Assembly (NCBI GenBank): GCA_017612555.1
Contig: JAGAFR010000021.1
Span: 1 to 60,575 of the forward strand
From: Lachnospiraceae bacterium
GTDB taxonomy: Bacteria > Bacillota > Clostridia > Lachnospirales > Lachnospiraceae
DNA length: 60,575 bases
Direction of reading: 5' to 3'
The position numbers and the translations under genes were made by a program. The notes below the pieces were generated by a model. It saw only the letters and a program-made list of their open reading frames with translations. It did no database searches and was not told where the DNA came from. Of the stretch, positions 1 to 60,575 are shown piece after piece; positions within the stretch are counted from its first letter, which is position 1, and each line of letters begins with the position of its first letter.

Positions 1-622
1 CGTGTGCCATATAGATGGCTTCGATCATCTTTGCTTCGGGAACCTCATTGGCTCCTGCTTCGATCATGATAACCTTCTCTTTTGTGGAAGCGACAGTAAG
101 ATTAAGATCTCCGGTCTTCCACTGCTCCTGGTTGGGATTAACGATGAACTGTCCGTCTATCATCCCTATCTGGGTCGTTGCGCACGGTCCGTCAAACGGA
201 ATATCCGAAATGCTTGTTGCGATAGCGGATCCGAGCATCGCTACAAGTTCCGGACGGCATTCGGGATCTACCGAAAGCACCAGATTGTTAAGTGTGCAGT
301 CATTACGGTAATCCTTCGGGAAAAGAGGTCTCATCGGGCGGTCAATGACACGTGCCGTAAGAACCGCGTTCTCGCTTGCTTTTCCCTCACGCTTGTTAAA
401 GCCTCCCGGGATCTTGCCTACTGCATACATCTTCTCTTCAAATTCAACGCTCAGCGGAAAGAAATCGATCCCCTCCCTGGGCTTTTCCGATGCGGTCGCA
501 GTGGAAAGTACCGTCGTATCACCATAGTGCATGAGTGCAGCGCCGTTTGCCTGCTTTGCTACTCTTCCGATGTCAACGGTGAGGGTACGTCCACCAAGTT
601 CCATTGAATAACTCTTGTACAT
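1..622 (-). CDS. pnp: Polyribonucleotide nucleotidyltransferase (PNPase), N-terminal part
   Basis: This is a 3'-5' phosphorolytic exoribonuclease of RNA decay. Only the first 207 codons are in the window; the gene runs off the left edge. Translating the minus strand from the ATG at 622 gives MYKSYSMELGGRTLTVDIGR, then GGFNKREGKASE and RVIDRPMRPLF, which are hallmarks of the first RNase PH domain of PNPase. The start is supported by AAGGAG five bases upstream. It lies downstream of rpsO on the same strand, the common rpsO-pnp arrangement. In many bacteria pnp also regulates its own message through that intergenic region; here the gap contains two hairpins (694-711 and 725-751). The identification is firm; the C-terminal KH and S1 domains cannot be seen. 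Confidence 0.96.
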   Translation of the reverse strand, partial: MYKSYSMELGGRTLTVDIGRVAKQANGAALMHYGDTTVLSTATASEKPREGIDFFPLSVEFEEKMYAVGKIPGGFNKREGKASENAVLTARVIDRPMRPLFPKDYRNDCTLNNLVLSVDPECRPELVAMLGSAIATSISDIPFDGPCATTQIGMIDGQFIVNPNQEQWKTGDLNLTVASTKEKVIMIEAGANEVPEAKMIEAIYMAH

Positions 623-693
623 TTTTTTCTCCTTCTTCTACCATTTCTACCGGCCATATCCCGTCCCATTTATGCGGAATAATGGCTATACCC

Positions 694-711
694 GGCCGAA
701 AAAAATCGGCC
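694..711 (-). other. Small hairpin in the pnp leader
   Basis: GGCCGA and TCGGCC form a perfect 6-bp stem around a homopolymeric six-base loop (T on the pnp-sense strand). It sits about 70 bases upstream of the pnp start and downstream of the rpsO stem-loop. It could be a processing or mRNA stability structure; no function can be assigned from sequence alone. Confidence 0.4.
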
Positions 712-724
712 ATAATAATCACTT

Positions 725-751
725 AAAGGGACGGTGCTTTGCCGTCCCTTT
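725..751 (-). terminator. Stem-loop after rpsO
   Basis: A perfect 10-bp stem (AAAGGGACGG with CCGTCCCTTT, 7-base loop) starts ten bases after the rpsO stop codon. The run after the stem is only TTT followed by AAG, so termination is probably partial and some transcripts should continue into pnp. An RNase III-type processing site, as in other rpsO-pnp operons, is an alternative reading. Confidence 0.55.
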
Positions 752-760
752 GAATGAGAA

Positions 761-1027
761 TTATCTTCTGATACCAAGTCTTTCTATAAGTGTTCTGTAT
801 CTGTTGATGTCCTTCTTCTTCAGATAGTCAAGAAGTCCTCTTCTCTGACCGATCATCTTATACATACCTCTTGCTGAATGATGATCCTTCGGATTGGCTT
901 TCAGATGCTCCGTAAGTTCGGATATCCTTGCCGTAAGAACTGCGATCTGAACTTCCGGTGATCCCGTATCGTTGGGAACTGTCGCATACTCTTTCATTAT
1001 TGCTGCTTTTTTTTCTTTAGTGATCAT
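761..1027 (-). CDS. rpsO: 30S ribosomal protein S15
   Basis: An 88-residue protein with the full S15 pattern: [40 protein letters not shown] and [18 protein letters not shown]15 binds the central domain of 16S rRNA and nucleates assembly of the 30S platform. The frame stays open upstream, but the ATG at 1027 follows GAGGAGG at ideal spacing and gives the standard S15 length, so the longer reading is not the gene. It has its own promoter (1125-1153) and a roughly 90-nt leader, long enough for the S15 autoregulatory structures known in other bacteria, although I cannot identify a particular class. It is followed by a stem-loop and pnp. Confidence 0.97.
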
Positions 1028-1124
1028 AAAATCCTCCTCGGCATACGCCAAAATCATTAGATTAACCCCTTGCACTGCGGCACGGCTTGCCAATGTCGAA
1101 GCACAGGTTTTTACAACATCTGCT

Positions 1125-1153
1125 ATTCTACCACAGCAAATAAGCCTTGTAAA
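1125..1153 (-). promoter_or_regulatory. rpsO promoter
   Basis: On the minus strand a -35 of TTTACA (1148-1153), a 17-base spacer and a -10 of TAGAAT (1125-1130) preceded by TGG, which makes an extended -10. Transcription should begin near 1118 and leave a leader of about 90 nt before rpsO. The promoter lies right after the stop codon of the preceding transporter gene. Confidence 0.7.
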
Positions 1154-1156
1154 CTG

Positions 1157-2794
1157 TTAATTATCATTATTATATATGGCAAAAGCGATGTTCGTGGCAT
1201 GGTCCGCCACCCTCTCGAGGCCGGATATGACATCCGAGAATATCATACCTCCCTCCGGCTTGCATTCTCCTCTTGTCATGCGGTCCACATGATTCTGCTG
1301 GTACTCGCGTTCTTTCCTGTCGACCTCATCTTCAAGGCGCTTGATGTCTTCAAGATGCTCACTGGAATCGTTCCGAAACATCTCAACCGCATACTGCACA
1401 AGGGTATTGACCATCTCGAGCATAACGGTCATCTCTTTTATCGCCTCCGGCGAAAAACCGCATCCGGTCTTTATCCTCATTCTTGCGGAGTCCGCCACGT
1501 TCTCGGCATGGTCTCCGATCCTCTCTATATCATTTACCACATGAAACAGACCGCCGATGCTCTTTGCATCTTCCACGGGAAGATTTGTCTGACTGATCTT
1601 AACGAGATAATTAGTTATCTCATGATTGAGGAAATTGATGTTCTCCTCGACATGATACACTTCCTCGATATCATCCTCATCAAGAGTGATAAGAGCGTTC
1701 ATCGCACGATTGAGGTTCTCGCTCGCAAGATATGCCATTCGTTCAAGTTCCTTCGAAACATCAACTACAGCCGTAGCCGGAGAAAAGACGTTGCTGCCTC
1801 CGATGTACTTAAGCTGGAGCTGCTGTCTGTATCCGATCTTCTCATCCTCTCCTCTTACGAACAGATGAGTCAGCTTAACTATGACTTTGGTGAACGGAAG
1901 CAGAACGATGACTTGTGTGATCTTAACTATCGTATGAGCGTTTGCGACAAATCGGCCTTTATTTCCGTTCGATAATGCCAGAACCGTATCTATGAACCAG
2001 TCCATTCCGAAAGTAAGGAATATGATGAAGAAGAGCGTGCCTATACCGTTAAACAAAAGGTGGATCATTGCGGCACGTTTTGCATCCTTTTTTCCTCCTA
2101 CCGAAGACAGAAGAGCCGTGGCGCAGGCTCCTATGTTACATCCCTGTATCATAAACAGGCACGTCGGAAGATCCAGAAGATCCTGTGTGGCCATAAGCAG
2201 TATGATGCTGACGGTAACGGATGAACTCTGGACCACGGCAGTGACAAGCGTCCCTACCAGAAGTGCAAGGATCGGGTTTGATACAGCTGAAAATATATCG
2301 AGTGCTCCGGGAATCTCGTGAAGAGTGCCCATCGCTGATGACATGTTATTAAGACCAAGGAACAAAATACCGAAACCGGCAAGGATCTCTCCTATCTTCT
2401 GGACAAAGATCTTCTTGAAGAACAGGAGCATGATAACGCCTGCCAGAACAAGTATGGGAGCATAATCCGCAAGATCGAAGGAAACCAGCTGAGAAGTGAC
2501 TGTCGTACCGATATTGGCACCGAAGATAACGCCTACTGCCTGATACAGATCCATGATACCGGAATTGACAAAACTGACCACCATTGATGTACAGGCTGAT
2601 GATGACTGTATTATCGCTGTGAACAAAAAGCCCACGGCAAGACCGGAAAGAGTGTTTCTCGTAAAGAACTCCAGTATCGAACGAAGCTTTGCACCCGCAG
2701 CCTTTTCGATACCCTCGCCCATCATATGCATTCCGTATAGGAACAGTCCCAAACCGCCGACAAGCGGCAATATGATCAGTGTCAGTACAGCCAT
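1157..2794 (-). CDS. Na/Pi cotransporter family protein with PhoU-like tail
   Basis: A 545-residue membrane protein of the NptA/PNaS sodium-phosphate symporter family. The N-terminal 300 or so residues hold two inverted repeats with the family signatures TAIIQSSSACTSMVVSF and TAVVQSSSVTVSIILL (the QSSS motifs) among about eight hydrophobic segments. Residues from about 335 to the end form a soluble PhoU-like helical domain (HEITNYLVKISQ, NDIERIGDHAENVAD and GLERVADHATNIA). I place the start at the ATG at 2794, which has GGAG six bases upstream; a TTG four codons earlier overlaps that ribosome-binding site and is less likely. It is the last gene of the translation operon, 15 bases after ribF. 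Presumed role: phosphate uptake or signalling. Confidence 0.92.
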   Translation of the reverse strand: MAVLTLIILPLVGGLGLFLYGMHMMGEGIEKAAGAKLRSILEFFTRNTLSGLAVGFLFTAIIQSSSACTSMVVSFVNSGIMDLYQAVGVIFGANIGTTVTSQLVSFDLADYAPILVLAGVIMLLFFKKIFVQKIGEILAGFGILFLGLNNMSSAMGTLHEIPGALDIFSAVSNPILALLVGTLVTAVVQSSSVTVSIILLMATQDLLDLPTCLFMIQGCNIGACATALLSSVGGKKDAKRAAMIHLLFNGIGTLFFIIFLTFGMDWFIDTVLALSNGNKGRFVANAHTIVKITQVIVLLPFTKVIVKLTHLFVRGEDEKIGYRQQLQLKYIGGSNVFSPATAVVDVSKELERMAYLASENLNRAMNALITLDEDDIEEVYHVEENINFLNHEITNYLVKISQTNLPVEDAKSIGGLFHVVNDIERIGDHAENVADSARMRIKTGCGFSPEAIKEMTVMLEMVNTLVQYAVEMFRNDSSEHLEDIKRLEDEVDRKEREYQQNHVDRMTRGECKPEGGMIFSDVISGLERVADHATNIAFAIYNNDN

Positions 2795-2809
2795 CGTTTG
2801 CTCCAACCG

Positions 2810-3721
2810 TTATCGCTTCACCGCATGTTCCTTATGCCATTTCTGTCCGTCAAATATATCCTGTTTGATCTGTTTGTTAAGATCGGATATCTTGTAATAC
2901 CTGACCTCTTCCCGCTTCCACTCCAGTAAAGCTATGGACACATCTCCTCTTTGTATGCCCCGGACTCCGCCGTATATATACGTTTCCAGAGTTCGTGAAT
3001 CGGTCCTGACATTTGTTATGGCATCATAATGTTCATCTTCATATACCGCTATCGAATAATAGACGCCTCCGAGAGGAAGTGTCTTTCCTTCGGGAATATC
3101 AAGTACATAATACCAGGTATTGGTCCCTGCACCAACGGGATCCCGTCGGAACCTTCCGCTTACATGATACGGCCGGTATGACAGGTTCATGACCTTGGTC
3201 GTCTTCCCGGCTGCAAGAAGCTCTTTAAGATATGTGGAACTTATCTCTTTCTTTCCGTCTTTGATCTTACCTATGATCTCAACTTCATAATCATAGATCG
3301 GACCAAAGTCCCGCAGCATCTGAGCATTTCCGGCAGCTCCCTGCCCGAATGTACAGTCCTCACCTACAACAACCGCTCCGGCATTAAGCCTGTCCGATAT
3401 GAATTCCTCAATGAACTGCTGCGCGGATATTGATGCAGTCTTTTCGTAGAAAGGAAATTCGACATAATAATCAACTCCGAGTTCGGAAAAGATATTCCTC
3501 TTCTCCTCATTGGTAAGAAGAACTCCCTTATCATCTCCAAATCCGAGATTTGACGGCGGAATATCAAATGTAAGGATACACGTCTTGTACCCTCTCCTTA
3601 TGTATTCCTTCATCCGCTTTAGTATGTACAGGTGTCCTTTGTGAACACCGTCAAACTTACCGATCGAAACGACGGTCTTTTCGGGAATTGAAAATTCAGT
3701 TGTGCCTGTTATTATATTCAT
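2810..3721 (-). CDS. ribF: RibF-type FAD synthetase / riboflavin kinase, kinase half divergent
   Basis: A 303-residue protein with the two-domain layout of prokaryotic RibF, which makes FMN and then FAD. The N-terminal adenylyltransferase domain is well conserved: SIGKFDGVHKGH nucleotide-binding motif, LTFD, a VVVGEDCTFGQG loop and ISSTYLKELLAAG. The C-terminal flavokinase domain is divergent: it keeps YRPYHVSG, LPLGGVYY and an ETYIYGG stretch, but the usual GFPTAN segment reads GAGTNTWYY. The FMN adenylyltransferase step is therefore more secure than kinase activity. The ATG at 3721 is preferred to a TTG two codons upstream; AAGGA lies 9-10 bases before the ATG. It sits 21 bases after truB, the classic truB-ribF pair. 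Confidence 0.88.
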   Translation of the reverse strand: MNIITGTTEFSIPEKTVVSIGKFDGVHKGHLYILKRMKEYIRRGYKTCILTFDIPPSNLGFGDDKGVLLTNEEKRNIFSELGVDYYVEFPFYEKTASISAQQFIEEFISDRLNAGAVVVGEDCTFGQGAAGNAQMLRDFGPIYDYEVEIIGKIKDGKKEISSTYLKELLAAGKTTKVMNLSYRPYHVSGRFRRDPVGAGTNTWYYVLDIPEGKTLPLGGVYYSIAVYEDEHYDAITNVRTDSRTLETYIYGGVRGIQRGDVSIALLEWKREEVRYYKISDLNKQIKQDIFDGQKWHKEHAVKR

Positions 3722-3742
3722 CCGCAAGCTTTCCTTATGGTA

Positions 3743-4651
3743 TCAGTTCAAAAACATCTTATACGGTTTAAAAATATCGCGTGATCTCTTATATTCGTAA
3801 ACGCCCAAAAATGCCTGTTCGCTGTCATACATCCTTATCTTATCTCCGTCATGAGCATCTTTCATGCCGGGTGAGACTCTTCTTACACTCTTTCCGTCCA
3901 TCACGTTACCGTTGCGAAGGAGTCGTGACAACTCAGGGGTTGCCTTAAAGCTTTCCAGTTCCGAAAAGATCTCTTCGAGTGTTATGATAACATCAGATAT
4001 CTTATCTTCGGCCACTATTTTTTCCAGTTCAGACAGCTTGATCGCACCGCTTATATCAAATTCCCCGACCTTGATCCTGGTCAGTTCCTCCATAGCCGCA
4101 CCGCAGCCGAGACTGTTTCCGATATCGTCTATAAGCGATCTTATGTATGTGCCCTTACCGCACGATACCCTGATCCGAACACGCGGCAGGTCGATCGATA
4201 AAACCTTGATATCGTATATATTAACGAATACGGGCTTTCTCTCGACAGTTTTCCCGCTCCTTGCAAGGTCATAAAGCTTCTGTCCGTCAACCTTCTTGGC
4301 GGAATACATCGGCGGGACCTGGTCGTATCCTCCTATAAAGCCTTGTATAACGGCAGCTATCTCTTCTTCGGTTGACATAACTTCATTCGACTCAAGCATA
4401 ACGCCCGTTACATCAAGTGTGTCATACCTCTTCCCCAGCAGCATCACAGCTTCATACTCTTTATCATGATCCGTAAAGGTCTCGCAAAGCTTTGTTGCTG
4501 CCCCTACGCAGACCGGAAGAACACCTTCCGCCATCGGATCCAGCGTCCCCGTATGGCCGATCTTTCTTGTATGAAGTATCCCGCGGAGCCTGGCCACCAC
4601 ATCATGGCTGGTATAATCTCTCTCTTTGTAGATATTGATCATCCCGTCCAT
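3743..4651 (-). CDS. truB: tRNA pseudouridine(55) synthase
   Basis: Makes pseudouridine 55 in the T-loop of tRNAs. The 302-residue product opens with MDGMINIYKERDYTSHDVV and carries the catalytic GTLDPMAEGVLPVC segment with its aspartate, KEYEAVMLLGKRYDT, VPPMYSAKKVDGQKLYDLAR and CGKGTYIRSL, all typical of TruB. The C-terminal part is shorter on motifs. I chose the ATG at 4651 because family members start MDG; a GTG two codons upstream overlaps the stop of the previous gene and an ATG at 4642 is also possible. It directly follows the DHH phosphoesterase, implying translational coupling. Confidence 0.95.
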   Translation of the reverse strand: MDGMINIYKERDYTSHDVVARLRGILHTRKIGHTGTLDPMAEGVLPVCVGAATKLCETFTDHDKEYEAVMLLGKRYDTLDVTGVMLESNEVMSTEEEIAAVIQGFIGGYDQVPPMYSAKKVDGQKLYDLARSGKTVERKPVFVNIYDIKVLSIDLPRVRIRVSCGKGTYIRSLIDDIGNSLGCGAAMEELTRIKVGEFDISGAIKLSELEKIVAEDKISDVIITLEEIFSELESFKATPELSRLLRNGNVMDGKSVRRVSPGMKDAHDGDKIRMYDSEQAFLGVYEYKRSRDIFKPYKMFLN

Positions 4652-4653
4652 GA

Positions 4654-5601
4654 TCACATCTGCTTTTCTATTTCATGGGACAGTGCATTGATGATGTCGT
4701 GATACGTCCCGTTCATCTCGACTCCCGCTGCCCTGTCGTGTCCGCCGCCGCCGAACAGTGTTGCGATCTTTGCAACATTTACACCGCCGTTTGAACGCAT
4801 GCTTACCTTGAACCGCTGAGTACCCATCTCATACATGAAGATGGCGACTTCAACTCCCTTTGTGTTCTTGAGCTGATTCACGATCCCTTCGAGATGCTTG
4901 GGAAGGACATTGTAGAAGTCCATCATCTTTTTATCGACCATGCTGACAATGCATTTTCCGTCCATAAACAGGATACTCTCCAGGAGTGCACGTCCCAGTA
5001 TCTGGTTCTGAACGTATGATTTTTCGTAAAATGTTTCCTGAATGATCTTCGGTCCGTCAAATCCGTATTCAACGAGCTGTCCTACGATCTCAAAGCTCCT
5101 GCGGCTCATGTTCGAATACTGGAACACTCCGGAATCATGTACGATACCCGTGAACAGGCACTCTGCAACAGCTTTATCTATGTATTCCTTTTCAAACAGT
5201 TCGAACAGCACCTCGCATGTACTCGATGCATGCGGTCTGATCTCGTTCACGTCGGCAAGCCCGGGATTGGTCTCATGATGATCAACACATATAGTCTTAT
5301 CTGCCTTCTCAAAAAAAGTCAGAGCATCACCCAGCCTGTCATATGAACTTACATCAAGAGCTACGAAAACATCGAACTTCCCATCAAAGCTGTAGGTCAG
5401 GTTCATCTCATCATATCCCTCAAGATACGAGAAGATGCTAGGCGGATTATCCTGCGTGAACACAACACATCTTATATCAGGCCTGGCACACTTCAGATAT
5501 GCGTACAGTGCGAGCGTGGAACTGATGCAGTCCCCGTCAGGCCTTATATGTCCCGCTATACCTACATTCTTTGCGCTGCCTATTTCATTCAGAAGATTCA
5601 T
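4654..5601 (-). CDS. DHH family phosphoesterase, NrnA-like (oligoribonuclease / pAp phosphatase)
   Basis: A 315-residue DHH/DHHA1 protein like Bacillus NrnA, which degrades nanoRNAs and 3'-phosphoadenosine 5'-phosphate. Metal-binding motifs are in order: HIRPDGDCISST, a VALDVSS aspartate, the signature DHH in CVDHHETN, and GIVHDSGVFQYSNM. The C-terminal DHHA1 domain ends with FGGGGHDRAAG, the substrate-binding glycine-rich motif. It overlaps rbfA by 4 bp (ATGA) and precedes truB, the usual position of nrnA-type genes in Firmicutes translation operons. Its role is probably the last step of RNA turnover. Activity on cyclic dinucleotide products (pGpG, pApA) is known for some relatives and would suit a genome with EAL proteins, but this is inference. 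Confidence 0.93.
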   Translation of the reverse strand: MNLLNEIGSAKNVGIAGHIRPDGDCISSTLALYAYLKCARPDIRCVVFTQDNPPSIFSYLEGYDEMNLTYSFDGKFDVFVALDVSSYDRLGDALTFFEKADKTICVDHHETNPGLADVNEIRPHASSTCEVLFELFEKEYIDKAVAECLFTGIVHDSGVFQYSNMSRRSFEIVGQLVEYGFDGPKIIQETFYEKSYVQNQILGRALLESILFMDGKCIVSMVDKKMMDFYNVLPKHLEGIVNQLKNTKGVEVAIFMYEMGTQRFKVSMRSNGGVNVAKIATLFGGGGHDRAAGVEMNGTYHDIINALSHEIEKQM

Positions 5602-5972
5602 TCGCCCTCCCTTTCGTGGATGGGAGCCATAACTTCGTCTATCTTGGCCGACATGGCCATACCGTACTCCGTGGATGTATCGGAAATAAACTTAAGCTCG
5701 GGGGTATTGCGAAGGTTAAGAGTTGATGCAAGCTGACGCCTCATGAACCCTTCCGCATTCCTGAGTCCTTCCATAGTCTCCTGACGGGTTATATCGTCAC
5801 CGAGAACACTTATGTAAACCTTGCAGGTCTTAAGATCGGGTGCGACCTCGACATCCGTAACGCACGTCATCGGAGCTATCCGCGGATCCTTGATCTCGCC
5901 GCGTATAAGGTTGGCCAGTACTTTCATGACCTCCGCATTTATCCTTGTATTCTTGATACTGTTCTTTCTCAT
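5598..5972 (-). CDS. rbfA: Ribosome-binding factor A
   Basis: A 124-residue KH-fold protein that helps the late maturation of the 30S subunit and the 5' end of 16S rRNA. Family features are the N-terminal [22 protein letters not shown], then the [21 protein letters not shown] strand pair and [19 protein letters not shown] near the end. Its ATG overlaps the TGA of infB and its own stop overlaps the start of the DHH gene, so three consecutive genes are coupled by 4-bp overlaps. Confidence 0.95.
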
Positions 5973-8632
5973 TTTCTCGGTACCTCTTCCATGATATAGC
6001 CTTCTACGATATCAAGTTCAGCAAAGTCACCGAATTCTTCGAAGACGAGACCGCACTCGAATCCGGCCTTGACTTCCTTAACATCATCTTTGAATCTCTT
6101 AAGAGAAGCAAGCTTGCCTTCATAGATCTGCTCACCTTCTCTTGTGATCCTTACAAGACAGCCCCTCTGCATGACACCGTCAAGCATATATGCACCGGCA
6201 ATGTTTCCGATACCGCTCGCTTTGAAGATCTGACGGATCTCGGCATGACCGATCACCTTCTCCTCAAATACGGGATCGAGCATTCCCTTCATGGCATCTT
6301 CCACATCTTCTATAGCTTTGTAGATAACATCGTACAGCCTTACATCTACTCCTTCCGTCTCAGCAGTAGCCTTGGCGGTAGCATCGGGTCTTACGTTGAA
6401 ACCTATGATTATCGCATCACTCGCACTTGCAAGGATGACATCAGACTCATTGATGGCACCTACGCCGCTGTGAATGACTTTGACAACAACCTCATCATTT
6501 GAAAGCTTGAGGAGTGATTCCTTGACTGCTTCAACGGAACCCTGGACATCTGCCTTAAGGATAAGGTTGAGTTCCTTGAGATTGCCTTCCTGGATCTTGG
6601 AGAACAGACCCTCAAGCGACATCTTGGATTTCATCTTTGTATCATCAAGCAGCTTAACCTTGTTCTGCGCGATAAATGTCTCGGCAAAGTTCTTGGCTTC
6701 CTTATCGGAATCAAGCGATACGAACACTTCTCCGGCTCCGGGAACATCATTAAGACCTAAGATCTCAACGGGTGTTGAAGGTCCTGCTTCCTTAACCCTT
6801 CTTCCGCTGTCATCTATCATGGCCCTTACTTTACCGTGGGATGCGCCTGCTGCAATAAAATCACCCACCTTAAGGGTACCTTTCTGAACAAGAACAGTAG
6901 CAACAGGTCCGCGGCCCTTATCAAGCTGCGCCTCGATGACCATACCTCTGGCTCTTCTGTTCGCATTTGCCTTAAGTTCAAGAATATCGCTTGTAAGAAG
7001 GATCATTTCAAGAAGTTCCTTGATACCTTCTCCTGTTTTTGCGGATACGGGGGCAAATACGGTACTGCCGCCCCAGTCTTCGGGAACGAGTTCATACTCC
7101 GACAGTTCCTGCTTGACTCTGTCTATGTTTGCGGACGGCTTATCGATCTTGTTGACTGCAACGATGATCTCAATGCCTGCTGCCTTGGCGTGGTTAATAG
7201 CTTCAACCGTCTGAGGCATGACGCCGTCATCTGCGGCAACAACAAGGATAGCTATATCCGTCGCATTAGCACCACGCATACGCATGGCGGTAAAGGCCTC
7301 ATGACCCGGTGTATCAAGGAACGTGATGTTCCTTCCGTTCACGTTGACGACATATGCACCGATAGCCTGCGTGATCCCACCGGCCTCGCCTTCTATTACC
7401 TTGGTATTACGGATCGCATCAAGAAGGGATGTTTTACCGTGGTCAACGTGACCCATGACACAGATAACGGGCGGACGGCTTGTCATTGTAGCGGGATCTT
7501 CCTCTTCTTCCTTAAGAAGCTCCTCTATAACATCAACAACAACTTCCTTCTCACACAGTATCTCGTACTCAACGGCGATCTCTTCGGCTTCCTCGTACGA
7601 TATCTCTTCATTAACGGTCACCACCTTGCCCTGTAAGAACAGCTTCTTGATGATCTGTGATGACTGTATCTTCATCTTGTCGGCAAGTTCTTTGATCGTG
7701 ATCGTCTCCGGAAGAGTGATTACTTTGATCTTCTCTTCTTCGGGTTCTTCCTTCTTCTCGACAGGGCGCACAGGCATCTTTGTGCCTTTACCCTTTACCT
7801 GCTTACCGCCCTTGAAACCGTCTTCATTCTCGTAGATACGGTCTTTTTTGCTCTTGTCTTTTGATACGTTACCTTTTCTTTCACTGCCGCCTCGGCGATT
7901 GTCCTTGGAAGGTTCGGATGAAGCATTGAATCCCCTTCCCTGATTGATGACTATTCCGCCTCTCTGACGTTCGGGTTTTGCTGGGCGGTCAGTTGGCTGT
8001 CCTGCAGGTTTTGCAGGTCTTGCACTTCTTGCCTCGACCGGTTTTTGCGCTCCAGCAGCTCCAGTACTACTGCCATTGCTACTGCTACCGCTCCCAGCAG
8101 TATTGACATCAGTTTTATTAACTTCCGGATTTTCTTTTTTAGGCGTAACGCCTGCTCTACGTAACCGATCTTTATCGCCTCCCTGAACTGTTTCTGCACT
8201 TCTGGCTGCTCTTTCCGCTGTAGTCGGAACCGTGGGACGTATGATACCTCCCTGACGTACCGGTCCCGAAGATGATCCTCTCCCCGCACCCTGTGACATG
8301 CCGCGGTTTCCCATCTGTGAATTTCTTGCCGAAGATACAACGATTATCGGTTTCTTCTTTTTGACGGGTACCGCTCCTGCCGGTCTCTTTTCACCCTTTG
8401 CTTCGGGCTTTGGCCCGTCACTCTTTACGGGTGCCTTTTTCTCTTCCTTTGCTTCGGGAGCCGGAGCCTTGTCCTTGCCGGACAGTTTCTTTCGAAGAGC
8501 CTCCACCTGATCGTCCTCAAGACCTGACGCGGGGGCTTTGCCTTCTATTCCCATCTCTGCAAGTATCGCAACGACTTCGCTGCTCTTTATATCAAATTCT
8601 TTTGCTATCTCATGAACTTTCACTTTTGCCAT
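5969..8632 (-). CDS. infB: Translation initiation factor IF-2
   Basis: An 887-residue GTPase that places initiator tRNA in the ribosome. The N-terminus (residues 1-50) is an IF2_N module ([19 protein letters not shown]), followed by about 250 residues of low-complexity linker rich in Lys, Gly, Ser, Arg and Pro. A second IF2_N module lies at about 305-355 ([20 protein letters not shown]). The G domain follows with [43 protein letters not shown] and SAKTGEGI, then domains II-IV. The start has GGAGG upstream that overlaps the end of ylxQ. The linker is unusually long and repetitive but stays in frame throughout. Essential gene; identification is certain. Confidence 0.98.
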
Positions 8633-8638
8633 TTACCA

Positions 8639-8968
8639 CTACCTCCGTTTTTCGAGAGCTGCGCACTCATCTATCTTTGACCGGATCTGCTGCGCAAGGT
8701 TTGCATCAACGACACACAATGAAGCGCGGAATTCTTTTCCTATCGCATGTCCCAGGCTTTCCTTGTCTGTATATTCCGCATATGGAACTTTATGATAGTC
8801 ACACATATCTTTAAACCGTTTCCTTGTATTGTCCGAAGCATCGGTTGCCACGATACACAAAAATGACCTTCCTTCTTTGATCGCACCTTCGGTCATGAAC
8901 TCACCGCTCTTTACATATCCGGCTCTCTGGGCCAATCCGAGCAGTTGTAATACAGGATCTCTTTTCAT
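8639..8968 (-). CDS. L7Ae/L30e/Gadd45-family ribosomal protein-like (YlxQ)
   Basis: A 109-residue protein of the small L7Ae-like RNA-binding family found between nusA and infB in Firmicutes (YlxQ). It has the typical beginning LQLLGLAQRAGYVKSGEF, a glycine-lysine surface (AIKEGRSFLCIVATDASDNT) and HKVPYAEYTDKESLGHAIG. Family members bind structured RNA such as kink-turns. It lies five bases after the nusA stop and six before infB. The usual extra gene between nusA and ylxQ (ylxR) is absent. Confidence 0.9.
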   Translation of the reverse strand: MKRDPVLQLLGLAQRAGYVKSGEFMTEGAIKEGRSFLCIVATDASDNTRKRFKDMCDYHKVPYAEYTDKESLGHAIGKEFRASLCVVDANLAQQIRSKIDECAALEKRR

Positions 8969-8973
8969 ATGGT

Positions 8974-10212
8974 CTATTCTTCTTCCTTGTCCGGCTCTAC
9001 AGCTTCTTCATCCGGGGCGTCTTCCGTATACTCTTCCTCGGCATATTCGCCCTCTTCGTACTCTCCTTCTTCGTAATACTCTCCTTCTTCATACTCATCG
9101 TATTCCTCGTCTTCATCATAATAATCTTCAAGACGGAATCCGGGAGTATCCTTTGCCTGCGTCTCGGACTTGATATCGATCTTAAAGCCCGTAAGCTTTG
9201 CAGCCAGTCTTGCATTCTGTCCTTCCTTACCGATGGCAAGGGAGAGCTGATCATCGGGTACGACGACCTTTGCTGATTTTTCATCACTGTCCGCAATGAC
9301 GAATACGACCTTTGCAGGAGATAATGCGTTTTCTATAAGAATACCCGGGTTATCATCCCAGCTGATTATATCGATCTTCTCTCCGCGAAGCTCATCAACA
9401 ACGGCGTTAACACGCGTTCCGTTCATACCTACGCATGCACCGACGGGATCAACGTCCGGATTATTTGACCACACAGCCATTTTGGTACGGCTCCCCGCTT
9501 CTCTTGCGATCGACTTGATCTCAACGCTTCCGTCACGGATCTCCGCAACCTCTGCCTCAAACAGACACTTAACGAGATACGGATGCGTACGTGAAACGGA
9601 TATCCTCGGTCCTCTGTTATTGTCCTTAACTTCGACAACATAAACCTTCACCCGGTCGTTGACACGCAGGTTCTCTCTCGGGATCTGCTCTGACTCGGGA
9701 AGGAATGCATCTGCTTTTCCAAGATCGATGCACACGTTCTTGCCTACATATCTTTGAACAACACCTGTTACAACGCTTCTTTCCTTATCCTTGAACGTCT
9801 TAACGACGACCGAACGCTCCTCTTCACGGATCTTCTGAAGTATCACGTTCTTGGCATTAGTAGTTGCGATCCTTCCGAAGTCCTTGCTCTCGATCTCAAC
9901 ATCGATCACATCACCGACCTTTACGCCGGGAACTATCTTCTTGGCTTCTTCCTTTGCGATCTGAGCGACATTATCCTCAGGTTTCATCACAACCGTCTTG
10001 GCAGCAAATACCTTGAATTTACCCGTCTCCCGATCGATCACTACATGCATATTGTCGGATCTTCCGAAATGCTGCTTGCATGCGGTAAGGAGCGATGTTT
10101 CAATAGCTTCGAACATCGTTTCTTTGCTTATGTCCTTCTCCTTCTCCAATATGTCAAGAGCCATCAAAAGCTCTTTTCCGCTGTCTTCCTTCTGAACCTC
10201 TTTCTTTGCCAT
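8974..10212 (-). CDS. nusA: Transcription termination/antitermination protein NusA with acidic repeat tail
   Basis: A 412-residue RNA polymerase-binding factor. In order: N-terminal polymerase-binding domain (1-130, LLMALDILEKEKDISKETM), S1 domain (about 135-200, VVTGVVQRYVGKNVCIDLG), KH1 (PVGACVGMNGTRVNAVVDEL) and KH2 (LSLAIGKEGQNARLAAKLTG). After KH2, residues from about 355 to 412 form a strongly acidic, tyrosine-rich tail with the repeated unit EYEEGEYYEEGEYEEG. This differs from Bacillus NusA, which ends near 371 residues, and from the AR repeats of proteobacterial NusA. AAGGAG lies nine bases before the ATG. It follows rimP by 29 bases. Confidence 0.97.
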   Translation of the reverse strand: MAKKEVQKEDSGKELLMALDILEKEKDISKETMFEAIETSLLTACKQHFGRSDNMHVVIDRETGKFKVFAAKTVVMKPEDNVAQIAKEEAKKIVPGVKVGDVIDVEIESKDFGRIATTNAKNVILQKIREEERSVVVKTFKDKERSVVTGVVQRYVGKNVCIDLGKADAFLPESEQIPRENLRVNDRVKVYVVEVKDNNRGPRISVSRTHPYLVKCLFEAEVAEIRDGSVEIKSIAREAGSRTKMAVWSNNPDVDPVGACVGMNGTRVNAVVDELRGEKIDIISWDDNPGILIENALSPAKVVFVIADSDEKSAKVVVPDDQLSLAIGKEGQNARLAAKLTGFKIDIKSETQAKDTPGFRLEDYYDEDEEYDEYEEGEYYEEGEYEEGEYAEEEYTEDAPDEEAVEPDKEEE

Positions 10213-10241
10213 TTTTAATCTCCTTTCAATGGTATCCTTTA

Positions 10242-10709
10242 TCAGAAATCAACCGATAACTTAACGGTTGCTATATCGCTCCTGTTTAAAGAATGCAAAT
10301 CACCGTCATCCGTTTCTATCGTAACAGTATCCTTATCATACGAGATAAGCTTTCCTGTCAGTTCCTTTGTACCGTCAATGCTTTTGTAAAATCTGACATC
10401 CACATCACGTCCGATGCTTCTGTCAAATTCCCTGTCCTTTACAAGTCGTCGTCCCAGTCCCGGGGAGCTTACTTCAAGGGTATATGCATCATCGATGAAT
10501 TCATCCGAGTCAAGTGCATCCGAGAGTTTCCTCGATACATCGACACAGTCATCGATCGTTATGCCGCCTTCCTTATCGATATATACCCGAAGAAAATACT
10601 CTTTGTTCTCGGAAACATACTGTACGTCCCACAGGTCGTAGCCCGTCTCTTCAAGGATCGGTGCAAGCAATGCCTCGGTGCGCTGTTCAATGACTTCCCT
10701 CTTTGGCAT
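10242..10709 (-). CDS. rimP: Ribosome maturation factor RimP
   Basis: A 155-residue protein needed for 30S maturation and first gene of the translation operon. Family motifs: GYDLWDVQYV near the N-terminus, YFLRVYIDKEGGITIDDCVDVSR, the very typical YTLEVSSPGLGRRL, and an SH3-like C-terminal domain with GKLISYDKDTVTIETDD. The frame is open further upstream, but the ATG at 10709 has a near-perfect TAGGAGG six bases before it, and the extra upstream residues would be encoded by the leader hairpin, so they are not coding. Confidence 0.96.
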   Translation of the reverse strand: MPKREVIEQRTEALLAPILEETGYDLWDVQYVSENKEYFLRVYIDKEGGITIDDCVDVSRKLSDALDSDEFIDDAYTLEVSSPGLGRRLVKDREFDRSIGRDVDVRFYKSIDGTKELTGKLISYDKDTVTIETDDGDLHSLNRSDIATVKLSVDF

Positions 10710-10726
10710 GATACCTCCTACACGAA

Positions 10727-10756
10727 ATGAAGTGAGCTGCGACCAGCTCACTTCAT
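10727..10756 (-). promoter_or_regulatory. Perfect hairpin in the rimP operon leader
   Basis: A 13-bp perfect inverted repeat (10727-10739 and 10744-10756, arms ATGAAGTGAGCTG and CAGCTCACTTCAT) with a 4-base loop lies about 10 bases upstream of the rimP ribosome-binding site, inside a leader of about 62 nt. No T-run follows, so it is not an intrinsic terminator. It may protect the 5' end or be a target for a protein such as NusA acting on its own operon; the latter is inference. Confidence 0.65.
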
Positions 10757-10778
10757 ACTTAACCATAGAACAATTGTA

Positions 10779-10807
10779 ATACTATCACCTATCCTGCCAT
10801 TTGGCAA
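10779..10807 (-). promoter_or_regulatory. Promoter of the rimP-nusA-infB operon
   Basis: Minus-strand -35 TTGCCA (10802-10807), 17-base spacer, -10 TAGTAT (10779-10784). The predicted start near 10772 leaves a short leader occupied by the hairpin at 10727-10756. The preceding gene ends at 10816, so this promoter separates the two units. Confidence 0.75.
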
Positions 10808-10815
10808 GTACTTTA

Positions 10816-11895
10816 TTACCTGTATCCGTCATACTGAAGGATAGTGATGATCTCGGACCCTGAATGGATCTCGACTTCTGCCTTGGCCTCCTCATCGGTT
10901 CCGTTAGGCGTGGCAAAACGGAACTTGTCAAGAAGATGCTTATATTCCGCAGGTGTTACCGCTACTCCGCTGAGCGAGAGTGTCTGCTGAGATGCTGCTG
11001 CAGCCTTTGCTGCTTCCTCTGCCGCCTTTGCCGCTTCTTCGGCAGCTTTTGCGGCATCTGCCGCCGCTTTGGCTTCAGCTTCTTCCTTCGTCTGCGTAGC
11101 CTGGGTATTATTGTCGTTATTAGTGTTATTATCGGTATTCTCTGTCTTCTTTTCTTCCTTCTTCTCGTCCTTCTTTTCGTCCTTCTTCTCCTCGGCAGGT
11201 TCCTCTGTCGGTCCCTCGTTATATTCCTCCTCGGAGATCTCGGTAAGGAATTCGGTCTTCATGTATCCGTCCTGGCCCTTGTACAGGATATGCGTCCAGT
11301 CATCAACATCTTCGACCTTCTCAAACATGTCTCCCTTTTTGGCTTTGCCGAGTATATCGCCGTCAGTGCTGTTTGTTGATCTGACATTAACATCGTCACC
11401 CGTTGACTTGACATATTTCTTCAATGTAGCAGCCGCCTCAGCTTCTGCTGCCGCTGCAGCCTCTTCTTCGGCCTTCTGCTGTGCCTCAGCCTGCGCTGCC
11501 GCCTCAGCCTGTGCGCGGGCTACGGAATCAACGATACTGTATGTCAGTATCTGACTCTTGATTCCCTTGCATTCGATATATACGGTAACATTCCCTTCAT
11601 TCATTCCCGTCGTAAGAACTGCCTTGCCGCTGTCATTGATCTCAAACGAGCTTGTAGGATCATCAACGGTGCATGTAGCCTTCTTGATGCTCGCCTTAGA
11701 AGGTGTCGTTACGATCGTGAACGTGTACTGTGTTCCGACTTCAAGAGATGTCTCGGCAAAATCCGGCTGGAGCGAAATGCTCTTGAGCTTCTTGGATGCA
11801 GAGAACAGATATATCCCGCCTCCTATTACAAGAAGCGCGATAAGTGCCGCGAACACGATGATCAGGATTCTGATAATGCTGTTTTGCTTTCTCAC
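10816..11895 (-). CDS. Membrane-anchored protein with Ig-like and SH3b domains
   Basis: A 359-residue surface protein of unknown role. One N-terminal membrane segment (about 8-31, ILIIVFAALIALLVIGGGIY) is followed by an Ig-like (Big_2 type) domain at about 38-122, an Ala/Glu/Gln-rich predicted coiled coil (127-157), an SH3b domain (about 160-215, with DVNVRSTNSTDGDILGKAKKGD), a charged Lys/Glu and Asn/Thr-rich stretch, a second Ala-rich coiled coil made of repeated AAKAAEE units (270-300), and a unique C-terminal 50 residues. SH3b domains often bind peptidoglycan, so the protein may link membrane and wall. The start is GTG with AAGGAG seven bases upstream. It has its own promoter (11956-11985). 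Confidence 0.82.
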   Translation of the reverse strand: MRKQNSIIRILIIVFAALIALLVIGGGIYLFSASKKLKSISLQPDFAETSLEVGTQYTFTIVTTPSKASIKKATCTVDDPTSSFEINDSGKAVLTTGMNEGNVTVYIECKGIKSQILTYSIVDSVARAQAEAAAQAEAQQKAEEEAAAAAEAEAAATLKKYVKSTGDDVNVRSTNSTDGDILGKAKKGDMFEKVEDVDDWTHILYKGQDGYMKTEFLTEISEEEYNEGPTEEPAEEKKDEKKDEKKEEKKTENTDNNTNNDNNTQATQTKEEAEAKAAADAAKAAEEAAKAAEEAAKAAAASQQTLSLSGVAVTPAEYKHLLDKFRFATPNGTDEEAKAEVEIHSGSEIITILQYDGYR

Positions 11896-11955
11896 GATAA
11901 TTCTCCTTAATTATTTATATATCCGATAAGTTGGAAAACACTTTACCGACTAGAT

Positions 11956-11985
11956 ATTATACAACACTTCCGTATCAAACCACAA
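11956..11985 (-). promoter_or_regulatory. Promoter of the SH3b membrane protein gene
   Basis: Consensus -10 TATAAT (11956-11961) with a -35 of TTGTGG (11980-11985) at 18-base spacing on the minus strand. The leader is about 50 nt and A/T-rich. The region lies directly after the amidase stop codon; no terminator is visible between them. Confidence 0.65.
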
Positions 11986-11999
11986 GCGAAACATTACAG

Positions 12000-13079
12000 C
12001 TAGTACAACATTCCTATACCGGCAACAAGGCCGTCAGCGAGTTTTGACAGTGTCACATCATCATGAGCCGATGCCTGATTGCCAAGTTCTATATCTATTG
12101 AAGGGATCGTACTGTAGCACGTCTGTGTCAGATCTATCGCCATCTTTCCACCGCCGTTTATCTTGCATCCGGCGCCGCCGAGTCCTGCTATCAGCGCCTG
12201 TCCCAACTGTTCATGCATCTGCCAGTGTGATGCAACCGGCTCCATATTCTTTATCCCATCCGGCGTGGAAATATAGAAGCATCCCTTATCATATGCAAGC
12301 CCGTCTCCGTCCCAATGCAGGGATATCAGACAGTTAGCGGTATTATTCGCTATAACTGTACGTGCGATATTATCAAGCTGGACATCCGGACCGTCTCTGA
12401 GCATCAATACATCATATCCCTTTGCAAGAAGCTTATCCCGAAGTATCTGGGCCATACGAAGTGTCACATCGGCTTCTCTTGCTCCGTCGGCAAATGACAT
12501 ACCTCCCGAAACGGCCGCAGCTGTGATCGAACCTGATGCCGTTGTACCTCCGGTAACCTTCGGTGTCATGTCAGGATGGCAATAAGTCTTGACGCTTGTC
12601 CCGCCTTTTGTTCCGTGGCCGGCATTAACACCTATCACAACGTTCTTCCTTCCGGATGCAGCACGGTACAATGCTGCCGTTCCGCTGCCTATCTTGGAAT
12701 AGTTTGCATACTGCCACACACCGTTTAATGCCACGGGTTCAACCGCTCCGGGTGTCACTTCCACATACGATACTTCCTCGACTGCCTCATCTTCCAAAGC
12801 GTCCTCCGATACTTCTTCCGTATCATCATCCGTCAAGCCCTCTTCCAAAAGACCGTTATCAGCCAAAACCTCATCCGTCTCCTCGGCAGGTTTTACGATC
12901 TCCATTGATATCTCCTGCGAGATATCTTCGGATCCCTGTGCGGAAACGTTCAACGCCTGAGTATCAACATCGATGTGCCCGTTTGTGACTTCCATCGATG
13001 AATCTTTACCGCAGCCGGAAACAAACAGCATCAGCAATCCAGTCAGTATCAATATTTTCACTGCGTTTTTTTTCTTCAT
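12000..13079 (-). CDS. Lipoprotein N-acetylmuramoyl-L-alanine amidase (Amidase_3)
   Basis: A 359-residue predicted lipoprotein that cuts the amide bond between muramic acid and the peptide stem. Residues 1-23 are a lipoprotein signal (KILILTGLLMLFVSGC, with lipobox Cys 23). An acidic linker rich in Glu and Asp runs to about residue 110. The zinc amidase domain follows: VIGVNAGHGTKGG (first His), AREADVTLRMAQ (Glu ligand), NCLISLHWDGD (second His) and IPSIDIELGN (catalytic Glu). It starts seven bases after the HAD gene, so it is probably the last gene of the long operon that includes ABC-F and ppk. Likely role: wall remodelling outside the membrane. Confidence 0.92.
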   Translation of the reverse strand: MKKKNAVKILILTGLLMLFVSGCGKDSSMEVTNGHIDVDTQALNVSAQGSEDISQEISMEIVKPAEETDEVLADNGLLEEGLTDDDTEEVSEDALEDEAVEEVSYVEVTPGAVEPVALNGVWQYANYSKIGSGTAALYRAASGRKNVVIGVNAGHGTKGGTSVKTYCHPDMTPKVTGGTTASGSITAAAVSGGMSFADGAREADVTLRMAQILRDKLLAKGYDVLMLRDGPDVQLDNIARTVIANNTANCLISLHWDGDGLAYDKGCFYISTPDGIKNMEPVASHWQMHEQLGQALIAGLGGAGCKINGGGKMAIDLTQTCYSTIPSIDIELGNQASAHDDVTLSKLADGLVAGIGMLY

Positions 13080-13086
13080 ATCTTAC

Positions 13087-13908
13087 CTATTGCAATATAA
13101 ACTTCTGTATCACTTCCGATATACCGCTCTCGTTGTTCGTGCGCTCTGTGACATGATCTGCGAAAGCTTTTGCCTCGTCGGTACCGTTTTTCATGACAAC
13201 GGCACAGCCCGCGGCCTGCAGCATCGGAATATCGTTTGCTTCATCGCCTGCCGCAACAGCATCTGCAGTCGGAATGTCAAGGAGTTCACACAGTCTTTTG
13301 ACCGCCTCTCCCTTTGACACTCCCGGCGGAAGGTATTCAAGCAGCCAGTTATTTGAAAAGACGCTCTCTGCCTTTCCTTCGATCAGACCGGCATGACGTC
13401 TTTCAAAATCTTCAAGTATACTGCGGCTGTTTTCCTTTATGGACATCACTATGAGCTTGGGGGGACATTTGGGCAGGTCCTCAGGTATACGATCAAGGAG
13501 CTTATGAGGCATCAGTATATTGGAGCAGTATAATTCTATCTCTTTTGTCGGACGCACGGAAACAACATAGTCATCGGTGTACGTATGTACCGACAACCCT
13601 TCTTCCTGCGCTGCCTTAAACAGCACATCCACGGTATCCATATCAAGAGTCCTTGCGGCAAGTATCTTTTCGGTCCCGCAGTCATATACGACTCCGCCAT
13701 TGGATGCGATTATAAAAATGCCGTCGCGGTACAGCCCCAGATTCTTTGCTACAACCTTGGCGCTGTATATGGGGCGCCCGGTTGCGATCACGAACCTGTG
13801 ACCCTTTTCTGTCATTTCTTTTATAGATGCAAGATCCTCGCGGCTCACATTTTTCTTATCATCAAGAAGCGTTCCGTCAAGGTCCGAAAACAGTATCTTA
13901 GTTTTCAT
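13087..13908 (-). CDS. HAD-superfamily phosphatase, Cof type
   Basis: A 273-residue soluble phosphatase of the Cof/YidA group. Motif I is FSDLDGTLLD at the N-terminus, motif II is VIATGRP, motif III lies in PPGVSKGEAVKRL and motif IV is AVAAGDEANDIPMLQAAG. The large C2 cap between motifs II and III is typical of sugar-phosphate or cofactor phosphatases; the substrate cannot be told. The ATG at 13908 has AAGGA upstream and overlaps the end of the ABC-F gene by 11 bases; a longer reading would use codons inside that gene. Confidence 0.92.
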   Translation of the reverse strand: MKTKILFSDLDGTLLDDKKNVSREDLASIKEMTEKGHRFVIATGRPIYSAKVVAKNLGLYRDGIFIIASNGGVVYDCGTEKILAARTLDMDTVDVLFKAAQEEGLSVHTYTDDYVVSVRPTKEIELYCSNILMPHKLLDRIPEDLPKCPPKLIVMSIKENSRSILEDFERRHAGLIEGKAESVFSNNWLLEYLPPGVSKGEAVKRLCELLDIPTADAVAAGDEANDIPMLQAAGCAVVMKNGTDEAKAFADHVTERTNNESGISEVIQKFILQ

Positions 13909-15535
13909 CGTCTTCCTTGTTTGCCGTATATACAAATCTCTTTCTTGCCATCTCGTCACTTGCAAGATATTCATCGTATGTTGTGACTTTATCGATCATA
14001 GTTCCGTCCGGCAAAAATTCCATGATCCTGTTCGCAGTCGTCTGTACGAACTGATGGTCATGGGAGGCAAACAATATAACCCCCGGGAACTTGATAAGGC
14101 CGTTATTAAGAGCGGTAATGCTCTCCATATCAAGATGGTTCGTAGGCTCGTCAAGTATCAGTATGTTGGCGCCGCTTATCATCATCTTCGAGAGCAGGCA
14201 TCTTACCTTCTCACCTCCCGACAGTATGTTGATCTTCTTGACACCGTCTTCTCCCGGGAAGAGCATCCTTCCGAGGAATCCTCTGACATATGTGACATCT
14301 TTCACCGGAGAATAGCCTGTCAGCCACTCCGTGATCGTGTAATCATGGGAAAATTCTTCAGTATAATCTCTCGGGAAATACGCCTGCGAAGTCGTAACTC
14401 CCCATTTATAAGTTCCCTCATCAGGCTCAAGTTCGCCCATGAGTATCTTAAACAGTGTTGTCTTTGCAAGCTCGTTAGTCCCGACAAACGCAACCTTGTC
14501 GTCATGTCCCAATATGAACGAGAGATTGTCGATGACCTTGACTCCGTCTATCGTCTTACTTAAGTTCTCAACCGTGAGCACCTCGTTTCCGATCTCCCTG
14601 TCCGGGCGAAAATCAATATACGGATACTTTCTGCTCGACGGCTTGATCGTATCGAGTTCGATCTTTTCAAGAGCACGCTTACGGCTTGTAGCCTGCTTCG
14701 ATTTCGATGCGTTCGCGGAGAATCTGGAAATGAACTCCTGAAGTTCCTTGATCTTCTCTTCCTTCTTCTTGTTTGCTTCCTTCATCTGCTGGATAAGGAG
14801 TTGGCTAGACTCATACCAGAAATCATAGTTTCCGGCATAAAGCTGGATCTTTCCGTAATCGATATCCGCAGTATGTGTGCATACCTTGTTAAGGAAATAT
14901 CTGTCATGACTGACAACGATGACCGTGTTCTCAAAACCGATCAGGAACTCCTCAAGCCACTCTATCGCATCAAGATCAAGATGGTTCGTAGGCTCGTCAA
15001 GAAGCAGTATATCGGGTGAACCGAACAGTGCGCGGGCGAGCAGTACCTTGACCTTAAGCGGACCCGCAAGATCTCCGACAAGACTGTAATGAAGATCGGT
15101 CTCTATACCGAGTCCGTTAAGAAGCGTTGCAGCATCAGCCTCTGCCTCCCATCCGTTCATCTCGGCAAACTCCGCTTCAAGTTCGCTGGCTCTTATTCCA
15201 TCCTCGTCGGTAAAATCTTCCTTGGCATATATCGCATCTTTTTCCTTCATCACATCATAGAGATGCTGGTTACCCATTATAACCGTATCCATTACGGTAT
15301 ATTGATCGTATTTGAAATGATCCTGCTCGAGAACCGACAGTCTCTGGCCCGGTGTTATGGCGATGTCGCCGTTCGTTGTATCAAGTTCCCCTGACAGTAT
15401 CTTAAGGAACGTTGATTTTCCGGCTCCGTTAGCCCCGATAAGGCCGTAGCAGTTGCCTTCGGTGAACTTGATGTTAACATCTTCAAACAGCGCCTTCTTA
15501 CCGACGCGGTACGTAACATTGTTTGCACTGATCAT
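13898..15535 (-). CDS. ABC-F family ATPase (translation factor type)
   Basis: A 545-residue protein with two ABC cassettes and no membrane segments. Cassette 1 has GLIGANGAGKST and LLLDEPTNHLDLDAIEWLEE; cassette 2 has LSGGEKVRCLLSKMM and LILDEPTNHLDMES. Oddly, the second Walker A region reads FVGTNELAKTTLFK rather than GxNGxGKS/T, a known variation of the YbiT/YkpA-like subgroup. The interdomain linker (about 240-310) is charged and helical. ABC-F proteins act on stalled ribosomes or give antibiotic resistance; this subgroup is mostly housekeeping. GGAG lies upstream of the ATG, and about 25 bases further upstream begins a structured repeat (15573-15698). Confidence 0.93.
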   Translation of the reverse strand: MISANNVTYRVGKKALFEDVNIKFTEGNCYGLIGANGAGKSTFLKILSGELDTTNGDIAITPGQRLSVLEQDHFKYDQYTVMDTVIMGNQHLYDVMKEKDAIYAKEDFTDEDGIRASELEAEFAEMNGWEAEADAATLLNGLGIETDLHYSLVGDLAGPLKVKVLLARALFGSPDILLLDEPTNHLDLDAIEWLEEFLIGFENTVIVVSHDRYFLNKVCTHTADIDYGKIQLYAGNYDFWYESSQLLIQQMKEANKKKEEKIKELQEFISRFSANASKSKQATSRKRALEKIELDTIKPSSRKYPYIDFRPDREIGNEVLTVENLSKTIDGVKVIDNLSFILGHDDKVAFVGTNELAKTTLFKILMGELEPDEGTYKWGVTTSQAYFPRDYTEEFSHDYTITEWLTGYSPVKDVTYVRGFLGRMLFPGEDGVKKINILSGGEKVRCLLSKMMISGANILILDEPTNHLDMESITALNNGLIKFPGVILFASHDHQFVQTTANRIMEFLPDGTMIDKVTTYDEYLASDEMARKRFVYTANKEDDEN

Positions 15536-15572
15536 AATATATCTCCTCTTCTATATCTTAATAACTGCCGCA

Positions 15573-15698
15573 AACGAATTACCGTTTGTGGCAAAAGACT
15601 TGGAGTGCGTTGTTACTTGACGAGGTTTTTCACGAGTCTAGTAACGTGACGCACGGAAACGAGCGCAAGCGCCTTTTGACACAAATGCGTAATTCGTT
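15573..15698 (+). repeat. Structured dispersed repeat, copy A
   Basis: A 126-base element that folds into a three-way junction. The outer helix pairs 15573-15597 with 15673-15698 (arms start AACGAATTAC). A long inner hairpin pairs GTGCGT (15605-15610) with ACGCAC (15649-15654), GTTACT (15612-15617) with AGTAAC (15640-15645) and GAC with GTC, closed by a loop with GAGGTTTTTCACGA. A GCAA loop in AGC-GCAA-GCG (15662-15671) forms a small third hairpin. Copies B (46640-46775, opposite strand) and C (46801-46941) share the junction and loops, while the helices differ yet still pair. Strand is given for the GNRA-loop reading; the surrounding genes are on the minus strand. Confidence 0.85.
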
Positions 15699-15705
15699 AA
15701 GGCCG

Positions 15706-15963
15706 TCAGGCGTTAACAACAAGGTACCGTCCGTCGGGAAGACAGAAGACCTCCGACTGCTCCCTGATCTCATCTTCGCTCATTCCCTCGGTATCGACAC
15801 CCATCTCGTCGAAGTATTCTATCACTTCTTCGATGTTATCCACAACAACCGACATCGATTCTTCGAGAAAATCCCGCGCTTCATCCGGTGTGGATGCGAT
15901 CTCCTCGTCAAACAGCTGTCCCTGGTTTTCAAGAAAACAGTTTAACACATCTTTATCAAACAT
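15706..15963 (-). CDS. Small acidic conserved protein of unknown function
   Basis: An 85-residue, strongly acidic protein (LFDEEIASTPDEARDFLEES, VVVDNIEEVIEYFDEMGVD, EVFCLPDGRYLVV) with no membrane segment and one cysteine in the C-terminal third. I do not recognise a characterised domain, although small proteins of this kind seem common in Lachnospiraceae. It begins three bases after the ppk stop codon with GGAG nine bases upstream, so it is probably translated from the ppk message. Its stop codon lies eight bases from the outer arm of repeat A. It could be an accessory protein for the polyphosphate genes, but that rests on position only. Confidence 0.75.
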   Translation of the reverse strand: MFDKDVLNCFLENQGQLFDEEIASTPDEARDFLEESMSVVVDNIEEVIEYFDEMGVDTEGMSEDEIREQSEVFCLPDGRYLVVNA

Positions 15964-15966
15964 ACT

Positions 15967-18078
15967 CTACGCTCCTTCTATCGGTATGAACACTCTGCTG
16001 TTTATAACGGCATCTTCCGCCGATTCATCTGCCGCATTTCTGCAGAAAACCTCCTGCGCACACACAAGCTCCCTGCCCCTTTTATCTATACGCTCATACG
16101 TTCCGTCAGCCTGTTCTATCCTTGCTTTTACGGTATCGGCAAGCAGAGTCTCAAGTATGCCGATCACCCTTTCTTTCAGATTCTCGTCAAGTATCGGGAA
16201 CATTATCTCAACGCGGCGAAGCAGGTTTCTCGGCATCCAGTCCGATGATCCGCAATACACTTCACTGTTACCTGCATTCTCAAAATAGAACACTCTGCTG
16301 TGCTCCAGAAAATCACCTACGATACTTCGCACCGTGATGTTCTCGGACACACCCTTTACCTGAGGTTTGAGACAGCATATACCGCGCACGATAAGATCGA
16401 TCTTAACACCCGCACACGATGCGTCGTAAAGAGCATGGATCACTTCCTTGTCACAGATGGCATTGACTTTTGCTATTATCCTTGCCCTCTTTCCTGCTCT
16501 GGCATTGTTTGCTTCCCTCTCTATCAGATGGATGAACCTGTCCTTGAGCCACAGCGGCGCAACAGAAAGCCTGTTCCAATAAAGCGGCTCCGAATATCCG
16601 CTCAGCATGTTAAATACAGCCGTTGCATCCTCTCCTATCTGTTCCGCGCATGTAAGAAGTCCGAGATCCGTATATAACTTTGCCGTACTGTCGTTGTAAT
16701 TACCGGTCCCGAGATGCACGTACCTTCGTATCCCGTCCTCTTCACGTCTTACGACGAGCGTTATCTTGCAGTGTGTCTTGAGTCCCACAAGTCCGTAGAT
16801 AACATGGACTCCTGCTTTCTCAAGTTTGCGGGCCCAAACGATATTGTGTTCCTCATCAAACCGTGCCTTCAGTTCAACAAGTACCGTAACCTGCTTACCG
16901 TTCTCGGCAGCTTCCGCAAGTGCAGCGACTATAGGCGAGTTACCGCTCACTCTGTAAAGGGTCTGTTTGATCGCAAGAACCTCCGGATCCTTGGCTGCGC
17001 TCTTTACAAAATCTATTACCGGATCAAACGTCTGATACGGATGATGCATCAGTATATCATGCATCCTTATTGACTCAAATATATCATCACCGTCGTTTAT
17101 CTCGGGGACCGCGGAAGGCACATGATCAGCCCTCTTTAAATGATCGAATCCCTGTACGCCATAAAGCTTCATAAGAAAAGTCAGATCGATAGGACCCGGG
17201 ATGCTGTAGATATTATCCTCTCTGACCGACAGCTCCATCTTCAGTATCTCCATAAGTCCCGGATCGATATCTTCGGCCACTTCCAGTCTTATGACCTCGC
17301 CCCATTGACGGCGCTTTATCTGCTTTTCTATCTCTTTGAGAAGATCCGCAGCCTCTTCCTCGTCGATAGTAAGATCAGCATTTCTCATTATCCTGTAAGG
17401 ATACGCGCAGAACACATCGTAATTAAGAAACAGCTTCGACATGTTGCGCTCTATCACTTCTTCGAGCAGTATGAACGTCCTGCCGGAAGAAGACGGGAGC
17501 TCGACTATCCTCGGGAGCACGGAGGGTACCTGGACCGTTGCAAAATCACGCAAGTCTCCGCCTTTCTTTCCGATAAGCGCTCCAATATTAAGCGATTGGT
17601 TTCTTACAAGAGGGAACGGTCTTGAAGAATCCACAGCCATGGGCGTCAGCACCGGGTACACTTCTTCTTCGAAGTATCTGTCGACATACTCGGCCTGTTC
17701 ATCCGTCAGATTCTCATGCTTTGTGATGAAGTTGATCCCCTCCACTTCCATGAGCGGGAGCAGCGTATGAAGCAAAACAAAATACTGTGTCTCCACAAGT
17801 TCATGAGTCTTGCGCGAGATCGCCGACAACTGCTCATCGATGGTCATCCCTGCGATATCCTTCTTGTTATAACGCGCATGCTGCATATCGATAAGAGACG
17901 CCACTCTTACCATGAAGAATTCATCAAGATTGGATGCTGTTATCGACAGGAATTTGAGTCTCTCCATAAGAGGATTCGACACATCGGTCGCCTCCCCGAG
18001 AACTCTCTCATCAAACATCAGCCATGACAGCTCTCTGTTTACGTAGTAATCTTTATTGCCAAAATCATTCATGCTCAT
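15967..18078 (-). CDS. ppk1: Polyphosphate kinase 1
   Basis: A 703-residue enzyme that reversibly makes long-chain polyphosphate from ATP. The N-terminal domain begins YYVNRELSWLMFDERVL, followed by the head domain and two phospholipase D-like C domains. Catalytic signatures are HPYQTFDPVIDFV, LVELKARFDEEHNI, YGLVGLKTHCKITLV, the autophosphorylated histidine in YVHLGTGNYND, and EHSRVFYFEN. Its ATG overlaps the TGA of the Ppx/GppA gene by 4 bp, so synthesis and breakdown enzymes are coupled at translation. Confidence 0.97.
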   Translation of the reverse strand: MSMNDFGNKDYYVNRELSWLMFDERVLGEATDVSNPLMERLKFLSITASNLDEFFMVRVASLIDMQHARYNKKDIAGMTIDEQLSAISRKTHELVETQYFVLLHTLLPLMEVEGINFITKHENLTDEQAEYVDRYFEEEVYPVLTPMAVDSSRPFPLVRNQSLNIGALIGKKGGDLRDFATVQVPSVLPRIVELPSSSGRTFILLEEVIERNMSKLFLNYDVFCAYPYRIMRNADLTIDEEEAADLLKEIEKQIKRRQWGEVIRLEVAEDIDPGLMEILKMELSVREDNIYSIPGPIDLTFLMKLYGVQGFDHLKRADHVPSAVPEINDGDDIFESIRMHDILMHHPYQTFDPVIDFVKSAAKDPEVLAIKQTLYRVSGNSPIVAALAEAAENGKQVTVLVELKARFDEEHNIVWARKLEKAGVHVIYGLVGLKTHCKITLVVRREEDGIRRYVHLGTGNYNDSTAKLYTDLGLLTCAEQIGEDATAVFNMLSGYSEPLYWNRLSVAPLWLKDRFIHLIEREANNARAGKRARIIAKVNAICDKEVIHALYDASCAGVKIDLIVRGICCLKPQVKGVSENITVRSIVGDFLEHSRVFYFENAGNSEVYCGSSDWMPRNLLRRVEIMFPILDENLKERVIGILETLLADTVKARIEQADGTYERIDKRGRELVCAQEVFCRNAADESAEDAVINSRVFIPIEGA

Positions 18079-19607
18079 AACCTCTTATAACGCAGCACCG
18101 GTTTGATCGAGAACACTTCCTCAAACAGCGAAGCTTTTCTCGAGAAGAATCCCTGCTCCAGATCTATATCATCAACCGTGAACACATTTATGATAAGCTC
18201 GCCTCCCTTGACGGAGAACCTGACATCGTTGACTTTCGTCCTGTAGCTTCTGCACACACCGTCCGCTATACGGAACATGGCGGAAAGCTTGGCTATCTTG
18301 ATATAACTCTCTCTGTCAATAAGCGACGTCGTCGCAACCTCACTGTAATACCTAAACGGTGTCTTATTGAACCGTACTATGTTAGCGACTATCTCTCGTT
18401 CCGCATGGGACAGACCTATCATCTCCGTAGCCATGATGATCTCGTATCCGCATTCGGCACCGGCCTCTATGCTGATGTATCTGCCGCAGTCATTAAGAAG
18501 AGATGCGATGATGAGAAGAAGCTTATCGCGCCTTGCCATCCCGTGTATCTTGCGCGTCGCATCAAACAGATCGCAGGCTACTTTTTCAATAAGTTCATTT
18601 CGCGCTTCATTTCCCTGATAACGCTTGGACATTACTTTCGCGCAAGCTATTATGTCATTTTCAAAATCATGCCTGTAGTGTACAAGTTTTTCCTTTTCGG
18701 CATATTCATACGCCATACCGTCACAAAGAGATACGCCGGGAGACCAGATCGTCTCGGCCTTCGTTATCTTGATGACTCTTGAAACGAGAGATACCGCAGG
18801 AAGAAGGAGGGGCGCAGTCTCTTCACTGATCCCGTATTCCTTCGCTATGGCAGCCGTGTCCATCATTCTGATCTTGGCGCATACTTCCTTGAATCTCCCG
18901 GATGTAAATGCACGATCCTTCGATCCCGAATGATAGAGCATTGCAGATACGTAATCATCTATCAGTATCAGATTCTTGATCGTTCTTCCTTTAAGATAGA
19001 GCTTCTTGAACACCTGCAGCTGATTATCGATCAGTTCCTTCAGGATGCCTTCCATATCCCTTGTCTTGGGTGACAGGGTAGCGAGCATATCCATCGTTCG
19101 AAGGACACCGAGTCTTATGTTCTGCGTCGTTACAAGCGTATCGTTATCAAAAAGAGAGATCTGGATGCTGCCGCCTCCCACGTCAACGATCGCGCATCCT
19201 TCTCTTATAAATTCATCAAATCTGGAGCCTTTGATCGCGGCTGCTTTGTAATGGAGGAATCTCTGCTCCGAGTTCGAGAGGACTTCCACTTTGATCCCGG
19301 TACGCAGTTTGATCTGCTCGAGTACGATTGCCGTATTCTTGGTCTCTCTTATGGCACTCGTTCCATACGCTTTGTAATCATCTACTTTGTATGACTTCAT
19401 TATGGATGAAAAATCAGCCAGCACGTCACAGAGTTCATCCATATGTTCCATATCGATGATCCCGTTCTGATACGTATCCGTTCCAAGCTCGATCGAATGA
19501 CGTATACTGTCTATTTCTTTCATTCCGTTCTTCTGTGAGAATTCATATATCTTGAGCCCAAGCTCGTATGAACCCACATCTACAGCGGCAAATGTACGAA
19601 CAGCCAT
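18075..19607 (-). CDS. ppx: Ppx/GppA family exopolyphosphatase
   Basis: A 510-residue enzyme of the ASKHA fold that removes phosphate from polyphosphate or converts pppGpp to ppGpp. The N-terminal domain has AAVDVGSYELGLKIYE, GTSAIRETKN, EVLSNSEQRFLHYKA and the second phosphate loop AIVDVGGGSIQISLF. An HD-like C-terminal domain (from about 310) carries LLIIASLLNDCGRYIS and GLSHAEREIVANIVRF. The ATG at 19607 follows GGAGG; earlier in-frame codons overlap the previous gene and are not needed. Linkage to ppk1 favours exopolyphosphatase as the main activity. A possible link to the stringent response cannot be judged here. Confidence 0.93.
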   Translation of the reverse strand: MAVRTFAAVDVGSYELGLKIYEFSQKNGMKEIDSIRHSIELGTDTYQNGIIDMEHMDELCDVLADFSSIMKSYKVDDYKAYGTSAIRETKNTAIVLEQIKLRTGIKVEVLSNSEQRFLHYKAAAIKGSRFDEFIREGCAIVDVGGGSIQISLFDNDTLVTTQNIRLGVLRTMDMLATLSPKTRDMEGILKELIDNQLQVFKKLYLKGRTIKNLILIDDYVSAMLYHSGSKDRAFTSGRFKEVCAKIRMMDTAAIAKEYGISEETAPLLLPAVSLVSRVIKITKAETIWSPGVSLCDGMAYEYAEKEKLVHYRHDFENDIIACAKVMSKRYQGNEARNELIEKVACDLFDATRKIHGMARRDKLLLIIASLLNDCGRYISIEAGAECGYEIIMATEMIGLSHAEREIVANIVRFNKTPFRYYSEVATTSLIDRESYIKIAKLSAMFRIADGVCRSYRTKVNDVRFSVKGGELIINVFTVDDIDLEQGFFSRKASLFEEVFSIKPVLRYKRL

Positions 19608-19608
19608 C

Positions 19609-20898
19609 TCAACCTCCCCCTTCGCGGGCCCCTCCTGACAGCATATGGTCGATAAACTGCTGGGCGCACCGTCCCGACAGTCCGCCGTGACCCAGTTCCC
19701 ATTTGTTAGCTTCAAGTAACAGTTCCTCTTCACTCATATGAAGATCGCTTCTTGCTGCGATCGCCTTGACGATCTCATTGAACTGTTTCTTATCAGGTCT
19801 TCCGAAGTATATCGTCTCTCCGAACCTGTAGGACAACGAGAGTTTTTCCTGAACCGTATCATTCGAATGAAGATCATCATCCCTGTCATCCTTGTCGGAA
19901 TTCTTCTCCCGGACTATATGTCTTCTGTTGCTTGTCGCATATATGAGTATGTTTTCGGGTTTCTTCTCAAGACCGCCCTCTATGACTGCCTTGAGGTATT
20001 TGTAATCGGTCTCGAAATCCTCAAAGGAAAGATCATCCATATAAATGATGAACCTGTAGTTCCTTGTCTTGATCTGATCGATCACATCGTTAAGATCCCG
20101 GAACTGATGCTTGTATATCTCTATCATGCGAAGACCGCGGTCATAATATCTGTTCAGTATACCCTTGATGCTGCTTGATTTTCCGGTCCCGGCATCTCCG
20201 AACAGAAGGCAGTTGTTGCAAGGTCTTCCGGCAAGAAACGCCTCCGTATTGTCAACAAGCTTCTTCTTGGCACTTTCATATCCCACAAGATCTTCGAGCT
20301 GAACATGCAGTATGTTAGTGATCGGTACGATCTTTACACCGGCATCCGTGTGTTCAACCCTGAACGCCTTGTGAAGTCCGAATTTTCCCACTCCGAACTC
20401 TTTGTAAAACTGTGCGGTCTTCGCGGTAAAATCTTCATCAGATTCTGCGGCCGCGAGCCGATCGCGAAGTTCCATTATGCTGTCACGTATGCGCTTGTTA
20501 AAGAGCCTCGATCTGTCCCGGTCAACGGTATAATCTGTCAGCATCCTTGAAAAATCGGTACCGCATATACCGTCCATCTCGGAAAGATCCATCACGAACA
20601 ATTCCCTGAATATGGACAGATCAAAAAGTGCTGCCTCGGCGATCGACCCGTTGGGCATACCCCGCATCTCACATGAAGTTGAAAATGCATTCTCATTGTT
20701 CGCAATAAGATACGTAAGATATGCCTGCCACAGATTGCCGGAGTATCCGTGGCTGACAGCCAGTTCAACAAGTTCGCCCGCAAAATCGGTCATATGCGAT
20801 TTTGCATCCGCATCTTCTCCCGACATTATGACCGATGCAAGACCGAGTATATTCCCATGTTTGAAATCCCGATACAGTATCAGTTCATTACTTCGCAT
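19609..20898 (-). CDS. DUF815 ATP-binding protein (AAA-type)
   Basis: A 429-residue protein of the DUF815 family of P-loop ATPases. The N-terminal 190 residues are poorly conserved. The ATPase core has LEDLVGYESAKKKLVDNTEA, Walker A LFGDAGTGKSSSIKGIL, Walker B FIIYMDDLSFEDFE and a sensor-like ILIYATSNRRHIVRE; the C-terminal lid holds LSLSYRFGETIYFGRPDKKQ. No function is established for the family. It ends one base before Ppx begins and its ATG lies 11 bases inside the chorismate mutase-like gene, with GGAGG upstream. Position suggests a role tied to polyphosphate or envelope synthesis, as inference only. Confidence 0.85.
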   Translation of the reverse strand: MRSNELILYRDFKHGNILGLASVIMSGEDADAKSHMTDFAGELVELAVSHGYSGNLWQAYLTYLIANNENAFSTSCEMRGMPNGSIAEAALFDLSIFRELFVMDLSEMDGICGTDFSRMLTDYTVDRDRSRLFNKRIRDSIMELRDRLAAAESDEDFTAKTAQFYKEFGVGKFGLHKAFRVEHTDAGVKIVPITNILHVQLEDLVGYESAKKKLVDNTEAFLAGRPCNNCLLFGDAGTGKSSSIKGILNRYYDRGLRMIEIYKHQFRDLNDVIDQIKTRNYRFIIYMDDLSFEDFETDYKYLKAVIEGGLEKKPENILIYATSNRRHIVREKNSDKDDRDDDLHSNDTVQEKLSLSYRFGETIYFGRPDKKQFNEIVKAIAARSDLHMSEEELLLEANKWELGHGGLSGRCAQQFIDHMLSGGAREGGG

Positions 20899-21241
20899 CC
20901 GACCCGAACCCTCCGAGGCTTTCAAGGTTTATCTCAACAGGTTCTCCTGACCAGTCAAAATCATCCTCCATTCCCGACATCTCTTCCTGAATCTCACGGC
21001 TTACCTGCATGAGCGTTATGAACAACTGTGCCGCACCGTCCGCATAATCTTCGTTACCTACCGCTTCAAATATCTTCTCAAGCTTTTCATCTTCACGTGC
21101 CGCATCGTAAATGGGAAGATCGTTGTCTATCTTGTATTGACCGATCTTTCTTGCAACATCCATTCTCTCTTCATACAATTTCAATATCTTCGCATCTATC
21201 CTGTCTATCTGTTCGCGAAGCTTTTTTATATCCTCAGCCAT
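20888..21241 (-). CDS. Chorismate mutase type II (AroQ) domain protein
   Basis: A 117-residue protein whose first 85 residues match the helical AroQ chorismate mutase domain: LREQIDRIDAKILKLYEERM, RKIGQYKIDNDLPIYDAAREDEKL and LFITLMQVSREIQEE. Arg, Lys and Glu residues expected at the active site are present in these segments. Residues 90-117 are an acidic tail. Its neighbours are glycosyltransferases and an ATPase, not aromatic amino acid genes, so it may be a stand-alone mutase moved into this operon or a domain used for another purpose. Confidence 0.85.
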   Translation of the reverse strand: MAEDIKKLREQIDRIDAKILKLYEERMDVARKIGQYKIDNDLPIYDAAREDEKLEKIFEAVGNEDYADGAAQLFITLMQVSREIQEEMSGMEDDFDWSGEPVEINLESLGGFGSDAK

Positions 21242-21245
21242 CCGA

Positions 21246-22355
21246 TCATTCCTCCAACTCTCTTTTACACAACCCGGTGATGGTATCTACCATGTGCGGC
21301 CACGAGAATCTCTCTGAATCTTCTCTTATATTCGTCACAAAATCCGTATCGGCCCGAAGCATCATGAACCTCCGAACAGCCTGCGAAAGCGAATCGATAT
21401 CTCCCGCTTTACACAGCACTCCGGTAACCCCGTCAATAACAACCTCCGGAAGTCCTCCCGCATCGGATACTATGACAGGTTTCTCAAGTCCCAGTGCGAT
21501 CTGGGCGATACCGCTCTGAGTCGCTTCAATATACGGAAGCACAACAACATCACAGTCTGCAAAGTATTGTTCCACTTCCCTGTCGGGAACAAATCCTTCT
21601 CTTATTGTCACCCTGTCTGACAGGTTTCCATCCTCTATGATCCTGTCATACTCCTCGCGGCTTCCTCCGAAATCACCGACGACGCTGAGCCTCACATCAT
21701 CCGGAAGCGTTTTCATTGCGGCAAGCAATACACCAAGTCCCTTATAAGGACGCACAACTCCGAAGAACAGCATGTTAAGACCTTCTGTTTCTTTTGTCTG
21801 TCTCTTCACATCACCCATCTTGTATGCGCTGTATGTGGGGTGCATGTTTATGGCATATTTTGCATCCGGTACGATGCTCAGAAGATCTGCTGCTTCCTTC
21901 TTGGAATGAAGAACAAAATAATCCCCCTTCTTCAGCACCGCCCTCGTAAGCGCCCTGTCCATCGGAAATCTCTCGTGGGGGAACACGTTATGACACAGGA
22001 ACAGTATCCTTGACCTGAGCCTCTTCGTCAGTATCCGATAACACGGAGAAAAATACGGATGCCACCACTCAATCAGAACAAGATCGACATTCAGGCTGTT
22101 GATATATCTTGCGCATGATGCGATATTAAACGGATTGGCGGTATTGATAAGAAACTGTGCATCATCGACCTTGAATCCGTCATTCTCATAATCCTTCTGC
22201 TCTCCCCGAAACATAAAACGCGGGTACTGCATCTTATATGAGATCGTATAAACCGTATACTTTTCCTTCAGCGCCCGGACAAGCAATCCGGTATAATGCG
22301 ATATCCCGCTCTTATACGGATATACCGGTCCGATGACCGCGATCTTTTTTGACAT
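21246..22355 (-). CDS. Glycosyltransferase, GT4 family
   Basis: A 369-residue GT-B fold transferase with no membrane segments. The N-terminal domain has GPVYPYKSGISHYTGLLVRAL. The C-terminal nucleotide-sugar domain has LNMLFFGVVRPYKGLGVLLAA, the E-x7-E region VLPYIEATQSGIAQIALGLEKPVIVSDAGGLPEVV and GVLCKAGDIDSLSQAV. Donor and acceptor are unknown. It is the third of three consecutive transferase genes and probably adds a sugar to a cell-surface glycan or lipid carrier. Confidence 0.92.
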   Translation of the reverse strand: MSKKIAVIGPVYPYKSGISHYTGLLVRALKEKYTVYTISYKMQYPRFMFRGEQKDYENDGFKVDDAQFLINTANPFNIASCARYINSLNVDLVLIEWWHPYFSPCYRILTKRLRSRILFLCHNVFPHERFPMDRALTRAVLKKGDYFVLHSKKEAADLLSIVPDAKYAINMHPTYSAYKMGDVKRQTKETEGLNMLFFGVVRPYKGLGVLLAAMKTLPDDVRLSVVGDFGGSREEYDRIIEDGNLSDRVTIREGFVPDREVEQYFADCDVVVLPYIEATQSGIAQIALGLEKPVIVSDAGGLPEVVIDGVTGVLCKAGDIDSLSQAVRRFMMLRADTDFVTNIREDSERFSWPHMVDTITGLCKRELEE

Positions 22356-22374
22356 TTATTATTTTCCTTTTACT

Positions 22375-23436
22375 TCATCCGGAATGTGAAGATAACTTCC
22401 TGTAAGTTGTAAAGAACAGCGCCAGCAGCTTTGTCCATCTTCGCCTGATAAGAAACAACGGGATCTTCTTGGTAAATGTAAGATACCCGTACGATAATTT
22501 TTCAAAAGCTTCACTGTAAGGCATCTGATCCGCAGCCGATCCCAGCTGCTTCATCCTCTCGGCATAAGGCTTCGGATTGTTCGGATTGCAGTAATCCATT
22601 TCCATGCTTTCGAGGTACAAAAACATGCATCGCATATAAAAAACCTGCATGAAATATTCGGATTTCCCCGTGCGTACCAGGAATTCATGGAGCTTATCAA
22701 GCGCATCGGTAAACACCTTAATACCGCCGTCTCTGTACATATATGTGGCCGAATCCGACAGCTGCCTGTAATAGTACATATGCCGGTTGATGTATCCGAT
22801 CCTGTCCGCAGCCTCAAACACCTGTATGTTAAACACAACATCTTCCGACCGCTCTATTCCTTCGGGATACTTCAGGTCATTGTCGGCAAGAAGCGATCGT
22901 TTGTAAAGTTTAGAACAACATGAACCCGATCCGTATATGCTGCACGGGTATTCATATACAGGGAGAGAGCCCGCAAGAGTCTTAAGCTGCAGGAATTCCT
23001 TCTGTTTATCGTCAAGAAGCGGTATATCAGCGACAAACGGGCTGTACTCGATCTTCCTGTTCGGATAGACCTTGTATGTCCCCCAAAGCAGCAGATCAAG
23101 ATCATTTTGCAACGCATGATCATAGGCGATCGCAAGACAGTTATTATCGATCCGGTCATCGGAATCAACGAACGTTACATATTCTCCGTTACAGACTGAC
23201 AATCCCGCATTTCTTGCAGCCGATGCACCTTTATTCTCCTGATGTATCACACGGATCCGATCATCCTGTTCGGCATAAGAGTCGAGAAGATCGGCATTTT
23301 CCCTTGGAGCTCCGTCATCGACCAGTATGATCTCGATCTCCTTAAGAGACTGGCCCAAAACGCTGTCAATACACTCCCGCAGATAAGCCGGATCGACCCG
23401 GTACACAGGTATGATGACCGATACTTTAGTGCTCAT
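22375..23436 (-). CDS. Glycosyltransferase, GT2 family
   Basis: A 353-residue GT-A transferase: VSVIIPVYRVDPAYLRECID at the N-terminus, the first aspartates in IEIILVDDGAP, GASAARNAGL and the DXD-type motif YVTFVDSDDRID. The C-terminal 120 residues are variable, as in EpsJ/WcaA-like enzymes of polysaccharide synthesis. Two in-frame ATGs lie three codons apart (23445 and 23436); neither has a clear ribosome-binding site and both overlap the preceding gene, so translational coupling is likely. Confidence 0.9.
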   Translation of the reverse strand: MSTKVSVIIPVYRVDPAYLRECIDSVLGQSLKEIEIILVDDGAPRENADLLDSYAEQDDRIRVIHQENKGASAARNAGLSVCNGEYVTFVDSDDRIDNNCLAIAYDHALQNDLDLLLWGTYKVYPNRKIEYSPFVADIPLLDDKQKEFLQLKTLAGSLPVYEYPCSIYGSGSCCSKLYKRSLLADNDLKYPEGIERSEDVVFNIQVFEAADRIGYINRHMYYYRQLSDSATYMYRDGGIKVFTDALDKLHEFLVRTGKSEYFMQVFYMRCMFLYLESMEMDYCNPNNPKPYAERMKQLGSAADQMPYSEAFEKLSYGYLTFTKKIPLFLIRRRWTKLLALFFTTYRKLSSHSG

Positions 23437-24394
23437 CTTCTGCATCTTTTTCGTCTTCGTGATAATCTATGCGTCTCACCCTGTACTGGATATCCTCCAA
23501 TATCTTACGGTTGTTCGCGATGATATCTGCCTGAAGTCCCAATATGAACGTCATGAATCCCAGCAGCAACAGCGTACTTGCGAGAATGAGCGACTGCACG
23601 TGTCCTGCTCCGTTTCCTCTCACGAGGAACACAAGGAATCTGACTCCCATAAGAAACCCCACCGTAAAAGGGATCAGTCCGAGTATCGAGAAGAAAGTGA
23701 GTGGTCTGTACATAAGGAAAGCTCTGATTATGGTCAGCATAGACCTCTTGATATAGCCTCCCATGCTGTGAAACAGCCTTGATTTTCTAAGCTCTCCGTT
23801 GGTCCTTATCGGGACCGAATCGATAGCGACGCTTGTCCTTCCCGCCTGAACTATAGTCTCCAGAGTGTATGTATAATTGTTCATCACATTAAGATGCATC
23901 GCTGCATCTCTTGAGAAAGCCCTGAATCCGCTCGGTGCATCGGGTATATCTGTTTTGCTCGCGATCCTTACAACGTAGCTTCCGAAATGTTGAAGCTTCT
24001 TCTTGAGGGGCGAGAAATGTTCCGTCTCATCGATGGGGCGCTCACCTATCACGATATCCGACTTGCCCTCAAGTATCGGACGCACAAGTTTTTCTATATC
24101 GTCCCCGCAGTACTGGTTATCCGCATCCGTATTGACTATTATATCGGCACCGTTACGAAGGCACGCATCTATACCCGCCATAAATCCCTTGGCAAGGCCT
24201 TTATTTCTCGTAAAGCTGACAACATAGTTCACTCCCCATTTTCTGGCAACTTCGACCGTGTTGTCGGTACTTCCGTCATTGATTATCAGGTACTCGATCT
24301 CATCAATTCCGTCTATATGCTTGGGAAGCGCATTAAGTGCGATCTCAAGTGTTTCAGCCTCATTAAGGCACGGTATCTGTATGATAAGTTTCAT
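23426..24394 (-). CDS. Polyprenyl-phosphate glycosyltransferase, GT2 (DPMS-like) with C-terminal membrane segments
   Basis: A 322-residue protein of the dolichol-phosphate mannose synthase type. The catalytic domain covers residues 1-225: LIIQIPCLNEAETL, EYLIINDGSTDNTVEVARKW, NKGLAKGFMAGID and VNTDADNQYCGDDI (DXD). Two hydrophobic segments follow (PLTFFSILGLIPFTVGFLMG and LASTLLLLGFMTFILGL), then a short basic tail. Such enzymes transfer a sugar from a nucleotide to undecaprenyl phosphate. The ATG at 24394 has GGAG nine bases upstream; a longer start at 24409 has no proper spacing. It is the first gene of the long minus-strand run. Confidence 0.9.
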   Translation of the reverse strand: MKLIIQIPCLNEAETLEIALNALPKHIDGIDEIEYLIINDGSTDNTVEVARKWGVNYVVSFTRNKGLAKGFMAGIDACLRNGADIIVNTDADNQYCGDDIEKLVRPILEGKSDIVIGERPIDETEHFSPLKKKLQHFGSYVVRIASKTDIPDAPSGFRAFSRDAAMHLNVMNNYTYTLETIVQAGRTSVAIDSVPIRTNGELRKSRLFHSMGGYIKRSMLTIIRAFLMYRPLTFFSILGLIPFTVGFLMGVRFLVFLVRGNGAGHVQSLILASTLLLLGFMTFILGLQADIIANNRKILEDIQYRVRRIDYHEDEKDAEDEH

Positions 24395-24436
24395 GATATT
24401 ATTCTCCATCCTGCCATGATCATGTTTATCTACGAG

Positions 24437-24445
24437 ATTATAACA
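24437..24445 (-). promoter_or_regulatory. Probable extended -10 promoter of the glycosyltransferase-ppk operon
   Basis: TGTTATAAT on the minus strand is a perfect extended -10 (TG, one base, TATAAT). No good -35 is present at 17 or 18 bases, which is tolerated by extended -10 promoters. The start would be near 24430, giving a leader of about 35 nt. The rest of the 162-base divergent gap (24395-24556) holds no clear promoter for ddh. Confidence 0.55.
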
Positions 24446-24556
24446 TTTTTAGGTTAATTTTTCATCTTCTATTCCATTTTTTGCCATAAAGTGAGACAAT
24501 GTTCATCGATATCATACCGATCAAAAAACAGAACACCATGTATCAGGAGGAACAAT

Positions 24557-25540
24557 ATGACAAGAATAGGAATAATAGGATACGGCAATCTCGGAAGAGG
24601 CGTTGAGTGCGCGGTCAAACAGAACGATGACATGGAGTTGAAGTATGTCTTCACCCGACGCGATCCTTCGAACGTGCATATACTCACGGACAGCGCGAAA
24701 GTAATGCCCGCGGCAGATATCACAAAATACAAAGACGATATCGATGTGCTCATCATCTGCGGCGGATCCGCAACCGATCTTCCGAAACAGACCCCTGAGT
24801 ATGCGAAGAGCTTTAATGTGATCGACAGTTTCGATACGCATGCGAAGATACCGGAGCACTTTGCAAACGTTGACAAAAGTGCAAAGGACAGCGGTCACAT
24901 AGCCCTCATCAGCGTGGGATGGGATCCGGGTATGTTCTCACTTAACAGGGTCTATGCTTCTTCCATACTTCCCGACGGAGAAGACTATACATTCTGGGGA
25001 CGCGGAGTCAGCCAGGGACATTCGGATGCGATAAGACGGATCGACGGCGTTGCGGATGCAAGACAGTATACATGCCCCGTTACCGATGCCATCGAAGCTG
25101 TAAGAAGTGGAAAGCAGCCTGTGCTCACAACAAGACAGAAACACACAAGAGAATGCTACGTTGTTGCAAAAGAAGGCGCTGACAAAGCAAGGATAGAAAA
25201 AGAGATAAAGGAAATGCCCAACTACTTTGCAGACTATGATACTACCGTTACTTTCATCACACAGGAAGAACTGGACAGGGATCACAAAGGCATCCCTCAC
25301 GGCGGAATGGTCATAAGATCCGGTAAGACCGGATGGGACTGCGAAAACAGCCACGTGATCGAATACTCTCTCAATCTTGATTCCAATCCCGAATTCACTG
25401 CCTCGGTACTGATCGCTTATGCAAGAGCGGCCATGAGGATGCGCTCGGAAGGTGTGACCGGCTGCAAAACGGTTCTCGATATTCCGCCTGCATACCTGTC
25501 TTCTCTTTCAGGCGACGAACTTCGCAGTCATATGCTATGA
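24557..25540 (+). CDS. ddh: Meso-diaminopimelate dehydrogenase
   Basis: A 327-residue NADPH-dependent enzyme that makes meso-diaminopimelate from tetrahydrodipicolinate in one step, for lysine and peptidoglycan. The N-terminal Rossmann motif is RIGIIGYGNLGRGVE; then IICGGSATDLPKQTP, NVIDSFDTH, ISVGWDPGMFSLNRVY and FWGRGVSQGHSDAIRRIDGV, which match Ddh enzymes closely, as does HGGMVIRSGKTGWDCENSHV. AGGAGG lies upstream of the ATG at 24557; the open frame before it is not coding. Its stop overlaps the start of the Y-family polymerase by 4 bp. Confidence 0.96.
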   Translation: MTRIGIIGYGNLGRGVECAVKQNDDMELKYVFTRRDPSNVHILTDSAKVMPAADITKYKDDIDVLIICGGSATDLPKQTPEYAKSFNVIDSFDTHAKIPEHFANVDKSAKDSGHIALISVGWDPGMFSLNRVYASSILPDGEDYTFWGRGVSQGHSDAIRRIDGVADARQYTCPVTDAIEAVRSGKQPVLTTRQKHTRECYVVAKEGADKARIEKEIKEMPNYFADYDTTVTFITQEELDRDHKGIPHGGMVIRSGKTGWDCENSHVIEYSLNLDSNPEFTASVLIAYARAAMRMRSEGVTGCKTVLDIPPAYLSSLSGDELRSHML

Positions 25541-27030
25541 AACAGTATATCGCCATAGACCTTAAAAGCTTCTATGCCTCCGTAGAGTGTGTCGAACGGG
25601 GATACGATCCGCTCACGACCAATCTCGTTGTGGCAGATGACAGCCGCACGGATAAAACGATATGTCTTGCCGTCTCTCCCGGGTTGAAAAGACACGGCAT
25701 CCCGGGAAGAGCAAGGCTTTTTGAAGTGATACAGGCGACAAAACTTGTCAATGCATCCAGAAAAGCCCATGCTCCGGGGCGCAGGTTTTCCGGAAAGTCA
25801 TTTTTTACCGACGAACTGGACTCCGATCCGTCGCTTGAACTTGATTATATAGTAGCAGTCCCCCGCATGGCCTGTTACATGAAATACAGCACCGATATAT
25901 ACAGAATATACTTAAAGTACATCGCTCCCGAGGATATCCTTGTGTATTCATGCGATGAAGTATTTATCGATGCTACCGCATATCTTGACACATATCACAT
26001 GACTGCTCACGAGCTTGCCATAACAATGATAAGAGACGTTCTGGCAAGCACCGGCATTACCGCCACCGCAGGGATCGGTACCAATATGTTCCTGGCCAAG
26101 ATCGCAATGGATATCGTGGCAAAGCACATTCCCGCAGATGAAGACGGCGTTCGTATAGCTTCGCTTGATGAGATGGAGTTTCGAAAAAAGCTGTGGTCTC
26201 ATACACCGATAACCGACTTCTGGAGGATAGGTCCGGGAACAGCCCGAAGGCTTGAAAAGATGGGACTTACAACAATGGGTGATGTCGCTGCCTTTTCGGA
26301 AAAATACGAATCCGTTCTGTACAAGACATTCGGTGTAAATGCAGAGCTTATAATAGATCATGCATGGGGATGGGAACCTTGTACCATCGCGGATGTAAGA
26401 AATTACAAACCTTCTTCAAACAGCAGAAGCTCAGGTCAGGTACTCATGCGTCCGTATAAATTTGAAGAGACCGGGATCATCGTTCGCGAGATGACGGAAC
26501 TGTTGTGCCTTGACCTTGTAAGGCACGGTCTTGTCACCGATCAGATGGTACTGACCATAGGTTATGAAAACATTAAGGATCAAAAAGACCTGTCTTCTTA
26601 CAAAGGCGAGATCCATATCGACAGGTACGGCCGATCTGTTCCGAAGCATGCACACGGGACGGCAAACCTGTGCAGACAGACCGCATCGATCCGTCTTATC
26701 ACGGATGCGGTCATGAAACTCTACGAGGATATAACGGATCGTGATCTTCTTGTAAGACGCGTCAACATATGCGCAAACAATCTCATACCGGAGGCTGATG
26801 TTAAGGACAATGATGAGTATGAACAGCTTGATCTGTTTACCGATTACGAAGAAAAAAGAAAAGAACGCGAACAGGAAGAAACTCTTCTTGCCAAGGAAAA
26901 AGCACTTATGAAAGCAACACTTGATATAAAAGACAAATACGGAAAAAATGCGATCCTCAAAGGGACCAATTTCCTCGAAGGTGCCACGACAAGAGATCGA
27001 AATGCACAGGTAGGAGGACACAGAGCATGA
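25537..27030 (+). CDS. Y-family DNA polymerase (UmuC/UvrX type)
   Basis: A 497-residue translesion polymerase. The catalytic palm begins YIAIDLKSFYASVECVERG, with the second metal-binding pair in LVYSCDEVFIDAT; the thumb has TAGIGTNMFLAKIAMDIVAKH and FWRIGPGTARRLEKMGLTTMGDVA. The little finger domain follows, and EQLDLFTD near residue 430 fits a beta-clamp binding motif (QLxLF). The C-terminus is a charged helix. Its ATG is inside the ddh stop (ATGA) and its own stop overlaps the YolD-like gene the same way. I see no clear LexA-type box upstream of ddh. Confidence 0.94.
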   Translation: MKQYIAIDLKSFYASVECVERGYDPLTTNLVVADDSRTDKTICLAVSPGLKRHGIPGRARLFEVIQATKLVNASRKAHAPGRRFSGKSFFTDELDSDPSLELDYIVAVPRMACYMKYSTDIYRIYLKYIAPEDILVYSCDEVFIDATAYLDTYHMTAHELAITMIRDVLASTGITATAGIGTNMFLAKIAMDIVAKHIPADEDGVRIASLDEMEFRKKLWSHTPITDFWRIGPGTARRLEKMGLTTMGDVAAFSEKYESVLYKTFGVNAELIIDHAWGWEPCTIADVRNYKPSSNSRSSGQVLMRPYKFEETGIIVREMTELLCLDLVRHGLVTDQMVLTIGYENIKDQKDLSSYKGEIHIDRYGRSVPKHAHGTANLCRQTASIRLITDAVMKLYEDITDRDLLVRRVNICANNLIPEADVKDNDEYEQLDLFTDYEEKRKEREQEETLLAKEKALMKATLDIKDKYGKNAILKGTNFLEGATTRDRNAQVGGHRA

Positions 27031-27227
27031 ATGACTACAGCGAAATAATCGACCATCCTCATCATGTATCAACGACTCGTCCTCATATGTCGATGACCGA
27101 AAGAGCTGCTCAGTTTTCGCCCTTCAAAGCGCTGACGGGTTATGATGAGGCTGTGGATGAAACGGCAAGAGACAATGAGCTGTATATGAATGAGAACGGC
27201 ATGGAACACGATCAGTCTTTGTGGTGA
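27027..27227 (+). CDS. YolD-like small protein, partner of the Y-family polymerase
   Basis: A 66-residue protein with the typical clostridial YolD-like pattern: YSEIIDHPHHVST, RPHMSMTERAAQFSPFKALTGYDEAV. In Firmicutes, YolD-type genes usually follow UvrX/UmuC-type polymerases and are thought to play the part of UmuD-like partners; the precise action is not settled. It overlaps the polymerase gene by 4 bp. Its last 16 bases overlap the end of the convergent sortase gene, so the two transcripts share a stretch of antisense sequence. Confidence 0.85.
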   Translation: MNDYSEIIDHPHHVSTTRPHMSMTERAAQFSPFKALTGYDEAVDETARDNELYMNENGMEHDQSLW

Positions 27228-28234
27228 ACAGCCACCACAACAAACCTTCCGTTCTTTACCTGATAACTGCATGTTGACATGACGATAAGTTCATCTCCGA
27301 AGACGGCTTCCTCCCCGGTGTCATACAGTTTTCTCTCATCAACGTTTCGAATGAAATAATCGAAGTCCTCCTTTGAGGACAGATCTGTGTAATAGTAGTA
27401 ACGGAACCTTCCGTTATCCTCATCCTTTTCCTTTCGGAATATATCCTCAAGACCAAAGTCACGTGTAAGATCCGTCTCGCCGCTTTCTATCCTTGCATCG
27501 GCTTCTGCTCTGTCTTCGTCGGTCTCCAGTTCTTCTTCGGGTATCTGTGAGTAGAACGCCGCAAGGAGACTGTACTGCTTTTCCTCATACAGCGTATCGA
27601 ATTCTATGACAGGATGTGCGAGAGCAAAGTCTTCCTTGGAATACTTTGACAAAGACCCGAATCCGCTCCCGTCACTCATGTTATGTCCGTAGATAAGAGT
27701 ATTGTTACAGCCTTTATGCCAGTTTATGGCTATGAAGAATGTCCCGCGTTCACTGCCGCTTCCGTCAAGAGCGCGGTGCAGATAATAGTTCTGACTTCCG
27801 GGTGTATATACGACCGGATCATCGATCCCGCACCCGTCTATTGTGAGCCACCCCGCCACGTACGGATTGATATCAAGATATGGCTTGTATTTTTCAAGTA
27901 CCGGCCGGTCTTCCGTATCTGTCGTTTCCGTTCCCGGAGTCCCGGTCCTGTCCGTGAACTCTTCAAGGCTTATGAATTCTTCTTCCGCACTCTCCCGACC
28001 GGTCGTCTCCTGTACCGGTGTCTCTTCCCCGGTCAAGTCGTCTTCAGCTGCCTCCTCGAAAGTCGTCTCCTCTTCGTCCGGTTCATTGGCATATTCCGAA
28101 GAGACATCCTCTGTGATCTCTTCATCTGCCCTGCTGCCTGCGACCTTGGAACTTATCGCCACTCCGACAACGGGCAGGATGATCAATACCACGATCAGTA
28201 TGGGAAATACATGTCCATGGCTGTGCTTTTTCAT
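27212..28234 (-). CDS. Class B sortase
   Basis: A 340-residue membrane-anchored transpeptidase. One N-terminal membrane segment (about 9-28, FPILIVVLIILPVVGVAISS) is followed by an acidic Thr/Glu linker of about 80 residues, then the sortase fold: INPYVAGWLTIDGCGIDDPVV, the catalytic histidine in LIYGHNMSDG, the catalytic cysteine in IVMSTCSYQ and the arginine in NGRFVVVAV. The spacing and the SxxYGHNM region fit class B. Substrate is unknown: no gene here shows an obvious sorting signal. Its start overlaps the stop of the GGDEF/EAL gene by 4 bp. Confidence 0.92.
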   Translation of the reverse strand: MKKHSHGHVFPILIVVLIILPVVGVAISSKVAGSRADEEITEDVSSEYANEPDEEETTFEEAAEDDLTGEETPVQETTGRESAEEEFISLEEFTDRTGTPGTETTDTEDRPVLEKYKPYLDINPYVAGWLTIDGCGIDDPVVYTPGSQNYYLHRALDGSGSERGTFFIAINWHKGCNNTLIYGHNMSDGSGFGSLSKYSKEDFALAHPVIEFDTLYEEKQYSLLAAFYSQIPEEELETDEDRAEADARIESGETDLTRDFGLEDIFRKEKDEDNGRFRYYYYTDLSSKEDFDYFIRNVDERKLYDTGEEAVFGDELIVMSTCSYQVKNGRFVVVAVHHKD

Positions 28235-31200
28235 TCGTCGGCATCTTCCCTGCTGATACCGAGGATGATCTGCAGGCCGTCCTTCTCCCGGATCAGTCCT
28301 GCTCGAAGCAGGATCGGCACAGTCTCTCCTCCCATCATCAGCCTGTATCTCATCGTAAAGATGTTACCCTTTATAGTCTTCTTCAGGATATTCTCCTTGG
28401 TAAGACCGGTGATCACGCGATCAAGATCATCCGGATGGATAGTGCTTATAACATCCCTTCTGGTATCCTCAAAGAAATCGACGCCCACCTTGCTCGTACC
28501 AAGATCCGCAAAATCCTTCTGTGCACTGTACTGCATATAATTGTTCGTGTCCGGATCGATCGAATAGATTGCTATGAAATCACCTATGAGTGCCTGTATC
28601 CTTGAATAGGTTACGGTCTCTTCCCTGAGCCGCTCGAGCGTTTCCTGCTGGCGCATTTGCGCATCCACATTATTGACACCGATGATGATCTGATTAAATG
28701 TCTTGTCCATCATAACGGCCTTTAAGTTGACATACTTCGGCTCACCGTCAATGAGCAGTCTGTATGATATCGTAAAGGCACCGTGTTCCTCTATGGAGCG
28801 GATGACATTTTCCCTTGTGAACGCCTCAAGGAATACATCCTGATCATCCTTGTATATGACTTTGAGAACATCGCGCCGGCTTTGGTTGAAGAAATCTTTT
28901 CCTTTTCTCTCAACAGACAGATCCGCATTATCACTGTCGGGCAGGAATTCTATGAAACTGTCCGTATCAAGATCCACATGATAGAGATTGATATAGTCTG
29001 CCGAAAGCGCTCTCGCAACACCCGTGAACGTGATGCCCTGTTCGTTCTTCGGAACTACACCTATTATCGCAACAGTGTGTGCGCTCCTGCCGTTCACCGG
29101 ATTGTCGGCTATCTTTCTGATAAGCGTGTTGATCGTATCTCCTTCCGGTGTTTCCTCATTTATGAAGGCCCTCTGACCGGTCTTCTCACACCGTCCGATA
29201 GCGCTCATAAGCTCGGATCCGAATCCGGAATCACTGCTCATATCGAATTTTTCATTCTGATCACCGACAGGCTTATAAAACCTCGCCAGCAGTTCCCTGT
29301 ATGCCTTATTACATCTGACCATCCCGACAGTTTTTTTATCCGACTCAAATATCGCCATCGGTGTGGTGTCAAAATACTTTTTAACGGATTCGGGATCTTC
29401 GCTCGATATCGATCCGAGGTCATACAGATTGATCGAGCTGAGCACTCTGTTGTACTCGGCTTCATCGGGATCCTCAAATCCGATCTGTCTGCCCTCTTTA
29501 TTTCTATTCAGTATCTCATCGAACGGGATCGGCTTGCAGAAATAGTATCCCTGCATTCTCGTACAGCCTATCTCACACAGGAATTCAACCTGCTCTGCTG
29601 TCTCAACGCCCTCTGTCACGGTCTCGATCCCGAGGCTTGAAGCCATGCGCATCAGTTCGGCAAGGATGACCCTGCTCTTCGGATTGCCGTCAAACTGCCT
29701 CATGAAACGCATATCGAACTTGATAAGATCGAACTGCATTTCCTGCAGCAGATCGAGCGAAGAATAACCGCTTCCGAAATCATCCATCCAGACCTTGAAA
29801 CCGAGCTTCTGGAAACGTTCCACCTGTTCCTTCATATAGTCAAAGTTCTCGCCGACAGTGCTCTCCGTGATCTCGATAGTCAGAAGTTCCCTGGAAATAC
29901 CTGCTGCATCAACACGGTTACATATCTCTTCAACGATATCACACATCTCAAAATCGGATCTCGAAAGATTGACGGATATCGGCATCACAGGCAGCCCATG
30001 AAGTAACTGGTTCTTCATCCTTTCCATGATGACATCGACTATATGAAGATCCACTTTGTATAAAAGCTTTGTGTCTTCGAGGATAGGTATAAAATCAGCC
30101 GGCGAGAGCATACCCTTATCCGGGTCTATCCACCTTGCCAGAGCCTCCTCATCACACACTTTCCGCGATGTCGATCTGACGATCGGCTGATAGAATGCCG
30201 TTATCCAGTTTTCGTTTATCGCCCTGTCGATATTATCAACTATGTACTGCCTGTTGTTCTCTCTTGCCAGCATCACCTTGTCGAAATACTTGAAGAAAGA
30301 ATTGCGGTCATCGCTTTTGACGCCGGCAGCATATTTAGCCCTGTCACACGCATAAGATGTTTCGACTATTCCCATGGAGTCAGGATATATTCCGACACGG
30401 AGCGGCAATGATCTGCCTCCGTTCGCTGTCTTGGCCTTTTTAAACAGAGCATTCAGTTCATTCTCTATTCCTTCTGCTTTTGTAAATACCGCAAAGTGAT
30501 CCTGTCCGAAGCGGCTGCAGTTTTTTCTTCCGAAATGATCCGCCAGGATGTCTGCGATATCCTTAAGGAGTACATCACCTTCCGAAAAACCGAACCTCTT
30601 GTTATAGTATTTCATACCGTTTAAGTTTATGAACAGTACAACGGCTTCGGTCTTTTCAGCATGCATGTTTCTACGTCCTTCTTCGGCCAGCTTGAAGAAA
30701 TATGTCATGCTCGGAAGATTTGTCAGGTGATCATAGTTAATCTCCTGGTACAGACTCCGTTCCCTGAACTCCTCGTCGGTCTCTGCCCGATCCGAACTGC
30801 TTCCCCTGTTTTCATTCGCACGTTCCGGATGCTTCTCGTAGAACAGTCTCTTGTCCTCATACATCCTCTCATCCGCACACCGAAGAGCCATGCGAACATT
30901 ACGGCTGTCCGCCTCAACGCATCCTCCGATCGCAAATGCGATATTATCATACTGATCGCACGCCTGTCTGATCTTCTCTGTCTTCTCTTCAAGTTCCGCT
31001 TCTTCGATACCGGTCACGATGATCGCAAATTCATCACCGCCGGCGCGGAATATCTGTTCTTCATCAAACTGCTGCCGAAGTATGGATGCAGCGTTCTTGA
31101 GCATCCTGTCTCCGGCACCGTGTCCCTCAAGATCATTTGTCGCTTTAAGGCCGTTCAGATCCGCAAATATCACACCGACGGAAGTACTGTCACCGTCAGC

Positions 31201-32217
31201 ATTACGGCACAGACTGTCGACATAGTTGTTCATCTGGTTACGGTTCATGACTCCGGTCAGCATGTCCTTGGAACTGAGGAGCCTGAGTCTGTCCAGAAGC
31301 AGGTAATTTCCAAGTTCCGAACCTACTATGAACGTCGTAACTTCCAAAGTCTCCTTGATCTTGACCGCACGCTCCTGATCGTAATTAAGCGCCCACATAT
31401 ATCCGAGTAGCTCGTTACGTGACTTTAACGGGAACAGAACTATATTGTAGGCACCTGCACTGCGGAGCGATTCATACCATACGGGATTGCGCTCTTTGAC
31501 AAGCTCCATGTCCTCTTCATTTCGTACAATAAGACAGTTACTGCCTGCTATCGTATCCTTCCACGATTCAGCTATGTCATAAAAGCTGCTGTCAAGATAA
31601 TTCTCCATCGGCAGAAGCGGACTTCCGGGTGCAAACGCCTCGCCGAGCACCTTACAGCTCCTGTCGAATTCGTTAAGCAGGAGTATACAGCAGTGCTCCG
31701 CAGCGCAAAGGTCTCTTATGCCCGCGATGACATCCAGCATCGTTGCTTTAAAATCATTGGTCCCGCGAAGTCTTATACAAGTATCGAGCACTTCTGTCGC
31801 AACATCGGATGATGTATTCGACAGATTTTCCGAATCAGCTTCAAAATTGATCTCCATTATATACTGACAGTAACGCAGATCACCTTCTTCATCACCTACC
31901 GGGAGAAAAAACATGTTCAGCCATACATTCATCCTGTCAGGATGAGCATATGAGTGAAGACATTTTCTCTTTACGGCTGCGTTATAACAATAAGACTCGA
32001 AATTAAGATCCCGCGTCAGATAATCCGTATATTCACTGTTGGGTGTAAATTTGTCGGTCAGCATCTGCGTTCCGGGTGCAGGGTGCTCGATCGAATCGAT
32101 ATACGCCTTGTTACCCGTAACTATTCGGAACTTTCCGTATTTGCCATCCGGAAGATTCTCAACCGAAACGATGCAACTCATGGCAGATATACCGTCAACG
32201 ATAGCCTGAAAATCCAT
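28231..32217 (-). CDS. GAF-GGDEF-GGDEF-EAL-PAS multidomain cyclic-di-GMP protein
   Basis: A 1328-residue cytoplasmic signalling protein. Order: PAS-like N-terminus (1-125), GAF-like domain (about 145-300), GGDEF domain (about 310-460) with intact RAGGDEFAII at about 393, second GGDEF-like domain (485-650) with degenerate RFGQDHFAVF at about 571, EAL domain (about 670-925) with EALARW, SVNLSRSDF, LLTIEITEST, WMDDFGSGYSSLDLL, DLIKFDMRF and VTEGVETAEQ all present, then a PAS-like region and two tandem related PAS-like domains (about 1085-1215 and 1220-1328). It may both make and break cyclic di-GMP. The ATG at 32217 has AAGGTG upstream; a GTG two codons earlier is the alternative. Confidence 0.92.
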   Translation of the reverse strand: MDFQAIVDGISAMSCIVSVENLPDGKYGKFRIVTGNKAYIDSIEHPAPGTQMLTDKFTPNSEYTDYLTRDLNFESYCYNAAVKRKCLHSYAHPDRMNVWLNMFFLPVGDEEGDLRYCQYIMEINFEADSENLSNTSSDVATEVLDTCIRLRGTNDFKATMLDVIAGIRDLCAAEHCCILLLNEFDRSCKVLGEAFAPGSPLLPMENYLDSSFYDIAESWKDTIAGSNCLIVRNEEDMELVKERNPVWYESLRSAGAYNIVLFPLKSRNELLGYMWALNYDQERAVKIKETLEVTTFIVGSELGNYLLLDRLRLLSSKDMLTGVMNRNQMNNYVDSLCRNADGDSTSVGVIFADLNGLKATNDLEGHGAGDRMLKNAASILRQQFDEEQIFRAGGDEFAIIVTGIEEAELEEKTEKIRQACDQYDNIAFAIGGCVEADSRNVRMALRCADERMYEDKRLFYEKHPERANENRGSSSDRAETDEEFRERSLYQEINYDHLTNLPSMTYFFKLAEEGRRNMHAEKTEAVVLFINLNGMKYYNKRFGFSEGDVLLKDIADILADHFGRKNCSRFGQDHFAVFTKAEGIENELNALFKKAKTANGGRSLPLRVGIYPDSMGIVETSYACDRAKYAAGVKSDDRNSFFKYFDKVMLARENNRQYIVDNIDRAINENWITAFYQPIVRSTSRKVCDEEALARWIDPDKGMLSPADFIPILEDTKLLYKVDLHIVDVIMERMKNQLLHGLPVMPISVNLSRSDFEMCDIVEEICNRVDAAGISRELLTIEITESTVGENFDYMKEQVERFQKLGFKVWMDDFGSGYSSLDLLQEMQFDLIKFDMRFMRQFDGNPKSRVILAELMRMASSLGIETVTEGVETAEQVEFLCEIGCTRMQGYYFCKPIPFDEILNRNKEGRQIGFEDPDEAEYNRVLSSINLYDLGSISSEDPESVKKYFDTTPMAIFESDKKTVGMVRCNKAYRELLARFYKPVGDQNEKFDMSSDSGFGSELMSAIGRCEKTGQRAFINEETPEGDTINTLIRKIADNPVNGRSAHTVAIIGVVPKNEQGITFTGVARALSADYINLYHVDLDTDSFIEFLPDSDNADLSVERKGKDFFNQSRRDVLKVIYKDDQDVFLEAFTRENVIRSIEEHGAFTISYRLLIDGEPKYVNLKAVMMDKTFNQIIIGVNNVDAQMRQQETLERLREETVTYSRIQALIGDFIAIYSIDPDTNNYMQYSAQKDFADLGTSKVGVDFFEDTRRDVISTIHPDDLDRVITGLTKENILKKTIKGNIFTMRYRLMMGGETVPILLRAGLIREKDGLQIILGISREDADE

Positions 32218-32276
32218 TTTCACCTTCCGATCATGCTAAACACAAGCCCTGCTCATATGCAGAGCATACCGTATAA

Positions 32277-32305
32277 ATTATACAACACATTGTAAATTTG
32301 CGCAA
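32277..32305 (-). promoter_or_regulatory. Promoter of the GGDEF/EAL-sortase operon
   Basis: Minus-strand -35 TTGCGC (32300-32305), 17-base spacer, -10 TATAAT (32277-32282). It interleaves with the plus-strand promoter at 32290-32318, whose -35 lies in its spacer. No cyclic-di-GMP riboswitch is seen in the 50-nt leader. Confidence 0.7.
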
Positions 32306-32318
32306 AAAATGATAGAAT
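32290..32318 (+). promoter_or_regulatory. Promoter of the zinc-ribbon membrane protein gene
   Basis: Plus-strand -35 TTGTAA (32290-32295), 17-base spacer, -10 TAGAAT (32313-32318), followed by a T-rich leader and AAAGGAGG. It overlaps the divergent promoter at 32277-32305, so the two cannot be bound by polymerase at once. Confidence 0.7.
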
Positions 32319-32353
32319 AAAACAAATTTTTTTTATCAAAGGAGGTTTTGATC

Positions 32354-32803
32354 ATGGCTTTTTGTTCAAATTGCGGTAAAGAAGTTCCCGAAGGCGCAAG
32401 TGTATGCAGTTCATGCGGTGCCACACTCGGTGCTGCTCCTGCAGTTAAGTCTGTTGAACAGTTCGATCATACGTCAGATTATGATGCAGCAGATATATCA
32501 GCTAACAAGGTATATGCTCTGTCGGCATATATCTTAAGCTTCTTCGGTGTTCTTCTGTGTAACGTTCTCGCAAAGGAATCCCCCTTTGCACAGTTTCATG
32601 CACGTGAAGCACTCAAGCTCGATGTTGTTGCCATAGTCGTTTATGTTCTGTCGGTACTGCTCTGCTGGACATGTATCGTTCCCATAGCAGGTGCCGTGCT
32701 TGAGATCATCCTGATCGTTGTCAGGATCATTTCATTCGTCCAGGTTTGCAAAGGCGAGGCCAAAGAGCCCTGGCTCATCCGTTCACTCGGAGCACTTCAC
32801 TAA
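32354..32803 (+). CDS. Zinc-ribbon membrane protein
   Basis: A 149-residue protein. The N-terminus is a zinc ribbon (CSNCGKEVPEGASVCSSCG, four cysteines as two CxxC pairs), followed by a linker and three hydrophobic segments (about 55-75, 88-112 and 112-130) resembling DUF4870-type small membrane proteins, with a conserved FAQFHAREALKLDV between them. Function is unknown. The ATG at 32354 has AAAGGAGG with good spacing. A strong terminator follows. Confidence 0.85.
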   Translation: MAFCSNCGKEVPEGASVCSSCGATLGAAPAVKSVEQFDHTSDYDAADISANKVYALSAYILSFFGVLLCNVLAKESPFAQFHAREALKLDVVAIVVYVLSVLLCWTCIVPIAGAVLEIILIVVRIISFVQVCKGEAKEPWLIRSLGALH

Positions 32804-32820
32804 AGCGGGAATCAATAAAC

Positions 32821-32857
32821 ATCCTGTCCCGATCAAACAGTCGGGGCAGGATTTTTT
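32821..32857 (+). terminator. Intrinsic terminator between the zinc-ribbon gene and trpB2
   Basis: A 12-bp stem with one mismatch (32821-32832 with 32841-32852, 8-base loop) followed by six T. This is the clearest terminator in the window. It ends only about 20 bases before the trpB2 start, leaving no room for a separate promoter after it. Confidence 0.88.
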
Positions 32858-32878
32858 AAGTATAAGAAAGGAAAACAT

Positions 32879-34252
32879 ATGAGCAGCGATAAGAAAATCC
32901 CCTACAAGATCTATCTGAATGAGAGTGAGATCCCGAAGCAGTGGTACAACGTAAGAGCTGACATGAAGAACAAGCCTGCACCGCTCATCAATCCCGGCAC
33001 ACATGAGCCCATGGGCTTTGATGATCTCCGTCCGGTATTCTGCGATGAGTTGATCAAACAGGAGCTTGACAACGATACTGCATTCTTTGACATTCCTCAG
33101 GAGATACAGGACTTCTACAAAATGTATCGTCCATCTCCTCTCGTTCGTGCATACTGCCTTGAGAAAGCACTCGATACCCCCGCGAAGATCTATTACAAAT
33201 TCGAGGGAAACAACACGAGCGGCAGCCACAAGCTCAACTCCGCGATAGTGCAGGCTTACTATGCAAAGCAGCAGGGACTCAAGGGCCTTACGACCGAGAC
33301 CGGTGCCGGCCAGTGGGGTACCGCACTTTCAATGGCATGTGCATACCTGGGACTCGATCTTAAGGTGTTCATGGTAAAAGTCTCTTATGAGCAGAAGCCT
33401 TTCAGACGTGAGGTTATGAGGACATACGGTGCGAGCGTGACACCTTCTCCTTCCATGGAGACCGAGATCGGCAAGAAGATCAACGCCGAGCATCCCGGAA
33501 CGACAGGAAGCCTCGGATGCGCGATCTCCGAAGCGGTTGAAGTTGCAACGACTAACGAAGGTTACAGATACGTTCTCGGAAGCGTTCTCAATCAGGTACT
33601 TCTCCATCAGAGCGTGATCGGTCTTGAGACAAAAGCTGCTCTTGATAAGTACGGCATCGTTCCCGATATGATCATCGGATGCGCAGGCGGCGGTTCCAAC
33701 CTTGGAGGTCTCATCTCACCGTTCATGGGTGAGAAGCTCCGCGGCGAGAAGGACTACAGGATCATAGCCGTTGAACCCGCAAGCTGTCCCAGCTTTACAA
33801 GAGGCGTTTACGCATATGATTTTTGCGACACCGGAATGGTATGTCCTCTTGCCAAGATGTACACTCTCGGAAGCAACTTCATTCCTTCCGCAAACCACGC
33901 GGGGGGACTTCGCTATCACGGCATGAGTCCGATCCTCTCACAGCTGTACGCAGACGGATATATGGAAGCTGTAAGTGTTGAACAGACAAGCGTATTTGCA
34001 GCAGCCGAACAATTTGCGAGAACGGAAGGTATACTCCCTGCTCCCGAGTCGAGCCACGCAATAAGAGCAGCCATTGATGAAGCCATGAAGTGCAAAGAGA
34101 CCGGTGAAGAAAAGACGATCGTATTCGGTCTTACGGGAACAGGCTACTTCGATCTGGTAGCATATCAGAAATACAATGACGGTGAGATGACCGATCTCAT
34201 CCCCACCGATGAAGACTTAAAGAAGAGCATCGATGCGCTTCCCAAGGTATGA
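32879..34252 (+). CDS. trpB2: TrpB2-type tryptophan synthase beta-like PLP enzyme
   Basis: A 457-residue PLP enzyme. It is longer than TrpB1 and matches the TrpB2 group: N-terminal extension YKIYLNESEIPKQWYNVRAD, then MYRPSPLVRAYCLEKAL, the PLP lysine in NNTSGSHKLNSAIVQ, TTETGAGQWGTAL, the phosphate-binding IGCAGGGSNLGG and C-terminal VFGLTGTGYFDL. TrpB2 converts indole and serine to tryptophan and often acts without TrpA, perhaps salvaging indole. No other trp gene is nearby. AAAGGA lies before the ATG. Its stop is one base from the stop of the convergent ecfT gene. Confidence 0.94.
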   Translation: MSSDKKIPYKIYLNESEIPKQWYNVRADMKNKPAPLINPGTHEPMGFDDLRPVFCDELIKQELDNDTAFFDIPQEIQDFYKMYRPSPLVRAYCLEKALDTPAKIYYKFEGNNTSGSHKLNSAIVQAYYAKQQGLKGLTTETGAGQWGTALSMACAYLGLDLKVFMVKVSYEQKPFRREVMRTYGASVTPSPSMETEIGKKINAEHPGTTGSLGCAISEAVEVATTNEGYRYVLGSVLNQVLLHQSVIGLETKAALDKYGIVPDMIIGCAGGGSNLGGLISPFMGEKLRGEKDYRIIAVEPASCPSFTRGVYAYDFCDTGMVCPLAKMYTLGSNFIPSANHAGGLRYHGMSPILSQLYADGYMEAVSVEQTSVFAAAEQFARTEGILPAPESSHAIRAAIDEAMKCKETGEEKTIVFGLTGTGYFDLVAYQKYNDGEMTDLIPTDEDLKKSIDALPKV

Positions 34253-34253
34253 G

Positions 34254-35105
34254 TTACGGAATAAAAGGATTGAGCGGATTGAAAGGATTATAGAATCTGC
34301 TGCCATCCGAAAAAGTGATGACGATCGCGGCGGCGCAGAACAACACGGCAGCTGTCATGACGGCAATGTCGGCACGCTTTAACGGCTTTCCGCTGTACCA
34401 TGTACGCTTCCTGTGCTTACCGAAGCCGCGCAGTTCCATTGCAGAACTTACCACGTCGATCCTGTTCATGCTCGAGAATATGAGCGGAAACAGGATCGGC
34501 GCGGTATTTTTTATTCTTGTAAACAGTCCCGCTTTTCTCGACATTTCGATACCGCGGGCTGCCTCGGCATTTTTGATCTTAACGTAATCATCCTGAACAT
34601 CGGGTATATAGCGAAGCGCTATGGCGATGGAATACGCAACGTAATAACTGATCCCGACTCTGTTAAGTGATGCCGCAAATTCACTCGGATCGGTCGATAC
34701 TATGAACATGAATACGGACGGCACGACCGTCATGTATTTGAGTATTATGTTGAACTCATAGAACAACTGCTCTCTCGTAAGGCTGTAGCCGGAGAACATG
34801 CGCACTATCACCGTCCGGCTTCCGTATATCTCACACCCCTGATACGGTGAAAAGAAAAAGATCGCTATGATGTTTATCGTAAGGAATAACATGATGAACT
34901 TAAATACCGTACCGACCTGCCGCCACTCTGTCTTTGATGCACGAAGGATCAACAGGCTGACAACGAGCATCACCGCAAGCACACGGGTATCATAAGTGAT
35001 CATACTGGTGATCGACCACAGCAGAAAGAAAACGAGCTTGGTCACTCCCGACAGTTCATGTATCCGGGTATCCTTTTTTTCATATGCAAGAACTCTTCCT
35101 GCCAT
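34254..35105 (-). CDS. ecfT: ECF transporter transmembrane subunit (EcfT)
   Basis: A 283-residue membrane protein of the CbiQ/EcfT family that joins the S subunit to the ATPases. It has about five to six hydrophobic segments (such as VFFLLWSITSMI and FIMLFLTINIIAIFFFS) and the cytoplasmic coupling motif region AEAARGIEMSRKAG plus SAMELRGFGKHRKRT, the two Ala-Arg-Gly type motifs that contact the ATPases. The gene overlaps the fused ATPase gene by 26 bases. The ribosome-binding site is weak, which fits coupled translation. Confidence 0.92.
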   Translation of the reverse strand: MAGRVLAYEKKDTRIHELSGVTKLVFFLLWSITSMITYDTRVLAVMLVVSLLILRASKTEWRQVGTVFKFIMLFLTINIIAIFFFSPYQGCEIYGSRTVIVRMFSGYSLTREQLFYEFNIILKYMTVVPSVFMFIVSTDPSEFAASLNRVGISYYVAYSIAIALRYIPDVQDDYVKIKNAEAARGIEMSRKAGLFTRIKNTAPILFPLIFSSMNRIDVVSSAMELRGFGKHRKRTWYSGKPLKRADIAVMTAAVLFCAAAIVITFSDGSRFYNPFNPLNPFIP

Positions 35106-36807
35106 CTTTTATGTCCCTTTCAAAACATATGAACCTGTCAGCAAGGTCGGATGCATTTTCTATTCCCATCTTAACGGCAAGATCATACAATGAAGTACGC
35201 TTCAGATACGCCTTATCCGACACTTCGTCACTTGTCAGGACCTTTGCCGGAGTATCATCGGTTATCATGCGTCCGTCGGCTATTACAACGGCACGGTTCG
35301 TATATTCAAGCATCAGATGCATGTCATGAGTTATCATGATTATGGAGATCCCGCGCTGCTCATTGATACTCCTTACAAACTCCATGATCTCTGTATAATG
35401 CCTGTAGTCCTGGCCCGCCGTAGGTTCATCAAGAATGATGATCTCCGGGTCCATGACAAGTATGGATGCAATTGTGACCCTCTTCTTCTGCCCGTATGAA
35501 AGAGCCGATACCGGCCAGTTTCGCATTTCATAGAGTCCGCATATCTTAAGCGTTTCGTTGACACGTCGCTTTACTTCATCCGGATCGATCCCCCTGACTG
35601 TAAGACCCAAGCCTACTTCTTCGTTTATCATCGGCTTACTGATCATCTGGTTCGGATTCTGCATGATATATCCGATATGCTCTCCGCGCTGCGTTATCGA
35701 AAGCGAAGTTATATCATTGCCACCCAAAAGTATCGTACCGGTATCCTGTTTGTTGAACCCGCAAATGATACCGGCAAGAGTTGACTTCCCGGCTCCGTTC
35801 TTGCCGACAATGCTCATGATCTCGCCCTTATGGACATCAAACGAAATATCGGACAATACCTGCTTGGAGCCGTCATACGAAAAACCGACATTTCTTACAG
35901 ACAACACTGTTTCTTCACTTACCGAAGGAATTCCCGGCTCGGTTTGCTCGAACCAGTCCATAAAACGCTCACGGTAAGGCTCTACATCCATCGTCTCGAT
36001 ATGTTGCGGCTTCGTCTCGGGAAAGATGGTACACCCGCTGTGCCGAAGCGCCGATATGTATAGCGGATACCTGATCCCTGCCTCATCAAGAAGATCGGTG
36101 GACAGAAGATTGTCCGGCTTCATATCCGCGATGATCTGTCCGTCATTCATCAGGATTATCCTGTCAACATCACGATGCAGCACATCCTCCAGTCTGTGCT
36201 CGATGATCAGCACCGTGGCGTTTTGCTGCTTCTGTATCGTATCGATCAGTTCAATGGCGCTCTTTCCGGTCTTGGGGTCAAGATTGGCAAGGGGCTCATC
36301 AAACAGAAATATCCTGACATCATCGACCATGACACCCGCCATGGATACGCGCTGTTTCTGTCCGCCGGAAAGCTCCTTCGGAGAAGAGGCGAGATGATCT
36401 TCGATGAACACATCCTTTGCAACGGATCTGACTTTTCCCTTCATCTCATCCTCGGCTACACAGTCATTCTCAAGTGCAAAGGCGATATCTTCGGCCACGG
36501 TCAGTCCGATGAACTGTCCGTCGGTATCCTGCATAACAGTCCCGACGATCTTGGACAGACCGAATATTCCCAGCTGCTGCGGATCATTTCCTGCGATCCG
36601 GCACGTTCCGGTACTGTCTCCCTGAAACATAAAAGGCACCAGTCCATTTATGCAATGGACCAGTGTCGATTTACCGCACCCACTGGGACCGATTATGAGT
36701 ATCTTCTCCCCGGGGTACACTTTGAGATTGATATTACGAAGCGTAGGCTCGGCCTGCGCCCTGTATTTAAATGTATAGTCTTTGAACTCGATCAGCGCAT
36801 CGTTCAT
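35080..36807 (-). CDS. ECF transporter ATPase, two fused ABC cassettes (EcfA-EcfA')
   Basis: A 575-residue protein with both energizing ATPases in one chain. Cassette 1 (about 1-280): IIGPSGCGKSTLVHCI, Q-loop MQDTDGQFIG, LSGGQKQRVSMAG and FLFDEPLANLDP. Cassette 2 (about 305-545): IVGKNGAGKSTLAGII, MQNPNQMIS, LSYGQKKRVTIASIL and IILDEPTAGQDY. The second signature has SYGQ in place of SGGQ. Tandem fusions of this sort are common in Firmicutes ECF systems with a dedicated S subunit. It lies 14 bases after the S-subunit gene. Confidence 0.94.
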   Translation of the reverse strand: MNDALIEFKDYTFKYRAQAEPTLRNINLKVYPGEKILIIGPSGCGKSTLVHCINGLVPFMFQGDSTGTCRIAGNDPQQLGIFGLSKIVGTVMQDTDGQFIGLTVAEDIAFALENDCVAEDEMKGKVRSVAKDVFIEDHLASSPKELSGGQKQRVSMAGVMVDDVRIFLFDEPLANLDPKTGKSAIELIDTIQKQQNATVLIIEHRLEDVLHRDVDRIILMNDGQIIADMKPDNLLSTDLLDEAGIRYPLYISALRHSGCTIFPETKPQHIETMDVEPYRERFMDWFEQTEPGIPSVSEETVLSVRNVGFSYDGSKQVLSDISFDVHKGEIMSIVGKNGAGKSTLAGIICGFNKQDTGTILLGGNDITSLSITQRGEHIGYIMQNPNQMISKPMINEEVGLGLTVRGIDPDEVKRRVNETLKICGLYEMRNWPVSALSYGQKKRVTIASILVMDPEIIILDEPTAGQDYRHYTEIMEFVRSINEQRGISIIMITHDMHLMLEYTNRAVVIADGRMITDDTPAKVLTSDEVSDKAYLKRTSLYDLAVKMGIENASDLADRFICFERDIKDGRKSSCI

Positions 36808-36821
36808 CGTGATCCCCGGGC

Positions 36822-37376
36822 TCAGTCTTCCTTCTTAAGGCTTCCGCTCTTTGCCCCGATCTTGGAGTATCCGACTGCAAGAAGAGTTCCGAGAATGAGC
36901 GTTATAACAAAATTACCAAGGAATGCAAAGAACCCCTGGGCAAATACCTTATTGGCCGGCTCGGCATATATCACGATATCGAGAACAGGCGCAACCACTA
37001 TCCAGGCAACTGCATTTCCTATCGCCTGAACAACGTTGAACATAACAATCTTGCTTCCGTCAAATCCGCCTTCCGTGATCGCAAATTTGGATGAGAAAAG
37101 TCCCATTGCGATACCGAAAACAGCATCCGGAATTACCCAGCTCCACCATACACTGCCGTAGAAGAACGCGTCACCGAGTGCATGTCCTGCAAGACCTACT
37201 ATACCACCGACGATCGGTCCGAATACTGCCGCAAGGAAAGCAAGCAATGCTGCTCTCGGTTGAAGAGCGGTATTAGGTATGAATCCCAGCGGTATCTGTA
37301 TCTCGGTAAGTGCAACAAAAAGCGCAGTTCCGATGCCTGCTGCAACAACTTCCTTGATCCCGAATTTGAATTTCAT
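36822..37376 (-). CDS. ECF transporter S component, UPF0397 family
   Basis: A 184-residue membrane protein with six hydrophobic segments. VVAAGIGTALFVAL, FGPIVGGIVGLAGHALGDAFFYGSVWWSW and GNFVITLILGTLL match the UPF0397 family of S components that bind the substrate. The substrate of this family is not known to me and no adjacent metabolic gene gives a hint. AAGGAG lies before the ATG. It leads the S-AA'-T operon from a promoter inside the end of the murD-capA gene. Confidence 0.9.
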   Translation of the reverse strand: MKFKFGIKEVVAAGIGTALFVALTEIQIPLGFIPNTALQPRAALLAFLAAVFGPIVGGIVGLAGHALGDAFFYGSVWWSWVIPDAVFGIAMGLFSSKFAITEGGFDGSKIVMFNVVQAIGNAVAWIVVAPVLDIVIYAEPANKVFAQGFFAFLGNFVITLILGTLLAVGYSKIGAKSGSLKKED

Positions 37377-37400
37377 AATATTCTCCTTTCATGTAAAAAC

Positions 37401-37443
37401 CATGTACATGACCATTCTACTATCATTTGAGCTGAGCGGTCAA
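37401..37443 (-). promoter_or_regulatory. ECF operon promoter with palindrome at the start point
   Basis: Minus-strand -35 TTGACC (37438-37443), 18-base spacer, -10 TAGAAT (37414-37419), overlapping the last codons of the upstream gene. The predicted start point (about 37407) falls within a perfect 10-bp palindrome CATGTACATG (37401-37410), and a further half-site ACATG lies just downstream. The palindrome is a candidate operator for a substrate-responsive repressor. Confidence 0.62.
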
Positions 37444-39765
37444 GTACTCTACAACATCTTGTAGCCCGCTCTCTTTCCATTTATTCTCTTCAGCCGTTTT
37501 GGACAGCGGATAGATGATCTGCATATCAAGCGTCTCACCGGGCACCCTTCCGCTTCTAAGCGGCTCGTAGAAGTTCCTGACATAATCATCCTCCGTGGCA
37601 TCGGAGAATTCCTCCGGCTTCATATACCTCAGCTGCCGCTTGGTGTTCTCGATAAACACTTTTGCGGCCAGACCCTTAAGCTTTTCATACTCCTCCGACG
37701 GAACATCCGTAAATATCCCGGGCAGCTCACATACTCCGATCGTTTCGGTATTTCTGTCCACCTCGATCGGAAGCGGTTCAAACGAAAACCCATCCGGCGT
37801 AAACGATAGCTTCAGTATGATGCCGTACTGCGTTCCGAACTGACTTCGCTGATAATCCGTATCAAATATAAAGTTTCCGAGCGAATAAAATATAGCCTTG
37901 CCCCCTATAAGCTCATAATTGTTCACCACATGAGGATGATGGGCTATAACAATGTCCGCGCCCATTTCAAGATATGCCAAATATCTGTCTCTCGTATAAG
38001 GAGACGGGAGCCCCGTAAATTCCTCACCGGCATGCGCGACTACTACACACCATCTGCACTTCTGCCTGATCTCTTTGATCCTCTGCCGTATCAGATCAAG
38101 ATCGCTCCATGAAAAACATCCCGGTGTATAACTGTCCGCTTTTCTGCAAGCTCTCTGATAACCTACGCCTATCATCCCGATGCCGCCCGCTCCGTTAAGT
38201 ATAACAGGAGTCGAAGCTTCATCTATGTTCATTCCGGCACCGAGTGTTTTCGCACCGGACTCTTTTGCAAGTTCCATCGTACTGCCTATCCCTTCAGGAC
38301 CGGCATCCATTATGTGGTTATTGCATATGTTCCACACATCCGCCCCTATACGGTCAAGAAACGCCGAAACCTTCGGGTCCATGCTGTGAGTAAGGGCAGC
38401 ACCGGGACCTTTTTGGCTTATCTTACTGCCTTCATACAGCGGACCTTCAACATTTACAACAAGGTGGTCAGTGTCTTTTACAAATGACACGATCTCATTC
38501 GAAAGGAGGTCTTGATCTTCCCACTTTCCCAGCATATACTTGTCAAATCCCATATCTCCGGTGAAAGTCACGGACACTTCGTTAAGTTTACATAACTTTC
38601 TAAAGGTGTCACCGCGCTCTTCAAAATTCTTAAAGTGATCATAGCTTGCGGATGCCGGCGACAGTATCACGGCATGACCCGGCCCGGTTTCCGATATCGC
38701 AATGCCCACAGCCTCTTCAAGATCTTCGGCATACCGGCAATTATCACCTTTTTCAATGCTGTCGTATATCCTCTTTCCGGATGCATATGCGAATATATAA
38801 TTGTACTCCTTATGCGTATTGATAAAATCGATCAGTACATCGTAGTTGATGCCCCTGTCCATCCCGCCGATGATAACGGTCTTCGCATTTGAAACGGATG
38901 AAAGTGCCTGGATCGTTGCATTGGGGATCGTAGAGATCGAATCGTCATAAAAATCGATGCCGTCCCTGTTTCCGATGAACTGCAGCCTGTGAGGCAGTCC
39001 GTTAAAATCGGAAAGAGCGGCGCGTATCGTCGCATCATCGATATGAAATACGGTTGAAGCGATCGTGTACACAAAGTGAGCATTGTAATCGTTGTGATGG
39101 CCCCTTATCCGGAGGTTGTATTCGGGAACCTCTCCGACATCGATACTTGTGACGGCTGCCGCACTTGAAAGCTTCGGAACCTGAGATCCCACAAACATGA
39201 AGTCTTCCTCTGTCTGAAACTTTGCGATGTTGGCCTTGGCGGCAAAATACCTGTCGAACGTCTTATAATAGTCAAGATGTTCCTCAAAAAGATTAAGGAA
39301 CACAGCGATATGCGGAGATATGGTAACATGCGCCAGCTGATGGCATGACATCTCGAACACAACGACCGTATCGTCGTCTATCTCTCCGAAATGATCAAGA
39401 CACGGCTCACCGATATTGCCAAGAAGTATCGTTTTCTTCCCGGCACTCTTAAGAACATGGTACATAAGTGCCGAAGTCGTGCTCTTACCTTTTGTACCTG
39501 TTATCCCGATCGTATTGTCCCGAAACGCTTCAAGGAATATCTGCGTCTGTGATGTATATCTGTCATCATCTTCTTCCATGACTATACCGGGACTCTTTAT
39601 TATATAGTCGTATGAATCTTCGTCAATGTCTTCGCGTTTACCTTCAAATATATCAACGCATAAGGGGGTACAGAATTCGCAAAGGAAGCGCTCCGTAGAG
39701 CGCCCTTCACGTCCGTACCCCCAAATGAGTATTCTTTTCCGGTTAAATCGGTCGTAAGTATTCAT
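37423..39765 (-). CDS. MurD-like ligase fused to a CapA-type domain
   Basis: A 780-residue fusion. Residues 1 to about 395 are a MurD-type UDP-N-acetylmuramoylalanine-D-glutamate ligase: ILIWGYGREGRST, ATP loop IGITGTKGKSTTSAL, NLFEEHLDYYKTFDRYFAAK (with the lysine normally carbamylated), GLPHRLQFIG, DDSISTIPNATIQAL, IIGGMDRGI and the diagnostic C-terminal SPASASYDHFKNFEERGDTF. Residues from about 398 to 690 are a CapA/PGA_cap metallophosphatase-like domain: TFTGDMGFDKY, LVVNVEGPL, WNICNNHIMDAGPEG, VVVAHAGEEF and IAHHPHVV. The last 90 residues are unique. No frameshift joins the parts. Its ATG overlaps the stop of the polymer-forming gene by 4 bp. Confidence 0.9.
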   Translation of the reverse strand: MNTYDRFNRKRILIWGYGREGRSTERFLCEFCTPLCVDIFEGKREDIDEDSYDYIIKSPGIVMEEDDDRYTSQTQIFLEAFRDNTIGITGTKGKSTTSALMYHVLKSAGKKTILLGNIGEPCLDHFGEIDDDTVVVFEMSCHQLAHVTISPHIAVFLNLFEEHLDYYKTFDRYFAAKANIAKFQTEEDFMFVGSQVPKLSSAAAVTSIDVGEVPEYNLRIRGHHNDYNAHFVYTIASTVFHIDDATIRAALSDFNGLPHRLQFIGNRDGIDFYDDSISTIPNATIQALSSVSNAKTVIIGGMDRGINYDVLIDFINTHKEYNYIFAYASGKRIYDSIEKGDNCRYAEDLEEAVGIAISETGPGHAVILSPASASYDHFKNFEERGDTFRKLCKLNEVSVTFTGDMGFDKYMLGKWEDQDLLSNEIVSFVKDTDHLVVNVEGPLYEGSKISQKGPGAALTHSMDPKVSAFLDRIGADVWNICNNHIMDAGPEGIGSTMELAKESGAKTLGAGMNIDEASTPVILNGAGGIGMIGVGYQRACRKADSYTPGCFSWSDLDLIRQRIKEIRQKCRWCVVVAHAGEEFTGLPSPYTRDRYLAYLEMGADIVIAHHPHVVNNYELIGGKAIFYSLGNFIFDTDYQRSQFGTQYGIILKLSFTPDGFSFEPLPIEVDRNTETIGVCELPGIFTDVPSEEYEKLKGLAAKVFIENTKRQLRYMKPEEFSDATEDDYVRNFYEPLRSGRVPGETLDMQIIYPLSKTAEENKWKESGLQDVVEYLTAQLK

Positions 39766-40892
39766 TCTGCAGTTGACGTATTCTTCTTAAGTCTCCTGAT
39801 CCACAGTCTCTGTATCACATATCCGATCAGATACATATCGGCAACAATACCGACTAGCATTCCGATGAACGGGATAAGTCTTACTATCTCAAGTGCTGCT
39901 ATTCCGATGAGTGCCGACAGGAAAATGTTCATATTCGGCAGGAACAGTCTTACAAGAGAAGCCCCCGCAAATGCAAGTCCCGCACACAAAAGCAGTACAT
40001 ATGCGAGCAACAGCATTCCGCCGATAGGAGCCAATATATATGTGCAGCAAAGCATGATCGCTACGATCGGAATGGCGATCCAGCCTATGATACCGCTTCC
40101 CACCATTGCACCGGGTCTTGTCTTCATAAAAGTTGCCGCAGTTTCAAGATGCTCTGTAAAGAGCCAGCAAAGGATCATTCCGAATGCTGCCATTGCAACG
40201 ATCCAATACAGTCCGCTGGTAACCTTCTTGAAAAGAGCCGCTGCAATACCTGCTGCTCCGAATGCCGATTTATCGTCATCGTCGTCAGTCACCTGCTCAT
40301 ATTCATAGTCAACTATTTCAGCATCATCAGCTATCACGGGCTCATTTGCACTCTTTACGGTAAGCTTACCCATGATGACCGTTCCGTCCTTAATCTCAAC
40401 ATTCTGCCCGTCAAGCGTTACGTCACCGTCGATCACACCGTCTACAGTGATATTTGTTCCTCCTGCATACAGGCCCTTTGCCACACCGTAGAACTCAACA
40501 TTGGTTCCTGCGATGTATATTCCGTTTGCTTCTGTTCCGGAGGATACGCTTACATTGTTTCCGGCAGCAAATACGTTACCGTCGATGTCACAGCCCGTAA
40601 CCGACACATCACTGCCTGCGGCGAACACGCTCTCGCGTACTTTACAGTCATCGATCGAAACGCTCTGTCCGGCCGCATAGATCCCGCCCTTTACTTCACT
40701 GTCCTCCAGCTCTACCTCTTTACCTACCGTAAAAGCCCCAAAGATCGACTGGTCCGAAAACTTTACTTCATCACCGGATGAAAACACGTTACCTGCGCTG
40801 TCTACGGTAGTATCAGTTTCGGCCGATACCGTCTGACACATCAGGATTGCGATAAGCATTGCGGCAAATCCCGCAAAAAATCTCTTACTCAT
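39762..40892 (-). CDS. Secreted/membrane polymer-forming (bactofilin-like) protein
   Basis: A 376-residue protein. A signal peptide (1-24, ending VSAE) precedes a beta-helical region (about 30-180) made of short repeats such as GGIYAAGQSVSI, ESVFAAGSDVSV, GNVFAAGNNVSV and KGLYAGGTNITV, resembling polymer-forming cytoskeletal (bactofilin) domains. An acidic linker with a run of Asp follows, then four to five membrane segments (about 220-360) and a basic C-terminus. The beta-helix would face outside. AAGGAG is 12 bases before the ATG, longer than usual. It is coupled to the MurD-CapA gene. Confidence 0.85.
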   Translation of the reverse strand: MSKRFFAGFAAMLIAILMCQTVSAETDTTVDSAGNVFSSGDEVKFSDQSIFGAFTVGKEVELEDSEVKGGIYAAGQSVSIDDCKVRESVFAAGSDVSVTGCDIDGNVFAAGNNVSVSSGTEANGIYIAGTNVEFYGVAKGLYAGGTNITVDGVIDGDVTLDGQNVEIKDGTVIMGKLTVKSANEPVIADDAEIVDYEYEQVTDDDDDKSAFGAAGIAAALFKKVTSGLYWIVAMAAFGMILCWLFTEHLETAATFMKTRPGAMVGSGIIGWIAIPIVAIMLCCTYILAPIGGMLLLAYVLLLCAGLAFAGASLVRLFLPNMNIFLSALIGIAALEIVRLIPFIGMLVGIVADMYLIGYVIQRLWIRRLKKNTSTAE

Positions 40893-40966
40893 GATCTAAT
40901 ACATCTCCTTTTCACTGTGTTATGGATAATTTATGAACACATCACCGATATTTTACCACAAAAATC

Positions 40967-40995
40967 TTGTGCAGTCTCACACTTTTGAGTATCAT
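40967..40995 (+). promoter_or_regulatory. Promoter of the SGNH hydrolase gene
   Basis: Plus-strand -35 TTGTGC (40967-40972), 17-base spacer, -10 TATCAT (40990-40995). The start would be near 41002, giving a 40-nt leader with GGAGG before the ATG at 41042. On the other strand an extended -10 (TGG-TAAAAT) near 40952-40960 may serve the polymer-forming gene. Confidence 0.6.
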
Positions 40996-41041
40996 TAACA
41001 ATTGTAACAATGTTCATACCTCAGGGAAACGGAGGAAAGCA

Positions 41042-41695
41042 ATGAAAAAGATAATTTGCTTCGGCGATTCAAACACATACGGATATAACCCGGAAACAGG
41101 CGGCAGATACGATGAGAACACGCGGTGGCCAAAGCTCCTTGCAAAATCCCTCGGCGACGGCTATGAAGTATTCGAAGAAGGCCAGAACGGCAGGACCATT
41201 GCAAATGACGACCCGTGGGAAGGCGGCACAAAATGCGGTCTTGATTATGTGCTTCCCATGATCGAATCCAAAAAGCCCGTGGATCTTCTTATCATCATGC
41301 TCGGATCCAACGACCTGAAGCTGAAGTTTTCTCTTCCCCCTGCGGATATCGCCGGAAGCCTGATCAAGATGATCTCAGACATCAGAGGATACTGCGATCA
41401 CTTTATCGGATGCCCGGATCTTCGGATCCTCATAATCGCTCCGCCCGCTTTTACCGAACCTTTTTCGGAGTCATACTTTGCTTCATTTTTCGGAAAAGAA
41501 GACGCAGTGGCTCGTTCAAAAGAGCTTGCTAAATGGTACGAGCTTGTCGCCGAGCAAAATGACTGCTATTTCCTAAACGCAACAAAAGAGGTAGCCGCAA
41601 ATTCATGCGACCACCTCCATATGTCGCCCGCAGACCACAAAAAGCTGGCTGAACTTGTAAAAGACAAGATCACAGATATCTTCAAGGAATCATAA
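41042..41695 (+). CDS. SGNH/GDSL hydrolase
   Basis: A 217-residue esterase-like enzyme. The four blocks are present: IICFGDSNTYGYNP with the nucleophile Ser, GQNGRTIAND, LLIIMLGSNDLK and CDHLHMSPADH with the catalytic Asp and His. It has no signal peptide, so it acts in the cytoplasm, possibly as an arylesterase or deacetylase on small molecules. GGAGG precedes the ATG; the open frame upstream includes promoter sequence and is not coding. Confidence 0.93.
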   Translation: MKKIICFGDSNTYGYNPETGGRYDENTRWPKLLAKSLGDGYEVFEEGQNGRTIANDDPWEGGTKCGLDYVLPMIESKKPVDLLIIMLGSNDLKLKFSLPPADIAGSLIKMISDIRGYCDHFIGCPDLRILIIAPPAFTEPFSESYFASFFGKEDAVARSKELAKWYELVAEQNDCYFLNATKEVAANSCDHLHMSPADHKKLAELVKDKITDIFKES

Positions 41696-41732
41696 ACGAC
41701 GGGGTGTATCGATAGTGTTCAGGGAGAAAGTT

Positions 41733-42833
41733 ATGTGGCTAATTATCTTCGCAGTCTCTATTCTTGCAGGGATAGCAGCTGCAATTTATATGGCAAATAA
41801 AATAACAGGCACCGGATTGTTTGCCGGTATAAGCAGTAAAGCCCTAACCCGAACTCTTTCGATAACGTCCGTTATTGTCATTATCGTCGTGTTATGTTTC
41901 GTTTCTGATATAACAAATACGATCGTTATTTTTATTCATTTTGCCGTTTTTCTCCTGATCGGAGATCTTATCGGCGCCGTCATAAGAAAGACTTCCGCTT
42001 CAGCGATAAGCCCCCGTTTCATTGACCTTATGGCTCTTACAACTTGCATTGTCTACCTGATCATCGGCTGGATACTGATGCACGGCATGTGGGAGACCGA
42101 CTATCATCTTTCCACAGCAAAAAAGATCGTTTCGCTGCGTATCGCACATATCGCAGACTCTCACGTGGGATGCGGTTTTTCGGGAAAAGGTTTTGCCGAC
42201 AGACTCGAAAAGATCCAACTGACGGAGCCGGATATACTTGTGATCACCGGGGATTTTGTGGACGATGACACGAAGCGGGACGACATGATCGAAGCATGTG
42301 CAGCGCTTGGCTCGTTCAAAGCAAAGTACGGAGTATTTTTCTGTCTCGGAAATCATGATATGGGATACTATTCAAGCGGAAGGCGGGGATACACGGGAGA
42401 TGAAATGCTGGATGAACTGAGAAAGAACGGTGTCAGGGTTCTTCTTGACGAAAGCGAGCTTGTTGATGACAGATTCTACGTCATCGGAAGACGTGATGCC
42501 GATTACGGAAGGTCTGACCGCAAAGATACATCCGAACTGATACGGGATCTTGATAAGGAAAAATACATGATCGTTCTCGATCATCAGCCTACGGACTATG
42601 ACAGTGAAGCTTTGGCAGGTGTTGATCTTGTCCTGTCGGGACATACCCATGGCGGCCAGCTCTTTCCTCTTGAATACATACAGCCGCTCGTATCAAATAA
42701 CAACAATGTCCGTGGTCACGAAAAGCGCGGCAATACCGATTTTATCGTAACCGACGGGATCTCGGACTGGGCTGTCGAGTTCAGGACCGGCTGCAAGTCA
42801 GAATTCAACCTGATCGACGTATCATCCCTTTAA
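41733..42833 (+). CDS. Membrane metallophosphoesterase (YkuE-like)
   Basis: A 366-residue protein with four N-terminal membrane segments (about 2-22, 46-66, 68-92 and 100-122) and a calcineurin-like phosphoesterase domain: RIAHIADSHVGCG, LVITGDFVDDD, FFCLGNHDMGYYS, IVLDHQPTDYD and LVLSGHTHGGQLFP, providing the dimetal ligands. The substrate is unknown; related enzymes act on lipids or UDP-sugars. I prefer the ATG at 41733, with AGGGAG six bases before it, over a GTG at 41715 that lies upstream of that site. The last 12 bases overlap the convergent DUF2130 gene. Confidence 0.92.
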   Translation: MWLIIFAVSILAGIAAAIYMANKITGTGLFAGISSKALTRTLSITSVIVIIVVLCFVSDITNTIVIFIHFAVFLLIGDLIGAVIRKTSASAISPRFIDLMALTTCIVYLIIGWILMHGMWETDYHLSTAKKIVSLRIAHIADSHVGCGFSGKGFADRLEKIQLTEPDILVITGDFVDDDTKRDDMIEACAALGSFKAKYGVFFCLGNHDMGYYSSGRRGYTGDEMLDELRKNGVRVLLDESELVDDRFYVIGRRDADYGRSDRKDTSELIRDLDKEKYMIVLDHQPTDYDSEALAGVDLVLSGHTHGGQLFPLEYIQPLVSNNNNVRGHEKRGNTDFIVTDGISDWAVEFRTGCKSEFNLIDVSSL

Positions 42834-44015
42834 TTCTTCAAACTTGGCCTGCATGGTGGGATTGTCCTTTGTAAGTCTCTTAATGCTGACATCCTCTACC
42901 TTGCCGTTTGCGATCCGCAGCTGATTGTCGGATCCCAGAAGTTCCTTCTTGACCTTTTCGAGATGCTGTATCGTCTTGTCTATCTCTTCTATCGCCTTGT
43001 CAAAATGCGCATGAGCTAAGTTGTAATTCCTTCCGAAATCATCCTTGAACTTAAGTAAGCTCTGCTCAAAATTGGATATATCGATATCCTGATTGCGGAC
43101 CGTTTCAAGCTCCTGTTTATAGGTAAGCGCGTTCATCGCGGCATTACGCAGCAGAGTGATTATCGGTATAAAGCACTGCGGGCGCACAACATACATCTTG
43201 TCATACTTGTATGACACATCAACGATCCCGGCATTATAGAGCTCACTGTCGGCTTCAAGCATGGAAACGAGGACGGCATACTCACAATTCTTCTCGCGCC
43301 TGTCCTTGTCAAGTTCTTTGAAGAAATCTTCGTTTCTGTGCTTTGTCGCGGTCTCATCCATCTCGTTCTTCATCTCAAACATGATGGATATGATCTCTAC
43401 ACCGTTATCATCACACTCACGGTATATGTAGTCACCCTTGCTGCCGCTTTTGGCATCATTGTCTTTTTCAAAATAAGCATTCTTAAATGCCGTGGCACGG
43501 AGCTGATTGAACTGTATCTCACAGTGCTGCTCAAGCGTCTCGCCCACCATCTTGGTGGACATCTTTGTCTTAAGATCCTTGTAGTATGCGATCTGCTCGT
43601 CCTTCTGCTTTAACAGGAACTCTTCCTTATCCCTCTGCTCGATGAGTTTCCTCTCAAGATCACGGTTCTTATCTTCCACCGTCTTGACGGCCTTCATGAC
43701 TGCGATCTCATTTTTGTCCTCCATCCTTTCGATATCAGACTTATATTTCGCCGCTTTCTCCTCCGCATCCTTAAGACGGTCAGACAGCTTCTTTATCTCT
43801 TTTTCATACTCATCGCCGATCTTAAGCTTAAGCTCATTTTCTTTCGACTCCAGTTCCAGCATATGCTTTTCCTTCATATGCTCCGTCAGTTCTTCAACTC
43901 TTTCGTCTACATCCCTGGCAAATTCACTGTCCCTTATCTGGGATATGATCGAGCCAAGCTCCGTATCATCTACCGTAAATGCCTGCCCGCAGTGAGGGCA
44001 CTTCAGTTCCGCCAT
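42822..44015 (-). CDS. DUF2130 protein with zinc finger and coiled coil
   Basis: A 397-residue protein. Residues 1-15 hold a CxxC knuckle (LKCPHCGQAF); about 20-165 is a long charged coiled coil; from about 165 the DUF2130 domain begins with MVGETLEQHCEIQFNQLRA, FEKDNDAKSGSKGDYIYRE and MFEMKNEMDETATKHRNEDF, a pattern resembling PD-(D/E)XK nuclease folds (the D, E and K in GDYIYRE and FEMK). A role in DNA processing is plausible but unproven. AAGGAG lies before the ATG. It is 24 bases after clpB and may share its heat-shock transcript. Confidence 0.87.
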   Translation of the reverse strand: MAELKCPHCGQAFTVDDTELGSIISQIRDSEFARDVDERVEELTEHMKEKHMLELESKENELKLKIGDEYEKEIKKLSDRLKDAEEKAAKYKSDIERMEDKNEIAVMKAVKTVEDKNRDLERKLIEQRDKEEFLLKQKDEQIAYYKDLKTKMSTKMVGETLEQHCEIQFNQLRATAFKNAYFEKDNDAKSGSKGDYIYRECDDNGVEIISIMFEMKNEMDETATKHRNEDFFKELDKDRREKNCEYAVLVSMLEADSELYNAGIVDVSYKYDKMYVVRPQCFIPIITLLRNAAMNALTYKQELETVRNQDIDISNFEQSLLKFKDDFGRNYNLAHAHFDKAIEEIDKTIQHLEKVKKELLGSDNQLRIANGKVEDVSIKRLTKDNPTMQAKFEELKG

Positions 44016-44039
44016 ATAAACTCCTTGATATAAGACGCA

Positions 44040-46616
44040 TCACCGGGCGACGAGTTCGCCGCCCTGTGCATCAATGGTTATTGTATCACCTTCCGAGATG
44101 TTACCTTCAAGTATCTTCTTCGCAGCAAGCGTCTCGACCGTACGTTGCATATAACGCTTCAGCGGACGCGCTCCGTATACCGGATCATATGCCGCCGAAA
44201 CTATAAGATCTGAGGCGCTGTCGGTAAGAGCTATCGTTATCTCCTTATCGGAAAGCCTGTCATTGACATCTTTGAGTATCAGTTCCATTATACCGCTTAT
44301 ATTGTCTTTTGTAAGCGGTTTGAACATGATCGTCTCATCAAGACGGTTCAGGAACTCGGGACGAAAACCTGCGCGGAGTTCATTCATGACAGACTCCCTT
44401 GCTTCCTCGCTGATATTCCCGTTCTCATCTATGCCGTCAAGAAGATACTGCGCTCCGATATTGCTGGTCATTATCAGTATCGTGTTCTTGAAATCGACCG
44501 TACGACCCTGCGAATCCGTGATACGTCCGTCATCAAGCACCTGGAGAAGAACGTTGAACACATCCGGGTGGGCCTTCTCTATCTCATCGAACAATACAAC
44601 AGAATATGGTTTTCTCCTTACCGCTTCCGTAAGCTGTCCGCCTTCCTCGTATCCCACATATCCGGGAGGCGCTCCGATAAGACGTGATACGGAGAACTTC
44701 TCCATATACTCACTCATGTCTATCCTGACCATGTTGTTCTCGTCGTCAAACAGGCTTGCCGCAAGCGATCTTGCAAGTTCGGTCTTCCCGACACCGGTAG
44801 GACCCAGGAACAGGAATGATCCGATAGGCTTTGACGGATCCTTGATACCGGCCTTGGAACGGATGATCGCTTCGGTGACTTTGGTGACACCTTCATCCTG
44901 ACCAATGACTCTTTTATGAAGCTCTTCATCTAGATGGAGTATCTTATTCCTTTCACCCTCGGTAAGCTTGGAAACCGGAATGCCCGTCCAGCGACTTACG
45001 ATCATGGAGATCTCTTCTTCCGATACGTTCTCATGAACGAGCGTTAAGTTCTTTTCATCGACGGTCTTCTCTTCCTGTGAAAGCTGTGCCTGAAGTTCCG
45101 GAAGCTTTCCGTACTGAAGCTGTCCTGCAAGTTCATAGTTGTTTTCTCGCTTGGCGATCTCGATCTCTTTTCCAACCTTCTCGATCTCTTCACGAAGACT
45201 TGAAAGCTTGTCTACGGAAGCCTTCTCATTCTCCCATTTGGTCACCTTGAGCGTATACTCTTCCTTGACTTCCGACAACTCCTTCTGGAGTATCTCGAGT
45301 CTCGAACGGCTGAGCTGATCTGTCTCCTTCTTAAGTGCAGCTTCTTCTATCTCAAGCTGCATCATTCTCCTTCTGAGTTCATCAAGCTCTGTCGGCATCG
45401 AATCCTTCTCGGTCTTAACAAGTGAGCAAGCTTCATCAACGAGATCGATCGCCTTATCCGGAAGGAACCTGTCCGTGATATATCTGTCCGAAAGTGTTGC
45501 TGCTGCAACGAGCGCCGTATCTACTATCTTGACCTTATGAAAGTTCTCATATCTTTCCTTGATACCTCTTAGTATCGATATCGTATCCTCGACAGTGGGT
45601 TCGTCAACGGTAACGGGCTGGAACCTTCTCTCAAGAGCCGCATCCTTTTCTATGTATTGTCTGTACTCATCAAGTGTTGTCGCACCTATACAGTGGAGCT
45701 CACCGCGTGCGAGCATCGGCTTTAGCATATTACCGGCATCAAGTGCACCGTCGGTCTTTCCCGCGCCGACTATCGTGTGAAGCTCATCGATGAACAGCAG
45801 TATCCTGCCATCGCTTGCTTTTACATCTTCAAGTACTGCCTTAAGACGCTCCTCGAACTCTCCGCGGTATTTTGCTCCGGCAACGAGCGCTCCCATATCA
45901 AGCGCGAACACTGTCTTGTCCTTGAGGCTGTCCGGAACATCTCCGTTGACTATACGCTGCGCAAGTCCTTCAACTACAGCGGTCTTGCCGACACCGGGCT
46001 CACCTATGAGGACCGGATTGTTCTTCGTCTTTCGCGACAGAATTCTGATAACGTTTCTAATCTCGGTGTCTCTTCCTATAACGGGATCGAGCTTCTGCTC
46101 TCTCGCACGGTCCACAAGATCGATGCCGTACTTTTCAAGTGTATCGTATGTTGCCTCGGGATTGTCCGTCGTGACGTTATGGTTTCCGCGCACGGTGGCA
46201 AGAGCCGTAAGGAACCTCTCCCTTGTGATCCCGTACTCCTTGAACAGATCCTTGATATCGCTGTCAGGATATTTGAGCATGCACAAAAAAAGATGCTCGA
46301 CCGACACATAATCATCGTTCATGGCCTTTGCCTCATCCTCGGCCGAGACAAGAACCTTGTTGAGCTTATTTCCGACGAATACGTTCCCGCCGGAAACCTT
46401 CGGGCGCTTTGCGATATGTGATTCGATGTTATCCGTAAAATGCTCCCTGTTGATCTCCATCTTCTCGATAAGATTGGGGAGCAGACCGTCTTCCTGAGTC
46501 ATCAGCGCATACAGGAGGTGGATCTGCGCGATCTCCTGATTGCCGTTGTCATATGCTATTTTCTCGAGTGAATTGATCGCATCGAGAGATTTCTGCGTAA
46601 ATTTCTGTATATTCAT
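44040..46616 (-). CDS. clpB: ClpB disaggregase
   Basis: An 858-residue AAA+ chaperone that rescues aggregated proteins with DnaK. N-domain (1-145), AAA1 ([35 protein letters not shown]), the M-domain coiled coil (about 405-520, from [20 protein letters not shown] to KREN), AAA2 ([46 protein letters not shown]) and a short C-terminal domain. The M-domain and lack of a ClpP-binding LGF/IGF loop separate it from ClpC. AGGAG is eight bases before the ATG. Transcription should start near 46951 under CIRCE control, giving a leader of about 335 nt that contains repeats B and C. Confidence 0.97.
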
Positions 46617-46639
46617 AGTATCAACTCCTCTCTTATTAT

Positions 46640-46775
46640 GCCTTTCGTGATTTGGCTATTGCACAAAAAGGCGCTTGCGCTCGTTTCCGCGCGTCACGTT
46701 ACTAGGCTCGAAAAAACCTCGCCAAGTAACAACGCGCTCCAAGTCTTTTTGTTGCAATACCCAATCACTCAAGGC
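46640..46775 (-). repeat. Structured dispersed repeat, copy B (clpB leader)
   Basis: The outer helix pairs 46640-46670 with 46745-46775 (GCCTT..GTGATT..TATTGCA..CAAAAAG with a few bulges). The inner hairpin, read on the minus strand, pairs GCGCGT (46732-46737) with ACGCGC (46689-46694), GTTACT with AGTAAC and GGC with GCC, around GAGGTTTTTTCGA. The third hairpin has the same GCAA loop as copy A. The core (46671-46744) is close to copy A, whereas the outer arms are unrelated in sequence. It ends about ten bases upstream of the clpB ribosome-binding site, in the same orientation as clpB. Confidence 0.85.
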
Positions 46776-46800
46776 TTTTCAGGTTTTCAAGAGTACACTT

Positions 46801-46941
46801 AGAGCCGAGGACAGACATATTCGCGCCAAAACATTTGGAGGACGTCTGCGCTTGACGAGGTTTTCACGAGTCTAGCGTCAGCTACGTCCGGAAAATAGCG
46901 AGAGCGCGTTTTGGCGGGAATACTGTCTGTCCGCTGGCTCT
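46801..46941 (+). repeat. Structured dispersed repeat, copy C (clpB leader)
   Basis: The outer helix pairs 46801-46832 with 46908-46941 (AGAGCC..GGACAGACA..TATTC..CGCCAAAAC). Inner hairpin: GGACGT (46840-46845) with ACGTCC (46884-46889), then CTG/CAG, CGCT/AGCG and GAC/GTC around the conserved GAGGTTTTCACGA loop. The third hairpin loop is GAGA (46900-46903) instead of GCAA, still a GNRA loop. Sequence differs from A and B in all helices, but pairing is kept. It is the 5' half of the clpB leader and lies in reverse orientation to clpB; 25 bases separate it from copy B. Confidence 0.82.
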
Positions 46942-46957
46942 ACACCGATTTAAGTGA

Positions 46958-46986
46958 ATGATAACACAATCTGTTAGCACTGTCAA
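46958..46986 (-). promoter_or_regulatory. clpB promoter
   Basis: Minus-strand -35 TTGACA (46981-46986), 17-base spacer, -10 TATCAT (46958-46963): a near-consensus sigma-A promoter. The -35 is inside the CIRCE operator. The start point should be near 46951. The 423-base gap between clpB and argS therefore holds only this promoter, the operator and two structured repeats, with no gene. Confidence 0.85.
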
Positions 46987-47000
46987 GTGTCGAGTGCTAA
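46974..47000 (-). promoter_or_regulatory. CIRCE operator (HrcA binding site)
   Basis: The inverted repeat TTAGCACTG, nine bases, GAGTGCTAA matches the CIRCE consensus TTAGCACTC-N9-GAGTGCTAA with one mismatch. It covers the clpB -35 element, so HrcA should repress clpB until heat or misfolded protein titrates GroEL. HrcA itself is not in the window. Confidence 0.93.
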
Positions 47001-47039
47001 TATTTTCAGAATATTTAGAATTTTATCAGGCAGGCATTC

Positions 47040-48791
47040 TCACATCTTCTCGGGAGCGGAGAATCCGAGCAGATCGATACAAGTCTCAAGCACCCGAAGA
47101 GTCAGGCTTAGCAGGGCGATCCAGCCCTCCTGTCTGGCCTTATCCTCTTCGGCAAGTATCCTTGTCTCGTGATAGAAACGGTTAAAAGCATTGCAGACAT
47201 CATATATATACGAGCATATCTTATGAGGTGCGATCTCCTCATATGCAGACAGAACGACCTGCGAGAATCCCGTAAGCTGGAGCATCAGCGCTCTTTCAAG
47301 TTCATTCTGCGCAAATCCTATATGTTTCGGGATATCGTTTCCGTATTTTGAAAGTATCGACTTGATCCTGACCATCGTGTAAAGGATGTACGGTCCCGTA
47401 TTACCTTCGAACGATATGAACTTATCCGTATCGAAGACATAATCCTTCGTTGCCTGATTGGAAAGGTCTCCGTATTTGATTGCTGCAAGTGCTACGATAT
47501 TGGATGTTGCTCTTGCCTCTTCGGGATCTGTTTCGTGATTTTCAATGATCTTGTTGTACATCGCCTCGCGGATATCAGATATAAGGGTCTCAAGACGCAT
47601 CACGCCTCCCTCACGTGTCTTGAAAGGCTTACCGTCTTTTCCGTTCATCGTACCGAACCCAAGGAAGTCAAGCTTCGTATCGGGCTTTACGATGCCCGTT
47701 TTTTTTGCGCAGCGAAACACCTGTATAAAGTGCATCTCCTGACGCTTGTCAACAACATAGATTACCTGATCGGGATCAAATTCGCTTCGTCTGTCCCGAA
47801 GTGTGGCAAGATCGGTCGTAGTATATAATGCGGCTCCGTCCGATTTGAGTATCATACACGGAGGTATCTCTTTTGTGTCGGACTCCTGTGCCACATCAAC
47901 AACAAGGGCTCCCTCGCTCTCATAAGCAAAGCCCTGCTTCTTCATATCTTCAACCATGCCGGGTATCAGATCATCTACGCTGCTCTCGCCCTTCCACCAG
48001 TCAAATTCAACGGAAAGGTTCTCATAGTTGCGTTTAAGATCCGGGATCGACACATCCATTATGTGCTTCCAGATGGCGCGATATCCCCTGTCACCGCTCT
48101 GGAGCTTCCTGGTCGCCGTAAGCGCAGCCTCTTTGTACTGCTCGTCATCTTTTGACTTTGCGCTTGCGCACGGATAGATCTCCTCAAGCTCGGACAACGT
48201 AAACGGAGGCTCTGTCGGATACTCGCCGGTAAATCCTTCATCAAAATACGGCAGATCCGGTTTTCTTGTGCGAAGCTCCGTAATGATGAGTCCCATCTGA
48301 AGGCCCCAGTCACCCAGATGTACATCTCCGATGACATCATTTCCGAGATAACGGCAGATCCTTTTGACGCTCTCACCGATTATGGCCGCGCGAAGGTGTC
48401 CCACGTGAAGCGGCTTGGCAACGTTGGGCCCGCCGTAATCGACGATTATCTTCTTCGATTCCGGCATGGGTACGCCGAACTTATCTTCGCTCTCCATCCC
48501 ATTGAGATATTTTGAGAGAAAATCATCCGACAGCTTTATATTAAGAAACCCCGGTGCTACCGCATCAACAGTAGAAAACGCATTATCATCCAACAGCTTC
48601 GCTGCGATATCCTGTGCTATCGCGATCGGAGCCTTATGATACTGCTTCGCAAGTGCCATCGCCCCGTTACACTGGAATTCACACAGATCCGGACGGTTGC
48701 TGATGCCGACCTTTCCGTATGAACCGTCGTAACCTGCCGCCTCAAAACCTTTCGAAACTATGTCTGTGATCTGCTCCAATATATTATTCAT
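47040..48791 (-). CDS. argS: Arginyl-tRNA synthetase
   Basis: A 583-residue class I synthetase. The N-terminal additional domain has FQCNGAMALAKQYHKAP; the catalytic site has the HIGH variant VAKPLHVGHLRAAIIGESVKRI, DWGLQMGLI, and YVVDKRQEMHFIQVF; the KMSK loop is replaced by a segment near KDGKPFKTREGGVMRL, as in many ArgRS. The DALR-type anticodon domain ends with YHETRILAEEDKARQEGW. No T-box leader is visible; the 76-base gap upstream is short. AAAGGA is before the ATG. Confidence 0.97.
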   Translation of the reverse strand: MNNILEQITDIVSKGFEAAGYDGSYGKVGISNRPDLCEFQCNGAMALAKQYHKAPIAIAQDIAAKLLDDNAFSTVDAVAPGFLNIKLSDDFLSKYLNGMESEDKFGVPMPESKKIIVDYGGPNVAKPLHVGHLRAAIIGESVKRICRYLGNDVIGDVHLGDWGLQMGLIITELRTRKPDLPYFDEGFTGEYPTEPPFTLSELEEIYPCASAKSKDDEQYKEAALTATRKLQSGDRGYRAIWKHIMDVSIPDLKRNYENLSVEFDWWKGESSVDDLIPGMVEDMKKQGFAYESEGALVVDVAQESDTKEIPPCMILKSDGAALYTTTDLATLRDRRSEFDPDQVIYVVDKRQEMHFIQVFRCAKKTGIVKPDTKLDFLGFGTMNGKDGKPFKTREGGVMRLETLISDIREAMYNKIIENHETDPEEARATSNIVALAAIKYGDLSNQATKDYVFDTDKFISFEGNTGPYILYTMVRIKSILSKYGNDIPKHIGFAQNELERALMLQLTGFSQVVLSAYEEIAPHKICSYIYDVCNAFNRFYHETRILAEEDKARQEGWIALLSLTLRVLETCIDLLGFSAPEKM

Positions 48792-48867
48792 GATTTTCCT
48801 TTCTTGCCCTGTTTAATGGAATTAATAATGTTGTTGATATCATCACAAGCCCGTAATACCTTGGTGT

Positions 48868-49497
48868 CTAGGGCTTAGAGTACTCACACCCGCAATAGTT
48901 CTGCCTGTAGAGCCCGTACTTCTTCGACAGCTCTATCGACTGTTTATATCCGTCCTTCTTCTTGAAATCCGACGGCAGCCACATCACGCCACCACCGGAA
49001 GCAATATCATACCCTATCCTGTTGATAAGCTGCGCATCCTTCAGCGGACTTATCGTAAGCGTCGTAGTAAAATAATCGAATCCGCCTGCTGCCGCTTCCT
49101 CATACGTTTTTTTAAGTCTCATCGAAAAGCACATCTCACACCGACTGCCGCCTTCGGGACATGCTTCCAGGCTCTGCCTCTTTACTTCATTGAGAAACAC
49201 ATCAGGTTCATGCTCTCCTATAATGACATTTATCGAAGAAAAACCCGGCACACTGTCCCGGTACTCTGCATTCAGTGCAGCGACAAGGCGTTCAAGCTCA
49301 GATGCCCTTTTTTCATACTCATCCGTATCCGTTATGTTCGGATTACAGTAAAAGCATGTGATGTCAAAATAAGGCAGAAGATATACCAAGCAATAGCTGC
49401 TGCAGGGAGCGCAGCAGCTATGTAATAAAAGTCGCGGTCTTCTCGTCAAACCGTCTATTATCGTATCAAGTTCCTTCCGGTGATCGATCCTGTTCAT
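48868..49497 (-). CDS. queH: Epoxyqueuosine reductase QueH
   Basis: A 209-residue iron-sulfur enzyme that performs the last step of queuosine synthesis in tRNA. Conserved cysteine motifs: LLHSCCAPCSSYCLVYL near the N-terminus, CYCNPNI-type FYCNPNITDTDEYEKR, GGSRCEMCFSMRLKKTYEEA and C-terminal YRQNYCGCEYS; TTTLTISPLKDAQLIN is also typical. I use the ATG at 49497, which gives the family length; an upstream ATG at 49536 has no ribosome-binding site. It overlaps the end of the EAL gene by 32 bases. No preQ1 riboswitch is seen. Confidence 0.93.
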   Translation of the reverse strand: MNRIDHRKELDTIIDGLTRRPRLLLHSCCAPCSSYCLVYLLPYFDITCFYCNPNITDTDEYEKRASELERLVAALNAEYRDSVPGFSSINVIIGEHEPDVFLNEVKRQSLEACPEGGSRCEMCFSMRLKKTYEEAAAGGFDYFTTTLTISPLKDAQLINRIGYDIASGGGVMWLPSDFKKKDGYKQSIELSKKYGLYRQNYCGCEYSKP

Positions 49498-51856
49498 CTT
49501 CCATATCCGTATCTGTCTGCCCGACAAAGGGTACATTCACGTAGTTCACTACCGATTCTTCGTCGAGCTTGGTGTTGTACTTCTCCATGAACTCTTCAAG
49601 TGGTATCGGTCTTGAATACAGGAATCCCTGTGCATAGATACACCCGATATCAAGAAGCATCTCAACCTGTTCATGCGTCTCAACACCTTCGCATATGACT
49701 TTAAGATTAAGTCCTTCCGCCATCTCCACGATCTTGCGCAGGATGAACTTTCCGCTTTCGCTCTGAGATGATTCATCAAGGAAACCTCTGTCGATCTTCA
49801 GTACATCAAACGGGATATCTCTTAAAAGATTGAGCGATGAATAACCCGATCCGAAATCATCTATCGACAGGTTCATATTGAATTCCTTGAGGTTCCTCAT
49901 GACCTCAAGCATACGGTCTTTTTCATTGAAGAATACTGTCTCGGTGATCTCCAGTTCGATAAGCCCCTTGGGCACTCTGTGCTTGAGCATTATCTCCTGA
50001 ACCTTGATTATGTAATTGGGATCATACAGAAGATATCTTGACTGATTGATCGATACCGGGTACACTTCACGCCCTTCGTCGATCATTCTCCTGATATAAC
50101 CGCATATCTCATCGAGCATATAGAAATCCACCTGTTCGATGAAACCGTTCTTTTCAAATACCGGAATGAACTCGTCCGGAGGCACGATCGTCCCGTCCGG
50201 ATTGACCCATCTGACAAGTGCCTCGGCACCGGCGATGCGGTCCGTCTTCATATCCCACTTCGGCTGGAGATAAGGTCTGAACTCGCGTTTATCAAGGGCC
50301 TCATGCATCCTTGATTCGACTCTCTCCTGCTTCCTCGTCTCCTCCATAAGCTGATCACGGTACTCGGCTTCAAGAGATCTGTTCTCCGCTGTTATGGATT
50401 TACGTGCCAGGTTGGCCTTATCGATCATATCTGCGATCGACTCATTTTTATCGCGTATGTAATATATACCAGTCTTGAACTTGATCGGGTATTTCATTCC
50501 GATATCTTCGGTTGATTTTTCTACTCTTTCGGAAACGAATTCTTTTCTTTCCAGCGTTCTGTCGTCATCTATGCACAGACCCACAAATCTGTCGGCAGAC
50601 AGTCTTCCGAACGTCTCATTGTAAGAATATGATTCACTGAGGATCCCCGCAATGTCGCGAAGGAGCATATCCGCCTTGAGGTGTCCATAACCCTCGTTGA
50701 TATATCTGAAGTTCATGATATCAAAACATACGAGCATATACGGAAGATCGGGATTCTCCATGAGCAGCTCCGTTGCCTTTTCCTTGAACGCGTTCTCGTT
50801 GGGTGCCCGCGTCAGTTCATCCACGTATGCAAGATCGAATACCTTCTTCTGTTCTTTCTCAATGTATCTGATGACAACCGAAAGCATGAGGAACATGAGC
50901 GCGATGACCATTACCATCATGACAAATGATTCTATAAGGATCGACATGATGGACTGTCGGACTTCATCGGAATATACAATGTATACGATATTCCATCCGC
51001 TGGCTCCGGACAGCTGCTTGTAAAGAGCGTATCCTTTACGTCCGTTAACGGATATATCACGGTAGACTATGCTATCCTGATTGATCTCGTTGAGTACTTC
51101 TTCTCTTACTTCCTGTGCGGCAAAATCATCTATGCTGTCCTTGGTCAGTATGTCAAAGATATTCTTGCCTGTTCCGTCATATACTCTGTTGTTCTTGATA
51201 TATACGACTATGTCTCCTCTTCCGTCCGTAAGATACCTCTCTGCGACCATGGATGAGTCTCTGGAATAGTCCGTCTCCATCATCAGGGCACCGCTCGTCA
51301 CACCGATCATGTATCCCTGGAGCACACCGTTTCTTTCGACGGGAACAGCGAAGCAGACTTCATCGTTTGATTTTTCCGGTTCAAAGTTCCTGTACACCGA
51401 TACATCCTCCGATGAATCGATCATATCGGAATACATCGTCAGCATCGTCGAATTAAGAGCACCGTTGGAACGGTACTTGATACCGCGACTGCTTATATAA
51501 CGCGCATAGGAGAATTCACCTGTCTCCTCAAGTACCTTCAGACAGTTGCATATGCTCGTTTTGTCGATCGTCTCGTTCTGTGACAGCACCTGTGCTTCCG
51601 CAAGAACGAGCGATCCTCTCCTCTGAAAGTTCTCGGAAAAATACCTCGATGTGAGCTCTGATCTGTTGATGATGTAGTTGTATGATGTTTCCTCAAATAC
51701 GTCGAATATCCTGTTAACGTGAAAAGCAGCGATAAAAATACATGCAGCAAGAAAAGCGGTGCATATGAGAATAAGCCGAAGAAGTGATCGTTCGGTCTTT
51801 ATCCTTTTATACCATTTTCTAAAAGAGAATCCTTTGCCTCTTTTGCTCCTGGCCAT
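49466..51856 (-). CDS. Membrane cyclic-di-GMP phosphodiesterase with degenerate GGDEF and intact EAL
   Basis: A 796-residue sensor. Two membrane segments (about 25-48 and 308-332) frame an extracellular Cache-like sensor domain of roughly 260 residues. A GGDEF-like domain follows (about 345-490) with FGRLSADRFVGLC in place of GGDEF, so it should not make cyclic di-GMP. The EAL domain (about 515-760) keeps AEALVRWVNP, VSINQSRYL, LELEITETVF, SIDDFGSGYSSLNLL, DVLKIDRGF and CEGVETHEQ. The ATG at 51856 has GAGGAG six bases upstream; an ATG ten codons earlier lacks a site. It lies between purL and queH on one strand. Confidence 0.91.
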   Translation of the reverse strand: MARSKRGKGFSFRKWYKRIKTERSLLRLILICTAFLAACIFIAAFHVNRIFDVFEETSYNYIINRSELTSRYFSENFQRRGSLVLAEAQVLSQNETIDKTSICNCLKVLEETGEFSYARYISSRGIKYRSNGALNSTMLTMYSDMIDSSEDVSVYRNFEPEKSNDEVCFAVPVERNGVLQGYMIGVTSGALMMETDYSRDSSMVAERYLTDGRGDIVVYIKNNRVYDGTGKNIFDILTKDSIDDFAAQEVREEVLNEINQDSIVYRDISVNGRKGYALYKQLSGASGWNIVYIVYSDEVRQSIMSILIESFVMMVMVIALMFLMLSVVIRYIEKEQKKVFDLAYVDELTRAPNENAFKEKATELLMENPDLPYMLVCFDIMNFRYINEGYGHLKADMLLRDIAGILSESYSYNETFGRLSADRFVGLCIDDDRTLERKEFVSERVEKSTEDIGMKYPIKFKTGIYYIRDKNESIADMIDKANLARKSITAENRSLEAEYRDQLMEETRKQERVESRMHEALDKREFRPYLQPKWDMKTDRIAGAEALVRWVNPDGTIVPPDEFIPVFEKNGFIEQVDFYMLDEICGYIRRMIDEGREVYPVSINQSRYLLYDPNYIIKVQEIMLKHRVPKGLIELEITETVFFNEKDRMLEVMRNLKEFNMNLSIDDFGSGYSSLNLLRDIPFDVLKIDRGFLDESSQSESGKFILRKIVEMAEGLNLKVICEGVETHEQVEMLLDIGCIYAQGFLYSRPIPLEEFMEKYNTKLDEESVVNYVNVPFVGQTDTDMEDEQDRSPEGT

Positions 51857-51902
51857 CGGCTGCTCCTCGTCCCGGCAAAGCTTCATTAAGCTTTATGATT
51901 TA

Positions 51903-54900
51903 TTACTGAAAATAGCGTACACCGGATTCGAATATCTTCATATCCTGCTCGCCATATATATTGATCGCCACGTTGTCGCCGCGTCTCTCGGAATGACCCA
52001 TCTTGCCGAAGACCCTTCCGTCCGGACTGGTGATACCCTCTATTGCGGCAAACGATCCGTTTATGTTATATTCTTCGTCCATCGTGATGTTACCGTCAGC
52101 ATCACAGTATCTTGTTGCGACGCATCCTGTCTCAAACAGTTTGTAGATAACTTCATCGTTTGCTACAAAGCGCCCTTCACCGTGCGATACCGGGATCACG
52201 TATGTTCCTCCTGCCTTTGCACCCGACAGCCATGGCGAAAGATTCGATACGACCTTCGTATATGCCATCTTGGATATGTGTCTGTTGATCGTATTGTATG
52301 TAAGCGTAGGCGAGTTCTCATTCTGTCCGGTTATCTTTCCGTCAGGAACGAGTCCCAGCTTGATGAGCGCCTGGAATCCGTTACATATACCAAGCACGAG
52401 TCCGTCTCTCTTTTCAAGAAGATCCTTAACTGCCTCGGATAATACTTCATTCCTGAACGCCGTTGCGAAGAACTTGGCGCTTCCGTCAGGCTCATCACCT
52501 GCCGAGAATCCTCCCGGGAACATTATGAGTTGTGACTTTTCTATTCCTTTTCTGAACATCTCAACGGAGTCTTTGATATCCTGCGCATTCCTGTTCGTAA
52601 ACACCTGCGTGATGACATCCGCACCGGCCCTCTCAAACGCCTTGGCACTGTCGTACTCGCAGTTTGTTCCGGGAAATACAGGTATGAACACCGTGGGCTT
52701 TGCGACCTTGTTACGGCACACATGCACGCTCTTTTTTGTCTTTCTGATATCATATATCTCGTCCGGAAGAGGCTCGGTATCCTGATAACTCCTTGTGGGG
52801 AAAACCTCTTCAAGCGGCTTCTTCCAAAGGGATACAGCTTCATCAAGAGCCATTGACGTGTTACTGTAACTGAAAATGGCATCGCTTGTTACTTCACCGA
52901 TGAGCGTATATCTTGTGGAAAGCTTTTGAACATCGGCGCCTGCCACTTCGGCTACTATCCATCCGAAGCCCGGAGTGAACAGTCTTCTCTGATCATAAGA
53001 ATGCTCTATCTTAAAACCGAATCCGTTTCCGAATGCCATCTTGCAAAGAGCAGGTGCGATACCGTAGCCGTCAACCGCATATGCCGCCCTTATAAGACCG
53101 GCTTTGACATCATTATGGAATCCGCTGTACTGCCTGTTCGCATCATTATAATCCACGAGCGAATACTCATCGCGAAGAACATCGATGAGAACGAGCTTAT
53201 CACCTGCATTCTTCATCTCACCCGTAACAACATCCTTCGCATCGGCCACATCAACCGCAAATGATACGAGCGTCGGCGGAACGTCTATATCCTGGAATGT
53301 TCCCGACATAGAATCCTTACCGCCTATGGAAGGAAGCGAAAATCCCATCTGTGCCGAGAACGCACCGAGAAGTGCCGCCATAGGCTGACTCCAGCGTGCC
53401 GGATCTTCGGACATTCTTCTGAAGTATTCCTGGAACGTAAATCTGATCTTCGAATGATCGGCGCCGGCAGCAACGAGCTTTGCTATCGATTCAGTTACAG
53501 CATAAACAGCTCCGTGATATGGACTCCAGCTTGACAGGTACGGATCGAATCCGTAACTCATCATCGTTACCGTATCGCACTTTCCTTCATAAACCGGAAG
53601 CTTGGCGATCATCACCTGCGTCTCGGTAAGCTGCGTCCTGCCGCCGTAAGGCATCAGGACACTCCCTGCTCCGATGGACGAATCAAACATCTCAACAAGA
53701 CCTTTTTGTGAGCACACGTTAAGGTCCGAAAGCGCATCGACAAAAGCAGATCTTACATCATTATTATCTATATCCTCGGCTACTTTCCGAATGATCGGTC
53801 TGTCAAAGAAATGAACATCCTCTGGGATATCAACTTTTACACTTGTCTCCTGGTGGGCACCGTTCGTATCAAGGAATGATCTTTTCAGATCCACGATCTT
53901 CTTACCGCGCCATGAAAGAACGAGCCTCGGCTCCTTTGTAACGGTCGCAACCTTGACGGCTTCAAGGTTTTCTTCCGCGGCATATTCAAGAAAGCGGTCG
54001 ACATCCGAAGGGGATACAACTACCGCCATACGCTCCTGCGACTCGGAGATCGCAAGCTCCGTACCGTCAAGTCCGGCATACTTTTTCGGAACCTTATCAA
54101 GATCTATCGTAAGTCCGTCCGCAAGTTCCCCGATCGCAACGGATACCCCACCTGCTCCGAAGTCGTTACACTTACGTATGAGCTTTGAAACCTCGGGACG
54201 TCTGAACAGTCTCTGAAGTTTACGCTCGGTCGGTGCGTTTCCTTTCTGTACTTCGGCACCGCATGTCTCGATAGAAGAAAGTGTATGAGCCTTGGATGAA
54301 CCCGTAGCACCGCCGCACCCGTCTCTTCCTGTCCTTCCTCCGAGAAGGATTATGACATCACCCGGATCCGATGTTGCACGAACCACATTGGATCTCTTGG
54401 CAGCACCCATGACTGCGCCGATCTCCATACGCTTTGCCACATAATCCGGATGGTATATCTCTTTTACATAGCCTGTTGCAAGACCTATCTGATTTCCGTA
54501 TGAACTGTAACCGCTTGCAGCGCCTCGTACGAGCTTTCTCTGCGGAAGCTTTCCTTCAAGAGTCTCATTCATCGGTCTTGTGGGGTCGGCGGCTCCGGTC
54601 ACGCGCATCGCCTGATATACATAGCTTCTGCCTGAGAGCGGGTCGCGGATCGCTCCTCCGAGACATGTTGCGGCACCACCGAAAGGCTCTATCTCGGTAG
54701 GATGGTTATGCGTCTCGTTCTTGAAGCTGACAAGCCACTCTTCCGTTCTGTCATCGATCCTGACCGGAACGACTATCGAGCATGCATTTATCTCATCAGA
54801 CTCTTCCTGATCGGCAAGTTTCCCCTGCTTCTTCAGCATCCGCATACCCATGAGCGCGATATCCATAAGGCATACATACTTGTCGTCGCGACCGGCATAC

Positions 54901-55685
54901 ATTTCGGATCTTGCATCAAGATACTGCTCATAAGACTTCCTGATGGGCTCGCTGCAAAAACCTTCACCGAAGGACACATCAGTAAGTTCCGTGGAAAATG
55001 TCGTGTGTCTGCAGTGATCGCTCCAGTATGTATCCAGAACGCGGATCTCGGTCATTGACGGATCGCGCTTTTCATCGTTTTCAAAATAGTTCCTGATATG
55101 GAGAAAATCCTTGAACGTCATCGCAAGATCGAGCGATGAATAGAGCTTACCGAGCTCCTCTTCACTCATTTTGATAAAGCCGTCAAGTATCTTGATATCA
55201 TCGGGTTCTTCATATTTCGAAACAAGAGTTTCGGGCTTAAGGAAACCGGTCTCTCTCGAATCAACGGGGTTAATACAGTATGATTTTACAGCCTCAAACT
55301 CCTGATCGGAAATGCCGCCTTCAAGGCAGTACGTTGTCGCGGTCCTGATTATCGGAGATGCATCCGCACACAGAAACTGCAGACACTGTACGGCAGAATC
55401 CGCGCGCTGATCGAACTGTCCCGGAAGATACTCAACGGAAAATACCCTGTCACCTTCCCCTTTCGGAAAATCATCTTCATACAGGACATCAACGGGAGGT
55501 TCGCAGAACACGCACTTCTTTGCCGTCTCGAAAACCTCATCCGCCAGATCTTCTATATCATATCTGATAAGGATCCTGACCTTACGAAGTCCGTCAAGTT
55601 TCAGATATCCTTTCAGATCTTCATACAGTTCGTTTGCCGCCGCAGCGTATGCACTCTTTTTTTCAACGTAGATTCTTCTTACCAT
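51903..55685 (-). CDS. purL: Phosphoribosylformylglycinamidine synthase, single-chain
   Basis: A 1260-residue FGAM synthase of purine synthesis, with synthetase and glutaminase in one chain. Synthetase motifs: DTYWSDHCRHTTF, VSFKNETHNHPTEIEPFGGAATCLGGAIRD, GGRTGRDGCGGATGSSKAH and IGGKDSMSGTF. The C-terminal glutamine amidotransferase begins KPTVFIPVFPGTNCEYDSAKA, with its nucleophile in LVLGICNGFQALIKLGL and the His-Glu pair in VSHGEGRFVA. Firmicutes often have split PurSQL, so the large form is notable, although it is widespread in Clostridia. No PurR box or riboswitch is seen in the 48-base gap to radA. Confidence 0.97.
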   Translation of the reverse strand: MVRRIYVEKKSAYAAAANELYEDLKGYLKLDGLRKVRILIRYDIEDLADEVFETAKKCVFCEPPVDVLYEDDFPKGEGDRVFSVEYLPGQFDQRADSAVQCLQFLCADASPIIRTATTYCLEGGISDQEFEAVKSYCINPVDSRETGFLKPETLVSKYEEPDDIKILDGFIKMSEEELGKLYSSLDLAMTFKDFLHIRNYFENDEKRDPSMTEIRVLDTYWSDHCRHTTFSTELTDVSFGEGFCSEPIRKSYEQYLDARSEMYAGRDDKYVCLMDIALMGMRMLKKQGKLADQEESDEINACSIVVPVRIDDRTEEWLVSFKNETHNHPTEIEPFGGAATCLGGAIRDPLSGRSYVYQAMRVTGAADPTRPMNETLEGKLPQRKLVRGAASGYSSYGNQIGLATGYVKEIYHPDYVAKRMEIGAVMGAAKRSNVVRATSDPGDVIILLGGRTGRDGCGGATGSSKAHTLSSIETCGAEVQKGNAPTERKLQRLFRRPEVSKLIRKCNDFGAGGVSVAIGELADGLTIDLDKVPKKYAGLDGTELAISESQERMAVVVSPSDVDRFLEYAAEENLEAVKVATVTKEPRLVLSWRGKKIVDLKRSFLDTNGAHQETSVKVDIPEDVHFFDRPIIRKVAEDIDNNDVRSAFVDALSDLNVCSQKGLVEMFDSSIGAGSVLMPYGGRTQLTETQVMIAKLPVYEGKCDTVTMMSYGFDPYLSSWSPYHGAVYAVTESIAKLVAAGADHSKIRFTFQEYFRRMSEDPARWSQPMAALLGAFSAQMGFSLPSIGGKDSMSGTFQDIDVPPTLVSFAVDVADAKDVVTGEMKNAGDKLVLIDVLRDEYSLVDYNDANRQYSGFHNDVKAGLIRAAYAVDGYGIAPALCKMAFGNGFGFKIEHSYDQRRLFTPGFGWIVAEVAGADVQKLSTRYTLIGEVTSDAIFSYSNTSMALDEAVSLWKKPLEEVFPTRSYQDTEPLPDEIYDIRKTKKSVHVCRNKVAKPTVFIPVFPGTNCEYDSAKAFERAGADVITQVFTNRNAQDIKDSVEMFRKGIEKSQLIMFPGGFSAGDEPDGSAKFFATAFRNEVLSEAVKDLLEKRDGLVLGICNGFQALIKLGLVPDGKITGQNENSPTLTYNTINRHISKMAYTKVVSNLSPWLSGAKAGGTYVIPVSHGEGRFVANDEVIYKLFETGCVATRYCDADGNITMDEEYNINGSFAAIEGITSPDGRVFGKMGHSERRGDNVAINIYGEQDMKIFESGVRYFQ

Positions 55686-55733
55686 TTGGGATTCCGCCTT
55701 CCGGGTAATGATATGTTTATTATATTGATTATA

Positions 55734-57101
55734 CTATTTCAGGGCACTAATTGCATCTGCCAGATTATTGACCGCATAAACTTTTATATCTTTTAATCCT
55801 TTTATCGAAGAGGCATTGGAGCCGGGCATCATGATGCCCGAAAAACCGAGCTTGCGGCATTCCATGGCTCGTCCCTCCGCAAGGGATACGGACCTGACCT
55901 CTCCCGACAGACCTACCTCTCCGAAAACAACCAGGTCTTCGGGGATCACGATATTGCAAAAGCTCGATACGACAGAAAGCGCGATACCGAGATCTATCGC
56001 AGGTTCGCTCATCTTCATGCCGCCTGCCACATTTATGTATGCATCGCACTCAGACATCTTGTAGCCCATCCTCTTTTCAAGTACCGCCATCAGGAGATTG
56101 ACTCTTGCAAGATCCGTTCCGGCTGCCTGTCTTCTCGGTATCCCGAATCCGCTCCTGCACACGAGCGCCTGTACCTCGACAAGTATGGGCCTTGTTCCTT
56201 CCATGCAGCAGACAACGCACGACCCTGCTGAATCCTTGGGCCGGCCGCTGAGCATGAGTGCAGACGGATCTTCAACTTCGGCAAGTCCGTCACCTCTCAT
56301 CTCAAAAACACCCACTTCGTTCGTCGATCCGAACCTGTTCTTGACCGCGCGAAGTATCCTGTATGAAGCGAATCTGTCACCTTCAAAATAGAGTACGGTA
56401 TCGACCATGTGCTCAAGTACGCGCGGTCCTGCGACAGTACCCTCTTTGGTCACATGTCCTACGATGAACACCGTAACGGAAAGGCTCTTGGCGATGTTCA
56501 TCAGGGTGTTGGTGGCCTCTCTTACCTGAGAAACACTTCCGGGCGCCGATGTTACATTCTCAGAATACATGGTCTGTATGCTGTCGATGATAACAACTTC
56601 GGGTTTATGCTTTCTTATGACCTGTTCTATATCAGCAAGATCGGTCTCGCACAAAAGCAGCAGATCGTCCGTAAAACTCCCGATCCGCTCTGCGCGCATC
56701 TTGATCTGTCCGAGCGACTCCTCGCCGGAAATATACAACAGCTTATGTTGCTGCGAAGAAAGATTCCGGCACAGTTGGAGCAGAAGTGTTGATTTTCCGA
56801 TACCGGGATCGCCGCCAACTAAAACAAGGGAGCCCGGTACGATACCGCCTCCCAAAACTCTGTCAAGTTCAGACATGCCCGTCTTGCACCGCTTCATCGA
56901 CTCCGGTGAGACGGCCGAAACACTCATCGGCTCCGGGGCATTCTTTCTGGTACCTGTCCTGGCTGATTGAGCCGTCTTTACAACCGGCTCTTCCACGAAC
57001 GTATTCCATGCCTTGCACGCAGGACACTGGCCCATCCATTTGGATGATTCATATCCGCACTCATTGCAGAAGAACACGGTGGAAGGTCTGCCTTTTGCCA
57101 T
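55734..57101 (-). CDS. radA: DNA repair protein RadA
   Basis: A 455-residue RecA-like ATPase that helps branch migration and strand exchange. The N-terminus has a C4 zinc finger (FFCNECGYESSKWMGQCPAC). The ATPase has LVGGDPGIGKSTLLLQLCRN, VVIIDSIQTMYS and the RadA-specific AVKNRFGSTNEVGVFEM. The C-terminal Lon-like domain follows (INVAGGMKMSEPAIDLGIAL, FGEVGLSGEVRSV). It is in the common clpC-radA neighbourhood, here with one extra gene between. Confidence 0.97.
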   Translation of the reverse strand: MAKGRPSTVFFCNECGYESSKWMGQCPACKAWNTFVEEPVVKTAQSARTGTRKNAPEPMSVSAVSPESMKRCKTGMSELDRVLGGGIVPGSLVLVGGDPGIGKSTLLLQLCRNLSSQQHKLLYISGEESLGQIKMRAERIGSFTDDLLLLCETDLADIEQVIRKHKPEVVIIDSIQTMYSENVTSAPGSVSQVREATNTLMNIAKSLSVTVFIVGHVTKEGTVAGPRVLEHMVDTVLYFEGDRFASYRILRAVKNRFGSTNEVGVFEMRGDGLAEVEDPSALMLSGRPKDSAGSCVVCCMEGTRPILVEVQALVCRSGFGIPRRQAAGTDLARVNLLMAVLEKRMGYKMSECDAYINVAGGMKMSEPAIDLGIALSVVSSFCNIVIPEDLVVFGEVGLSGEVRSVSLAEGRAMECRKLGFSGIMMPGSNASSIKGLKDIKVYAVNNLADAISALK

Positions 57102-57104
57102 TGA

Positions 57105-57515
57105 TTATTCTACAACCTTTACGTTTATTTCTCCTTTTCCCTCAAGCTCAACGGAAATACTGAGCTTGCCGCCAAGGTTTGTCTTGATCTTTCCGATGCT
57201 GTTTCCGGCAACGCTTACATTATATTCACAGTCTTCCTTGAGACCTACGGTTATCATGGCGTCCTTGTCGCCGCACACGGTGAATGAAAGACCGGCAGGC
57301 GTTACTTCAAAATTGTTAACGCTCGTTCCGGGCTCTGATTCGTATACGAACATACCGTCTCTCTCAAGCTTTGTCAGATCTTTAAAAGTCTTTACCTTGT
57401 AGAGATTGCCGGCAACGTCGAAATCTTCAACCTTAGCCTTTTGGTCAAGTGTGTGATCGCCGAAACTGATAGTGCCGTCGCTCTCTTTACGGATGAGTTC
57501 AGAAACTGTTGCCAT
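57105..57515 (-). CDS. Conserved protein of unknown function between clpC and radA
   Basis: A 136-residue beta-rich protein: LIRKESDGTISFGDHTLDQK, NLYKVKTFKDLTKLERDGMFVYESEPG and NLGGKLSISVELEGKGEINV. It has no signal peptide or membrane segment and one cysteine. I recall similar short proteins in Lachnospiraceae carrying automatic names such as endosialidase; nothing in the sequence supports such an activity. AGGAGG lies before the ATG and the stop is three bases from radA, so the two are cotranscribed. Confidence 0.82.
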   Translation of the reverse strand: MATVSELIRKESDGTISFGDHTLDQKAKVEDFDVAGNLYKVKTFKDLTKLERDGMFVYESEPGTSVNNFEVTPAGLSFTVCGDKDAMITVGLKEDCEYNVSVAGNSIGKIKTNLGGKLSISVELEGKGEINVKVVE

Positions 57516-57569
57516 AACTGTCCCTCCTATGATTTAACATCCAAAATTATTATATTCTAATCGTGTGGA

Positions 57570-60005
57570 TTATTCCACTGAAAAAATGATCTTATCGTTC
57601 TTGGCTCCGACTTTTACTACGTCGCCTTCTTTGAACTTTCCTTCAAGTATCTCAAGAGACAGCGGATCCTCGATCATCGTCTGAACCGCGCGCTTTATGG
57701 GTCTTGCTCCGAACTTCTTATCGCTCCCCTTTGCGGCAACCAGCTTTTTCGCAGATTCTGTTATCTTGAGTCTGATCCCTCTTGCCTCCGATGCACGCTC
57801 GCACAAAAGCTTAGTCTGTATCGAAACTATCTTCGTAAGATCATCATCATTAAGCGTCCTGAACACCACGATCTCATCTATACGGTTAATGAATTCGGGC
57901 TTGAAGGTGTTCTTGACTTCTTCCATGACACCCGATCTCATTCTTTCGTGATCGCTCTTCTCATCCGTCTGCGTGATGAAACCAAGCTTCTTGGGATCGA
58001 TTATACGGTTTGCTCCCGCATTGCTCGTCATTATTATTATCGTATTCTTGAAGCTGACCTTTCTGCCGTTTGAATCGGTGATATGACCGTCATCAAGCAC
58101 CTGCAGAAGGATGTTGAACACATCGGGATGAGCCTTTTCTATCTCATCAAACAACACAACGGAATACGGGTTCCTGCGCACCTTCTCCGACAGCTGTCCC
58201 CCTTCTTCAAATCCCACATATCCCGGAGGCGAACCTATCATCTTGGATACGGTGTGTTTTTCCATATACTCCGACATATCAACGCGGATCAGGGCATTTT
58301 CTGTACCGAACAACGTCCTCGCAAGCGTTTTGGAAAGCTCAGTCTTTCCTACACCCGTAGGTCCCAGGAACAAAAACGATCCTATCGGTCTGTTTGCCTC
58401 TTTGAGTCCGACGCGGCCTCTCTTTATCGCTCTTGCGACTGCATCCACGGCTTCCTGCTGCCCTATGACGGACTTGGAAAGCTCCTTCTCAAGTCGCAGC
58501 AGTTTGCTGCTCTCTGATTCCGACAGCCTTTCGGTAGGTATCTTGGTAAGTGTTGCCACGATACTCTCAATGTCTGCCTTTGTTACCGACAGATCGGGAA
58601 GGCTTCGGAGTTTGGATGTCTTCTTTTCGATCGCTTTTGTTATCTTTGCCGCTTCTTTCTTCTTGGCGGAAAATCCCTCTATATCATTACTGCGAAGACA
58701 TGCTTCCTCTTCTTTTTCAACCTCATCAAGCTTCTTTTTAAGGTCGCTTATATCTTTCGGATCGGCAAGCATTGACAGCCTAACCTTTGATGCGGCTTCA
58801 TCGATAAGATCGATAGCCTTATCGGGAAGAAATCTGTCATTGATATAGCGGGCCGAAAGCCTTACGGCCGAAACAAGTGCATCGTCATCGTATTTGACGC
58901 AGTGATGTTTTTCGTATGCCGGCGCAATGCCTCTAAGTATGCCGATGCAGTCCTCTTCCGAAGGTTCCTCCACATAGATCGGCTGAAACCTTCTCTCAAG
59001 CGCAGCATCTTTTTCGATGTGTTTCCTGTATTCGTCATAAGTGGTCGCACCGATAAGCTGGACCTCTCCTCTTGCAAGAGACGGCTTTAATATGTTGCTC
59101 GCATCTATCGATCCTTCGGCCCCGCCCGCACCTATTATCGTGTGGACCTCATCCATGAACAGCAGGATATTTCCCTCGGATATCACCTCGCTTATAACGC
59201 GTTTTATCCTCTCTTCGAATTCGCCTCTGTACTTACTTCCCGCCACCATCGCCGACAGATCGAGAGTAAGGAGTCTCTTGTCCGCAACCGTATCAGGAAC
59301 CGTTCCGTCAGCTATACGCTGCGCAAGGCCTTCAACTATCGCGGTCTTACCTACTCCCGGCTCACCTATGAGGCAGGGATTGTTCTTGGTTCTTCTTGAT
59401 AATGTCTGTATCATGCGTGTGATCTCGACATCGCGGCCTACCACGGGATCGAGCTTTCCTTCCGCGGCAAGCGCAGTCAGATCACGGCTGTATCTGTCTA
59501 TGAGCATTCCCTGCATATTGTCTGCATGCCTGGCCGTAGCGCGTATCTGTTCCTTGTAATCCTCGAGATTTTCGCCCATGGCGACAAGAGTATCGGCAAA
59601 GAGCTTTTGTGCGTTTACCGACAAAGTGTTAAGAAGACGAAGAGCAAGGCTGTCTCCGTCTGATATGATCGCAAGAAGGATATGTTCGGTCCCTATCTCG
59701 TCCGAATCAAATGAATGAGCAAGTTCCTGGGCCAGATCGAGTATTGATTCGACCTTGGGAGTAAATCCCGATCTTTCCTTCCTCGCGACTCTGCCCGGAA
59801 GCGCGATCTGCTCATCGATAAGCTTCATGACCTTATCTTCGTTTATTTCGTTGGCGGCAAGAACCATGCCGGCAACTCCGCCGTCATTACCGCACAGCGC
59901 CAGGAGCAGATGCTCGGTTCCCACATATCCGTGCCCCAGCTCTTCGGACCGCACTCTTGCGGCCTCCAGAACGAGCCAGGCCTTTTCAGTATACTTACGT
60001 GCCAT
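57570..60005 (-). CDS. clpC: ClpC ATPase
   Basis: An 811-residue AAA+ unfoldase that feeds ClpP. Clp_N repeats (LGHGYVGTEHLLLAL, DEIGTEHILLAIIS), AAA1 ([39 protein letters not shown]), a short UVR-like middle segment (DLKKKLDEVEKEEEACLRSN), AAA2 ([31 protein letters not shown]) and the ClpP-binding loop with KLGF. The short middle domain and LGF loop distinguish it from the ClpB in this window. Unlike Bacillus, no ctsR, mcsA or mcsB precedes it; the upstream gene is an unrelated charged protein 29 bases away. GAGGAG precedes the ATG. Confidence 0.96.
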   Translation of the reverse strand: MARKYTEKAWLVLEAARVRSEELGHGYVGTEHLLLALCGNDGGVAGMVLAANEINEDKVMKLIDEQIALPGRVARKERSGFTPKVESILDLAQELAHSFDSDEIGTEHILLAIISDGDSLALRLLNTLSVNAQKLFADTLVAMGENLEDYKEQIRATARHADNMQGMLIDRYSRDLTALAAEGKLDPVVGRDVEITRMIQTLSRRTKNNPCLIGEPGVGKTAIVEGLAQRIADGTVPDTVADKRLLTLDLSAMVAGSKYRGEFEERIKRVISEVISEGNILLFMDEVHTIIGAGGAEGSIDASNILKPSLARGEVQLIGATTYDEYRKHIEKDAALERRFQPIYVEEPSEEDCIGILRGIAPAYEKHHCVKYDDDALVSAVRLSARYINDRFLPDKAIDLIDEAASKVRLSMLADPKDISDLKKKLDEVEKEEEACLRSNDIEGFSAKKKEAAKITKAIEKKTSKLRSLPDLSVTKADIESIVATLTKIPTERLSESESSKLLRLEKELSKSVIGQQEAVDAVARAIKRGRVGLKEANRPIGSFLFLGPTGVGKTELSKTLARTLFGTENALIRVDMSEYMEKHTVSKMIGSPPGYVGFEEGGQLSEKVRRNPYSVVLFDEIEKAHPDVFNILLQVLDDGHITDSNGRKVSFKNTIIIMTSNAGANRIIDPKKLGFITQTDEKSDHERMRSGVMEEVKNTFKPEFINRIDEIVVFRTLNDDDLTKIVSIQTKLLCERASEARGIRLKITESAKKLVAAKGSDKKFGARPIKRAVQTMIEDPLSLEILEGKFKEGDVVKVGAKNDKIIFSVE

Positions 60006-60034
60006 TATTTTCTCCTCGATTTACAGTACCTTGA

Positions 60035-60575
60035 TCAAAGGTTCAGGAATTCAAACTGGAAATCTTCGTCAAGATCCAGTTCCTCAGTCTTGCCGGCTAT
60101 GTATTGCTGCTGCTCTTTCTGCCTCTTTGCCTCAAGCTGTTCAGCCTCGATCCTTCTTTGTTCTTCTATCCTCTGCTGCTGTTCAAAAAGTCTTCGCTGC
60201 TTTTCTCTTTGCTCTTCCTCGTGCATCACACGGGGCTTTTCTTCTGCAGCTTCTACGTTTACGACCTTCTTACGCGGAGGCAGCGGCTGCTTTCCGGTGG
60301 GAATATCTTTCTCATCATCCGCTTCCTCCCGGACACCTTCCGTGTCCATTTTCATATACTTGGGCGGAGCACTCTTTCTGGGACGTCTGATGTCTTCATC
60401 TTCATCGTCTCCGCGATTTTTTTCAAATGAACTCCAGTCAAGAGGTGTTGCTTCTTCGTAGCCCTGTTCGCGTCTCTTGGCAGCCTTCTTTTCCTCTTTG
60501 AGGCGCCACTTTTCTTCGCGCTCGAGAGCTTTTCTTTCACGTCTTGTCAGAGGTCTTTCTTCTTCCTCTTCTTCC
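60035..60575 (-). CDS. Highly charged coiled-coil protein, C-terminal part
   Basis: An open frame continues through the right edge of the window, so only the last 179 codons are seen. The translated part starts with a run of Glu, then PLTRRERKALEREEKWRLKE, a patch EEATPLDWSSFEKN, and a Glu/Gln/Arg-rich predicted coiled coil (REKQRRLFEQQQRIEEQRR) near the end, finishing LDLDEDFQFEFLNL. Internal ATGs at about 60355 and 60349 are not needed because the frame is open above them. I do not recognise a family. It is 29 bases upstream of clpC and probably in the same operon. Confidence 0.75.
   Translation of the reverse strand, partial: EEEEEERPLTRRERKALEREEKWRLKEEKKAAKRREQGYEEATPLDWSSFEKNRGDDEDEDIRRPRKSAPPKYMKMDTEGVREEADDEKDIPTGKQPLPPRKKVVNVEAAEEKPRVMHEEEQREKQRRLFEQQQRIEEQRRIEAEQLEAKRQKEQQQYIAGKTEELDLDEDFQFEFLNL

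Follow-up and report, generated by a model that had tools for sequence, protein, structure and literature searches.

Short Lachnospiraceae repeats with a conserved folded core and mostly private arms resemble non-autonomous mobile elements

What is the sequence that occurs three times on one contig of a Lachnospiraceae bacterium, each time folding into a three-way junction closed by outer arms of its own? The window, the 60,575-nucleotide stretch of DNA analyzed here, had received an initial annotation that guessed at either a new structured RNA or a single-strand-folding mobile element. All three copies (A, B and C) were located at the positions given there, and the three-way-junction fold it described was confirmed with z-scores of -4.5, -7.1 and -8.5, respectively; for each copy none of 200 dinucleotide shuffles folded as well. 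The helix changes it listed are legible directly in the sequence, and the outer arms are, as it had said, unrelated between copies and paired within their own copy. The junction TTGGA / GGAAA, described as invariant, is common to A, B and C but is not kept across the wider family (alignment A2). Copy A lies upstream of an ABC-F-like ATPase gene and comprises the following parts.

15573..15698, plus strand: copy A, complete element (fold; model R1 match at 15579-15687, 102.8 bits)
15573..15597, plus strand: left outer arm, 5' side of stem P1 (fold)
15605..15654, plus strand: inner stem P2 (fold; the helix covaries in the family)
15616..15641, plus strand: sequence-conserved terminal hairpin CTTGACGAGGTTTTTCACGAGTCTAG (invariant columns of alignment A2)
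15663..15670, plus strand: GNRA (GCAA) mini-hairpin P3 (fold; GNRA loop survey)
15671..15698, plus strand: right outer arm, 3' side of stem P1 (fold)
13898-15535, minus strand: ABC-F-like ATPase gene (NF011646, 678.5 bits, under the cut-off of 762)

Copies B and C stand back to back, as a pair, in the clpB leader.

46640..46775, minus strand: copy B, complete element, left member of the pair (R1 match at 46657-46763, 101.3 bits; fold)
46801..46941, plus strand: copy C, complete element, right member of the pair (R1 match at 46814-46922, 98.1 bits; fold)
46640..46941, no strand: B, spacer and C as one dimer in (-,+) orientation (50 bases separate the model matches)
44040..46616, minus strand: clpB, downstream of B and C (TIGR03346, 1333.1 bits, cut-off 1232.1)
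46958..46986, minus strand: clpB promoter-like site TTGACA-17-TATCAT (11 of 12 consensus positions; consensus scan)

The two members differ in core type, with a core identity of 0.71. Given the position of the promoter-like site, B and C lie between it and clpB. The site overlaps 46974-47000, which we take to be a CIRCE-like repeat, and no terminator-like site was found in 46500-47100.

The three copies belong to a large, dispersed and apparently undescribed family of short repeats in Lachnospiraceae. At E ≤ 0.001 the model matched 24 sites in the genome of the window (G000) and 47 in its relative G036, and within one genus the number per genome ranged from 0 to 47, several of these genomes being incomplete MAGs. 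At E ≤ 1e-8 the family was present in 145 of 397 sampled genomes, more than one third of the sample from this major gut and rumen group. A class-wide sample of 291 genomes yielded 7 matches, all inside Lachnospiraceae. Rfam 15 gave no match at the gathering threshold in the window or across 15 loci of other genomes, and at E ≤ 10 the 451 bases around B and C (46600-47050) returned a single irrelevant match. A search of the freely accessible literature found no description of such a repeat. The initial annotation knew of no named RNA or repeat family with these motifs. Plasmids queried with copy C only and phages queried with copy A only gave no match, while 4 pattern matches in viral contigs resemble chance hits.

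Across the family, the terminal hairpin CTTG-R-CGAGG-TTTT..CGAG-Y-CTAG and the GNRA mini-hairpin are conserved. This core hardly varies, and the long self-complementary stem around it has private sequence in most copies. Element length is about 126-141 bp for A, B and C and about 130-150 bp in the family; by eye, a CAG...CGT border is seen in some copies. L005, L028, L109 and L117 were removed at the first row filter, and L031, L077, L089, L098 and L124 were left out of alignment A2. Covariation was detected in 27 of 31 pairs. On alignment A4 the small loop is GNRA in 65 of 68 sequences and its third base is a purine in all 68, closed by C-G (61), T-A (6) or T-G (1). This covarying closing pair supports the GNRA register; in model R1 the P3 helix is out of register. 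Both the covariation and the loop conservation speak for a host-selected structured RNA, a stable domain in leaders, intercistronic regions or small RNAs that would affect mRNA stability or bind a protein. Its elements would be the GNRA loop, a protein-binding terminal hairpin and a free closing stem P1, the arms varying since only their pairing counts. Compensated changes in the arms of the orthologues L198 and L201 point the same way, and one locus that carries elements in 6 genomes of the genus also fits a host function.

The initial annotation had gone further and taken compensatory change as a hallmark of selected RNA (or single-stranded DNA) structure. The covariation is real, but the step to RNA is less secure. 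For mismatches in the outer arms, G.U against A.C, the counts show no clear imbalance, at 34:32 in 78 score-filtered copies, 52:37 in all 126 (p 0.14, a lean toward G.U) and 19:15 when read in gene orientation. The inner 12 bases give 86:8 in favor of the RNA reading, though two fixed positions supply 58 of the 86. Raw counts of 138:45 and 114:5 likewise stem largely from fixed wobbles in the inner arm and core; once these are removed, the asymmetry is weak (51:36 for the core on A4, 14:7 for P2). None of the corrected counts is taken here as evidence of selection on RNA. Orientation adds to the case against a structured RNA. A leader RNA or riboswitch would share the orientation of its downstream gene, but relative to co-directional flanking genes 38 elements point the same way and 45 the opposite way (n=83), and at one locus the orientation is reversed between species. 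The uneven copy number within one genus, with the caveat of incomplete MAGs, argues in the same direction. We regard a host-selected RNA as rather unlikely.

Random orientation, arms without clear strand bias and intergenic placement (median distances of 34 and 20 bases, measured to the chosen ORF from a point 10 bases beyond the model match) would suit a DNA-level element in which strand is irrelevant and the palindromic arms extrude as a cruciform, which would bind a chromosomal protein or mark gene borders. Yet the core sequence is asymmetric, with the GNRA loop on one strand only, and copy number differs strongly among related genomes; such an element is improbable. Copies that occupy leaders and intercistronic gaps, as at clpB, may affect expression. 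At matched sites of relatives, inspection by eye found some without a core and one decayed copy; these sites, like the random and locally switched orientation, count for a mobile-type element.

Of the 16 pairs of closely neighboring copies, 15 have the back-to-back (-,+) arrangement, or 14 of 15 by locus, L032 and L089 being a single locus in two genomes, which accounts for their similar spacers. Beyond these 16 pairs we found one more in G036, which is (-,-), as well as four that include a weak member, three of them (-,+) and one (+,+). The members of a close pair had differing cores in 12 of 13 cases compared.

The arms behave differently from the cores. Among pairs of copies with a core identity of at least 0.90, mean arm identity was 0.568 in G000 (87 pairs) and 0.579 in G036 (113 pairs, drawn from 33 copies out of the 47 matches) versus 0.525 for random 18-mers, and no such pair has arms with an identity of 0.8 or higher. 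Even so, arms fit their own partners. In 123 of 126 copies the score exceeds the 95th percentile obtained with mismatched partners, although within a window fixed at 18 bases the two arms of a copy match at no more than 0.618 and 0.660, compared with 0.521 and 0.533 for the arms of other copies. Exceptions to the private arms are L225, L228 and L230, whose arms are alike, and likewise L051/L122. In 34 of 48 usable comparisons the best copy in the same genome, and not the orthologue, had the more similar core; this test sets the best of several against one and so favors the paralogue. The clearest case is L199/L267, where arms at the same locus are 0.86 and 0.95 identical and cores only 0.67.

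Two possible readings of the arm sequences were rejected. An origin as copies of gene ends is not general, with only 16 of 110 copies showing an ORF of at least 90 aa that enters the arm by more than 8 bases. For a role as guides, the 33 G036 arms searched against their own genome gave 43 matches. Of these, 33 were self matches and 2 were partners; the strongest of the remaining 8 spans 21 bases (E 0.075). This search retrieved 2 of 33 partner arms, and merely similar sequence escapes it.

The best sign of movement, judged from sequence in one locus pair of two genomes, comes from L051 (4320-4668) and L122 (1371-1016), which are 90.4% identical over 356 columns with sharp ends. The shared stretch covers the entire 349-bp pair with its arms and spacer, and neither blastn nor a tblastn search with the adjacent ORFs detects similarity in the flanks. 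The apparent presence of this unit at unrelated places favors the mobile-element branch and counts against a structured RNA.

It also bears on the idea that the core inserts into pre-existing hairpins, such as terminators or other inverted repeats, so that the arms would be target DNA. At L301 the arms form a simple 13-bp hairpin that lacks a core, whereas the element is present in the close relative L270, and L308 and L309 bear terminator-like hairpins at the same site, all by eye. As TAC is repeated at both edges of L301, this sequence could equally be a deletion product. Several relatives lack an obvious hairpin at the locus of copy A (by eye), and the arms of L051/L122 moved together with their core. 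In 113 copies no intrinsic-terminator T-run was found after the stem, T content after the right arm being 1.96 per 8 bases versus 1.97 in the control, and A content before the left arm was in mild excess (2.65 versus 1.89). We consider insertion into target hairpins very improbable.

No enzyme was linked to the movement. Mobilization by a RAYT/IS200 transposase was rejected, as Y1_Tnp is absent from G036 (47 matches, 99% complete) and from G000 (a MAG, 89.7% complete). Among the 37 genomes of the genus 18 carry the domain, as do 12 in an additional set of 15; a hairpin was found near 1 of the 25 Y1 loci examined, and the Y1 transposase is not linked to the elements. Considered as a candidate autonomous version, the (-,+) pair at L349 in G036, its members separated by 3.4 kb, flanks an HD-domain protein and a 616-aa ORF that has no Pfam match; no transposase lies between them, and the candidate was rejected.

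Overall, we judge that A, B and C are probably members of a Lachnospiraceae-specific family of short, non-autonomous, mobile-type intergenic repeats similar to REP, ERIC and BOX. Both halves of the original either/or guess survive, with no Rfam match, no described repeat and real covariation, and the L051/L122 unit favors the mobile half. The moving unit would be the back-to-back pair, single copies being its derivatives, and an enzyme might recognize the folded strand in single-stranded form, as RNA or ssDNA. The alike arms of L225, L228 and L230 and the arms copied with the L051/L122 unit mean that the decoupling of arms and cores needs an extra step. Gene conversion or an exchange of cores would later make the cores within a genome alike. 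Self-complementarity of the arms could be kept by palindrome correction at the DNA level (template switching between arms) or by weak selection, so that arms drift in sequence but not in pairing.

A more elaborate variant is possible but tentative. Pairs would spread, and cores of about 100 nt, inserted either way round, would then be swapped among palindromic frames that renew their private sequence by palindrome correction. If true, it would describe spread and homogenization that need neither target duplication nor a Y1 transposase nor lasting shared ends. A conserved core within mostly private self-complementary arms makes these bacterial repeats a test case for concerted evolution or core exchange, and brings a candidate factor recognizing the folded strand within reach of a pull-down.

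How does the preferred reading, a mobile-type repeat family, compare with known systems? REPs are intergenic, many-copy and palindromic, and form inverted dimers in a preferred arrangement, heterodimers being common (PMC3733652). According to this survey, other phyla hold the families tagged GTAG and CGTC; its main text contains neither "Clostridi-" nor "Firmicutes". Our family resembles REP/REPIN/BIME in being intergenic, many-copy and palindromic with inverted dimers often of differing cores, and its preferred (-,+) arrangement (15 of 16) matches, while a REP-head end is not defined for the element. Unlike these repeats, it is much larger and three-way-junctioned, with three helices instead of a single 20-40 bp hairpin tagged GTAG or CGTC, its arms differ in most copies, and the copy-rich G036 and G000 lack the RAYT (Y1) transposase.

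ERIC and BOX are intergenic repeats of roughly 100-150 bp with a long imperfect stem whose sequence is common to the copies, and they have no known transposase. Size, intergenic placement, the long stem and the lack of a known transposase are alike; the outer arms are mostly not shared between copies here, the conserved part being the core. With orphan structured RNAs (riboswitch-like motifs) the family shares covarying helices, a GNRA loop and a free closing stem, but it has neither a fixed gene orientation nor an Rfam match.

The family differs from MITEs in several respects. Target-site duplication was not found, as flanking direct repeats of at least 3 bases occur in 62 of 125 copies against a shuffled mean of 62.4, and shared terminal inverted repeats are not seen, arm identity being 0.57-0.58 against 0.525 for random sequence outside L225/L228/L230 and L051/L122. 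No parent transposon of the family was found. Like MITEs, the elements are short, non-autonomous and scattered, and the sharp-ended 349-bp unit of L051/L122 is the one case that displays the general mark of a non-autonomous mobile element, the same unit at unrelated places.

Re-reading the sequence, we found the three three-way-junction elements of the window at the places and on the strands given in the initial annotation, and they match its description. Each consists of outer self-complementary arms (stem P1) around a core made of an inner stem, a terminal hairpin and a GNRA mini-hairpin.

15573-15698, plus strand, copy A, upstream of an ABC-F-like ATPase gene
46640-46775, minus strand, copy B, between a clpB promoter-like site and clpB
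46801-46941, plus strand, copy C, between the clpB promoter-like site and clpB
46986-46958, clpB promoter-like site, separated from clpB by copies B and C

Folded alone, copy A reaches -52.1 kcal/mol (z -4.45), copy B -62.8 kcal/mol (z -7.13) and copy C -76.2 kcal/mol (z -8.54), and in no case did any of 200 shuffles fold as well. The clpB leaders of the relatives L136, L137 and L138 are without the element; between clpB and a CIRCE-like site they retain a small hairpin, CTATGGTAA..TTACCATAG.

The helices change on both sides, as had been claimed from the three copies. Among 39 aligned copies, 21 of the 31 predicted pairs show both-sided changes. In an alignment of 68 model matches, whose rows were fitted to the model and thus favor pairing and covariation, 96.1% of cells are paired, both-sided variation is seen at 27 of 31 pairs, and covariation scores 0.660, compared with 0.238 after shuffling and no more than 0.148 after sliding. 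The GNRA loop likewise holds across the family, occurring in 65 of these 68 rows and, as a pattern, in 140 of 145 model matches. For the small hairpin, a two-pair stem under this loop is the better reading, the closing pair being C-G in 61 rows, T-A in 6 and T-G in 1, and the next one G-C in 67 and A-T in 1. Across the 39 copies the terminal hairpin (CTTG-R-C-GAGG-TTTT..CGA-G-Y-CTAG) shows almost no variation. Given this conservation of terminal hairpin and GNRA loop, the folded strand, RNA or DNA, may be recognized in trans. Variants exist: in a subfamily (L262, L006 at 1308, L267, L209) the frame is unchanged and the terminal hairpin differs (CTTAGTTGGTG..ACCAACTTATG type), while L283 of genome G033 (match 879-1025), otherwise intact, carries a ~40-nt insertion with a hairpin in its terminal loop.

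No Rfam family matches the element, consistent with its proposed novelty, and a model search of related genomes revealed a dispersed family. A short pattern occurs at 15 places in the window's genome, one of them (L005) without the remainder of the element, and in at least 115 stretches of the genome collection. Most of these records are titled as Lachnospiraceae or as genera belonging to it; the few others, among them Armatimonadota, Chloroflexi and Streptococcus, look like chance matches. At E<=0.001 the model matches 29 of 37 genus genomes, with 24 matches in the window's genome and 47 in the relative G036, although many of the matches in some other genomes are the short hairpin only. Under stricter filters and at E<=1e-8, matches come from 145 of the 397 genomes sampled from the bacterial family, representing 128 of 334 genera; of the 291 genomes covering the class, 7 match, every one within that bacterial family. 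Searches of plasmids with copy C and of phages with copy A gave no match. In Butyrivibrio and other genera the terminal hairpin also occurs by itself, as a short hairpin module; at two Butyrivibrio loci (L126 near 1341-1411, L128 near 2102-2367) this module adjoins tRNA genes or falls between them. Nearly identical pairs of such hairpins, T-rich on the left, recur in the single genome FUZG01 (L025, L037, L046, L102, L108, L121) and look like a recently amplified REPIN-like family.

Arms and core behave differently. We compared 24 copies of the window's genome and 33 of G036, whose cores have mean identities of 0.81 and 0.82 when every pair is counted. For copy pairs with core identity of at least 0.90 (87 and 113), mean arm identity is 0.568 and 0.579 against 0.525 for random 18-mers, and no pair reaches 0.8, although the arms of L225, L228 and L230 in G036 resemble one another. 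In a fixed 18-base window, the two arms within a copy match each other at 0.618 and 0.660, compared with 0.521 and 0.533 for arms taken from different copies. Free local alignment over a longer stretch gives a strong contrast, with median scores of 34 and 12, and 123 of 126 copies exceed the null's 95th percentile. Among 28 same-locus pairs from different genomes, cores were nearer the best same-genome copy than the orthologue in 34 of 48 usable comparisons (8 of 56 were dropped as the second copy was missing from the set), a test biased toward paralogues by taking the best of several against one orthologue, and run on non-independent pairs. L199/L267 is the clearest case: the arms are retained (0.86, 0.95) but core identity is 0.67. 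At some shared loci, such as L001/L253 (0.32, 0.50), arms are no closer than those of unrelated copies.

What keeps the arms paired bears on a serious rival, a host-selected RNA. Compensated arm changes separate the orthologues L198/L201 and L210/L211. In the outer arms G.U and A.C mismatches are nearly equal, at 34 and 32 in 78 score-filtered copies (1388 cells), 52 and 37 in all 126 copies (p 0.14), and 19 and 15 when oriented by co-directional genes. In our reading this near-equality is more in keeping with strand-neutral correction of a DNA palindrome than with RNA-level selection by way of G.U intermediates, with a mild G.U lean possible. The inner 12 bases hold 86 G.U against 8 A.C, 58 of the G.U at two fixed positions.

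In the retrieved loci, neighboring elements less than 1 kb apart lie back to back (-,+) in 15 of 16 pairs, the other being (-,-); counting L032 and L089 once, since they represent the same locus from two genomes, gives 14 of 15 loci. Pair members differ in 12 of 13 pairs compared (core identity 0.69-0.87), as do copies B and C (0.71). The exception, L024 2201-2437, has cores 0.98 identical, flanking a 78-aa DUF3781 gene (PF12636, 112.9 bits). L051 (JAAUZD) and L122 (JAAVAE) share one and the same pair, with its arms and spacer (349 bp, 90.4% identity). Their similarity stops at the pair borders: blastn found none between the flanks, and a tblastn search of L122 with the ORFs next to the L051 pair gave no match. 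That the pair may be a mobile unit is most directly suggested by this single case from two different genomes.

Of 109 copies flanked on each side by an ORF of at least 80 aa, 83 have co-directional neighbors; 38 of these point the same way as the genes and 45 the opposite way. Orientation at one locus can differ between genomes (L196 in G034, L271 in G004). Matched sites vary in content. L270 (G002) has the element where L301 (G004, flanks 92-94% identical) has the arms only, as a hairpin; L303 (G002) lacks the core present in L271 and keeps a short remnant; and at L300 (G004) another repeat (CCAACACCGACTTCGTCGGCGTCGCC...) replaces the element of L268. That repeat also lies within the terminal loop of element L302 (G004). 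L312 has the look of an inverted remnant that was truncated. Neither a target duplication at the element borders nor a T-run beside the arms was found. In relatives, the same intergenic gaps are taken up by a further dispersed repeat, of the GAGACAAAGGAACCGTCCCC / GGGGACGG type (L140, L143, L172).

The initial annotation left the choice between a new structured RNA and a single-strand-folding mobile element. Anatomy and turnover fit the mobile side, in the form of a REP/ERIC/BOX-like repeat that is mobile but non-autonomous. The family nevertheless differs from MITEs, defined by target duplication and shared ends, in having neither, and from REPs in being without two of their defining features, a small tagged hairpin and a link to RAYT, the transposase that mobilizes REP/REPIN elements.
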